Assembly: GCA_021822385.1 (NCBI GenBank)
Contig: JAKARC010000021.1
Location: forward strand, 1-41,701
Direction of reading: 5' to 3'
DNA from: Pseudomonadota bacterium
GTDB taxonomy: Bacteria; Pseudomonadota; Gammaproteobacteria; Steroidobacterales; Steroidobacteraceae
Length of the DNA: 41,701 bases
The notes under the pieces: generated by a model
What the model was told of the DNA's origin: nothing
The model's input: only the letters and a program-made list of their open reading frames with translations
The model's database searches: none
In this document: positions 1 to 41,701 of the stretch, in pieces
How positions within the stretch are numbered: the stretch's first letter is position 1
How the letters are laid out: each line of letters starts with the position of its first letter
Program-made: the position numbers and the translations under genes

Positions 1-566
1 CGGCCGCCGTCAGCGATCTAGGCTGCGGTGCTCGAATCGACCACCCAGTCCGTGGCGTTATCCAGAGCCTTTATTCTCCGGCCGGGATCCGGACCGGTTT
101 TGCTTGCCACGGCAACCCCGCTCACTCCAGACTCGCGCAGCGAGCGGCACCGATCCGGGTACCGATGACGATGCTCTCATCATCGGACGGAATGACCGGA
201 CGCGGATCGCGCACGAGACACCGGAACTTCGATGCGCGTCGCAATCATTCCATGCGCCGCGCGCTGATGCGGCGCGCTCAGCGGCAGACCGCGCGGGAGT
301 GCTCCGACCGGTCATGGGGTTGGAATATCCGAGGACCTCTCGAGACGCCAGCCCGCGGCGATGGCGCTTCATGCTCGGCCGGCCATCGCTTGTGTGCCCC
401 GCCGCCGTGAGTTTTCCTTGACCACGGGTCCTGGACATTCACCCATTGCATCCGGCCACTGCGTGCGGACACGCACTCGGGTCACGGCGAGGCCGATCGG
501 CGCAAGTGCCGGTCCGCGACCCCGCTGCTCGCCGTAAGCATCTCATCGCCCACAGCACCGTGCAGG
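1..566. other. No supported gene
   Basis: Short open frames on both strands overlap each other here, are arginine- and serine-rich, and resemble no family I know, as expected for high-GC non-coding DNA. No RNA gene or repeat was recognised. It may contain the decayed edge of a neighbouring gene beyond the window. Confidence 0.5.
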
Positions 567-602
567 GGTCCGGCCGGTGCCGCACACGGCGCCGACCGGA
601 CC
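567..602 (-). terminator. Strong hairpin after the TonB-dependent receptor gene
   Basis: Two 16-base arms (567-582 and 587-602) around a CACA loop pair almost fully, with one mismatch and one G-U pair. The hairpin begins 8 bases past the receptor stop codon. No T-run follows on the minus strand, so it may act as a transcript 3'-end stabiliser or as an atypical terminator. Confidence 0.5.
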
Positions 603-610
603 GATACCGC

Positions 611-2950
611 TCAGAACTTCGCCGAGAACCGCACACCCCAGTACCGGAACGCATCGCGCGGAATCTGTAGCCGCTGATAGGACCCCGGCGCAATGCCGTT
701 CCCGGTCGGGGTGATGAACACGGTGTAGAACTGATTGGTGAGATTGTGCCCGATGAAGCTCAGGTGGTACTTGCCGTTGTCAAAGCCTATGCGCAAGGAC
801 GCCCCGACCAGCGAGTACGCGGGCTGCTGCGCCATCGGATTGGGGTCGATATCATAGTTGGTGTGGCTGGTGTACGAATAATGCACATTCAGGCGGGCCG
901 TGAACGGGACCCCGTGCAGCGGCAGCAGCCAGCTCGGCATGATGGTCAGTTTGCTCTGCGGCGCGAACGGGAACATCTCCCCGTCATGCGAGCTGCGGCA
1001 GCTGTGCAACGCCGCGCCCGTCTGCCCGGCACACGTGTACGCGACGATGTAGGCATGGTCGTACGCGTAGCCGCCGGTCACGCTGAAGCGCGCGGTCGGT
1101 TGCCAGTCGAAATCGACCGACGCGCCCTCGGAGCGGACGACTCCGGCGTTGGTGAGACTTGTGGTCACCTCGCCGTCCGTCACCACGAAGCTATTGGCCT
1201 GGAAATTGTAGAACGTCTCGTCCCAGGCCGACAGGTTCAGGACGAGCGTGTCGTGGAACAAATTGTTCTTCAGACCGATTTCGTAGTCATTTGACGTTTC
1301 CGGCGCGACCGCGGGCGCATCGAGCGCATTCATGTTGAAGAATACATTGAATGCCGGCCCGAGCCAGCCGCGGCTGTAGGTCGCATACGCGACCGAATTG
1401 CGGCTGATGTCGTAGCGGGCGCCGGCGGTGGCCGACCAGCCGTTGTTGGCGACATTACCCGCGCCCGTATAGGGCGATGCGATTCCCGGCCCCGTGGTCG
1501 GCGCATCGATCCTGTTGAAGGTATAGGCCACGTAGTCGTGGGTATAGCGCCCGCCGGCGATCACGCTCAGACGCTTGGTGAAATGCAGCGTCGTCTGCCC
1601 ATAGACGGCCTGGCTGTCGTTGCGCGTATCGAAATGCGCAATGCCGCGGGTATCCAGATAGGTGCTGAAGCCAATGGCGCAGGGCCGGAAGCCCGTGCCA
1701 TTCACCGGCAGCGTCGAGGACGTGCACTCTTCGTCGTGACGAACGAAGTAATCCTGTTCGTCGGTGTGCCAGATGAACGCGCCGACCGTGTAGCTCGCGA
1801 ACTGATGCCGCGGCGAGGACAGGCGGATCTCCTCGCTGTACTGCTTGTAGTCGAGGCCGCCGCGATCGTGCAGATAGATGTCGAGCGGTTCGACGTAGCT
1901 GCAGCAGCTCGAACTGAAATTGCCGTCGCGATGCTGGAAATTGTACCAGCGCTGGAATGCTGAAATCGAGGTGAGCGTATCGCGTCCCAGTCGCAGCTTG
2001 ACGATCGCCGATACCCCGGCATTGGTATTGACCTGGCCCGGAACCGGGTTGTTGTTGATGTCGAGCGCATGTGGGCCGGGTACGGACGGCTGCAGCAGCG
2101 GCAGGAATACGTTCGTCCAATCTGCATTCGGCACGTATGCGCCGAGGACGTCCGCGCAACAGTTGTCGTTGGCGTGATAGTAGTTCCCCTCCAGGGTCAC
2201 CTGCAGGGAATGATTGACGTCATCGACGATCTTGCCCCGCAGCGCCTGCCGACGATACCCGTTGGTCTGCTGATGGTTGTAGAAATTGTAGATGTTGCCG
2301 GGATAGTCCTCATACAGGGCTGAGAGCTGATAGCCGATGTGGTCGTTGATCGGTCCGGAAAGATTGAGCCGGGCATGATATTCGTGACCCTCGTACCACG
2401 ATACGCTTGCGTTACCTTCGAAGTGGCGCGTGGGATTCGGTGTTTGGATGTTGATCGCGCCGGCCGTGGCGTTCATGCCGTAGAGCGTACCCTGCGGCCC
2501 GTTCAGGATCTCGATGTGGCTGATGTCGGTAAAGGCGCCAAACGCCATGCCGGGCCGACCCATCACGACGCCGTCGACGGATACGGACACGCTCGGTTCG
2601 GCGGCGGGTGAAAACGACTGCGTGCCGATGCCGCGGATCGCGAGCGTCGCATCCGAATTCGTGCTGCTGCGCTCGAAGGTGACGGTGGGAGCAACCCGCT
2701 CGATGTCCTCGGCACTGTCGATGCCGGCACTTTGCAGCGCCGAGCCGCCCAGCACCGTGACCGAGGCCGGAACCTGCAGCAGCGGCTGGCGGCGCTTTTC
2801 GGCGGTGACGACGATTTCGGCGAGCTGCGCCGTCGGTGCTGCGGTGGGCGCGGCGGCTTGAGCGGTGGGCGCCGGTGCGGCCTGCACCACGCACGACAGG
2901 GACAGCAATGCGGCCGGGATGGCCATCAGTCCAGCGCGTATCAGTCTCAT
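611..2950 (-). CDS. TonB-dependent outer-membrane receptor, likely for sulfoquinovose glycosides
   Basis: A 779-residue TonB-dependent receptor. The N-terminus is a signal peptide (MRLIRAGLMAIPAALLSLS, cleavage near AQA/AAP) followed by the TonB box EIVVTAEKR. A plug domain comes next (VPASVTVLGG, DSAEDIERVAPTVTF, GPQGTLYGMNATAGAINI), then a beta-barrel ending in aromatic F (RYWGVRFSAKF), typical of outer-membrane insertion. The ATG at 2950 is chosen because AAGGGGG lies about 6 bases upstream; a TTG five codons earlier lacks such a site. The family imports siderophores, vitamins or glycans with TonB energy. The sulfo-sugar substrate is inferred only from the shared operator 31 bases upstream of the start and from the adjacent catabolic genes. 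Confidence 0.93.
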   Translation of the reverse strand: MRLIRAGLMAIPAALLSLSCVVQAAPAPTAQAAAPTAAPTAQLAEIVVTAEKRRQPLLQVPASVTVLGGSALQSAGIDSAEDIERVAPTVTFERSSTNSDATLAIRGIGTQSFSPAAEPSVSVSVDGVVMGRPGMAFGAFTDISHIEILNGPQGTLYGMNATAGAINIQTPNPTRHFEGNASVSWYEGHEYHARLNLSGPINDHIGYQLSALYEDYPGNIYNFYNHQQTNGYRRQALRGKIVDDVNHSLQVTLEGNYYHANDNCCADVLGAYVPNADWTNVFLPLLQPSVPGPHALDINNNPVPGQVNTNAGVSAIVKLRLGRDTLTSISAFQRWYNFQHRDGNFSSSCCSYVEPLDIYLHDRGGLDYKQYSEEIRLSSPRHQFASYTVGAFIWHTDEQDYFVRHDEECTSSTLPVNGTGFRPCAIGFSTYLDTRGIAHFDTRNDSQAVYGQTTLHFTKRLSVIAGGRYTHDYVAYTFNRIDAPTTGPGIASPYTGAGNVANNGWSATAGARYDISRNSVAYATYSRGWLGPAFNVFFNMNALDAPAVAPETSNDYEIGLKNNLFHDTLVLNLSAWDETFYNFQANSFVVTDGEVTTSLTNAGVVRSEGASVDFDWQPTARFSVTGGYAYDHAYIVAYTCAGQTGAALHSCRSSHDGEMFPFAPQSKLTIMPSWLLPLHGVPFTARLNVHYSYTSHTNYDIDPNPMAQQPAYSLVGASLRIGFDNGKYHLSFIGHNLTNQFYTVFITPTGNGIAPGSYQRLQIPRDAFRYWGVRFSAKF

Positions 2951-2980
2951 GGAATCCCCCTTCAATCGTTATCGCGCATG

Positions 2981-3000
2981 TCTTATATAAGATATAAGAT
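2981..3000 (-). promoter_or_regulatory. Shared operator, site 1 (receptor gene)
   Basis: On the minus strand this reads ATCTTATATCTTATATAAGA, identical over 20 bases to the site at 15470-15489. It contains the perfect 12-bp palindrome TCTTATATAAGA preceded by a direct repeat of CTTATA. It stands 31-50 bases upstream of the receptor start, where a core promoter would be. The GntR protein of this locus is the best candidate binder (inference). Confidence 0.75.
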
Positions 3001-3069
3001 AAAAAATCAATTGAAATTCGCACACTCGAGGCTGTGCTCGGCCCGGCAAGCCAAAGGTCGAGGTACGGG

Positions 3070-4347
3070 TCAGTGGGCCTCGAGGTATCGGCGCGGCATC
3101 ACCAGCCGCAACCACATGAATGCCAATGCGAAGGAGACGGCGGCAAAGTCGAAGAACGGCGCATAGCCGCCGCCGGCGGCCAGATGCACTCCGCACCACC
3201 AGACGACGGCCATGCCGGCAATGTTGCCGGCAAACGCCCCGAGGCTGGTGACCGTACCGACGCGCTCGCTCTCAATGACGTCGGTGATCAGCGTGAAGAC
3301 GTTCACCGAGAAGCCCTGCAGGGCGGCGATGCCGATGGTGAGCAGCGCGACCGCGGTCCACACCGCGCTCGCATGCGGCACGCCGAACAGTGCAAAGCCG
3401 ATCACCGCGCAACCGGCCATCACGGCGAGCCGCGCCGCGACGGCACCCATGCCGCGCGCGACCAGGCGCGAGGATGCCCAGCCGCCGGCAATGGAGCCGA
3501 GCATCGAGCCGGCGTACATCACCGCGAGCGGCCCGCCGTAGGCGCGCACCGACAGATGGTAGGTTCGGTGCAGGAACGACGGCGTCCAGTAGAGCAGCAG
3601 CCACCAGACCTGATCGGCGAGTGCCTTGCCGATGATGATCGCCCACGTGCGCCGCTGCCGCAGAAGGCTGAGATAACTCGCGCGGGTCGGTCGGTGCGGG
3701 CGCACGCCCGCAACCGGCGCCGGCCGGCTGCGGCGCAGCATCAGCATCCACGCTCCCGTCCACACCAGGCCGGCAATGCCGAGCAGCACGAACGCCCCAC
3801 GCCAACCGACCGTCAGCGCCACGGTCGGAATGATGAGCGGGGTGATGATGGCCCCGAGGCTGTTGGCGGAGTTGACCCAGCCGAGTACGCGTGCGCGCCG
3901 CGCCGCGGCGAAGTAAGCGCCCGTGGCCTGGATGATCGCCGGGGTGGTGAGCGATTCGCTCGCGCCGAGCCCGATCCGGGCCAGCATGAATCCACCGGTC
4001 GTGCGGGCGAGCGCGTGGGCCGCATCGGCAATGCTGAAGGAAGCAACCGCCACGGGCATGGAGCGTCTGACGCCCAAGCGATCGACCACGGCGCCGGCCC
4101 ACAGATAGGACAGTGCGGTCGCGAGTTGGAACATGGCCACCACACGCCCGTAATCGGCGTCGGTCCAGCCGATACTGCGCTCGATGAGCGGCTTCAGGAT
4201 TGCGATGGACTGCAGATCGGCGTAGTTGATCACGCCGACCAGAGCGAGCAGCACCAGCAGCAGCGTACGCCCCCGCGACGCATCGACGGCCGTTTGCGCC
4301 ATGGCGTCGTTACTGCTCACGGACCCGCGGCGCTCGGCGGCCAGCAT
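3070..4347 (-). CDS. MFS transporter, anion:cation symporter type; probable SQ or SQ-glycoside permease
   Basis: A 425-residue major facilitator protein with about 12 hydrophobic segments and MFS loop motifs (RLGVRR between TM2 and TM3; VLGWVNSANSLGAIITPLI in the region usual for hexuronate-type ACS transporters). It probably carries an anionic sugar across the inner membrane. The sulfoquinovose role rests on position between the receptor and the glycerol/SQase genes. The start is uncertain: ATG 4347 has no clear ribosome site, and Met16 at 4302 is an alternative just before the first membrane segment. It is divergent from glpK with 71 bases between, and 119 bases separate its stop from the receptor start, with operator site 1 in that gap. 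Confidence 0.85.
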   Translation of the reverse strand: MLAAERRGSVSSNDAMAQTAVDASRGRTLLLVLLALVGVINYADLQSIAILKPLIERSIGWTDADYGRVVAMFQLATALSYLWAGAVVDRLGVRRSMPVAVASFSIADAAHALARTTGGFMLARIGLGASESLTTPAIIQATGAYFAAARRARVLGWVNSANSLGAIITPLIIPTVALTVGWRGAFVLLGIAGLVWTGAWMLMLRRSRPAPVAGVRPHRPTRASYLSLLRQRRTWAIIIGKALADQVWWLLLYWTPSFLHRTYHLSVRAYGGPLAVMYAGSMLGSIAGGWASSRLVARGMGAVAARLAVMAGCAVIGFALFGVPHASAVWTAVALLTIGIAALQGFSVNVFTLITDVIESERVGTVTSLGAFAGNIAGMAVVWWCGVHLAAGGGYAPFFDFAAVSFALAFMWLRLVMPRRYLEAH

Positions 4348-4418
4348 GCGCCGCTGTTGACGTCGAGCCGAATACGACCTAACTTCGGGGCTTCGTGCCC
4401 AGACCTCAGGAGATCATC

Positions 4419-5903
4419 ATGCGCGCTACCGCACTGCTTGCAATCGATCAGGGCACGAGTTCGAGCCGCGCCATCGCCTTCTCCGTGCGCGGGGAAATCC
4501 TTGCGCTCGAGCAGCAGCCGTTCGAGCAGATTTATCCGGCCTCCGGCTGGGTCGAGCATGACCCGGAGGTGATCTGGGCGACGGTCCTCTCGACGGTACG
4601 CGCGGTGTTGGCGCGGCTCGAGGAAAAACATATCGGCGTAGCGGCGATCGGCATCACCAACCAGCGCGAGACCACGCTGGTGTGGAACCGGCGTACCGGA
4701 GCGCCGCTGCACAACGCCATCGTGTGGCAGGATCGCCGCACGGCCGAGCACTGCCGTGCGCTCGCCGCGTCCGGACACGAGGCGCAACTCGAGGCGAAGA
4801 CCGGACTGCGTCTGGATCCGTACTTCTCCGCGACGAAATTGGCCTGGATCCTCGCGCACGTGCCGCAGGCGCGCGCCGCAGCGGCACGTGGCGAGCTCGC
4901 CTTCGGCACCGTCGACAGCTTTCTCATCTGGCGCCTGACCGGCGGCCGCCTGCACGCGACCGATGCCACCAACGCGAGCCGGACCGCCCTGTTCGATATT
5001 GAGCGCAACGCCTGGGATGCCGAGCTGTGCGCACTGTTCGGCGTGCCCGAGAACTCCCTGCCCGAAGTGCGCGACAGCGCCGGTGAGTTCGGACGCACCG
5101 ACCCGGGGCTGTTCTCGTCGTCGCTGCCCATCCATGGCGTCGCCGGCGACCAGCAGGCCGCGCTCATCGGACAGGCGGGCATCACCGCCGGCGAAATGAA
5201 GTGCACGTATGGAACCGGAGCCTTCGCCATGCTCAACACCGGCGCACAACGGGTCCGCTCGCGCAATCGTCTGCTCGGCACGATCGCCTACCGCCTCGGG
5301 GGAGACACCACGTACGCACTGGAAGGATCGATTCTCTCCGCGGGCGCCTGCATTCAATGGCTGCGCGACGGACTGCGGCTGTTCAGCCGCACGGCGGATG
5401 TCGAGGCGCTCGCTGCCTCGGTCAGCGACAGCGGCGGGGTGTATCTGGTGCCTGCATTCACCGGTCTCGGTGCGCCCTATTGGGACCCAGAGGCGCGCGC
5501 GGCGCTGCTCGGGCTCACGCGCGCCAGCGGACCGGCGGAAATTGCGCGCGCAGGCCTCGACAGCGTGGTGTACCAGACCTGCGATCTGCTTGCGGCGATG
5601 GCGAGCGACGGCGCGCAACCGGCCGTGCTGAAGGTCGACGGGGGCATGGCCGCAAACGGCCTGTTCCTGCAGCGTCTCGCCGATGTGCTGGCGGTGCCGA
5701 TCCGCCGGCCGAAGATTGCCGAGGCCACCGCCTGGGGCGCCGCCTGCCTGGCCGGCCTCGGCTGTGGTCTGTTCGGCACGCTCACGGAAGCCAGCCGGCT
5801 GTGGCAAGCCGACGCCGACTTCGCGCCGCGGCTCGACACCGCCACGCGCGAACAACAGCTCAGGGGCTGGCATGCCGCGCTCCAACGGGTACGCAGTCAC
5901 TGA
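4419..5903 (+). CDS. glpK: Glycerol kinase
   Basis: FGGY-family kinase of 494 residues, the usual length for GlpK. It has the N-terminal phosphate loop DQGTSSSRA, the substrate motifs GITNQRET and NAIVWQDRRT, GTVDSFLIWRLTGG, YGTGAFAMLNTG, and the C-terminal VDGGMAANGLFLQ. It makes sn-glycerol 3-phosphate from glycerol and ATP. ATG 4419 is preceded by AGGAG at 4408-4412; the in-frame GTG at 4395 has no such site. No glycerol facilitator is adjacent. The position next to sulfoquinovosidase suggests it uses glycerol freed from sulfoquinovosyl glycerol. Its 3' end overlaps that of the convergent glpD by 44 bases. Confidence 0.96.
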   Translation: MRATALLAIDQGTSSSRAIAFSVRGEILALEQQPFEQIYPASGWVEHDPEVIWATVLSTVRAVLARLEEKHIGVAAIGITNQRETTLVWNRRTGAPLHNAIVWQDRRTAEHCRALAASGHEAQLEAKTGLRLDPYFSATKLAWILAHVPQARAAAARGELAFGTVDSFLIWRLTGGRLHATDATNASRTALFDIERNAWDAELCALFGVPENSLPEVRDSAGEFGRTDPGLFSSSLPIHGVAGDQQAALIGQAGITAGEMKCTYGTGAFAMLNTGAQRVRSRNRLLGTIAYRLGGDTTYALEGSILSAGACIQWLRDGLRLFSRTADVEALAASVSDSGGVYLVPAFTGLGAPYWDPEARAALLGLTRASGPAEIARAGLDSVVYQTCDLLAAMASDGAQPAVLKVDGGMAANGLFLQRLADVLAVPIRRPKIAEATAWGAACLAGLGCGLFGTLTEASRLWQADADFAPRLDTATREQQLRGWHAALQRVRSH

Positions 5904-7440
5904 TACGCAGGCCCGCCTCGAACCAGCGCTCAAGACGTTGCACGGGCTCGCGCGCCAGAACCAACCCGAGCTTGGTCCGGCGCCACAGCACATCCTCCGC
6001 GCTGCGTGCCCACTCGCTGTCGCGCAGGTACTCGAGCTCTGCCGCGAACAAGTCAGGAGCGATCTGCGCACCGAGGTCCTCGATGCGGCGCGCCGCGCCC
6101 ATGATGCGCTCGATGCGCGTGCCATACGCCGCGCACATGCGCCGGATCATCGGCGCCGGTGCAAACGCGTAACGCGCAAGCTGTCCGCGCGTGAACGACT
6201 CGAGATCCCCGCCCGGCAAGTCCCCACCCGGCAGGGTTGCCGTGCGCGTCCAGCGCCGCGAACGGCGATTCAGGTGCGGCAGCAGTTCCGCAAGTGCATG
6301 CTCGGCGAGCCGCCGATAGGTGGTCAGCTTGCCGCCAAACACCGACAGCACGGGCGCTTGCTGCCGCGGCGCATCGACTTCGAACACGTAGTCGCGGGTG
6401 ACGGTCGAGGCGCTCACCTCGCCATTGTCATAGAGCGGCCGAACGCCGGCGTAGCTCCACACGAGCTGCTCCGGTCGCACGGGCGCGCGCAGATATTCGC
6501 CGACGGCGCCGCAGAGATAGGCGATTTCCTCATCGCTCACGCGGGCCGCCGCGGGCGTGCTACCGCAGGGCACATCCGTGGTGCCGATCAGCGTGAACGC
6601 GTCCTGAAACGGGATCGTGAACACGACCCGGCCATCGCGCCCCTGGAGCGTGTAGGCCTGCTCACCGGCATAGAGCCGCGGCACGACGATGTGACTGCCC
6701 TTGATCAGCCGCAAGGCACTGCGCCGCGGCACCCCCACTCCGGCGAGCACCTGCTCGACCCAGGGACCGGCGGCATTCACCAGCGCCCGCGCGCGCAGCG
6801 TACCGCGCTCGCCGTGCTGCGACTCGATGTCGATGCACCAGAGGCCGGACTCGCGCCGCGCGCCCCGGAAACTGCAGCGTGTCAGGATCCGCGCGCCGCG
6901 TTCGTGCGCGTCGAGCGCATTGAGGACCACCAGCCTGGCATCATCAGCCCAGCAGTCGGAATACTCGAACGCGCGCGTATAGTGCGCCTGCAGCGCATCG
7001 AAGGCCGCCGCCTGCCCGCGCCGCAATACCCGCGTCGGCGGCAGGCGCTTGCGCCCGCCGATATGGTCGTAAACGAACAGGCCTGCCCGCAGCAGCGTGC
7101 CGCTGCGCAGTCCGGCGCGAACCGGCAACACGAAGCGCAGCGGCTTGATGATGTGGGGCGCGGATGCCCACAGGACCTCGCGCTCGCTCAGACTCTCGCG
7201 CACGAGACGGAACTCGCGCTGCTCGAGATAGCGCAGTCCACCGTGAATCAGCTTCGAGGAGGCCGAGGAAGTCGCGCCGGCCAGATCCGTCCGCTCGAGC
7301 AGGAGCACCCTAAGTCCCTGCCCGGCGGCATCACGCGCGATGCCGACGCCGTTGATCCCCCCGCCGATCACCACCACATCGAGCGGCGCGCCGTCGTCCG
7401 TGCCGATGCCGCTCGAGGAGTTGACACCGTGCACTGACAT
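5860..7440 (-). CDS. glpD: Aerobic glycerol-3-phosphate dehydrogenase (FAD)
   Basis: A 526-residue GlpD-family flavoprotein. The FAD dinucleotide fold is at the N-terminus (VVVIGGGINGVGIARDAAG), followed by SSASSKLIHGGLRYLE, ALVNAAGPW, LIGTTDVPC and VFGGKLTTYRRLAEHAL, then the C-terminal GlpD domain. It oxidises glycerol 3-phosphate to DHAP and feeds quinone. The ATG directly abuts the TGA of the sulfoquinovosidase gene with zero spacing, so the two are translationally coupled. With glpK this completes use of the glycerol released from SQ-glycerol. Converging 3' overlap with glpK is unusual and leaves no room for a terminator. Confidence 0.95.
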   Translation of the reverse strand: MSVHGVNSSSGIGTDDGAPLDVVVIGGGINGVGIARDAAGQGLRVLLLERTDLAGATSSASSKLIHGGLRYLEQREFRLVRESLSEREVLWASAPHIIKPLRFVLPVRAGLRSGTLLRAGLFVYDHIGGRKRLPPTRVLRRGQAAAFDALQAHYTRAFEYSDCWADDARLVVLNALDAHERGARILTRCSFRGARRESGLWCIDIESQHGERGTLRARALVNAAGPWVEQVLAGVGVPRRSALRLIKGSHIVVPRLYAGEQAYTLQGRDGRVVFTIPFQDAFTLIGTTDVPCGSTPAAARVSDEEIAYLCGAVGEYLRAPVRPEQLVWSYAGVRPLYDNGEVSASTVTRDYVFEVDAPRQQAPVLSVFGGKLTTYRRLAEHALAELLPHLNRRSRRWTRTATLPGGDLPGGDLESFTRGQLARYAFAPAPMIRRMCAAYGTRIERIMGAARRIEDLGAQIAPDLFAAELEYLRDSEWARSAEDVLWRRTKLGLVLAREPVQRLERWFEAGLRISDCVPVGARHASP

Positions 7441-9459
7441 TCAGCAACCCGCAAGCCCCGCAAAGAGCGCCGCATGCGGGCTGCCCATGCGGACGAACAC
7501 CGGCGGCTGACCGAGCGGCGTATCGACCTCGACCTCGAGGCCTCCCGCCCACTCGCTACCGCTCCACAGATGCTGCCAGCGCGCGCCGGCGGGCAGGTAC
7601 AAGCGGCGGCGACGCGCACCGGCGGCGAGCACCGGCGCGATGAGCAGGTCCCGGCCGAGCAGATAACTCGTCTGCTCCGCATAGGCGTCGGGGTCGTCCT
7701 GGTGATGCAGAAACAGCGGCCGCTGCAGCGGCAGACCGGTGGCGGCAGCCTCGGCGCTGAGCGCACGCAAATAGGGGGCCAGGTGCCGGTGCATGCGGGT
7801 CATGCGAGCGAAATGCGCAAGCACCGCCGGATCGTCGTCGATCTGCAGGTTTTCGCGCGGCCGGTTGCCTTCGTGCGTGCGCATGACCGCGGTGAAGACG
7901 GCCATTTCCGCCCAGCGCTGCAGCAGTTCCGCGGTCCGCACATTGCCGTACAAGCTGGTATAGCCGCCGATATCGCTGTGATGATAGGCGTTGCCCAGGA
8001 GGCCTGCGGACAGCGCGGCACAGATCACCGTCGGCAGACCGTCGTGGCGGCTGAAATCGACCGATTGATCGCCGGCCCACAGCAGCGGGCAGTAGCGCTG
8101 CACACCCGAGAATCCGGCGCGCATGAAAAAGAGCGCATCCCCGGTCAGTCCGCGGCGTGCGATGGCTTCAGCGTTGACCTGCGCCCACAGCACCGGCCAG
8201 GCGTTGTGCGCGAGCGCACCGTCTTCGGCCGATGCGAGCCGTACATCCACCGGCAGATACTCGCCGAAATCGGCCATCCAGCCCGAGAGGCCGAGATCGA
8301 GCAGATTGCGACCGATCACCTGCTCCTCGAACCAGACCCGCGCCTCGGGGCGGGTCAAGTCGATCATGCCGCAGATGAATTCGCCGAAGTCGACGAGATA
8401 AGGCTCATCCCGCTCGAGCCGCCTGACCAGCAGACCGGCCGCAAGGGCTTGCGGATAGAGCGACCCATCGACGCACAGGTAGGGGTTGAGGTAACCGAGG
8501 AAGCGAATGTCGCGCGCCCGCAGGGCGGCGATACGCCGATCGAGATCGGGATAGCGCTGTGGATTCCATTTCCAATCCCAGAACAGCCGCGTGCCAAAGG
8601 AAGTTTCTCGAACTCCCGCCCAGTCCTCGCACCACAGACCACTGATGGCCGCGCCGGCGGCCACGATGCGCTCCAGGCGCTCAAAGCTGCGCTCGCCCTG
8701 CTTCAGGCCGAGGATCGCACCGGCGCGCACCCATTCGGGCAAGGGGGGCGGGCGCCCGAAATAGTCGGACAACGCGCCCACCAGCGTGGTGAAGTGCTCG
8801 GCGCTCCACAGTTCGATGCGGCTCGGTATCGCCCAGGTCTCGATCTCGTGGAAGGCGCCGTGCCGGAAGTCGAACGCGGTAAAGGCGGTCGTATCGACAT
8901 GCAACGCATATCGACGCGAGGACAGGTAGGTCGGTTGCGGATAGTTCGTGGTGAAATAATCCCCGCCCGTGCCACCGTCCCGATCGGCCTGGAACGTGAT
9001 CGGCGTGGATTTGTCACGCCCCACGCCCGGCTCCGACGTCCACAGCGGGAAACGCCGCCCGCGCAGGTCGAAATACGACAGCTGCTCACCACCCCCCCAG
9101 ACGCGCTCGCCCTCCTCGGCGGCGAGCCGCAGCCACAGGCGGTTCGCGCCCGGCTCATGACAGACGAATTGCAGCGTGGCGCGTGCGCCCGTTCCGCGCA
9201 GCAGGATCGCGAGAACCGCGGGCTGCCCGGCCGCCTCGGCGAACTCGATGCGCACGCCCGCGGACTCACGATGCACCTGTGCCAGCGGCAGCGGGCGGCG
9301 CGCGCTCACGTACTCCTCGATGTGAAAATGACCCCGATGCATGCGGAATTCGGCGGCGCCTGCGCCGATGAACAGGCTGGGCGCGGCGCGGCGGTGTCGC
9401 AGCAGCAGCCGCCCGTCCAGCGCCAGGTCAAAGCCATCGGGAAATTCAGTGATCTTCAT
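7441..9459 (-). CDS. yihQ: Sulfoquinovosidase, GH31
   Basis: A 672-residue GH31 enzyme closely following E. coli YihQ as I remember it. The nucleophile is Asp397 in GWMADFGEYLP and the acid/base Asp464 in WAGDQSVDF, matching YihQ Asp405 and Asp472 with a constant offset. Sulfonate-recognition residues known from YihQ also align: Arg291 and Trp294 (TRLFWDW) and Tyr500 (HHSDIGGY). YihQ Gln288 is Glu278 here (CEDWAG). It hydrolyses alpha-sulfoquinovosides such as SQ-glycerol to SQ. No signal peptide is seen, so hydrolysis is cytoplasmic and the glycoside must be imported whole. Operator site 2 lies 18-35 bases before the ATG. The gene is followed without gap by glpD. Confidence 0.95.
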   Translation of the reverse strand: MKITEFPDGFDLALDGRLLLRHRRAAPSLFIGAGAAEFRMHRGHFHIEEYVSARRPLPLAQVHRESAGVRIEFAEAAGQPAVLAILLRGTGARATLQFVCHEPGANRLWLRLAAEEGERVWGGGEQLSYFDLRGRRFPLWTSEPGVGRDKSTPITFQADRDGGTGGDYFTTNYPQPTYLSSRRYALHVDTTAFTAFDFRHGAFHEIETWAIPSRIELWSAEHFTTLVGALSDYFGRPPPLPEWVRAGAILGLKQGERSFERLERIVAAGAAISGLWCEDWAGVRETSFGTRLFWDWKWNPQRYPDLDRRIAALRARDIRFLGYLNPYLCVDGSLYPQALAAGLLVRRLERDEPYLVDFGEFICGMIDLTRPEARVWFEEQVIGRNLLDLGLSGWMADFGEYLPVDVRLASAEDGALAHNAWPVLWAQVNAEAIARRGLTGDALFFMRAGFSGVQRYCPLLWAGDQSVDFSRHDGLPTVICAALSAGLLGNAYHHSDIGGYTSLYGNVRTAELLQRWAEMAVFTAVMRTHEGNRPRENLQIDDDPAVLAHFARMTRMHRHLAPYLRALSAEAAATGLPLQRPLFLHHQDDPDAYAEQTSYLLGRDLLIAPVLAAGARRRRLYLPAGARWQHLWSGSEWAGGLEVEVDTPLGQPPVFVRMGSPHAALFAGLAGC

Positions 9460-9476
9460 GTCAAGCCTGAAGTAGA

Positions 9477-9494
9477 CTTATATCTTATATAAGA
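9477..9494 (-). promoter_or_regulatory. Shared operator, site 2 (sulfoquinovosidase-glpD)
   Basis: CTTATATCTTATATAAGA on the plus strand matches 18 of the 20 bases of the other two sites, including the palindrome TCTTATATAAGA. It is in the divergent region between the sulfoquinovosidase gene and the GntR regulator gene. It is close enough to the sulfoquinovosidase start (18 bases) to overlap promoter or leader, which points to repression, and it may also autoregulate the regulator. Confidence 0.75.
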
Positions 9495-9625
9495 GTTAAG
9501 GGGCTTGGCAATGGCAAGCGAAATTCATCGGCGCGCCCCGCTGCGGTTTTTGAGCAACCTCGGGAAGCGGGTAAAGTAGCGGCGCACGCCGTCGGGCTCA
9601 CCGTGCTGCAACCGTAGGAACGATC

Positions 9626-10345
9626 GTGAACGACACTCCCGGCTTTCGCCCCTTGTATCGGCAGGTCTACGAGATCGTGGTGCGACGCCTGGCGCAGGGC
9701 GAATGGCGGCCCGGTGAAGCGCTGCCGAGCGAGTCGAACCTGGCCAAGGAGCTCGGGGTGAGCCAGGGCACCGTACGCAAGGTCTTCGATGCGCTCACGG
9801 CCGAGAAAGTGCTCGAGCGACATCAGGGCAAGGGCACCTTCATCGCGGAGAACACCCAGGAACGGGCGCAGTTCCGCTTCTTTCGTCTCGCCCGTCCCGG
9901 CGGCAAGCGCCTCACGCCCGCCCTCGGCAATGAAACCATCCGGGTGCGCGCCGCGCGCGCGCCGGAACGTGCGCGCCTCGACCTCGGCCGGGAGGCACGC
10001 GTCGTGGAAATCGACCGGGTCCGGCTGCTCGAGGGGATCCCGGCCATCCGGGAGTTCATCGTCCTGCCGGCAGACCTGTACCCCGGCATCGAGAAGACCC
10101 CCGAGCTGCCGAACAGCCTGTACTCGCTCTATCAGGCGAAGTTCGGCGTCACCATCATGACCACACATGAGGAATTGAGCGCCGAGCTCGCCACCGCCGA
10201 GGATCATCGCGCGATCGGCATCGCCGTCGGTGCGCCGATCCTCGTCATCGACCGCCTTGCCCTCTGCCTGCCGGAGCGCAAGGCGGAGTGGCGCCTCAGC
10301 CGCATCCGCTCCGACAACCTCGTGTATGCCATCACGCTCACCTGA
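9626..10345 (+). CDS. GntR-family regulator, HutC/UTRA type; probable regulator of the SQ locus
   Basis: A 239-residue protein. The N-terminal winged helix-turn-helix (residues about 10-73: LPSESNLAKELGVSQGTVRKVFDAL ending RHQGKGTFI, the wing) is standard GntR. The remainder is a UTRA effector-binding domain typical of the HutC subfamily, which bind sugars or sugar phosphates. Start is GTG 9626 with TAGGAA about 6 bases upstream. It is divergent from sulfoquinovosidase and convergent with the SQ dehydrogenase gene, with only 5 bases between stops. GntR-type regulators accompany sulfo-ED clusters in other bacteria. Likely a repressor released by SQ or a downstream intermediate; the three AT-rich operators are the inferred targets. 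Confidence 0.9.
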   Translation: MNDTPGFRPLYRQVYEIVVRRLAQGEWRPGEALPSESNLAKELGVSQGTVRKVFDALTAEKVLERHQGKGTFIAENTQERAQFRFFRLARPGGKRLTPALGNETIRVRAARAPERARLDLGREARVVEIDRVRLLEGIPAIREFIVLPADLYPGIEKTPELPNSLYSLYQAKFGVTIMTTHEELSAELATAEDHRAIGIAVGAPILVIDRLALCLPERKAEWRLSRIRSDNLVYAITLT

Positions 10346-10350
10346 ACCGT

Positions 10351-11118
10351 TCAGTTCTGCGTCAGACCGGCATCGATCACGAAATTGGCCCCGGTGCACC
10401 CCTGGCTTTCGTCGGCGCCGAGGAACAGTGCCAGGCGCGCAACGTGCACGGGCGTGAGACGGAATTTCAACGCCTGCAGCCTGAGGAACTCGGCCTCGAG
10501 CTCCGGTGTCAGCCACTGGGTGCGCTGCCGCTCGGTCAGAATGGCTCCCGGCACGATGCAATTGACGCGGATGCCCGCCGGGCCGAGCTCGCGCGCGAGC
10601 GTGCGCGTCAGCCCGTTGATTGCCGCCTTCGCCGTGCTGTAGCCGACCATGCCCGGCCGCCCGCGCATCCAGGACACCGACCCGAGCATGATGATCGAGC
10701 CGCTGCCGCGCCGGGTCATTCCGGGCGCGACCGCCTGCGTGGCGAAGAACTGGTGATCGAGGTTCAAGGCGAGCATCCGCCGCCAGTCGACCGGCGCCAC
10801 GGCGGCGAAGTTCTGCCGGTCGTCGCGCCCGGCATTGTTGATCAGCACGTCGATGCCGCCCTGCTCGGCCTCGATCTGCGCGACTGCCGCGCGCAGCGCT
10901 TCGAGGTCGAGCAGATCGCACGCCACGAATCGACTACCCGTGGCGCGCGCATGCGGCTCGCCGCGCTCCCGATCGACGTCGAGAAAGACGACGCGCGCGT
11001 CCTGAGCGGCGAATGCGCCGACCATCTCCGCGCCGATGCCGGCGGCGCCGCCGGTGATGAGAACGGAGCGGCCGCGCAAGGAGTGGTAACGCACACTCGA
11101 ATACGGTTCGGACATCAT
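10351..11118 (-). CDS. SDR-family sulfoquinovose 1-dehydrogenase
   Basis: A classical short-chain dehydrogenase of 255 residues. The cofactor motif TGGAAGIG is at 22-29, NNAG at 94-97, catalytic Ser147, Tyr160 and Lys164 (YSTAK). In the sulfo-Entner-Doudoroff pathway an SDR oxidises SQ with NAD to 6-deoxy-6-sulfogluconolactone; that role is given by the operon, since SDR sequence alone does not fix substrate. It is the last gene of the minus operon. The ATGATG start overlaps the TGA of the lactonase gene (11115-11118), indicating coupling; Met1 or Met2 may be used. Confidence 0.85.
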   Translation of the reverse strand: MMSEPYSSVRYHSLRGRSVLITGGAAGIGAEMVGAFAAQDARVVFLDVDRERGEPHARATGSRFVACDLLDLEALRAAVAQIEAEQGGIDVLINNAGRDDRQNFAAVAPVDWRRMLALNLDHQFFATQAVAPGMTRRGSGSIIMLGSVSWMRGRPGMVGYSTAKAAINGLTRTLARELGPAGIRVNCIVPGAILTERQRTQWLTPELEAEFLRLQALKFRLTPVHVARLALFLGADESQGCTGANFVIDAGLTQN

Positions 11119-11984
11119 GATGGGAAGGGCTCCTCGTCGAATGCGGGCTGTGCCAGACCTGCCGTGTCGACCTGCAGCGCGTACACGCCCCCGCCCGAAC
11201 CGTCCGCGGCCTGCGCGGTGGTGACATAGAGCGTCTTCAGGTCCGCGCCGCCGAACGCCGGCATCGTCGGGCGGCGCGCCGGCAGCGGGTATGCACCGAT
11301 CAGCCGGCCGGCCGGATCGAGGCGGATGACCCGCGAGCCGTCGTACAGTGCCGACCAGTAGCACCCCTGGCAGTCCACCGCGGCACCGTCGGGACGGCCT
11401 CGATCGGGCGCCGCCGGATCGAGCTGCGCAAACACGCGCCGCTGGCCGACCACGCCGGTTTCAGGCGCGTAGTCACACTGATAAATGACGAAACGCGGCG
11501 TATCGGCATGGTACAGGGTGCGTCCGTCGGGGGCGAAGGCAACTCCGTTGGACGTCATCAGACCGTGCGCGAGCTGCGTCAGGCCCTGCGCATCGAGCCG
11601 ATACAGCCCTGCGCGACCATCCCGGCGCGTCTCATCAATGGTGCCGATCAACAACCGGCCGCGCGGATCGATACCGCCATCGTTGAACCGTACGCTGCGC
11701 GGATCGAGTGGATTCGGCGCGAGCCGCCGGCACTTGCCGCCGTCGGCATCGAGCAGCCAGACCCCGCTGCGCAGGCCGGCGAGGAATCCGCCCGCGCGCC
11801 GCGGCGCCACGAAGCCGATATCCTCATCGAGCGCAAGCGTGCGCAGCGCGCCCGAAGCGGGCGTGAACCCGTGCACCCGCCGGCCGGTTACATCCACGAA
11901 CAGAAGTTCGGCCCGCTCGGGGATCCACACCGGACACTCCCCGACCTGGCACGAGGTGGCGCAGACGAGCTCGAAGCGGCTCAC
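11115..11984 (-). CDS. SMP-30/gluconolactonase-family sulfogluconolactonase
   Basis: A 289-residue six-bladed beta-propeller of the SMP-30/gluconolactonase/LRE family. Metal ligands expected in the family are present: Glu16 (GECPVW), Asn146 (SNGVAFAPDG) and Asp199 (RPDGAAVD); NDGG at 101-104 fits the substrate-contact loop. It would open 6-deoxy-6-sulfogluconolactone to sulfogluconate. Translation starts at GTG 11984, overlapping the mutarotase TGA as GTGA. No signal peptide, so cytoplasmic. The substrate is assigned by operon context. Confidence 0.87.
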   Translation of the reverse strand: MSRFELVCATSCQVGECPVWIPERAELLFVDVTGRRVHGFTPASGALRTLALDEDIGFVAPRRAGGFLAGLRSGVWLLDADGGKCRRLAPNPLDPRSVRFNDGGIDPRGRLLIGTIDETRRDGRAGLYRLDAQGLTQLAHGLMTSNGVAFAPDGRTLYHADTPRFVIYQCDYAPETGVVGQRRVFAQLDPAAPDRGRPDGAAVDCQGCYWSALYDGSRVIRLDPAGRLIGAYPLPARRPTMPAFGGADLKTLYVTTAQAADGSGGGVYALQVDTAGLAQPAFDEEPFPS

Positions 11985-12871
11985 CCGGCCTGCTCCAGCT
12001 CAATGGCGATGGTGCCGGCGAGCGTCCCACCGGGTTCGAGCTGCCGGTAGCCGGTGATGACCGACGGCGGACGATGGACGGCATCGGCAATGTGGGTGAC
12101 CGGCTCGACGGCGAAGAACCCTCGGCGCACGGGCGTGAACACTCGCAACACCGAAAAGACTGCGCTCGCCCGCAGCACAATCGAGCCGACGGCGCTTCCC
12201 GCGATGCGCGCCAGGCCGCGCCAGCCATTGAAGTCATGATCGAGATCAAGCGCGGCAATCTCGCGCGGCCGACTGAAATCCCAGGCCGGGCCGCTGACCG
12301 GCTGTGCGGGCAAGCGGTCCGCGCCGTTGCTCCACGCGCCGGCGGCATCGAACTGCAGTGTTTGGCCCGGCTCGAAGCGCAGGTAAGGATGCCAACCCAG
12401 GCCCGCCGGCCACGCCACCGTGTCACGATTCTGCAGCGCGAGCGCGAGCACCAGCCCCCGCGCCGTCAGCTCGAAGCGCTGCCACGCCGCGAAAGCAAAC
12501 GGCCAGTCCGCGCGGACATCGGGCGCATATCGCAAGCTCAGCTCTGCCGAGCGCTCGTCCGCACGCAGGATCTGCCAGGGGCGCTGCCAGCCGATGCCAT
12601 GCACCGCGTGCGGTTCGGGCGGAAAATTCGGGCGCAGCGGGTAAATGCGACCGCCAACGGGCAGCCGAGCATCGGCAATGCGATTGGCATAGGGTAGAAG
12701 GGGGAAACCGGCCGCCGCGCGCACACCGAGCGCCGTTACGGCCTCGGCCTCGGTCGGCCGCAGGACGGGTGCGCCGGCATGGCTTAGCTCAAGGAGTGAG
12801 CCGCCGAGCCGCGCATCGATCTGCGCGCGCCAGCGCCCGTGGGTGAGAACGGTGAGATCGGCTGACGCCAT
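11981..12871 (-). CDS. Aldose 1-epimerase family; sulfoquinovose mutarotase
   Basis: A 296-residue galactose-mutarotase-like protein. Family catalytic positions can be seen: His91 (AVHGIGW), His161 (GLGWHPYLRF), Glu256 (FFAVEPVTH), and the substrate arginine in PYANRI (Arg64). SQase releases alpha-SQ and the SDR usually takes the beta anomer, so a mutarotase is a standard companion in SQ gene clusters. It begins 3 bases after the aldolase stop codon and overlaps the lactonase start. Specificity for SQ is inferred from context. Confidence 0.87.
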   Translation of the reverse strand: MASADLTVLTHGRWRAQIDARLGGSLLELSHAGAPVLRPTEAEAVTALGVRAAAGFPLLPYANRIADARLPVGGRIYPLRPNFPPEPHAVHGIGWQRPWQILRADERSAELSLRYAPDVRADWPFAFAAWQRFELTARGLVLALALQNRDTVAWPAGLGWHPYLRFEPGQTLQFDAAGAWSNGADRLPAQPVSGPAWDFSRPREIAALDLDHDFNGWRGLARIAGSAVGSIVLRASAVFSVLRVFTPVRRGFFAVEPVTHIADAVHRPPSVITGYRQLEPGGTLAGTIAIELEQAG

Positions 12872-12874
12872 CGG

Positions 12875-13672
12875 TCAGTACAGGCTGGCGCCGCCCGTCG
12901 GCCGCTGGCGCTGCGCAAGCACCTCGAGCCACTCGGCGGCGCGGCCGGTCAACAGGGCGAGATCGGAGCTCACGGCGCACCAGTGGTAACCATAGTCGAG
13001 GAAACGGCGCACCATCTGTGGATCGCCACCAACGATCCCGATCGGCTTGCCCACGGCGCGAGCGCGCGCCGCCGCACGGGCGATCAGCGCCTGCACCTGC
13101 GCATGGCCGATGTCTCCGATGTGGCCGAGTGCAGCCGCGAGATCGCCCGGACCGACGAACAATGCATCGACTCCGGGCACGGCGGCGATCGGCTCGAGCT
13201 GATCGATCGCCTCGGGCGTCTCCAGCTGCACGACGACCGCGATACCCTCGTTGGCCGTGCGCAGGTAATCACGCGTGTGCCCGTAGCGTGAGCCGCGATG
13301 CATGCCCGCAACCCCCCGCACCCCCGCGGGCGGATACCGCGTATACGCGACGGCGGCGCGGGCCTGCTCGGCGCTCTGGATGAAGGGAAACATGACACTG
13401 GCCGCACCCGCATCGAGCACCTGCTTCACCCGCACCGGATCGGCGCTGGCCAGGCGCACCAGGGGCGCGGCCGCTGTCCCGGCCAATGCGCGCAGGAGCT
13501 CGATGGCCGTCGCCACGGACAGAGGACTGTGTTCCATGTCCACGACGAGGAAGTCGAAGCCGCTGTGTCCCATCGCTTCGGCCACCGCCGCCGACGCGGA
13601 CATGAGCCACGAGCCGATCGCCGGCCGGTCCGTTCGCTCGAGCACGGCCGCTGTGAACGCATTGACTGTCAT
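12875..13672 (-). CDS. HpcH/HpaI-family aldolase; 2-keto-3,6-dideoxy-6-sulfogluconate aldolase
   Basis: A 265-residue class II pyruvate-type aldolase of the HpcH/HpaI family. Key residues: His48 (DMEHSP), Arg73 (LVRLAS), Gln149 and metal ligand Glu151 (VQLETPEAI), metal ligand Asp177 (VGPGDLA). It would split KDSG into pyruvate and 3-sulfolactaldehyde, the carbon-carbon cleavage of the sulfo-ED pathway. ATG 13672 (MTVNAFTAA) is chosen because the upstream extension is arginine-rich shadow sequence; it begins 16 bases after the dehydratase stop codon. Confidence 0.88.
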   Translation of the reverse strand: MTVNAFTAAVLERTDRPAIGSWLMSASAAVAEAMGHSGFDFLVVDMEHSPLSVATAIELLRALAGTAAAPLVRLASADPVRVKQVLDAGAASVMFPFIQSAEQARAAVAYTRYPPAGVRGVAGMHRGSRYGHTRDYLRTANEGIAVVVQLETPEAIDQLEPIAAVPGVDALFVGPGDLAAALGHIGDIGHAQVQALIARAAARARAVGKPIGIVGGDPQMVRRFLDYGYHWCAVSSDLALLTGRAAEWLEVLAQRQRPTGGASLY

Positions 13673-13688
13673 GATGCCTCGCTTCGAG

Positions 13689-15461
13689 TCAGAAAATCGC
13701 CGGTTCGGGCGTGGGCGCACAGCCGGACAGGAAGTCGAAATCACACCCTTGTGGGGCTTGCGTGACATGCGCCTGGTAGAGCGCCGCGTACGAGCGCTGA
13801 TAGGCGCGCGCCGGCGCCTGCCAGGCGGCGCGCCGGGCGGCAAGCTCCTGCTGGGACACCAGCATGTCGAGCCGACCCGCCGGCACGTCGAGACGCACGC
13901 GATCGCCGCTCTGCAGCAGCGCGAGTGGGCCGCCGATGGCCGCCTCCGGCGCCACATGCACGATGCAGCACCCGTAGTGCGTGCCGCTCATGCGCCCGTC
14001 GCAGATGCGCACCATGTCGCGCACGCCCCGGGCCAGCAGTTTGCGGGGAATCGGCAGATTGCCCCACTCGGGCATGCCGGGCGCGCCGACCGGGCCGCTG
14101 TTGCGCAACACGAGCACGCTGTTCTCGTCCACCGCCAGAGCCGGATCGTCGATGCGCGCAGCGAGCTCCGCGGGCGAGTCGAAAACGAGCGCTGCGCCCT
14201 CGTGGCGCAGCAGGCGCGGCTCGGCGGCGCTCGACTTGAGCACCGCACCGTCGGGACAGAGGCTGCCGCGCAGGACATCGAGCGTACGCCCGCGGCTCAA
14301 CGGCACCACCGGATCGTCGAGCCCGCGGATCACCGTATCGTCATAACACTGCGCGCCGGCAATCGCCGCTCCCAGCGTGCATCCCTGCACGGTGCGGCAG
14401 GTCAGATCGAGGCGTGAGCCGAGCTTCACGAGCAGCGCCGGCAGTCCGCCGGCGAAATAGAAATCCTCCATCAGTCTGTCGCCCGAAGGAAACAGATTGG
14501 CGCACACCGGGATGTCGCGCGCCACCGCCCCGAGATCATCCAAAGTCAGACGGATGCCGGCGCGGCCCGCGATCGCGATCAGATGAATCGCAGCGTTGGT
14601 GGAGCCGCCGAGCGCCATGTAGACCGTGGCCGCGTTGCGGAATGCCGCCGCCGTGAGGATGTGCGCGGGGCGCAGGTCCTCCTGCACCATCGCGACGATG
14701 CGCGCGCCGCACTCGGCCGCCATGCGCACGTGTCCGGAATCGGCCGCCGGAATCGAGGATGCACCGCAGAGCGTCATTCCCAAGGCCTCGGCGATGGCGC
14801 TCATCGTCGAGGCCGTTCCCATGGTGTTGCAGGTGCCGATGGATCGGGTCATGCGCGACTCGAGATCGATCCAGTCCTCGGCCGTGATGTTCCCGGCGCG
14901 CAGTTCGTCCCAGTACTTTTTCGTATGCGTCCCCGCACCGACACGCACGCCGCGCCACTGTCCGTTCGACATCGGGCCGGCCGGGCACACGAGCGCCGGC
15001 AAGTCCATGCTGATCGCGCCCATCAGCATGCCCGGAATCGATTTGTCGCACCCCCCGAGCAGCACCGCTCCATCGATCGGATGCGAGCGCAGCAGCTCCT
15101 CGGTCTCCATGGCGAGAAAATTCCGGTACAGCATGGTCGAGGGCTTGACCATGACTTCTCCCACCGAGAGCGCCGGCAGCTCGACCGGATAGCCCCCGGC
15201 AAGCAAAACACCGCGCTTGATGGCCGTGGCGCGCTCGCGCAGGTGGGCATGACACGGGCTCATGTCGCTCCACGTATTGATGATCGCGATCACCGGCCGG
15301 CCGAGGAAATCCTCGCGGCGCAGCCCCATCTGCTGCGTGCGCTGCCGGTGCGCGAAGCCGCGCATGTCCTCGCGCTCGTACCAGCGCGCGCTGCGCAAGG
15401 CGCGCGCTGCGCTCGGCGGCGGCTCAGCCGCGGCGCGGGAGGATCTTGTCTTTGTCGTCAT
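13689..15461 (-). CDS. IlvD/Edd-family sulfogluconate dehydratase
   Basis: A 590-residue Fe-S sugar-acid dehydratase. Three cluster cysteines are at 70 (SDMSPCH), 138 (GGCDK) and 211 (GTCNTMGT), with spacing of 68 and 73 residues as I recall for the [2Fe-2S] L-arabinonate dehydratase; Lys140 would be the carbamylated metal ligand. The C-terminal motif GRMSGTHYGCCIVHVAPEAAIGGPLAL supplies the catalytic serine. It converts 6-deoxy-6-sulfogluconate to KDSG. First gene of the minus operon; operator site 3 is only 9-28 bases before its ATG, so its leader is very short and the operator must overlap the promoter or ribosome-binding region. Confidence 0.9.
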   Translation of the reverse strand: MTTKTRSSRAAAEPPPSAARALRSARWYEREDMRGFAHRQRTQQMGLRREDFLGRPVIAIINTWSDMSPCHAHLRERATAIKRGVLLAGGYPVELPALSVGEVMVKPSTMLYRNFLAMETEELLRSHPIDGAVLLGGCDKSIPGMLMGAISMDLPALVCPAGPMSNGQWRGVRVGAGTHTKKYWDELRAGNITAEDWIDLESRMTRSIGTCNTMGTASTMSAIAEALGMTLCGASSIPAADSGHVRMAAECGARIVAMVQEDLRPAHILTAAAFRNAATVYMALGGSTNAAIHLIAIAGRAGIRLTLDDLGAVARDIPVCANLFPSGDRLMEDFYFAGGLPALLVKLGSRLDLTCRTVQGCTLGAAIAGAQCYDDTVIRGLDDPVVPLSRGRTLDVLRGSLCPDGAVLKSSAAEPRLLRHEGAALVFDSPAELAARIDDPALAVDENSVLVLRNSGPVGAPGMPEWGNLPIPRKLLARGVRDMVRICDGRMSGTHYGCCIVHVAPEAAIGGPLALLQSGDRVRLDVPAGRLDMLVSQQELAARRAAWQAPARAYQRSYAALYQAHVTQAPQGCDFDFLSGCAPTPEPAIF

Positions 15462-15469
15462 AATTGGAT

Positions 15470-15489
15470 ATCTTATATCTTATATAAGA
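15470..15489 (+). promoter_or_regulatory. Shared operator, site 3 (divergent sulfo-ED and suy operons)
   Basis: ATCTTATATCTTATATAAGA lies in the 54-base gap between the divergent dehydratase and suyA genes, and is identical over 20 bases to the reverse complement of site 1. A single bound regulator could shut off both five-gene operons. TATAAG and TATAT elements within it could also serve as -10 boxes. Confidence 0.8.
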
Positions 15490-15515
15490 GCTGTGCCACT
15501 CAGAGGCTTCATCCC

Positions 15516-15806
15516 ATGCCGAAAACTCCGCAACTGCTCGTCCACGATCACCGCGACAACGTCGGGGTGGTGGTGGTCGAGAACCTCGCCGCCGGAACCG
15601 ACATCTTCGGTGTCGTGACCGAGAATAACAGTGAAATTCACGCGGTGTGCAATCAGGACGTGCCGATCGGCCACAAGGTTGCGCTGCGCGACCTGGCCGT
15701 CGGCGAGGCCGTGATCAAGTACGGGCAGGATATCGGCAAGGTCATCCAGCCGATCCGTCGCGGCGATCACGTGCACACCCACAATCTCAAGACCAAGCGC
15801 TGGTAA
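15516..15806 (+). CDS. suyA: (R)-sulfolactate sulfo-lyase, small subunit
   Basis: A 96-residue SAF-domain protein of the UxaA/SuyA type. The core VGVVVVENLAAGTDIFGVV, then IGHKVALRDLAVGEAVIKYGQDIG and the tail HVHTHNLKTKRW match SuyA as I remember it from Paracoccus; the KTKRW ending separates it from altronate dehydratase small domains. With SuyB it eliminates sulfite from (R)-sulfolactate to give pyruvate. ATG 15516 has AGAGG 9 bases upstream. The gene is in frame with a long shadow frame upstream, which is not part of it. SuyB follows after 3 bases. Confidence 0.93.
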   Translation: MPKTPQLLVHDHRDNVGVVVVENLAAGTDIFGVVTENNSEIHAVCNQDVPIGHKVALRDLAVGEAVIKYGQDIGKVIQPIRRGDHVHTHNLKTKRW

Positions 15807-15809
15807 ATC

Positions 15810-16985
15810 ATGACAACTGCAAACCGTACCGTCTGGGCCTACCGGCGCGAGAATGGCCGCGTCGGCGTACGCAATCACGTCGCCATCCTGCCCGTCGATG
15901 ATATTTCCAACGCCGCCTGCGAGGCGGTCGCAGCGCAGATCAAGGGCACACTCGCCCTGCCGCATGCCTACGGCCGCCTGCAGTTCGGCGAGGACCTCGA
16001 TCTGCACTTCCGTACCATGATCGGCACCGGCGCCAATCCGAACGTTGCCGCCTGCATCGTCATCGGCATCGAGCCGCAGTGGACCGAGCAGATCGTCGCG
16101 GGCATCGCCCGCACCGGCAAGCCCGTCGCCGGGTTCGCCATCGAAGGCAACGGCGATATTGCGACGATCAGCGCCGCGGCGCGCAAGGCGAAGGAATTCG
16201 TGCACTTGACGAGCGCGCAGGTCCGCCAGGAATGCCCGCTTAGCGAGCTGTGGGTCGCGGCCAAGTGCGGCGAAAGCGATACCACGACCGGACTGGCCTC
16301 CTGCCCGACGGTGGGCAACATGTACGACAAGCTGATCCCGGCTGGATTGTACGGATGCTTCGGGGAAACCTCGGAGCTCACCGGCGCGGAGCACCTCGCG
16401 GCGGCACGTGCCGCGAGCCGCGAGATCGCTGAGAAGTTCATGCGCACCTTCAACGCCTATCAGCAGGAGGTAATCGAAGCCCACAAGACCTCGGACCTCT
16501 CCGACAGTCAGCCGACCAAGGGCAACATCGCCGGGGGCCTCACCACCATCGAGGAAAAGGCGCTCGGGAATCTGGAGAAGATCGGCAAACGCGTCCGCTT
16601 CATCGACGTGCTGCAGCCGGCCGAGGCGCCGGCCCGCGGGCCGGGACTTTATTTCATGGATACCTCTTCGGCCGCGGCGGAGTGCCTGACGCTGCAGGCG
16701 GCTGCCGGTTACGTCGTGCATTGCTTCCCGACCGGTCAGGGCAATGTCTGCGGCAATCCCATCATGCCGGTCATCAAGATCAGCGGTAATCCACGCACGG
16801 TGCGCACCATGAGCGAACATATCGACCTCGATGTCTCGGGGGTGATACGGCGGGAGATGACCATCGCCGAGGCCGGTGACGCGCTGATCGAGGCCATCGT
16901 GCAGACGGCCAATGGCCGCTACAGCTGCGCGGAAGCGCTCGGTCACCGTGAATTCGTCATGACCAAGCTCTATCGCAGCGCCTGA
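15810..16985 (+). CDS. suyB: (R)-sulfolactate sulfo-lyase, large subunit
   Basis: A 391-residue UxaA-superfamily large subunit, the standard length for SuyB. Diagnostic stretches include [85 protein letters not shown] and [14 protein letters not shown], all close to SuyB from memory. It forms the iron-dependent lyase with SuyA: (R)-3-sulfolactate -> pyruvate + sulfite. An altronate or galactarate dehydratase is the alternative, less likely given the split subunits and the flanking sulfolactate dehydrogenases. It precedes comC by 12 bases. Confidence 0.93.
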
Positions 16986-16997
16986 GGCACTGCTCCC

Positions 16998-18014
16998 ATG
17001 CCCACGCTCAGTATCGCCGCGTGCACGCAGCTCGCCGAGCAGGCCCTCATCGCGAGCGGGGCCGCTCCCGGTCCGAGCGCCTCGACGGCTCGCGCCCTGG
17101 TCGCAGCCGAAGCCGACGGACAGAGCGGACATGGACTGGGCCGGCTTGAGAGCTACAGCGCGCAGGTGCGCGCCGGCAAGATCGACGGGCGTGCCGTGCC
17201 GAGCGTGCAGCCGCTGAGCGCAGCTGCGGTTCATATCGATGCGGCGAACGGCTTTGCCTATCCGGCCCTGGACCTCGCGCTCGAAGTCTTGCCGCAACGG
17301 CTTGCGGACTGTGCCCTCGCGATCGCGACAATCTCGCGCTCACACCACATTGGTGCCGCCGGCTACACGGTCGAGCGCCTCGCGCAACGCGGCTGTATCG
17401 CGTTCATCTGCTCGAACACCCCGAGCGCCATGGCCTTCGCCGGCGGCGTGCGCCCGATGATGGGAACCAATCCGATCGCCTTTGCCGCGCCGGTTCCCGG
17501 CCGCGCCCCGCTGGTGATCGACATGGCGCTCTCGCAGGTGGCCCGCAGCCGCATCGTTGCGGCGCAGAAGGCCGGCCAACCGATTCCCCCGCAGTGGGCC
17601 ATCGACCGCGCCGGGCAACCGACGAGCGATCCAACCGCGGCCCTCGCGGGCGCCCTGACGCCGGCCGGTGGAGTCAAAGGGGCTGCGCTTGCGCTCATGG
17701 TGGAGATCCTGTGCGGCGCCCTCGCCGGCGGCCACTACAGTTGGGAGGCGAGTTCCTTTCTCGATGCGCATGGGCCGGCGCCAGCGGTCGGTCAGGTGTT
17801 GCTCGCGCTCGAGGCTGCGCGCCTGTCCGGCGGTGGGTTCGCCGGGCGCATGCGCGAGCTGTGCGCAGTCCTCGGCGCCGAGAGCGGCGTGCGCACGCCC
17901 GGGGATCGCCGGCTCGCGAGCCGAGCTCGCGCCGAATCCCGCGGCATCGAGATCAGCGCCGAGTTGCATGCCACCATCGTTGCGCTCGCGGCGGGCGCGG
18001 AGGCGGGGAAATGA
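16998..18014 (+). CDS. comC: (R)-sulfolactate dehydrogenase, malate/L-lactate dehydrogenase family
   Basis: A 338-residue Ldh2/MDH2-family oxidoreductase with the usual motifs: active-site SGHGLGRLESY, SRSHHIGAAGYTVERLA, CSNTPSAMAFAGG and MMGTNPIAFAAP. In Chromohalobacter, ComC reduces sulfopyruvate to (R)-sulfolactate, working with SlcC to invert the stereocentre so that SuyAB can act. The same pair sits here directly behind suyAB. Its stop overlaps the slcC start as ATGA (18011-18014). Family members also use malate, lactate or ureidoglycolate, so the assignment rests on context. Confidence 0.88.
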   Translation: MPTLSIAACTQLAEQALIASGAAPGPSASTARALVAAEADGQSGHGLGRLESYSAQVRAGKIDGRAVPSVQPLSAAAVHIDAANGFAYPALDLALEVLPQRLADCALAIATISRSHHIGAAGYTVERLAQRGCIAFICSNTPSAMAFAGGVRPMMGTNPIAFAAPVPGRAPLVIDMALSQVARSRIVAAQKAGQPIPPQWAIDRAGQPTSDPTAALAGALTPAGGVKGAALALMVEILCGALAGGHYSWEASSFLDAHGPAPAVGQVLLALEAARLSGGGFAGRMRELCAVLGAESGVRTPGDRRLASRARAESRGIEISAELHATIVALAAGAEAGK

Positions 18015-18940
18015 CCGATGTCGTGATCAGCGAGTTCATGGACGAGTCTGCGATCCGCGAGCACCTCGGTGAATTCACCGTGCACTACGATCCGCAGCTG
18101 GTGGATCAGCCGCAACGGCTGCAGGCACTGCTCGGCGATTGTCGTGCGCTGATCGTGCGCAATCGCACGCAAGTGCGCGCACCGCTCCTCGGTGCCGCGC
18201 CGCGGCTGCGGGTGGTCGGACGATTGGGGGTTGGGCTCGACAACATCGACGTGGCGGCCTGCGCGGCCCGCAACATCCGGGTGTGCCCGGCGACCGGCGC
18301 CAACGATCTGGCGGTTGCCGAATACGTGCTCACGGCCGCCCTGCTGCTGCTGCGACGCGCCTGGTTCGCGACCGCGGCGGTGGCGGCCGGCACATGGCCA
18401 CGCATGGAACTGATCGGGCGGGAGCTGTCCGGAAAATGCCTGGGACTGGTCGGGTTCGGGGCCATCGCACGCCTGACGGCCCGCAAGGCGCTCGCGCTCG
18501 GCATGACGGTGGCGGCCTATGATCCGTTCGTCGTGCCTGAGGATGCGGCGTGGCACGGCATCGAACGGCGGGAGCTTGTGCCGCTGTTGGCGATGAGCGA
18601 CGTCGTCAGTCTGCATACCCCCCTCACGGCGCAGACCCGCAATCTGCTCGATGCCGCGGCAATTGCCTCCATGCGCCCCGGCGCGATCCTGATCAACGCG
18701 GCGCGCGGCGGCGTGCTGGATGAGGCGGCGTTGATCGAGGCGCTGCGGACCGGGCGACTGGGGGGCGCGGCGCTCGACGTATTCGCGAGCGAGCCGCTCA
18801 CGGCGGCCGCGGGCGCCGCCTGGCGCGAGCTACCGAATGTCGTGCTGACGCCCCACATTGCCGGCGTCACCGAGGAATCGAACGTTCGCGTCAGCCAGGT
18901 CATCGCTCGGAGCGTGCGCGAGACACTGCAGAGCCAGTGA
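18011..18940 (+). CDS. slcC: (S)-sulfolactate dehydrogenase, D-2-hydroxyacid dehydrogenase family
   Basis: A 309-residue NAD-dependent D-isomer-specific 2-hydroxyacid dehydrogenase. Rossmann motif GLVGFGAIARLTARKALALG (Ala replaces the last Gly of GxGxxG), catalytic Arg in NAARGGVLDE, Glu in FASEPL and His in TPHIAG. It would oxidise (S)-sulfolactate, the usual sulfo-ED end product, to 3-sulfopyruvate. ATG 18011 overlaps the comC stop; the open frame continues upstream only as an arginine-rich shadow of comC. Confidence 0.88.
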   Translation: MTDVVISEFMDESAIREHLGEFTVHYDPQLVDQPQRLQALLGDCRALIVRNRTQVRAPLLGAAPRLRVVGRLGVGLDNIDVAACAARNIRVCPATGANDLAVAEYVLTAALLLLRRAWFATAAVAAGTWPRMELIGRELSGKCLGLVGFGAIARLTARKALALGMTVAAYDPFVVPEDAAWHGIERRELVPLLAMSDVVSLHTPLTAQTRNLLDAAAIASMRPGAILINAARGGVLDEAALIEALRTGRLGGAALDVFASEPLTAAAGAAWRELPNVVLTPHIAGVTEESNVRVSQVIARSVRETLQSQ

Positions 18941-18999
18941 CCGGGCGGCGCACGGTAACGGCGCTGTAACGGTGATTCAATCCGACCCCGGGATAAGTT

Positions 19000-20472
19000 A
19001 TGCAACTCAAAGATGCGACGCTGTTGCGGCAGCAATGTCTGATCGATGGCCTGTGGATGGACGCCGAGAGCGGCGCGACCGCCCCGGTGCACAACCCTGC
19101 CACTGGCGCGCCGCTCGGCCGTGTGCCGCAGATGGGCGCGACCGAAACGCGCCGCGCCATCGAAGCGGCGAGCCGCGCTCTGGCCGGGTGGGCCGCCCGC
19201 GCGGCGAAGGATCGCGCGGCCGTGCTGCGCCGCTGGTACGAGCTCATCCTCGAGCATCAGAATGATCTTGCCGTGCTGATGACCGCCGAGCAGGGCAAGC
19301 CGCTCGCCGAAGCGCGCGCGGAGGTGGCATTTGCCGCCGGCTTCATCGAATGGTTCGGCGAGGAGGCCAAACGCATCTACGGAGATGTGATTCCCGGACA
19401 CAGCGCCGATAAGCGCATCCTGGTGCTGCGGCAACCGATCGGGGTCGTGGCGGCCATCACGCCGTGGAATTTTCCGGCGGCCATGATCACCCGCAAGGCG
19501 GGTCCGGCGCTCGCGGCCGGCTGTACATTCGTGTGCAAACCGGCGCCGCAGACACCCTACTCGGCGCTCGCGCTCGCCGAACTGGCAACCCGCGCCGGCG
19601 TGCCGCCCGGGGTCTTCAACGTCGTGACGGGTCCGGCGGCGGTGATCGGCGCGCAGATGACGAGCCATCCGCTGGTGCGCAAAGTGACCTTCACCGGTTC
19701 GACCAGCGTCGGCAAGCAGCTGATGGCGCAATGCAGCGGCACGCTGAAGAAGATTTCGCTCGAACTCGGCGGTAACGCGCCGTTCATCGTGTTCGATGAC
19801 GCCGACATCGATGCCGCCGTACAGGGCGCCATCGTCAGCAAGTACCGCAATACGGGCCAGACCTGCGTGTGCCCGAACCGCTTTCTGATCCAGGAGGGCG
19901 TGTACGAGGAATTTGCGCACAAGCTCAAAGCCGTGGTTGCACAGCTGCGGGTGGGCAATGGTCTGTTGGGTCCAACCGATCAAGGGCCCCTGATCGACGC
20001 CAACGCCCTCGCCAAGGTGGAGCAACATCTGGCCGATGCCATCAAGAAAGGCGCGAAAATCATCACCGGCGGCAAGCCGCATGCGCTCGGCGGCACGTTT
20101 TTCGAGCCGACCGTGCTGATCGACGCCACGGCGCAGATGCGCATCGCCCAGGAAGAGACCTTCGGCCCCGTCGCCCCCCTGTTCCGCTTTGCAACCGAGG
20201 CCGAGGCCATTGCTCTCGCCAACGACACCACATCCGGGCTGGCATCGTACCTGTACACCCGCGACCTCGCCCGCAGCTGGCGGGTGGGCGAGGCGCTCGA
20301 ATACGGCATGGTCGCCCTGAACACCGGGCTGTTCTCGACGGAGGTCGCGCCCTTTGGCGGCGTCAAGGAATCGGGCATCGGCCGCGAAGGCTCGAAATAC
20401 GGAATACTCGATTACACCGAGCTCAAATACATGTGCGTCGGCGGCATCGAGAAGCCCCCAGTGCCCGCATGA
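19000..20472 (+). CDS. Aldehyde dehydrogenase, probable 3-sulfolactaldehyde dehydrogenase
   Basis: A 490-residue GabD-like aldehyde dehydrogenase with Asn157 (TPWNFPA), Glu255 (LELGGNAP) and catalytic Cys289 (NTGQTCVCPNR), plus FTGSTSVGK of the cofactor site. Sulfo-ED clusters use a succinate-semialdehyde-dehydrogenase relative to turn sulfolactaldehyde into sulfolactate. ATG 19000 is preceded by GGGATAAG. It follows slcC after 59 bases and ends the plus operon, so the enzyme joining the two halves of the pathway is transcribed with the sulfolactate genes. Succinate semialdehyde remains a possible substrate. Confidence 0.88.
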   Translation: MQLKDATLLRQQCLIDGLWMDAESGATAPVHNPATGAPLGRVPQMGATETRRAIEAASRALAGWAARAAKDRAAVLRRWYELILEHQNDLAVLMTAEQGKPLAEARAEVAFAAGFIEWFGEEAKRIYGDVIPGHSADKRILVLRQPIGVVAAITPWNFPAAMITRKAGPALAAGCTFVCKPAPQTPYSALALAELATRAGVPPGVFNVVTGPAAVIGAQMTSHPLVRKVTFTGSTSVGKQLMAQCSGTLKKISLELGGNAPFIVFDDADIDAAVQGAIVSKYRNTGQTCVCPNRFLIQEGVYEEFAHKLKAVVAQLRVGNGLLGPTDQGPLIDANALAKVEQHLADAIKKGAKIITGGKPHALGGTFFEPTVLIDATAQMRIAQEETFGPVAPLFRFATEAEAIALANDTTSGLASYLYTRDLARSWRVGEALEYGMVALNTGLFSTEVAPFGGVKESGIGREGSKYGILDYTELKYMCVGGIEKPPVPA

Positions 20473-20613
20473 TGCCGCGGCGCGCAGGCGCAGACGAGTC
20501 GACCCCTGCTGCCCACGCGCGCTCGACGCGGCGCATGACTCCTGCACGGAACGTCACGGACTGACTGATCAGCTGTGCTCGGCGCGACCCCCGCGCAGGC
20601 CGACGCGACCGGT

Positions 20614-21519
20614 TCAGGCGGTCGGCAGCGAACGCGCCACATCGAATCGGCGTCGCAGCGCTTCCGTTGTCTCACCTTCCCCGTCGGGCCGCCAGCCGGG
20701 CGGGGCAAACAGGTAGCCCAGAACTTCCCAGAAGCTGTGCGCCTGCCTGAGGTCATGGACGCATGCGATCCAGGGATCGAATTCCACGCGCAGGACGTTG
20801 TGCGATGTCTGCGGCGTGACGAGACCGAATCGGCATGGCAGATCGCTGCGTTCAGGCCGGTAGGTGCCGAAGAAACGGTCGAAGATGATCAGCACGCCGC
20901 CGTAATTGGCATCCAGGTACTCGATGTTCGCCGCATGGTGCACACGGTGTGCCGACGGGGTGTTCAGGATCCACTCGAGCCAACCCAGTCGTGGAATCCA
21001 GGTCGTATGCAGCCAGAATTGGTACAGCAGGTTGAGCGACAGTGCCATCACCACGACCTCGGGCCGGAAGCCGAGCCAGACGAGGGGCGCGAAGAATACG
21101 GTCGCTCCGGTAAGGTGTTGGAGCCAGCCGATCCGGTACGCTGCCGAAAGCGTCAATTCGTTCGAGGAGTGATGCACGGAATGGGTGAGCCACAGCCAGC
21201 GTATGCGATGCGCCGCACGGTGGTACCAGTAGTAGAAGAATTCCTGGCCGAAGAAAAGCGCGAGGAACATTGCCGGACCGTCAAGCCGGAGGGTGGTCAG
21301 CCGCAGCGGCCACAGTTCCGCGAATATGAGGCCGGTGCTCGAAATTCCGGCGAGCAGGAGCAGCCGGCGTCCGATCAGGTCTGCGAGCGAAACGGCGGCC
21401 GCCCGCCAATCGAATCCGTGCCGGCGGCTGAGAATGATGCCCTCGAGGAGCGAGGCCAGCAGCACGATCGCGACGAACGTCAAAAGCAGCTGCCAATGTG
21501 TACGCATGATCGCACGCAT
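20614..21519 (-). CDS. Fatty acid hydroxylase/sterol desaturase family membrane protein
   Basis: A 301-residue membrane protein of the fatty acid hydroxylase superfamily. Three histidine clusters for a di-iron centre are present: YWYHRAAHRIRW, LTHSVHHSSNE and SAHRVHHAANIEYLDANYGG. About four hydrophobic segments (LLLTFVAIVLLASLLEGIIL; LLLLAGISSTGLIFAEL; others). The lipid substrate cannot be told. ATG 21519 has GGAG about 9 bases upstream; the start region carries a 12-base tandem repeat (21502-21525) that also offers an ATG at 21507. It is divergent from a TetR regulator, the likely controller, and probably not part of the SQ pathway. Confidence 0.88.
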   Translation of the reverse strand: MRAIMRTHWQLLLTFVAIVLLASLLEGIILSRRHGFDWRAAAVSLADLIGRRLLLLAGISSTGLIFAELWPLRLTTLRLDGPAMFLALFFGQEFFYYWYHRAAHRIRWLWLTHSVHHSSNELTLSAAYRIGWLQHLTGATVFFAPLVWLGFRPEVVVMALSLNLLYQFWLHTTWIPRLGWLEWILNTPSAHRVHHAANIEYLDANYGGVLIIFDRFFGTYRPERSDLPCRFGLVTPQTSHNVLRVEFDPWIACVHDLRQAHSFWEVLGYLFAPPGWRPDGEGETTEALRRRFDVARSLPTA

Positions 21520-21609
21520 GATCGTATGCTCCGGATGCGGTAGGCGCATTATATGAGCGAGTCTCAGTTTCTGAGCTCAGTTTCAAGAGCGGGCAGAGGG
21601 ACAGTCGAT

Positions 21610-22245
21610 ATGAAGAAAAATCAACGGCTTGCGCGCCGCCTGCCCATGCAGGCGCGGGCACTGCGCACGCGCTCGCTCATCTTTGAAACCGCGGTGCAAA
21701 TTCTCGAGCACGAGGGTGAAGGCGCCCTGACCACCAACCGCATTGCCGAGCTGTCAGGCTTCAGCATTGGCACCGTATATCAATACTTCACCGACAAACA
21801 TGACATCCTGGCAAGCCTGATCGCCGCGGAGCGAAGCGAGCGACTGGCGCGCATCGCAGCGGAACTCGCCAGGCCGCGGCGGCACGACGATGCGGCCGAC
21901 CTGCCGGCGCGGGTGCGCGCCGTTGTGCGCATCGTCCTCGATGCATTCGCAGGCCGGCACAAAGCGCGACGTATTCTGCTCGCAAGAGCGCTGCGAACGT
22001 CTGCCGGTGAAGTGATGAAAGCGCCGCTTGCGGAAATCGCGCACATGCTGCGTACGTTTGCGGATGGACCGGAACAGTCCCGTCCGCTGACGGCAGTAGA
22101 GGCGCTGGTCCTGGTCGAGGCCATCGCCGGTGCTGTTCGCGCCGCGGTACTGAGCGACCCGCGCCTGTTGAAGAGTGCGGCATTTGAGCAGGCGCTGGTC
22201 GATCTCGCTATTGGTTTTTTCCGCCAGCGCCGCAGCGCTCCGTAA
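21610..22245 (+). CDS. TetR-family transcriptional regulator
   Basis: A 211-residue regulator. The N-terminal TetR helix-turn-helix is clear (IFETAVQILEHEGEGALTTNRIAELSGFSIGTVYQYFTDKHDIL); the C-terminal ligand domain is not assignable. ATG 21610 has AGAGGGA 8 bases before it; an in-frame ATG at 21553 lacks this and would nearly meet the divergent gene. It probably controls the divergent hydroxylase gene and itself. Confidence 0.87.
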   Translation: MKKNQRLARRLPMQARALRTRSLIFETAVQILEHEGEGALTTNRIAELSGFSIGTVYQYFTDKHDILASLIAAERSERLARIAAELARPRRHDDAADLPARVRAVVRIVLDAFAGRHKARRILLARALRTSAGEVMKAPLAEIAHMLRTFADGPEQSRPLTAVEALVLVEAIAGAVRAAVLSDPRLLKSAAFEQALVDLAIGFFRQRRSAP

Positions 22246-22279
22246 CCCATGGCCGGATCCCGGGTCTACGGGCCATGGG
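22246..22279. terminator. Possible bidirectional hairpin between convergent genes
   Basis: CCCATGGCC (22246-22254) pairs perfectly with GGCCATGGG (22271-22279), right after the TetR stop codon and before the 3' end of the convergent DUF934 gene. No T-run on either side, so terminator function is tentative. Confidence 0.4.
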
Positions 22280-22389
22280 GCGTCGTCGCGCCACGCGGCG
22301 GCCCGCATAACGGCAGGCACGCGCACAACGCATCGCGGCCCAGCGCGTTCACCTCGGGTGCGCGCCCGCCGACCGGAGAGACACTCCGC

Positions 22390-22902
22390 TCAATTCACCG
22401 CCGCGCCCGCCCGCCGGCGGATCCAGACGGGCGCATGCGCATCCGCCGCCGCCTGATACGCCACCGTGATCTCACGCAACGCTTCCCGACATGCGTGCAG
22501 ATTCTGGTCGTGCCGCGGGACGATGCTGTCGAAGCCACACCGGCCGAGCCAGAACACCAGATCCCGGATCACGTCGCCTATTGCGCGCAGCTCCCCTTTG
22601 AACCCGAGGCGCTTGCGCAGCACGACGGCCTGCGACAGCGCCCGTCCATCGGTGAATGCCGGAAACTGCAGCACAATCAGCGGTCGGTCGGCGATCTGCG
22701 CATAGACCTCCTCGATATCCGCCGTATTGGGCACCAACACTGCCACCGCATCGTGCGCCGCGAGCAGCGTCTCCCGCTCCGCCCGCCACCGCGCCAGGGT
22801 GACGATCACACGGCCACCGGCCGGCGGGGGATCGGTGCGGCCATCCTCGAGCACCATCCAGTCGTCCACCACGACGTCACCGGCGCGAAGGATCATCGTC
22901 AT
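22390..22902 (-). CDS. DUF934 protein, sulfite reductase partner
   Basis: A 170-residue protein of the DUF934 family, which is nearly always found beside a sulfite reductase gene in proteobacteria and is thought to assist it. Typical family stretches are LPLIVLQFPAFTDGRALSQA-like (here RPLIVLQFPAFTDGRALSQ), LRKRLGFKGELRAIGDVIRD and FWLGRCGFDS. ATG 22902 overlaps the TGA of the sulfite reductase gene as ATGA, so the two are coupled. Molecular function in the family is not settled. Confidence 0.88.
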   Translation of the reverse strand: MTMILRAGDVVVDDWMVLEDGRTDPPPAGGRVIVTLARWRAERETLLAAHDAVAVLVPNTADIEEVYAQIADRPLIVLQFPAFTDGRALSQAVVLRKRLGFKGELRAIGDVIRDLVFWLGRCGFDSIVPRHDQNLHACREALREITVAYQAAADAHAPVWIRRRAGAAVN

Positions 22903-24587
22903 GCCGCGGCCGCCTCCGACTCGCTGCCATACAGGCATACCTTGAACGGCGCGATGCCCACGCGCCGATAGCATTCGATGAAGGTTTCCTCCTCATCGCT
23001 GCGCAGCTCAAGATAGGTGCGGATCAGGCGCTCCACGCCCTCGGCGATCTCACCGCGCGCAAGCGCGCGCCCAATGCGTTCGCCGACCGCGGCGTCGTTC
23101 CCCGGGCTGCCGCCGAGGGTGACCTGATACCACTCCTCGCCATGCTTATCGACGCCGAGAATGCCGATGTGCCCGACACTGTGATGTCCACACCCGTTCA
23201 TGCAACCGCTGATCGTGATCCGGATCGGGCCGATCTCGTACTGCGCATCGAGCGTATCGAAGCGCCGGTAGATCTCGTGCGCCACGCCGATCGAGCTCGC
23301 GTTCGCCAGCCCGCAGAAATCGAGCCCCGGACAGCACACGATATCCGTGACGAGTCCGATGTTCGGCGTCGCAAGTTTCGCTGCGTCGAGCTTGCGCCAG
23401 ACGTCGTACAGGTCACGCTCCGCGACATCCGCGAGCACCAGATTCTGGTCGTACGTGGAGCGCAGTTCCCCGAAGCTGTGCGCAGCGCTGACCTCCGCCA
23501 GGACCTCGAACTGTTCCGCGCTGCAATCGCCGGGCACATGATCCGGTGCCTTGAGCGACACGAGCACTATCCGGTAACCGGGCATCTTGTGCCGGCGCAC
23601 ATTGCGCTTCAACCAGGCGGCAAAGGCTGCGTGTTGCTGCGCAAGCGCGGCCACGTCGGCGCCCGCCTCGGCCGCGGACCTATAGGCGGGCGGTTTGAAA
23701 TGCGCGCGCATCCGCTCGATGTCCTCGGGCAGGAGCCGCAGCTCCTCGCCCTCGATGCTCGCCTTGATGCGCGCGTACTCCTGCTCGAGGGCGGCGCGGA
23801 AACGCTCCTCGCCCCAGTCACGCAGCACGATCTTGATGCGCGCCTTGTGGATATTGTCGCGGCGGCCGAAGCGGTTGAAGGTGCGCAGCACCGCGCAGGC
23901 GTAGCACAGCAGATCCGATTCCGGTACGAACGGGTTCATCTCCCGACCGAGCAGCGGCAGGCGACCGAGACCGCCGCCGACAAAGACGCGGTATCCGATC
24001 GCGCCGTTCTCGCGCCGCACCAGATGTATCGCAACATCGTTGGTGCGCGTGGCGGCGCGGTCGACCGTCGCGCCGATGAAGGCGAACTTGAACTTGCGCG
24101 GCAGCCAGTAGAATTCCGGGTTGAGCGTCACAAATTGACGCAACAGCTCGGCGTAGGGGCGTGGATCGGTGTGCTCGTCGTCGGCGACACCCGCGAGGTA
24201 ATCGGCCGTGATGTTGCGGGTGTCGTTGCCGCAGGCCTGGATGGCGTGCAGTTGCACTTCGGCGAGCTCGCCCAGGAGATCCGGCACCTGCTCGAGCTTC
24301 GGCCAGTTGAGCTGGATGTTCTGTCGGGTGGTGAAATGCCCGTAGCCTTTGTCGTATTTGCGTACGACGGCGGCCAGCTTGCGCAACTGCGCGGACTCGA
24401 GCAGCCCGTACGGCACAGAGATGCGCAGCATCGGTGCGTGACGCTGCTGGTAAAGCCCATTGCGCAGGCGCAGCTGACGGAATTCGTCCTCGGTGAGTTC
24501 GCCCGCAAGGTAGCGGCGGGTCTGGTCGCGGAACTGCTCCACGCGTTGCGTAACGAGCGCGCGGTCGGTGTCATCGTAACGGTACAT
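22899..24587 (-). CDS. cysI: Sulfite reductase hemoprotein subunit (siroheme, 4Fe-4S)
   Basis: A 562-residue nitrite/sulfite reductase-type hemoprotein. Two ferredoxin-like half domains (KYDKGYGHFTTRQNIQLNW; ADVAERDLYDVWRKLDAAK) each lead to catalytic parts. The cluster and siroheme ligands are Cys419-x5-Cys425 (CCPGLDFCGLA) and Cys462-x3-Cys466 (GCMNGCGHH). It reduces sulfite to sulfide in six electrons for cysteine synthesis. ATG 24587 (MYRYDD) is chosen since the open frame upstream is compositionally unlike the protein; the ribosome site is weak. It is coupled to DUF934. It could absorb part of the sulfite made by SuyAB, but no cysH, cysN or exporter gene is adjacent. Confidence 0.92.
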   Translation of the reverse strand: MYRYDDTDRALVTQRVEQFRDQTRRYLAGELTEDEFRQLRLRNGLYQQRHAPMLRISVPYGLLESAQLRKLAAVVRKYDKGYGHFTTRQNIQLNWPKLEQVPDLLGELAEVQLHAIQACGNDTRNITADYLAGVADDEHTDPRPYAELLRQFVTLNPEFYWLPRKFKFAFIGATVDRAATRTNDVAIHLVRRENGAIGYRVFVGGGLGRLPLLGREMNPFVPESDLLCYACAVLRTFNRFGRRDNIHKARIKIVLRDWGEERFRAALEQEYARIKASIEGEELRLLPEDIERMRAHFKPPAYRSAAEAGADVAALAQQHAAFAAWLKRNVRRHKMPGYRIVLVSLKAPDHVPGDCSAEQFEVLAEVSAAHSFGELRSTYDQNLVLADVAERDLYDVWRKLDAAKLATPNIGLVTDIVCCPGLDFCGLANASSIGVAHEIYRRFDTLDAQYEIGPIRITISGCMNGCGHHSVGHIGILGVDKHGEEWYQVTLGGSPGNDAAVGERIGRALARGEIAEGVERLIRTYLELRSDEEETFIECYRRVGIAPFKVCLYGSESEAAAA

Positions 24588-25059
24588 GGGACCGACTATA
24601 GGCGGCGAGTCGCGCCGCGCTAAATACCGTGTGGTTTGGTGTTCTGCGCCCTGGGTTATGAGTGCCCTGCGCCGGACGCGGCAGGCGGTCGCGGATCGTC
24701 CCGGCGCAGCATCGTGAGCCGAGGCGACCCGGTATGGGTCGAGCCGCGGTGGGGCGTTACCGGTAGGCTGAAAACCGGTGTAAGCGGCTGGTGCGCGAGT
24801 CGATGCAGGGGCAGGACCGCACGGCCCACGCCCGGTGCGCGGAGGTTTGCCTTGACCACGGGCGGGACGCTTCGGCGGGGCCGCCAAAGGTCAGCCTATC
24901 CCTCCACCTTGAGGCCAGAGCCGGGTGCAGCCTGCGGTCACACCGGCACCCCGAGCACTGTTCATCGGCCCGAGTCCCCTCCGCTGCCGCCGCAGATGTC
25001 TTCGGGACGCCCGCCGCCCTGCCGGGCGAGGAAGGACCGGCGCGTCCCGCCTCCTCGGC
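24588..25059. other. Gene-free stretch upstream of sulfite reductase
   Basis: No open frame here looks like a protein family. A short inverted repeat, ACCGGT-AGGCTGAAA-ACCGGT, sits near 24759-24779. I compared it with cobalamin and SAM/SAH riboswitch features and found no fit. The promoter for the sulfite reductase operon must be here or within the downstream edge. Confidence 0.45.
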
Positions 25060-27066
25060 TCAGGTGAGCGCGTCGCGCAGGGGCGCGAGCCACGGCTCAA
25101 AATGCCGCCATTGATCGAGTCCGTCGCGATTGAGGGGCTGTCGAACCTGTTCGGCGCTCAGGGTGTGTACCGCGCGCGCGGTCTTGTGAAACTCGAAACA
25201 CGCCGGCTCCGGCTGCAGGCCGCAGAATTCGAGCATGCGATGCACGCTCGCAGAGAAATCGGTGACGAGCTCCTCGTATTGGATCCGCAGTATCTTTCCG
25301 GGCAGCACCGCATCCCAATGGCGCATGAGCCGGAGATACATGCGGTAGTAGTGTGCGAGATCTTCGAAGCTGTAGACGAATTCAGGTCCGGCTCCCGGCA
25401 GGAAGATCTGCTTGAAATTGCTGAAACAGCAGGCCATCGGCTCCCGACGCGCATCGATGATCCGGCAGTTCGGCAGAATGAGGTGGATGAACCCGAGATC
25501 CTGGAAGTTGCTTGGGCACTTGTCGATGAAGAAGGGCTTGCCGTGACGATACACGCGCGTCTCGCGAATATAGTGCTCACCGAGTCGCGCGCAGTCATCC
25601 CGGGTCAGCCGGGCGATGGCACCCGGATAACCCGGGGAGTCGGGCAGCGGGAGGTAGTCACGCGATTGCCGCACCATGTGCGGAATGTTCGCCAGCTCCA
25701 TCGTGCCGTCCACACGTGAATGCGATGCCAGGATCTGCTCGATCAGAGTCGAGCCGGCGCGAGGGAGTCCGACGATGAAAATGGGTGCCGCATCGGGATA
25801 TCCCCAACCCTGGCGCGCGCTGAAGAATTCTCGGGTGCAGATCGCGGTCTGCAGGCGCACGAGATTCTCGACGACCTCGGGCCGGTAGCGGCATTCTCGC
25901 CTCTTCAGCTCATTGCCGCGCGCGTAGTAGTGGAACGATCGCGCGTAGTCAGCGCGGACCTCGAACGTCTTGCCGAGCGCGAAGCACAGGTGGTAGCGAT
26001 CGACGGGACTCGTCCGCTCATCCGCCTCCGTACGGATCATCCGTTCAAGCTCGGCCTCTTCGAACTGAAACGTGCGCAGCGTCGCCAGATGCCAACAGGC
26101 GCTGCCATAGCCGGCGCTCAAAGCCGCGGCCGCACGATAGGACTCGATCGCCTCGCCGGTTCGATCCAGACTCTTCAACGCATGGCCGATGGCCAGATGC
26201 ACCTCCGCCTTAGCGGGGGGCTCACTTGCCAACGCCCGGTACACGGCCAACGCACGCTCAAGGTTGCCGAGGCGCGCGCATGTCGTGGCATACGTCAAGC
26301 GATATGCGCTGTTTTCGGGATCTACCGCCAGCAGGGTATCGAGTTCCGCCTGCGCTCGCACAGGATCCAGCCGCCGCAATAACGCCAGGGCGTATTCGTA
26401 ACGGGCGGCCTGGTGATCCGGCGCCATTTCGAGCACTTTTTCAAGGAGCACCGCGGCTTCGCCGGCAACGCCGTGCGCCATGGCGATGCGGGCCAGAAGG
26501 CGCATGCCTTCCACATGTGCGCCCTGCGTCTTCAGGTAATGGCGCACCATCTGCTCGGCTGCGCGGCTATCGCCGTCCCCGAACAGGCCCTCCGCTGCTC
26601 TGATCTCGCTCGGCAGCTGCTCCAAGGCCGCACGAGACCGTGCCGCCGCCTCGGCCGCACGCCGGTCCCCGCACTGACGATACAGGCGCTCGAGCGCAGT
26701 CCAGCTCACCGCCAACCCCGGATTCAGCTGCACGGCTTTCGCGAAAGCCATGCGTGCAGGTTCGGTCGCACGCTGTGCGAGGTGGCACAACCCGCGCTCC
26801 TCAAACAGCCGGCCGTAGGACGGGTGGTGGCGCTCGAGCTGCTCCAGCACCGCGAGTGCTTCCGCAACGCGCCCGAGGTGACGCAGACTCACGGCGTACA
26901 GGAACAGGACATCGCGATTTGCCGGATGCTGCAGAGCCAGCGCACACGCTGCAGCATGCGCGGCCTCGAATTCCCGGCGCAGCAATTGTGCCCAGGCACC
27001 ATCGAGCGAGATTCCGAGATCGGAATCTTGTGCCCCTGGGGGAAGCCGCGGCACCCGGCCGCTCAT
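25060..27066 (-). CDS. TPR-repeat sulfotransferase
   Basis: A 668-residue protein. Residues about 20-320 are tetratricopeptide repeats (for example ALAVLEQLERHHPSYGRLFEERG, AVLLEKVLEMAPDHQAARYEYA, ALAVYRALASEPPAKAEVHLA). Residues about 425-660 are a Sulfotransfer_3-type domain with the PAPS 5'-phosphosulfate loop FIVGLPRAGSTLIEQIL (429-445) and the 3'-phosphate motif RIIDARREPMACCFSNF. Such fused proteins are common in proteobacteria; acceptor unknown, perhaps tyrosyl residues or a small molecule. Cytosolic by sequence. Its neighbour is sulfite reductase, so a sulfur theme exists, but no direct role in SQ breakdown is implied. Confidence 0.9.
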   Translation of the reverse strand: MSGRVPRLPPGAQDSDLGISLDGAWAQLLRREFEAAHAAACALALQHPANRDVLFLYAVSLRHLGRVAEALAVLEQLERHHPSYGRLFEERGLCHLAQRATEPARMAFAKAVQLNPGLAVSWTALERLYRQCGDRRAAEAAARSRAALEQLPSEIRAAEGLFGDGDSRAAEQMVRHYLKTQGAHVEGMRLLARIAMAHGVAGEAAVLLEKVLEMAPDHQAARYEYALALLRRLDPVRAQAELDTLLAVDPENSAYRLTYATTCARLGNLERALAVYRALASEPPAKAEVHLAIGHALKSLDRTGEAIESYRAAAALSAGYGSACWHLATLRTFQFEEAELERMIRTEADERTSPVDRYHLCFALGKTFEVRADYARSFHYYARGNELKRRECRYRPEVVENLVRLQTAICTREFFSARQGWGYPDAAPIFIVGLPRAGSTLIEQILASHSRVDGTMELANIPHMVRQSRDYLPLPDSPGYPGAIARLTRDDCARLGEHYIRETRVYRHGKPFFIDKCPSNFQDLGFIHLILPNCRIIDARREPMACCFSNFKQIFLPGAGPEFVYSFEDLAHYYRMYLRLMRHWDAVLPGKILRIQYEELVTDFSASVHRMLEFCGLQPEPACFEFHKTARAVHTLSAEQVRQPLNRDGLDQWRHFEPWLAPLRDALT

Positions 27067-28311
27067 GCCGCGGGATCCTTCACCGCCGTCCCCGACGCCG
27101 GGCCGTGCCGACGGCGTAAAAGATTGAACATGAAGGCGTTTCTAATCATTTCCCCCGGTCTCGATGTGAACGGCGAATGCGGCTGACCGCGATCATCATA
27201 GCGCTGATGAAATTGACCGGCCGCATGCCCAACTTTAGCGACGCAAGGGCCACAGCGTCCTTCACGGACCTGGCCCGTGAATCGTTGCGCGCACACCAAG
27301 CCATGATGACTCCGCGCTGGTTCACGGCGCGACGAGGGATGAATTGTGCGCTGAGCAGGCGGTACATGACGAGCAGGATTCGTCAATTGGCGCATGCGTC
27401 CCGTAGCGGCTGTTACAGTGGCTTCTGCCCGTCACCGATCGTGACGGCCGTGCCATCGAATGGCGTGGGGCAACTCACACGGTGATCGGCTCGCCGATCC
27501 GGGCGCTGGGAGACGAGCAGGCCACCGAACGCCCGCGGCAGCGTCATGATCGCCGGGGTTCCCTCCCAGCGACTGCGATGTTGGATAGCGAGTGATGGCG
27601 GGCGTTGCGTCAACGTCGGAGCGCATGCTCGTCGAGCTCGTATTCGAGCCTGAGCTGGAGGGCATCGCTCCGTGCAGCGGGGGTGGTCATTTCACGGGGT
27701 TGCTCCCCCAACAATTCCCCCCGGCATCACGGCCGTCGGTATCGATTCAGTGCCCGGCCCAATGCAGTGCCGGCATCAGCCCCGCGTCATCATATCCCGC
27801 ACGCACCGTTTGCCTGCCGTCAGCCGCAGCTCCGGTGCTGGCACACTCGCTCCGAGCGCCTGCGCCGGCACACACCAAGGTGCGCCGCAATCTGCTCACG
27901 AATCTCCCCGCTATCGGCAGCTGTGAGCGCACGACCCTGTTAATGCAGTAGGGTCTCCATGCCGCAAACGATATCGGAACCGAACTCGGAACGCGAACTC
28001 CACGGAGGTCAGTCCCAGGGCGCGCACCCTGCCACTCCAGACGGCAACATCACTCGCCCACCTCAGCCAACCGCCTCTGCGTCACACCCGTCACACACGC
28101 TCGCCGGAAGGACAGAAGCGCCTCTCATATGAATCCACCCGGCAAGCACTTCACTGCGCACGAGGCACCATTTCGTCCGGTTCCGGTGCGAGCGCAGAAC
28201 TATTTTCTTCAGTCGCGTCAGCGATCAATCATGCAGCGATAGGTTTGCGGTTTTGTGTTCTCCCCGATGCAGATCCGCGCCGCGGTCCGCGATCACCCCA
28301 CCTCAACACGT
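27067..28311. other. 1.2 kb with no supported gene
   Basis: Short frames occur on both strands (minus 27146-27367, plus 27592-27951, plus 27959-28132), but none resembles a known family and several overlap. Composition is mixed and less GC-rich towards 28.2 kb. This may be a decayed mobile element or a rearrangement junction between the sulfur genes and the molybdoenzyme operon; I see no terminal repeats to prove it. Confidence 0.45.
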
Positions 28312-29085
28312 CTATATACCCGCGTACCACGTGTAGCCCTGATCCTCCCAGTACCCGCCATGACCCCGACCGAAGGGCCGATAGCTGGATACGAGCTGTA
28401 TGTGCATCACATACTTCGCCATCTTGTAGCCGAGCTGTAGTCCCAACCTCAATCGCACGGGCGCCCCGTAGGCGATCGGCAACGCCTCCCCATTCAGAGC
28501 ATACGCGAGCAGCGTCTGCGGATGCACAGCGGTTCGCATGTCGATGCTCTCGTAGTAGTAATCCCGGCCATCGTCCATGGGATCGGCGCAAAAGAACATC
28601 ACATAACGAGCACTGGGCTTGGGAATCACTCGCGCCAGAACATCGCGGAGTAGGGGCCCGGTCCACTGACCAATACAACTCCAGCCCTCGACGCAGTCCT
28701 GACGTGTGATTTGGGTCTGCGCGGGCATGGAACGTATTTCTTGCAGAGAAAATGACTTCGGATTCTCGACCAGACCGTCCACGCGCAATTGCCAATCGCG
28801 AAATCCATCTCGCGCCATGGCCTGGTATTTCGGATTATCCGGGTCGGTGGTGCCATTGGCGCGAAATACCGGCGCAATGTCCGCGCGCGGAAATTCCGGG
28901 GCAAGTGCGTCTCGCGAGACGAGCGTGTCCTGCACGGCGCGCGTCAACCACTGTTCCGAGCTGAGCACACGGCGAGTTTGGGGCAAATTTGACAGTTGGT
29001 CGCACCCAGCCAATAGCAGTGAACCAGCGCCGGCGCCCAAGCCCAAAATCAATCGCCGACGGCGTGTACTGATGATGTTACTCAT
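28312..29085 (-). CDS. Molybdopterin-dependent oxidoreductase, sulfite oxidase/YedY-like
   Basis: A 257-residue protein with the SUOX-type molybdopterin fold. The N-terminus has a twin-arginine-like stretch (STRRRRLILGLGAG) followed by a lipobox LLAGC (Cys28), so it is probably a Tat-exported lipoprotein. The molybdenum-ligating cysteine is expected at Cys131 in QDCVEGWSCIGQW, similar to the CVEAWS of YedY/MsrP. It likely works as a periplasmic reductase, such as a methionine- or S-oxide reductase, rather than a true sulfite oxidase (inference). It overlaps the end of the cytochrome b gene by 8 bases, which should supply electrons. Confidence 0.85.
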   Translation of the reverse strand: MSNIISTRRRRLILGLGAGAGSLLLAGCDQLSNLPQTRRVLSSEQWLTRAVQDTLVSRDALAPEFPRADIAPVFRANGTTDPDNPKYQAMARDGFRDWQLRVDGLVENPKSFSLQEIRSMPAQTQITRQDCVEGWSCIGQWTGPLLRDVLARVIPKPSARYVMFFCADPMDDGRDYYYESIDMRTAVHPQTLLAYALNGEALPIAYGAPVRLRLGLQLGYKMAKYVMHIQLVSSYRPFGRGHGGYWEDQGYTWYAGI

Positions 29086-29965
29086 GATGTTCTTCTACTG
29101 TATGTGCCCGAGCTGGCTCTAACGCATACCGCCCCGTAATCATCGAGCGTACGTTGTTCCATAATCCAGAGAGAATCACCATCGCGATATGGACGACGAA
29201 AAATGCGACCAGCGTCATGGCACACACGAAGTGGATGGTCCGCGCGCTTTGGCGTCCGTGGAACACCCACAACAACCACGGGAAGCCCGCATCCATCGTT
29301 GGCGACATCGTGAGTCCTGTGAGGACAATGGTTGGAGCCACGACGAATATGATCACGAGATAAGCAAGCTTCTGCAATCCGTTGTAGTGCCTTGCCTCAT
29401 CACCCCGAGGAAATTTCAACTTGAGGTGCTCGACGAACGTATGACCGAGACGCCGCCAGTCCGTGCGTGTCATCCACAGATCCCGTCGAAAGTGGCCGGA
29501 AGCAAATCCATAGAGCACATACAGGCAGCCATTCACGACCAAGATCCAGGCAAAGAAAAAGTGCCAGAGACGGCCCATGGCAAGCCACCGGCTTCCCGGC
29601 AATGTCGCCCAGCGCGGAAATCCGCGGTCAGTGTAGTGGCCATCTTCACCCTTCGACCAGCCGAACAGCCCGGTCGTGTTGAAGGTATACCGGCCAACGC
29701 TTGTCACTCCCTCAACACGTCCTTGATTGTCCTGCATCGCGTTCATGCTGAGCAGTGGGTGCGCAAAATTGGACGATACCCCCCAGTACAGGGCCGGATG
29801 CGCGTTGAAAATTTGCAGGCCACTCATCAACATCACCGCGACAGTGACGAAATTCACCCAGTGCAGGATGCGCACCGCCAAGCTGTGTCGGCGCGTGAAC
29901 TCCTTTTTGATCTTCGAGCGTCGTGCTCGAATACCGGTACGAATACGCGACGCCAGTGATGTCAT
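29078..29965 (-). CDS. Cytochrome b/b561-family membrane protein
   Basis: A 295-residue cytochrome b with about four to five membrane helices. Likely heme histidines are in RHSLAVRILHWVNF, RLWHFFFAWILV, and RTIHFVCAMTLVAFFVVHIAMVIL. It would pass quinol electrons to the periplasmic molybdoenzyme encoded next, equivalent in role to MsrQ though of a different family. The gene sits between the His/Met-rich peptide and the molybdoenzyme on one strand. Confidence 0.87.
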   Translation of the reverse strand: MTSLASRIRTGIRARRSKIKKEFTRRHSLAVRILHWVNFVTVAVMLMSGLQIFNAHPALYWGVSSNFAHPLLSMNAMQDNQGRVEGVTSVGRYTFNTTGLFGWSKGEDGHYTDRGFPRWATLPGSRWLAMGRLWHFFFAWILVVNGCLYVLYGFASGHFRRDLWMTRTDWRRLGHTFVEHLKLKFPRGDEARHYNGLQKLAYLVIIFVVAPTIVLTGLTMSPTMDAGFPWLLWVFHGRQSARTIHFVCAMTLVAFFVVHIAMVILSGLWNNVRSMITGRYALEPARAHTVEEHHE

Positions 29966-30011
29966 CAGACTTTCTGTTCCAGTTGCGAGTTAACGGCGTG
30001 CGGTTTCGCCC

Positions 30012-30278
30012 CTACGCCCCACCCGTGTCCGAATGGGTAGGTTTGTGAGCCATCTTGCCGTGAACCATCTTGCCGTGAGCGATCGCCCTGTGTGCCATCG
30101 AATGCGTCCGGATACGATGCGTACTGTGCATCATCACTTCCCGCGTTGACATCTTCATTTTGTGCATTTTATGCGAAGAGGCCCCCGACGCCGCGGCCTG
30201 GGCAAGGGGCGCCGACGCTACCAGTGTTGCGACCATCACGGCGGCAGTAAGGACGCATATGCTTTTGACCTTGAACAT
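30012..30278 (-). CDS. Small secreted His/Met-rich protein
   Basis: An 88-residue protein: a signal peptide (MFKVKSICVLTAAVMVATLV, cleavage near AQA/AAS) followed by a tail of about 55 residues with 11 His and 9 Met, much of it in HxMxH-like runs (SSHKMHKMKMSTREVMMHSTH). This resembles small periplasmic metal-binding or sacrificial-methionine peptides such as the MXKDX-repeat group, often found with cytochrome b/molybdoenzyme pairs under ECF SigF control. ATG 30278 has GGGGAG 10 bases before it. It heads the minus operon. Function is inferred, family match is loose. Confidence 0.7.
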   Translation of the reverse strand: MFKVKSICVLTAAVMVATLVASAPLAQAAASGASSHKMHKMKMSTREVMMHSTHRIRTHSMAHRAIAHGKMVHGKMAHKPTHSDTGGA

Positions 30279-30350
30279 GAACTACGAACTCCCCGGGGTC
30301 CGACCGGCACGACTGCATCTGCGCGCTCAGCGCGCACTTAGCGAGACTTA

Positions 30351-30378
30351 ATTCGGGCGGGGCGACGGAACCGTTACA
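30351..30378 (-). promoter_or_regulatory. Candidate ECF (SigF-type) promoter for the peptide-cytochrome-molybdoenzyme operon
   Basis: On the minus strand TGTAACG (30378-30372) and CGAAT (30355-30351) are separated by exactly 16 bases. This is close to the GTAACC-N16-CGAA type I recall for Caulobacter SigF. It lies about 73 bases upstream of the small-peptide start, and the window encodes an ECF sigma of this kind 0.8 kb away. Confidence 0.55.
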
Positions 30379-30484
30379 GGCAGGTATCGAGAAATATTGC
30401 GCCCGGGCATCCTCGGACGCACGGCGGCGATCCGGTCGTGTGCCAGATCATCTTGCAATGCAGTGCAGTCTCCGAGAGAGAATA

Positions 30485-30513
30485 CTTGTGTTTTCGAACG
30501 CTCGTTCTATAAT
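30485..30513 (+). promoter_or_regulatory. Sigma-70-like promoter with operator for the TetR-ECF genes
   Basis: CTTGTG (30485-30490) and TATAAT (30508-30513) are 17 bases apart. The inverted repeat GAACG-CT-CGTTC (30496-30507) fills the spacer, a placement expected for TetR autorepression. Further GAACG-like half sites follow at about 30520. Confidence 0.55.
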
Positions 30514-30555
30514 GGCAAGCGAACGGATTGTCGCTCGTAACGCTCTCCAGGACGC

Positions 30556-31140
30556 ATGGCGCGACCGCGTGAATTCGACGAGACTGCGGTCTTAGACGCC
30601 GCGACGGATCTATTTTGGAATCGGGGGTTCGAGGCGAGTTCTATTCGCGATCTTGCCGCCCGAATGGGCCTGACAACGGCGAGCATCTACAACGCATACG
30701 GTGACAAGCGAGCGCTATACAAGCGAGTACTTGAACGATATGCGAGCGCTGCGCTCGGTTCGTGCGCCAGCGGCCTGGCATGCGGGGCTTCGGGTATGGA
30801 GGCGATCGAGTCCTTCTTCCTGTCGTTGGCGAACGCGACGGCCGCCGAACCAGAAAGGAAGGGCTGTCTGATCGTCAATGCGGGGCTGGAATCGGCACCG
30901 CATGATGCACAATTCAAGCAAATTGTTGCCGATGTATTTCGACAATTGGAAACGCTTTTTCACGACTGCGCTGCGCGTGGTCAGATCGATGGATCGGTAA
31001 CGCGATCGCAATCGGCGGAGGATATTGCCCGGCTCCTGCTCGGCACGATGCTTGGCTTACGAGTGCTGGCGCGCACACGCCCGGAACCGGCTCTGCTGGC
31101 AGGCATTGCACGCGCAACGACAGCACTCTTGCGGCCGTAG
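30556..31140 (+). CDS. TetR-family regulator
   Basis: A 194-residue TetR protein with the start MARPREFDETAVLDAATDLF and HTH RDLAARMGLTTASIYNAYGDKRALY, a subgroup typical for small-molecule or electrophile sensing. ATG 30556 has CAGGACGC just upstream. It lies 13 bases ahead of the ECF sigma gene, suggesting co-transcription, and is divergent from the molybdoenzyme operon. Confidence 0.9.
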   Translation: MARPREFDETAVLDAATDLFWNRGFEASSIRDLAARMGLTTASIYNAYGDKRALYKRVLERYASAALGSCASGLACGASGMEAIESFFLSLANATAAEPERKGCLIVNAGLESAPHDAQFKQIVADVFRQLETLFHDCAARGQIDGSVTRSQSAEDIARLLLGTMLGLRVLARTRPEPALLAGIARATTALLRP

Positions 31141-31153
31141 TCGCTCAACGCTC

Positions 31154-31720
31154 ATGAGGGAGGATCTCGCGTCTGCACTTTCACGGGCCGACCTGGAACG
31201 ACAGCTCCGGGAACTCATGGTCCGCGGCTTGGATGGAGAGGCGCTCGCGTATCGGCAGCTGCTCGCTGAATTGACTCGATATTTCCGCGGGTACTTCGCA
31301 CGGCGATTGAGCACTGCGGACATTGAGGACTTGGTCCAGGAGACACTGCTGGCGGTGCATCTGAACCGCGACAGCTACGACCGAAGTCTTCCATTTACGC
31401 CCTGGGCTTATGCGGTTGCGCGCCACAAGTTAGCCGATCATTTCCGCCAAAAAAAACCGGTGCCCCACCTTCCACTTGAGGATGCCGCGGATCGGTCTAC
31501 TCCGGAAGGTTCGGAAGACGGTACCGTACGATCCGATCTCGCACAACTACTCGAGCGATTGCCGGCTCGGCAGCGCTCGTTGATCGAGGAGGTAAAGCTT
31601 CAGGGCGTATCGGTCGAGGAAGCGGCGCGCAGACGTGGCGTGAGCGCCGTCTCGGCGCGCGTAATGCTTCACCGCAGCCTCAAGTGGCTGACCCAGTCTG
31701 TCGGCCCCGAGGCTCATTGA
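31154..31720 (+). CDS. ECF sigma factor, SigF-like
   Basis: A 188-residue ECF sigma factor. Region 2 is RRLSTADIEDLVQETLLAVH with FTPWAYAVARHKLADHFRQ; region 4 is LERLPARQRSLIEEVKLQGVSVEEAARRRGVSAVSARVMLHRSLKWL. ATG 31154 (MREDLAS) begins the conserved part; a longer frame overlapping the TetR gene is a shadow. Relatives are usually followed by the membrane anti-sigma NrsF, but here island DNA starts within about 150 bases and no such gene is visible. Its probable target is the divergent peptide-cytochrome-molybdoenzyme operon. Confidence 0.87.
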   Translation: MREDLASALSRADLERQLRELMVRGLDGEALAYRQLLAELTRYFRGYFARRLSTADIEDLVQETLLAVHLNRDSYDRSLPFTPWAYAVARHKLADHFRQKKPVPHLPLEDAADRSTPEGSEDGTVRSDLAQLLERLPARQRSLIEEVKLQGVSVEEAARRRGVSAVSARVMLHRSLKWLTQSVGPEAH

Positions 31721-32027
31721 TAACGAACTCGAGAAACGACGTCTTCGCTCTTGTATACGCTTTGCGGTCGTTCCTGAATTCGCCCGCGAACTGGGGCGGC
31801 TCGGGTCGTTCGGACAGCTTCCTGGGTGGGATAAGTGGACGACCCTGCTGAGTTGATTAGACACGGTAACGGTTCTGTCTTCAACTCTTGATAGTGAAGT
31901 CTACATCTATCGGGTCTCCTGTATGCGGCGCCGAAGGCGTCGCGCAGTCTGCCGCCTTCGGCTGCAGAAGCCCGCGCTTGAAAAGATTGTCCAAAGGGTC
32001 ATCACGGCCATTACCGCAGTTACCAAC
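31721..32027. other. Gene-free junction between the ECF gene and the mobile region
   Basis: Short frames with no recognisable family. The base composition changes towards the MITE at 32028. This is where an anti-sigma gene would be expected, so it may mark a deletion or the edge of the island. Confidence 0.4.
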
Positions 32028-32273
32028 TGTTGACGGGGATCGAAATCCGCGTCTTTCTGGTGATCGACGCGCTTTCTCGATTTTCTGGCATGGCGTTTGC
32101 TTGTTCCGCTGATCAGACTCTTCTCCTCGCTAAACAACTTCTTGATTCCACTGCCATTGGTGCCGCTTGCGGTGGTGGGCGCACAGGGGCCGACGTCACG
32201 GTCGGCTCCTGGCGCGGCTTCAAAAACCCGCCTCTCATCCACAGAATCCCGCGGTTCCTCATCCCCGCCAACA
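32028..32273 (-). mobile_element. MITE-like element, copy A (246 bp)
   Basis: The element runs from TGTTGACGGGGAT to ATCCCCGCCAACA, so its ends are 13-bp inverted repeats with one mismatch. It is flanked by the direct repeat CCAAC at 32023-32027 and 32274-32278, a 5-bp target duplication. It is about 95 percent like copies B and C but in the opposite orientation. It is too short to encode a transposase. Confidence 0.88.
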
Positions 32274-32462
32274 CCAACGAACCGACAGCATCCAGTTCAT
32301 AGGAGAGCTTTCTATTACCCACTTCGTGTGAAGGCGATGCATTGGCGTTGATATATAGGAGTCCGCGAAGGTGTCAGGTGCTGCAGAGATATCGACGGAA
32401 GTCGGCGCGGATTCGCCGTCTCCTCATGGCCGACAGCGACCGGACCTTGGACAACGCCTGTC

Positions 32463-32867
32463 CTACCCGAGGAATGGGTTCTCGATAGTGACGGCACCGA
32501 ATTTCCGGCCGTGCTGCAGATCTTCACTGAACACCAATCGACACCCCACATCAGCGGCCGCCGCGACGATGAGGGCGTCATAGAAAGAGAGCCTCTGGTC
32601 GCGCGCTAATGTGACAGCTTCAGCGTGAATTTCGGCAGTTAAGGGGCGCACCGGGCCGAGTAGGTCCTCGATGACACCAAGGGCGGCCTCGACCTGCTTC
32701 CAGTCCCAGGTCAGCTTGCGCCGGGTGACGTTCGTAAACTCATTGAGGACCTGCACACCGATGACGCCACCGTCCGCGATCAACGCCTCGGCTCGGGCGC
32801 TTCGCGAGTCGTTAGCCGCGAAAGCGTAGATTAGAATATTGGTATCGAAAAACCGCTCAGCGGGCAT
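32463..32867 (-). CDS. PIN-domain toxin, VapC-like
   Basis: A 134-residue PIN-domain ribonuclease. Acidic residues for metal binding are in FFDTNILIYAF (Asp near 8), NEFTNV (Glu), and LSFYDALIVAAA (Asp), followed by SEDLQHG. It would cleave RNA when free of its antitoxin. It overlaps the antitoxin gene by 11 bases on the same strand, the usual toxin-antitoxin layout. It lies between MITE copy A and the IS630 element. Confidence 0.9.
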   Translation of the reverse strand: MPAERFFDTNILIYAFAANDSRSARAEALIADGGVIGVQVLNEFTNVTRRKLTWDWKQVEAALGVIEDLLGPVRPLTAEIHAEAVTLARDQRLSFYDALIVAAAADVGCRLVFSEDLQHGRKFGAVTIENPFLG

Positions 32868-33087
32868 TAGCCTCGTCTCGCTCGAATCGGAATCCCTTTG
32901 GCAGCGGCTTCTTCAGCGCACGCAATCGCTCGAGAGCCCTCTCGCGCCTGCGGTCGCGTCCGATCTCAAATTGTCTCGCTCCGGTCACAAGAATCTCAAT
33001 CTCATCGCCTGTCTTGAGTCCGAGCGTCTTCACGACGACGTCCGGCAACCGCACCGCGAGGCTATTTCCCCATTTCGCAACTCGCAT
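32857..33087 (-). CDS. AbrB/MazE-type antitoxin
   Basis: A 76-residue SpoVT/AbrB-fold protein: MRVAKWGNSLAVRLPDVVVKTLGLKTGDEIEI is the swapped-hairpin DNA-binding part. The charged C-terminal tail (RALERLRALKKPLPKGFRFERDEA) would wrap the PIN toxin encoded just downstream. Operon and autoregulation are expected from the family. Confidence 0.9.
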   Translation of the reverse strand: MRVAKWGNSLAVRLPDVVVKTLGLKTGDEIEILVTGARQFEIGRDRRRERALERLRALKKPLPKGFRFERDEANAR

Positions 33088-33467
33088 AGCTCACCATAAG
33101 ATATACGTAATACATCGTATATCCTACGCGTTTCGGCTGCGCTCCACAAGACTCGAATCCAGGGCATCGCGATTGTCGTCTTTCTGGAAACTGAAGCGGC
33201 CAGGTGACCGACCGTTCATGGCCGCTATGCAGATTTATGCATAGCGGCCAAGAGCCGACGTAGCGGTCGCCAGTTAACCGTCATGCGAAAGGGCGAGCCG
33301 CGGACATTCGAATGACCAGTTCCCGGCAGCCGAGGACACGCTGCCGGTCTGCTCGAGCAGAGCGATTGCCGCGCCCCATTTCACCGCCTTGCAAAATGTC
33401 ACCGACGAACGCACTAGGTGTGCAACGCGTAGTCGCCGAGTTACGCCGGTTTGGAGCGAAAGTGTTA
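33088..33467. other. Gene-free stretch before the IS element
   Basis: No supported gene or repeat. The bases just upstream of the antitoxin (33095-33125) are AT-rich, with ATATACGTAATACATCGTATAT forming a near palindrome near 33102-33123 that could be the toxin-antitoxin operator. Confidence 0.4.
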
Positions 33468-34576
33468 CTAACCAGTACGTAAGTATCTTCAGCTACGCGG
33501 CTGCATAACAGGTCTCTGGTGCCCGGAAGAAGCTGAGGACGCGATCGGGCCGCTTCTGCAGGAAGCGTAGCCGACTGACGACGCCGCGGTGCAAATCCTT
33601 GGGGCCCTCGAACTTGGCGCGTCCGACAGCGTTGTTCTTCACGTCGTTCCAGACCAGTTCGTCGGGGTTGAGCTCCGGGGAGTACGGTGGCAGAAAGAAC
33701 AGCTTCAAGCGGCCCTCGAGACTGTCCACGTACTCCTTCACTGCCTTGGCCCGATGCGAGGGATGACCGTCCACGATCAAGTACACCGGGCGGCGTTGCC
33801 CATGCATCAGACGCTTCAGGAAGCCGATGAACACCTTGGCGCCTACTCCACCTTTGACGACCATGAAGCGCAGTGCCCCTCTCGGGCTGATCGCGGCGAT
33901 CATGTTCAATGAGAAGCGCTGCCCGGTCACCCGCACAATCGGCGTCTCGCCCTTAGGCGCCCAGGTCTTTCCACTGTGAAGGTCCGAGCGCACCCCGGAC
34001 TCGTCCTCGTAGTAAATCTCCGCCTTTTCTCGCTTCGCCGCTGACTGAATCCGCGGGTACTCGTGCTTGAGCCAGTGCTGTACCCGCGAGCCATCTTGCT
34101 GGTAGGCCCGCCACAGGGGCTTCTGAGAGGTCAGCCCCAGCTGCGCGAGCAAGCGCCCGACCGACACCAGACTCAGCCGAACCCCGGTGCGCTTGACGAT
34201 CAAACGCGCAATCATCGCACGTGTCCACAGCGCAAACGGAAAGCCCAGCTGCAGCGGGTTGCGTCCCGTGACCGTCCGGTACACCCAGCGAATGTCTTGC
34301 GCTTTGAGCTTCTTCGGCCGTCCTGGGATGCGCTTCGCCTTCAACGCATCCCAACCACCGGCCCGATACATTGCCAGCCAGCTGTAGATGCAGCGGCTGG
34401 AGAACCCCAGCGCGCTGATCACCGCCTCGGGGCTCTCTCCGGCTTGCACCTGTTGCACCGCCCGGATACGAATCGCTTCCAACGTCGCGTGATCGAGCTT
34501 GCGGGCATCTTGTCGCGTCATCCTGCAAGAATATCACCATCTGTTCACGAGGTGAACATACTTATGCACTGATTAG
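33468..34576 (-). mobile_element. IS630-family insertion sequence, apparently complete
   Basis: Imperfect terminal inverted repeats: CTAACCAGTACGTAAGTATC on the left against CTAATCAGTGCATAAGTATG read inward from the right, about 22 of 27 positions matching. A TA dinucleotide flanks each end (33466-33467 and 34577-34578), the target duplication of IS630/Tc1-mariner elements. The 1109-bp length is normal. One transposase gene fills it. Confidence 0.9.
33493..34521 (-). CDS. IS630-family transposase
   Basis: A 342-residue DDE transposase in one intact frame. The N-terminal helix-turn-helix ([44 protein letters not shown]) is followed by the catalytic core: Asp in [13 protein letters not shown], Asp in [14 protein letters not shown] and Glu in [21 protein letters not shown]. 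Nothing suggests inactivation, so the element may be active. Confidence 0.95.
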
Positions 34577-34578
34577 TA

Positions 34579-35173
34579 TATCGATAGACGGCATCGGAGT
34601 GGTCTTCGTATGCCCCATGCGCAGCACTGCAGGTAACCGCAGCGCTTACGAACCTGTACCGGATGAGGCGCCGATTGCTGCACGCGTAAGAGGAGTGTCG
34701 CTGCAGGACGGACATACCGAGGCTCGCAGCGGCCAACTGGACGCATTTCCGCGGAAACGGGCGTCCGAAGCCGACGTCCCGGCAACCTCCAGCTCTCTTC
34801 CCTCATCGCGCCCGCTGCCGTGGTCGGCAATTCAGAGGTTTCCCTAGATCACAAGGCCGAGGTCGTACTTCAGCCCTGCCTTATGGAAATAGTTGACTAT
34901 CTGCTCGCGAGTCTGCGAGCGCCCCGGCGACACGAGCTTTGATCTCAGGTGCTACTCGTGTCCGTAATACTTCTGTTGCACCCACAGGCCACAATGTGGC
35001 CCAAAACTCGCTGTAAAGCTATCCTGCATTTCACCGAAAATTCGGCGAAACTCAACACCGGCCGCGCATTGATTCCATTTCCAAACGCGACACCCGGGCC
35101 GTAGCGCGGTGATCCGAAACTTCATTTCACCCAGCGCACGTCGGCACGGGCTGCTCCGGCAAGTCCGTCCCAG
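34579..35173. other. Gene-free stretch right of the IS element
   Basis: No supported gene. A minus-strand run near 34850-34950 reads REQIVNYFHKAGLKYDLGLVI, which looks protein-like, but stops on both sides leave it as at most a gene fragment of unknown kind. Confidence 0.4.
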
Positions 35174-36330
35174 TCACTCGACCTGCACCTCCATTTCGGC
35201 CAGGTCGCCCGGTTCCGTGACGATATCGAGCGCTCTGATCTGTCCGCCCTTCAGGGTAAACAGGAATGCGGCCCGGACCTGGCCGCCTCTCGCCCACACG
35301 GCTCCGGGCTCACCGTCAATGAATGCCGGCACAGCGCCCTGCGCCCGCCCCTTGAAGACCTTCGCGACCTCCGCTGCTCCGTGGACCTCGGGTGCCAGAT
35401 CGGGGGCACCATGCTCCCGCCGACGGGCTGCCATGCTCACCGCCAGGGGGTCAGCTCGGAGCACAACGCCCGGAGACAGCACGGCGAGCAGGCGATCGAA
35501 ATCCCCCTCCCGCGATGCTGCGAGGAACGCCCCGACCAGCTCGCGGTGGGGCGCCAGATCGGCCTGCGGCGCATCCGCGCCCCGAACGCGGCGCCTCGCG
35601 CGACTCGCCAACTGCCGGACCGCGACCGGTGTCCGCTCGAGGATCCGGGCGATCTCCTCGAAGGACAGGTCGAACATATCATGCAGCACGAAGGCGACCC
35701 GTTCCGCAGGCGCCAAGGTTTCGAGGACGATCAACAACGCCGGGCCGGTTGCATCGGCCAGCGCGAGATCGTCCTCGGGGCTCCCCTCGCCCAGTGTTGG
35801 CGGGGATGAGGAACCGCGGGATTCTGGGGATGAGAGGCGGGTTTTTGAAGCCGCACCAGGAGCCGACCGTGACGTCGGCCCCTGTGCGCCCACCACCGCA
35901 AGCGGCACCAATGGCAGTGGAATCAAGAAGTTGTTTAGCGAGGAGAGGAGTCAGATCAGCGGAACAAGCAAACGCCATGCCAGAAAATCGAGAAAGCGCG
36001 TCGATCACCAGAAAGACGCGGATTTCGATCCCCGTCAACACCCAGTGCCTCGGGCGCCGACTCAAGTGCGTCTTCGCATCGCGAGCGGCGTGTGCGCAGC
36101 ATGTCAAGACACACCCGTGCCAGAGCTGTCGTCAGCCATCCGCCGAGGTTCTGCACGCTCTCGGAGTCCAATCGACTGAGCTTGAACCAAGTCTCCTGCA
36201 CCGCGTCCTCGGCCTCGCTGGTCGAGCCCAGCATGCGGTACGCCACCGCCCTCAGCCGGGCGCGGTGCTCATCGAACTGCGTTGCCAGCCAGTCGTCGCC
36301 GTCCATCCGCGCCCTCGTCTCTGCGCTCAC
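35174..36330 (-). pseudogene. ECF sigma factor gene split by a MITE
   Basis: The upstream part (36330-36041) encodes sigma region 2 (LRAVAYRMLGSTSEAEDAVQETWFKLSR; LTTALARVCLDMLRTRR). The downstream part (35792-35174) encodes region 4 (LETLAPAERVAFVLHDMFDLSFEEIARILERTPVAVRQLASRARRRV) and a SnoaL-like C-terminal domain. MITE copy B lies exactly between. Removing the element and one CCCAG restores the frame APEALG-EGSPEDDL, so this was an intact SigJ-type sigma gene before insertion. GTG 36330 follows the YCII gene by 18 bases, the usual partner. Now the first part ends inside the MITE after about 25 foreign residues. Confidence 0.9.
35793..36040 (+). mobile_element. MITE-like element, copy B (248 bp)
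   Basis: Runs from TGTTGGCGGGGAT to ATCCCCGTCAACA, 13-bp inverted ends with one mismatch. It is flanked by CCCAG at 35788-35792 and 36041-36045, a 5-bp target duplication. It interrupts an ECF sigma gene. Confidence 0.92.
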
Positions 36331-36348
36331 GGTCCTCTGCTCGAACGC

Positions 36349-36705
36349 CTACCAGTATTGCTCAGTCGGCCGAATCTCGATCGCCCCGCCGAGGCGAGCC
36401 GCCGGGATCCGAGCAGCGAGCGCGACTGCGGCGTCCATGTTCTCAGCCTCCAGCACCAGGTACCCGCCCGCGCATTCGCCGAGATACGTTCCGTTCTGGA
36501 CCTCGGGCTCTCCGCCTCGGACCCGGACAGTCTTGGCGTCCTTGGGAAGCCCCAGGGGCAATCCTGGTGTCACTCCCGGGGTCTTGCCGAGTGCCGCATA
36601 GTCCGCATAGATCGCCTTCTGTTCCGCCTCGGGCAGCGCCTTCCAGCGATCCGATCCGGGCAGCAGGGGCGCGGGTCCATGGAAAATCAGCAGTACGTAT
36701 TTCAT
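36349..36705 (-). CDS. YCII-related (DGPF-type) protein
   Basis: A 118-residue protein: MKYVLLIFHG start, the DGPF/YCII core (VRVRGGEPEVQNGTYLGECAGGYLVLEAENMDAAVALAARIP) and a EIRPTEQYW end. Such genes regularly sit beside ECF sigma factors with a SnoaL-like domain, as here. ATG 36705 has GAGGAG 6 bases upstream; the longer open frame is shadow. Function unknown. With its sigma partner broken it may be orphaned. Confidence 0.88.
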   Translation of the reverse strand: MKYVLLIFHGPAPLLPGSDRWKALPEAEQKAIYADYAALGKTPGVTPGLPLGLPKDAKTVRVRGGEPEVQNGTYLGECAGGYLVLEAENMDAAVALAARIPAARLGGAIEIRPTEQYW

Positions 36706-36766
36706 AGCATCCTCCTCACCCGTATGACGGATGGGACGGGTGCGAATGTGACCGCCAGGGATCCAA

Positions 36767-37358
36767 TCAGATCTTCTCGACCGCGATCCGCAGCCCGAGG
36801 GCGATGAAAAGCACGCCGAGGCTTTTCCGCAACCAGAAGGAAACCGAGGCATTGCGGCGGATACTCCCGGTGATCCGAGCGGCACAACAGACGATGAGGA
36901 TATTGGTCGGCAGCGCGATGACGCTCACCGTCAGACCCAGGAGCAGGATCTGCAGGGCTGGATGCGGGGCATCCTTATCGACGAACTGCGGCAGGAGCGC
37001 GAGAAAGAACAGCGCGACCTTGGGGTTCAGTACATCGCTCAGGAACGCCTGCCAGAGAATCGTCCGACCACGAATACCGCCGGCTCCTGCTTCGATCGCC
37101 AGCGGTCTCTGCTTGCGCCAGAGCGTGCTGATCCCCAAGGTACACGAGGTAGGCCGCGCCCACCCACTTCACGGCGGTGAACGCCGTGGCAGACGCGGCC
37201 AGAATCGCCGATAAGCCGCGCACGGCAGCCGTGATGTGGACGACCCCACCGAGACTGAAACCGAGAGCGGAGAGGATCCCGGCGCGGCGCCCCTGCGCCA
37301 CGCACCGGCCCAGCATGTACAGCATGTCGGGGCCGGGCACCAGGATGAGTGCGAAGGC
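36767..37358 (-). pseudogene. LysE-family exporter, truncated and frameshifted
   Basis: The remains of a LysE/RhtB amino-acid exporter: LILVPGPDMLYMLGRCVAQGRRAGILSALGFSLGG is the typical early part, followed by WVGAAYLVYLG, then FLSDVLNPKVALFFLALLPQFV and the C-terminus. The start codon and about 15-20 residues are missing, replaced by MITE copy C. In addition a G run (GGGG at 37134-37137) shifts the frame between YLG and ISTLWRKQ; three Gs would restore it. Non-functional. Confidence 0.88.
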
Positions 37359-37603
37359 TGTTGGCGGGGATGAGGAACCGCGGGATTCTGGGGGTGAGAG
37401 GCGGGTTTCTGAAGCTGCGCCAGGAGTCGACCGTGACGTCGACCCCTGTGCGCCCACCACCGCAGGCGACGCCAATGGCAGTGGAATCAAGAAGTTGTTT
37501 AGCGAGGAGAAGAGTCAGATCAGCGGAACAAGCAAACGCCATGCCAGAAAATCGAGAAAGCGCGTCGATCACCAGAAAGACCGGATTTCGATCCCCGTCA
37601 ACA
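37359..37603 (+). mobile_element. MITE-like element, copy C (245 bp)
   Basis: Same ends as copies A and B (TGTTGGCGGGGAT ... ATCCCCGTCAACA) and same orientation as B, but the flanks (AAGGC and GGTCG) do not match, so there is no target duplication. It joins the broken 5' side of a LysE gene to the broken 3' side of an integrase gene, as expected if it is a recombinant between two older copies with loss of the DNA between. Confidence 0.9.
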
Positions 37604-38493
37604 CAGGTCGCCCGGGAATACCAACTCCCGATCGAACGAGAACTCCCGCAGCCGATGCAGGACTGCGAGCGCCTGCCGGCTGAGGGGCACGATGTGCGGA
37701 GTCTTCATCTTCATGCGCTCGGCCGGGATGACCCACCGTGCCGCGTTGACATCGAACTCGGTCCACTGGGCGCCGATCAATTCTGACGTGCGGACAAAGG
37801 TGAGCGCCATGAGCTTCAGTGCCAGGCGCGTGTGCTCGGAGCCCACGTAACCGTCGATGGCCTTCAAGAGCCTCGGCAACTCGTTCTGATCGATGCGCGG
37901 ATAGTTGCGCCGGGTGTGCGGCTTCAGCACGTCGCCCGGCTTGATGCCGGCGACCGGATTGTGCGACGTGTAGTCGTTCGTCATGGCGTAGCGCATGATC
38001 TGGCCGCAGGTCTGCAGGACCCGCTTGGCGATATCGGCCGCACCGCGGCTCTCGATCTTGCGGACCGTGTCGCGGAACGCGGAAGTCGGGATGTCCCCGA
38101 GGCGCAGCGATCCGATCCGGGGAAAGACGTCCGCCTCGAGCCGCTTCAGAACGTACTGGGCATGGCGTTCGTGGCGATTGGACTTCCAGTGCGCGTGCCA
38201 CTCGCGCGCCACCTCCTCGAAGGTCTTGCTCGCCGTCTTTCGCTCGGCGCTCGGATCGATACCGTCCGCCAGCAGGCGTCGCGCCTCGAGATGGCGCTCG
38301 CGGGCTTTGGCGAGGCTCTCACATCCGGATAGACCCCGAGGGCGAGCGTCTTTTCTTTGCCGGCGTAGCGGTAGTTATAACGCCAGTAGCGGCCGCCCCG
38401 GGGCGAGACGAGGAGGTACAGCCCGCCCCCGTCACTGAGCTTACGGGGGCGCTCGGAGCGTTTTTCACTCCGAATGGCGGAATCGGTGAGCAT
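37604..38493 (-). pseudogene. P4-type tyrosine recombinase (integrase), frameshifted and 3'-truncated
   Basis: The N-terminal part (MLTDSAIRSEKRSERPRKLSDGGGLYLLV ... KEKTLALGVYPDV) is the DUF4102 arm-binding domain of island integrases. Near 38318 an extra AG shifts the frame; the core then continues as EVAREWHAHWKSNRHERHAQYVL and into the catalytic domain with the first Arg (FVRTSELIGAQW). MITE copy C cuts the gene before the His-x-x-Arg and the Tyr motifs. Not functional. Its promoter side faces the tRNA-Ser fragment at 38657, the usual island arrangement. Confidence 0.9.
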
Positions 38494-38656
38494 CTGTAGG
38501 TACCTGAGGGTCCGTCAGATCCGATACCCCCGAATGTACCCGCACGAGGAGGAGACAGCAAGCCGCCGGGCGGAATGCCCTGAGAGGTGTAATACTCTGA
38601 TTTATTTGTGTTTTTTCTAGTTTCGAAACGGACTGGAACCGTCCGAGAATGTGAAC

Positions 38657-38682
38657 TGGCGGAGAGAGAGGGATTCGAACCC
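38657..38682 (-). other. tRNA-Ser 3'-end fragment, probable integrase attachment site
   Basis: On the minus strand this is a T-arm half (GGGTTCGAATCCCTC), a 7-base acceptor strand TCTCTCC, discriminator G and CCA. G73 with this acceptor fits tRNA-Ser. Bases further 5' do not form the rest of a tRNA. The integrase gene starts 164 bases downstream in the same direction, so the segment is best read as an att site left by an island that used a tRNA-Ser gene. Confidence 0.75.
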
Positions 38683-38835
38683 GGCGGAGACATTTTTCAA
38701 ATCAATACTTACGGAATTCGTTAGGGTTTTTGCCCCCTCACGTCCCCTCCGACCCCCGGATTTGGCAGTAGCGCGCGTCGTTGTCGTTGCTGCGAATCAG
38801 CGAATCGATTGCCGGGAATGCCGTTCCAATACGTC

Positions 38836-38855
38836 GGTACTTGTTTTTAAGTACC
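38836..38855. terminator. Possible hairpin downstream of the DUF6933 gene
   Basis: GGTACTT (38836-38842) and AAGTACC (38849-38855) pair perfectly across a T-rich loop. It is about 90 bases past the minus-strand DUF6933 stop. There is no T-run after the stem. Confidence 0.3.
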
Positions 38856-38943
38856 AACGTTTCGTAACACTCCGGAATCGCCGCGATCGTGCGTCTAACC
38901 CGACCCTCGCGAGCTAGCGGCCGCGATCGTAGTGCGCAGTTCC

Positions 38944-39450
38944 TCAATGTCTGGGATTCACGAGCAGGTCGAGTGCGACGTCCCGCGGAATACCGTAGTG
39001 GCTCTTGGAACCCACAGCCGACATCGGGATGCCGCTCAGGCTCACAGCCATGTCGACCGGATCGCTGAGCTGATCTTGCCGCACGCCCAGATGAAACGCC
39101 AATTCGTTCATCGAACCGAGTACTCGCCGGTTCGTCGCCGGGGCGATCATTACCGGCTGCATTTCTCCCACCTCGCTCCTCACGATATTGGGTGGAATAT
39201 TCAGAGCCAACAATAACTGCCCGACTGCGACCCGGAGATTCCCTTCCATCGTAGTCCGCAGCTCGCGCGCCGGGAGAACGACGGTGAGCAATGATCGTTC
39301 GCTGGTGGCAAGGACATACTGCCGTGGTCCAAGGCGTACCATATGCACATACCAGTTGCCGAGGCGAGACGTAGGCTCGGGCGCGTCTGACGGTCGGCTG
39401 GTTACTCCCAGCCGATTCCGAACGACGCGGGAACAACACAGCGCAATCAC
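38944..39450 (-). CDS. DUF6933 family protein
   Basis: A 168-residue protein that I match, with moderate confidence, to the DUF6933 family: LGNWYVHMVRLGPRQYVLATSERSLLTVVLPARELRTT is the characteristic part, with a helical second half. Its function is unknown; relatives are often found singly or near toxin-antitoxin pairs. ATG 39450 opens with the usual hydrophobic MIALCCSRVVRNRL. It is followed on the same strand by no close gene. Confidence 0.7.
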   Translation of the reverse strand: MIALCCSRVVRNRLGVTSRPSDAPEPTSRLGNWYVHMVRLGPRQYVLATSERSLLTVVLPARELRTTMEGNLRVAVGQLLLALNIPPNIVRSEVGEMQPVMIAPATNRRVLGSMNELAFHLGVRQDQLSDPVDMAVSLSGIPMSAVGSKSHYGIPRDVALDLLVNPRH

Positions 39451-39495
39451 GGTAATCCGCGCATTGGAAAGGCGCGTCGCGAACCCACGGACGCG

Positions 39496-39825
39496 TTAAC
39501 CGCCGCCCAGCAGCCGGCGCGCCAACAAGGATTGCATGTCCCGTCGACCATCGGCGATCAGGTAGATGACCACGCGCTCTTCAACGACCCGGTAGATGAG
39601 CCGGTAAGGCTTGAAGAAGACCTGCCGGTATTCCTGATCGCCCAGCCCACGCAGTTCCTTCGGCTGCGATCCACGCGCCGGCGCGCCCGAAAGGCTCTCT
39701 GCGATCTCAAGTATTCGGTTCAGGACGTGATCAGCGCTCCGGGGCGAATCGTGCGTCGCAATATGGCTGACGATGTCTTCCAGGTCGCGCTCATCATCCT
39801 CGGTGAGAACGACTTCAAGGCGCAT
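39496..39825 (-). CDS. ParE/RelE-family toxin
   Basis: A 109-residue ParE-type toxin: VVLTEDDERDLEDIVSHIATHDSPRSADHVLNRILEIAESLS, then GLGDQEYRQVFFKPYRLIYRVVEERVVIYLIADGRRDMQSLLARRLL, the family pattern of beta-strands and terminal arginine-rich helix. Its start shares one base with the antitoxin stop (TGATG), indicating coupling. It may poison gyrase or act as an RNase. Confidence 0.92.
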   Translation of the reverse strand: MRLEVVLTEDDERDLEDIVSHIATHDSPRSADHVLNRILEIAESLSGAPARGSQPKELRGLGDQEYRQVFFKPYRLIYRVVEERVVIYLIADGRRDMQSLLARRLLGGG

Positions 39826-40103
39826 CAGTCCTCCGTCTGGGGGCTGGCGCGCAAGCGTCTGGCAACATCTGCGAGCGGCTTGACACGGCCCTGGGAGACT
39901 TGCTGATTACCCAGTGCCAGGATCTTCAATAGCGCCAGCGTTTCCTGCGTCTGCTCGTACGTGGCTACGTCCTGGATAACGGCCTTAGCCTCACCATTCT
40001 GGGTGATGACCATCGGCTGTCGCTGGTCTGCCAGTTCCTGCAGCACCTCGGCGGCGTTGGCCTTCAGGTAGCTGATCGGCCTGATCTGGGTTGAATACCG
40101 CAT
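39825..40103 (-). CDS. Phd/YefM-family antitoxin
   Basis: A 92-residue antitoxin: IRPISYLKANAAEVLQELADQRQPMVITQNGEAKAVIQDVATYEQTQETLALLKILALG is the Phd/YefM DNA-binding fold with a toxin-binding tail. ATG 40103 (MRYSTQ) has GGAG 6 bases upstream; the earlier ATG at 40121 does not. It forms a toxin-antitoxin operon with the ParE-like gene. Confidence 0.92.
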   Translation of the reverse strand: MRYSTQIRPISYLKANAAEVLQELADQRQPMVITQNGEAKAVIQDVATYEQTQETLALLKILALGNQQVSQGRVKPLADVARRLRASPQTED

Positions 40104-40360
40104 AAAAGCTCCGGGCGTCATGACAGGACTGAATATAGTCTTTTATCGGTTCGACTTCAATCGAGCCAGTTTCACGGTATCGCACGGACAAGAACCGAAC
40201 CAGATCGCGACACTTGGCAAGCTATGCATCCATTTGGGTCAGAACTGCACGAGTCCTGCCCCCCGGGGCGCCATGCTACTCGAGGCCAGTTCCACGGCAG
40301 ATCGGCGCGGCGCCACGGGAATCGCCGCAGGCCCAACCCGTTTGAAGGGAGATATTAGTG

Positions 40361-41701
40361 ATGACCAATAGAGGCCCGCGTACCGGTGGTGTCCGACCCA
40401 AGCCGAACGACCGCATCCAGTTCGATTTCATGCTCGACGGCGTCCGGTATCGGCCCACGATTCGCCGGGCGCCCACGACTCATAACCTCCGCGCGGCTCG
40501 CGAGCGACTCTCGAATATCCGCCGTCGTATCCGCGCCGGCACGTTCCTATTTGAAGAGGAATTCCCTGAGTAGCGGTTTCTTCGCCGGGTGATCGATCCG
40601 TCCCAAGTACGCACCTGCGATCAGGTCTTCGACCAGTTCATCGAACACTGCGAGTCGCGATTCCGGCGCGATGATATGGCCTGGGCGACCGTTTCCGGCT
40701 ATCGACGCGTACTGAACGCCCTGTGGCGGCCGCAGATCGGCACCCTCCCCTTCCTGCGTGTCGACTACGTAACGTTGGCGCGCGTGGCCGACGCGTATCG
40801 GTGCAGCCGCAAGACCTACAACAACGCCATCAGCGTACTCCGCCGGGCATTCGAGTTTGCGTATCGCAACCACCCGTATCACATGAACCCGGCGCGAGGT
40901 CTTCGCGGCTGTCGTATGGCGCGCAAGGATCGAATTCGTCCGGATCCGTTCAGGATCGACGAGGCGGAGACATTGATCGACGCGATTCGTGAAGACTGGG
41001 GCGAAGCCCAGGCTAACTACGACGAGTTCCAGTTCTTCGCAGGGCTTTGACCTTCGGAACAGATCGCGCTCACGGTGTCGGACTTCGATGCCGGGCGCGG
41101 TACGCTGCGCGTGAACAAGGCACGCGTCGCCGGAGTCGACCGCGCAACCACGAAGACTGGCGTGCACCGAATCTTTCAGTTGTGCCCGCGGGCAGTGACG
41201 GTGATGCGTCGACAGCTTGCGCTGCGTGAACGATTTGAACGCGAGGGGCGCATTCGCCACCCGTACATCTTTTTTGCGGACGATGGCTCGCCGCTCCACT
41301 CGATCAAGGAGCCGGGCCGCCGCTGGGCGAAGTCGATGGCGCGATTACCCATCCGCCCGCGCCGTCCGTACTGCGCGCGCCATTCCTGCGTCAGCTGGAA
41401 CCTCATGCTCGGCAAGAACCCACTGTGGGTAGCGCGGCAACACGGCCACACCGTGCGGACGATGCTCGAGGTCTACGCCGCGTAGGCCGATGGCGCCGTC
41501 GAATCAGACGTGGCGGCGATTCGCAGCTCCATGCGAATCCCTGAACAATACCGAGCGAAGCCATCGCGCGGGATGGTTCCTGTTAACGGCGCCTCGAAAA
41601 TCGTTGTGATCGGCCGGTCTGCAAATCGATGGCATAGGATTTGCGTCGCGGCCGCCAGGACCACTCACTGGACGGGTCGACCGACTACCCGCCGCGCAAC
41701 C
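40361..41701 (+). pseudogene. Tyrosine recombinase with three in-frame stop codons, runs off the window
   Basis: One reading frame contains a DUF3596 arm domain (NDRIQFDFMLDGVRYRPTIRR), a core-binding domain (VFDQFIEHCESRFRRDDMAWATVSGYRRVLNALW) and a catalytic domain (ARHSCVSWNLMLGKNPLWVARQHGH, EVYAA). Stops interrupt it at 40571-40573 (TAG after EEEFPE), 41048-41050 (TGA after QFFAGL, where the family has the catalytic Arg, CGA to TGA) and 41483-41485 (TAG after VYAA, where Trp TGG is expected). After each stop the expected sequence resumes in frame (RFLRRVIDPSQ; PSEQIALTVSDFD; ADGAVESD). No frameshift is seen. Start ATG 40361 with GAAGGGAGA upstream. Confidence 0.88.

Follow-up and report, generated by a model that had tools for sequence, protein, structure and literature searches.

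A cluster of 16 genes in a 41,701-nucleotide stretch (hereafter the window) of the MAG of an uncultured Steroidobacteraceae bacterium very probably constitutes a single regulon for the complete aerobic use of sulfoquinovose (SQ), in which a sulfo-Entner-Doudoroff (sulfo-ED) pathway would be joined to sulfolactate desulfonation. Sulfoquinovose is a plant sulfur-sugar, and in textbook examples its full breakdown is usually divided between two species. What is observed directly for this pathway is the gene content, conserved contact residues and synteny, and an 18-bp element that is both conserved and confined to the cluster. If the reading is true, a lineage that places sulfo-ED and desulfonation under a single operator would consume the six carbons of SQ in full, itself releasing sulfite.

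Gene content and the proposed route

The initial annotation had held that every step from sulfoquinovosidase through SuyAB was encoded here, accompanied by uptake and glycerol salvage genes. Profile searches of the 16 cluster proteins, with PDB matches, bear this out: every gene it named is present, and the 16 genes of the cluster are all open between positions 611 and 20472, with a putative TonB receptor and MFS carrier for uptake and GlpK and GlpD for glycerol (Table 1). Compared with one relative (G003), all 16 have dN/dS values of 0.055-0.23 and zero stops, some of the alignments being partial, and the cluster genes are under purifying selection. In the window, neither a tRNA scan nor an Rfam scan at the gathering threshold yielded a match, and no 16S gene was found in the MAG.

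Table 1. Genes and candidate operator copies of the cluster, with positions in the window
Feature and assigned role	Position	Strand	Supporting evidence
TonB-dependent outer-membrane receptor, candidate uptake of sulfoquinovosyl glycerol or SQ	611..2965	-	NCBIfam TonB receptor families, all below cut-off; substrate putative
Candidate operator copy 1, upstream of TonB receptor	2981..2998	-	exact CTTATATCTTATATAAGA
MFS transporter, candidate inner-membrane uptake	3070..4302	-	PF07690 150 bits; D-galactonate transporter subfamily 152 bits, below cut-off
Glycerol kinase GlpK	4419..5903	+	TIGR01311 651 bits, cut-off 590
Glycerol-3-phosphate dehydrogenase GlpD	5860..7440	-	NF008899 694 bits, cut-off 360
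GH31, putative sulfoquinovosidase (YihQ type)	7441..9459	-	NF007746 (PRK10426, described as alpha-glucosidase) 879 bits, cut-off 553
Candidate operator copy 2, GH31/GntR gap	9477..9494	+	exact 18-mer
GntR/UTRA regulator, proposed binder of operator	9626..10345	+	PF00392 and PF07702
SDR, putative SQ 1-dehydrogenase	10351..11115	-	PF13561 186 bits; best PDB match 9gwu SQ 1-dehydrogenase 289 bits, next 219
SMP-30 lactonase, putative sulfogluconolactone hydrolysis	11115..11984	-	PF08450 264 bits
Aldose 1-epimerase, putative SQ mutarotase	11981..12871	-	PF01263 103 bits
HpcH/HpaI aldolase, putative KDSG aldolase	12875..13672	-	PF03328 148 bits
IlvD/Edd dehydratase, putative sulfogluconate dehydratase	13689..15461	-	PF00920 337 bits
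Candidate operator copy 3, IlvD/SuyA divergent gap	15472..15489	+	exact 18-mer
SuyA, putative sulfolactate sulfo-lyase small subunit	15516..15806	+	PF08666 SAF domain; precedes SuyB in related loci
SuyB, putative sulfolactate sulfo-lyase large subunit	15810..16985	+	PF04295 and PF20629
ComC, putative (R)-sulfolactate dehydrogenase	16998..18014	+	PF02615 299 bits; L-sulfolactate dehydrogenase model 160 bits, below cut-off 500
SlcC, putative (S)-sulfolactate dehydrogenase	18011..18940	+	PF02826 184 bits; homologues beside SuyAB in other sulfolactate loci
Aldehyde dehydrogenase, putative sulfolactaldehyde dehydrogenase (SlaB/GabD type)	19000..20472	+	PF00171 567 bits; PDB kin include 8c54, RlGabD

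In the proposed route, SQ glycosides would cross via the TonB receptor and then the MFS carrier, and GH31 would yield SQ and glycerol, the latter to be consumed by GlpK and GlpD. Mutarotase, SQ dehydrogenase, lactonase, dehydratase and aldolase would convert SQ to pyruvate and (S)-sulfolactaldehyde, which the aldehyde dehydrogenase would turn into (S)-sulfolactate; SlcC and ComC would carry this through sulfopyruvate to (R)-sulfolactate, from which SuyAB would form the second pyruvate and sulfite. The substrate and direction given for each enzyme are predictions.

Two enzymes of the front end retain residues that point to SQ. The GH31 protein has as its best PDB match 5ohy, "Alpha-glucosidase yihQ" (935 bits), and all six of the 5ohy positions K245, E270, R283, W286, Y491 and D455, which we take to be the sulfonate-binding or sulfoquinovosidase set, are matched, the window's protein having K253, E278, R291, W294, Y500 and the acid D464. 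The GH31 genes of two other loci (L113 and L116) were considered as sulfoquinovosidases and are not called such, because they share no more than about 31% identity with the window's GH31, the best score of the L116 protein is to an alpha-xylosidase, below cut-off, and the L113 protein is 68% identical to that of L116. The SDR keeps the contacts of PpSQDH (Arg152, Arg154, Asp99, Arg101, Gln198 and Asp45) and the catalytic tetrad; Arg152 and Arg154, placed in the sulfonate pocket in the excerpts of PMC12133307 that assign residue roles in SQ 1-dehydrogenase, are both missing from the next homologue, 4lvu.

The lactonase, PF00920 dehydratase and PF03328 aldolase of sulfo-ED are all in the cluster, at family level only. 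The substrate of IlvD is assigned by context, because the protein passes the cut-off of the L-arabinonate dehydratase model by 0.3 bits (882.3 against 882) and loci occur with 69-73% identical IlvD yet no SQ genes within the stretch; in the IlvD phylogeny the tandem loci form one clade. The WNF motif, both arginines and the Cys-X-Cys of RlGabD were found by motif in the aldehyde dehydrogenase, residues common to succinate-semialdehyde dehydrogenases, and judged by its sequence the enzyme looks as much like one of these.

There is an extremely small chance that the cluster encodes an unsulfonated aldonate pathway (for L-arabinonate, for example), with a split UxaA/GarD-type dehydratase instead of SuyAB, since the IlvD, HpcH, aldehyde dehydrogenase and SuyAB families all include such members. 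Set against this are the SQ contact residues of the SDR and GH31, and the place of SuyB, among the matches listed, in a 60-76% group with an hpsN/hpsO locus and outside the group below 40%. It is very unlikely that the substrate is sulfofucose rather than SQ: the pathway of Paracoccus wurundjeri shares the general plan, in which SlcC, ComC and SuyAB come after ED steps, but in the excerpted account (PMC12421959) it employs a PF13378/PF02746 dehydratase and has no identified sulfofucosidase, whereas the cluster holds a PF00920 dehydratase, no PF13378/PF02746 dehydratase, and a GH31 with the sulfoquinovosidase residue set. Among its PDB matches, the SDR also most resembles SQ dehydrogenase.

An 18-bp element shared across the cluster

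The 2.6-Mb MAG contains an 18-mer three times without mismatch, every copy lying in one of the cluster's promoter gaps, and no further copies within 3 mismatches were found elsewhere in this 85%-complete assembly. A common candidate operator stands in several promoter gaps and is confined to the cluster, as one regulon would have it, and the three copies newly support one pathway. The initial annotation did not mention the element. A 19-mer form of it is present in all 10 tandem relatives, and the arrangement at the TonB receptor, where the candidate operator lies directly upstream, recurs in the orthologues of relatives. GntR would bind the element in the three gaps, and it would most probably act as a repressor that lets go when a sulfolactate-type metabolite is present; both the pairing of regulator with element and the effector are proposals.

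Across IlvD loci the core palindrome (at most 2 mismatches, anywhere in the stretch) follows SuyB, being present in 17 of 18 loci with it as opposed to 2 of 62 without, and for this reason a sulfolactate regulon seems to have captured the sulfosugar genes. In all 62 loci lacking SuyB, the stretch upstream of IlvD departs from the palindrome by 4-7 mismatches; two loci (L079 and L098) hold the palindrome with SuyAB not in the stretch, and in two others (L031 and L055) IlvD's own upstream region has 6 mismatches. The regulator shows a similar association. Among 17 SuyAB loci that lack the tandem sulfo-ED set, one of which was unscorable, the palindrome lies upstream of SuyA (at most 3 mismatches) in 10 of the 11 that have a GntR homologue and in none of the 5 that do not. 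It decays to 3-4 mismatches in L025, L027, L028 and L030, and the Caballeronia locus L127 has the GntR homologue with the site missing.

In relatives the SlcC/ComC/SuyAB back end also adjoins sulfo-EMP2-like genes (isomerase, PfkB kinase and LacD-type aldolase). We lean, if only slightly, towards the view that sulfosugar catabolism was captured by a sulfolactate-responsive GntR regulon, whose regulator and palindrome were joined, together with SlcC/ComC/SuyAB, to sulfo-ED or sulfo-EMP2-like front ends, so that the cell would sense an internally made C3 sulfonate and co-induce SQ uptake, hydrolysis and desulfonation. The operator offers a simple search tag for combined loci; it also connects the sulfolactate module with a candidate regulator and marks out a TonB protein as a candidate receptor for SQ glycosides.

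Desulfonation and the fate of sulfolactate

By sequence, SuyB is within the sulfolactate-lyase group and stands next to a small SAF-domain SuyA. It shares 65.6% identity with a Cupriavidus pinatubonensis gene of the UxaA family that lies close to hpsN/hpsO, and its plasmid matches, among the best 60 of 252 listed, comprise 13 records at 59.6-76%, one of them near hpsN/hpsO, followed by the next at 39.8%. None of these 13 records (SuyB at least 59.6%) is among the 37 plasmid records matching GH31 (35 at 44% or above). From a SuyB tree of 35 rows, kept out of 59 matches once duplicate and identical copies were removed, the 100/97 clade is the sole claim made, the outgroup branch being very long and the tandem label requiring three changes. 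The families of the racemising pair SlcC and ComC, PF02826 and PF02615, both adjoin SuyAB, an assignment at family level with ComC far under its curated cut-off.

The dehydratase/SuyAB junction is not an assembly accident, because it recurs: of the 80 IlvD loci fetched, 15 have IlvD, HpcH and SuyAB together, all 15 being MAGs, and of 148 related genomes, counting that of the window, 11 have IlvD adjoining SuyA, the two sets overlapping. These counts answer how common such combined clusters are, a question left by the initial annotation. The window's type of GH31 occurs in 11 of the same 148 genomes, again including its own, and all 11 also have SuyB and this IlvD.

Against this background an ordinary sulfo-ED cluster, from which sulfolactate is excreted while SuyAB, SlcC and ComC serve imported sulfolactate as mere neighbours, is improbable. 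Excretion is what characterised sulfo-ED bacteria do, according to the excerpts of PMC12890257 and PMC9594981, SuyAB is accompanied by uptake systems in other loci, and the window's MFS carrier may itself carry sulfolactate, a point against the explanation we favour. The two gene sets, however, diverge from one operator-bearing gap, with the same element before the receptor and GH31, and none of the 148 genomes carries this GH31 without SuyB. The TTT, TRAP, symporter (dicarboxylate) and hpsNOP genes found near SuyAB in L099, L102 and L126 are absent from the 16 cluster proteins. The gene content argues against sulfolactate as an excreted end product, and the evidence from sequence, residues, synteny and the operator speaks for a single pathway of sulfo-ED and sulfolactate desulfonation, in line with the earlier suggestion that one organism may be able to perform both.

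No gene for disposal of the sulfite lies within the cluster, and PF03601, a putative exporter of other SuyAB loci, was not found in the 85%-complete host MAG. Two TauE-family genes are present on other contigs of this MAG, without link to the cluster. A sulfite-reductase-like gene (22899-24587) and a molybdopterin oxidoreductase (28312-29085) near the cluster were weighed for sulfite disposal; in the related stretches used for comparison, the tandem cluster had neither of them nearby.

Comparison with known systems

The idea of one organism performing both sulfoglycolysis and desulfonation is already in print. Known sulfo-ED clusters, as described in excerpts of PMC9594981, share with the window the SDR, lactonase, PF00920 dehydratase, PF03328 aldolase and mutarotase, and in many cases GH31, their SLA dehydrogenase having a putative counterpart in the window; the window differs from that description in having a TonB receptor and MFS carrier and no ABC transporter gene. 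Whereas the sulfo-ED bacteria described there excrete sulfolactate, in the window SlcC, ComC and SuyAB share the candidate operator. The same paper presents extended sulfo-TAL clusters of Thermotogae and Chloroflexi that include SuyAB and for which full use of SQ carbon is proposed; like the window these unite sulfoglycolysis and SuyAB in one cluster, but with a transaldolase instead of an ED front end and in other phyla. For Ensifer sp. HO-A22, excerpts of PMC10599462 report the capacity for sulfo-ED and desulfonation in one genome and propose full mineralisation, through sulfo-ED plus DHPS-degrading clusters, a likeness to the window drawn by description only.

The tandem sulfofucolytic-sulfolactate sulfolyase pathway of Paracoccus wurundjeri, for which sulfite release was shown, likewise combines an ED-type front end with SlcC, ComC and SuyAB; as far as the excerpted account goes (PMC12421959), it differs in acting on sulfofucose, in its PF13378/PF02746 dehydratase, and in having no sulfofucosidase and no confirmed SLA dehydrogenase. 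The sulfolactate loci of Chromohalobacter salexigens and Paracoccus, again from excerpts of PMC9594981, have SlcC, ComC and SuyAB as the window does. That of Paracoccus seriniphilus (L102) also resembles the window in carrying both GntR and the palindrome, although its neighbours are uptake and DHPS-type dehydrogenase genes.

Gene content and enzyme assignments of the cluster

Codon-position analysis and translation delimit sixteen intact genes in 611-20472, named from Pfam and NCBIfam. The initial annotation had placed every step from sulfoquinovose (SQ) to two pyruvates and sulfite in this single locus, and each of the genes it named is indeed present and intact. The TonB receptor, MFS, GlpD, GH31, SDR, lactonase, mutarotase, aldolase and dehydratase genes run leftward, while SuyA, SuyB, ComC, SlcC and ALDH run rightward, as do GlpK and GntR, each singly; 54 bases separate the start codons of IlvD (the dehydratase) and SuyA. 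The host genome is a 2.6-Mb MAG in 90 contigs, 85% complete. Against the close relative G003 (loci L103 and L136), all sixteen genes are free of stops with dN/dS of 0.055-0.23, some of the alignments being partial.

The best solved relative of the SDR is the sulfoquinovose 1-dehydrogenase 9gwu, at 289 bits, with the next at 219. The SDR keeps all of the SQ dehydrogenase contacts whose roles are given in the accessible part of PMC12133307, namely Asp99, Arg101, Gln198, the sulfonate-binding Arg152 and the water-bridged Arg154, together with Asp45 (NAD) and the Asn-Ser-Tyr-Lys tetrad, numbered by counting from the 9gwu alignment. Neither Arg152 nor Arg154 is found in 4lvu, the next homologue. 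The GH31 protein aligns across 663 residues with 5ohy ('Alpha-glucosidase yihQ'), which we take to be the Agrobacterium SQase, and retains its K245, E270, R283, W286, Y491 and D455, presumably positions of importance in SQase. The dehydratase is the weakest of the front-end assignments: it scores 0.3 bits above the L-arabinonate dehydratase cut-off, and its assignment to a sulfosugar substrate therefore depends on context.

The window carries both SlcC and ComC. According to the available text of PMC12421959 and PMC9594981, the sulfolactaldehyde of sulfo-ED is the (S) form, and both enzymes are needed ahead of an (R)-specific lyase.

Beyond the cluster (see table), the DUF934 gene and the sulfite/nitrite-reductase-like gene could assimilate the released sulfite; in the related stretches used for comparison, neither was seen close to the tandem cluster. 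Over 28000-41701 the G+C content drops to about 0.58-0.64 (from about 0.63-0.70), and a transposase, an integrase and a PIN-domain gene lie there; the stretch is perhaps a mobile island. In relatives, extra genes separate MFS from the receptor (L136 6387-8802, L137 4807-8995, L140 7333-9853); a scan of L137 found a GFO/IDH oxidoreductase, a 3-keto-disaccharide hydrolase, a GMC oxidoreductase and gluconate-2-dehydrogenase subunit 3, which look like a C3-oxidation route for glycosides, and no such genes lie between MFS and receptor in the window. In another relative, G006 (L139 221-3948), the receptor match is split in two, with about 1.4 kb between the pieces.

Shared element copies and genes neighbouring the cluster in the window
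Feature	Position	Remark
Element copy	2981-2998	gap before receptor
Element copy	9477-9494	gap between GH31 and GntR
Element copy	15472-15489	gap between IlvD and SuyA
Fatty-acid-hydroxylase family protein	20614-21549	immediately past ALDH gene
DUF934 gene and sulfite/nitrite-reductase-like gene	22390-24587	2 kb past cluster
TPR protein	25060-27066	carries sulfotransferase domain
Molybdopterin oxidoreductase	28312-29965	MsrP/SorA-like below cut-offs; cytochrome b561 partner
PIN-domain gene	32463-32912	within 28000-41701
DDE transposase	33493-34521	within 28000-41701
Phage-type integrase	37598-38374	within 28000-41701

Recurrence and ancestry of the sulfo-ED/SuyAB junction

Among 80 IlvD loci kept from a scan of 482 relatives, IlvD, HpcH and SuyAB occur together in 15 (L019-L031, L042, L055), with GH31 inside the fetched stretch in nine and absent from the stretch in the other six. 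IlvD and HpcH also lie within about 10 kb of SuyAB in Paracoccus onchidii (L088), Aurantimonas (L092) and Sagittula marina (L094), in stretches where no SDR or GH31 of the window type was seen; SuyB at 65% or more was not found in the remaining 62 loci, including all rhizobial and Microvirga loci. Across 148 genomes, the host included, SuyB was found in 18, window-type IlvD in 12 and window-type GH31 in 11, and all 11 of these last carry the other two. GH31 and SuyB share a contig in nine of these genomes and lie on separate contigs in G028 and G039. The counts are not independent, since all but one of the 11 genomes come from a single genus.

In a dehydratase tree of 85 sequences built by a quick method, one clade (SH-aLRT 98) unites L019 with the 17 rows that have both SuyB and SQ genes; it is separate from the rhizobial sulfo-ED clade and takes in one Caulobacteraceae MAG and one Niveispirillum MAG. 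In the SuyB tree, 18 tandem rows and five SuyBs from relatives lacking the dehydratase share one 100/97 clade, with G076 and G081 inside and G095 and G140 outside. These trees are consistent with a package transferred between classes. Mis-binned MAG contigs could mimic such a transfer; all 15 tandem IlvD loci are titled as MAGs, and every titled tandem locus is a MAG contig.

Other loci bear on whether the back end is SuyAB. Searching plasmids with SuyB by tblastn gave 252 records; among the 60 listed, 13 stand at 59.6-76% identity and the next at 39.8%. One of the 13 (Cupriavidus pinatubonensis HN-2) lies close to genes annotated hpsN and hpsO, which represent the DHPS-to-sulfolactate route. 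In Paracoccus seriniphilus, SuyAB is accompanied by SlcC and ComC homologues and uptake genes.

A putative shared operator and its candidate GntR regulator

The putative operator CTTATATCTTATATAAGA occurs in three exact copies in the window, where shuffles lead one to expect none, and at up to three mismatches the host genome (15% possibly missing) holds no further places apart from overlapping registers. Its 19-mer form is present in all ten tandem relatives searched; G038:C159 is the one match, among the 42 listed, that is not known to be linked to the cluster. Seven of the ten relatives have a copy no more than about 155 bases from a receptor match; in G038 (L024) and G050 (L111) the receptor adjoins GntR and one copy is common to both, and the stretches taken from G063 showed no receptor.

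The core palindrome GTCTTATATAAGAC, allowing up to two mismatches anywhere in the stretch, is found in 17 of the 18 IlvD loci with SuyB versus two of the 62 without (L079 and L098); upstream of IlvD itself, the score in all 62 is 4-7 mismatches. Of 17 further SuyAB loci, one was unscorable. Upstream of SuyA, the palindrome reaches three mismatches or fewer in 10 of the 11 that have a GntR homologue and in none of the five that lack one; for some of these five the fetched stretch is short. As a yardstick, when 262-base stretches are drawn at random from the loci, with true sites left in, 54 of 3000 reach three mismatches or fewer. There are contrary cases: L025, L028 and L030 show four mismatches upstream of SuyA, and L127 has GntR and no site. 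We infer from these sequence patterns that GntR would be the regulator of the sulfolactate module and that the sulfosugar genes would have come under its control.

In Acidocella facilis ATCC 35904 (L079 1752-14600), GH31, SDR, IlvD and HpcH stand alongside SlcC and ComC with one element copy at 5488; SuyAB was not seen in this stretch.

A second front end and known systems

SuyAB, ComC, SlcC, GntR, GlpD and GlpK adjoin a PfkB kinase, a DeoC/LacD-type aldolase and an isomerase in G076 (L116) and G081 (L113), while in G095 (L119) SuyAB, ComC, SlcC and GntR are joined by kinase and isomerase only. We take these families to be the make-up of sulfo-EMP2. At E 1e-15 or better the L116 isomerase matches a single NCBIfam model, that of sulfoquinovose isomerase, with 268 bits against a cut-off of 700, and it has no match in the PDB. 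The L113 aldolase scores as tagatose 1,6-diphosphate aldolase; in the PDB a DUF2090 protein matches it best, and sulfofructosephosphate aldolases rank lower. All three loci may be sulfo-EMP2-like clusters with a common desulfonating back end, a reading less secure than that of the window.

The idea of complete degradation is itself not new: it is in print, as far as the available text of PMC9594981, PMC10599462 and PMC12421959 goes, and we therefore confine novelty to what may be a single sulfo-ED and desulfonation regulon, its operator and its front-end swap. A cluster uniting sulfo-ED with SuyAB was not described in the titles and abstract openings of the open-access papers listed, a survey covering few subscription papers and no supplements. 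The accessible part of a 2026 review (PMC12890257) lists the end products of sulfo-ED as pyruvate and sulfolactate, that of PMC10599462 proposes full SQ mineralisation by Ensifer sp. HO-A22 via sulfo-ED and DHPS clusters, and that of PMC12421959 terms coexistence in one bacterium unusual. As far as their available text goes, two known systems resemble the window: the sulfo-TAL clusters already described, in which extended sulfoglycolysis is likewise joined to SuyAB (PMC9594981), and the demonstrated pathway that likewise combines an ED front end with SlcC, ComC and SuyAB, its substrate being sulfofucose (PMC12421959).
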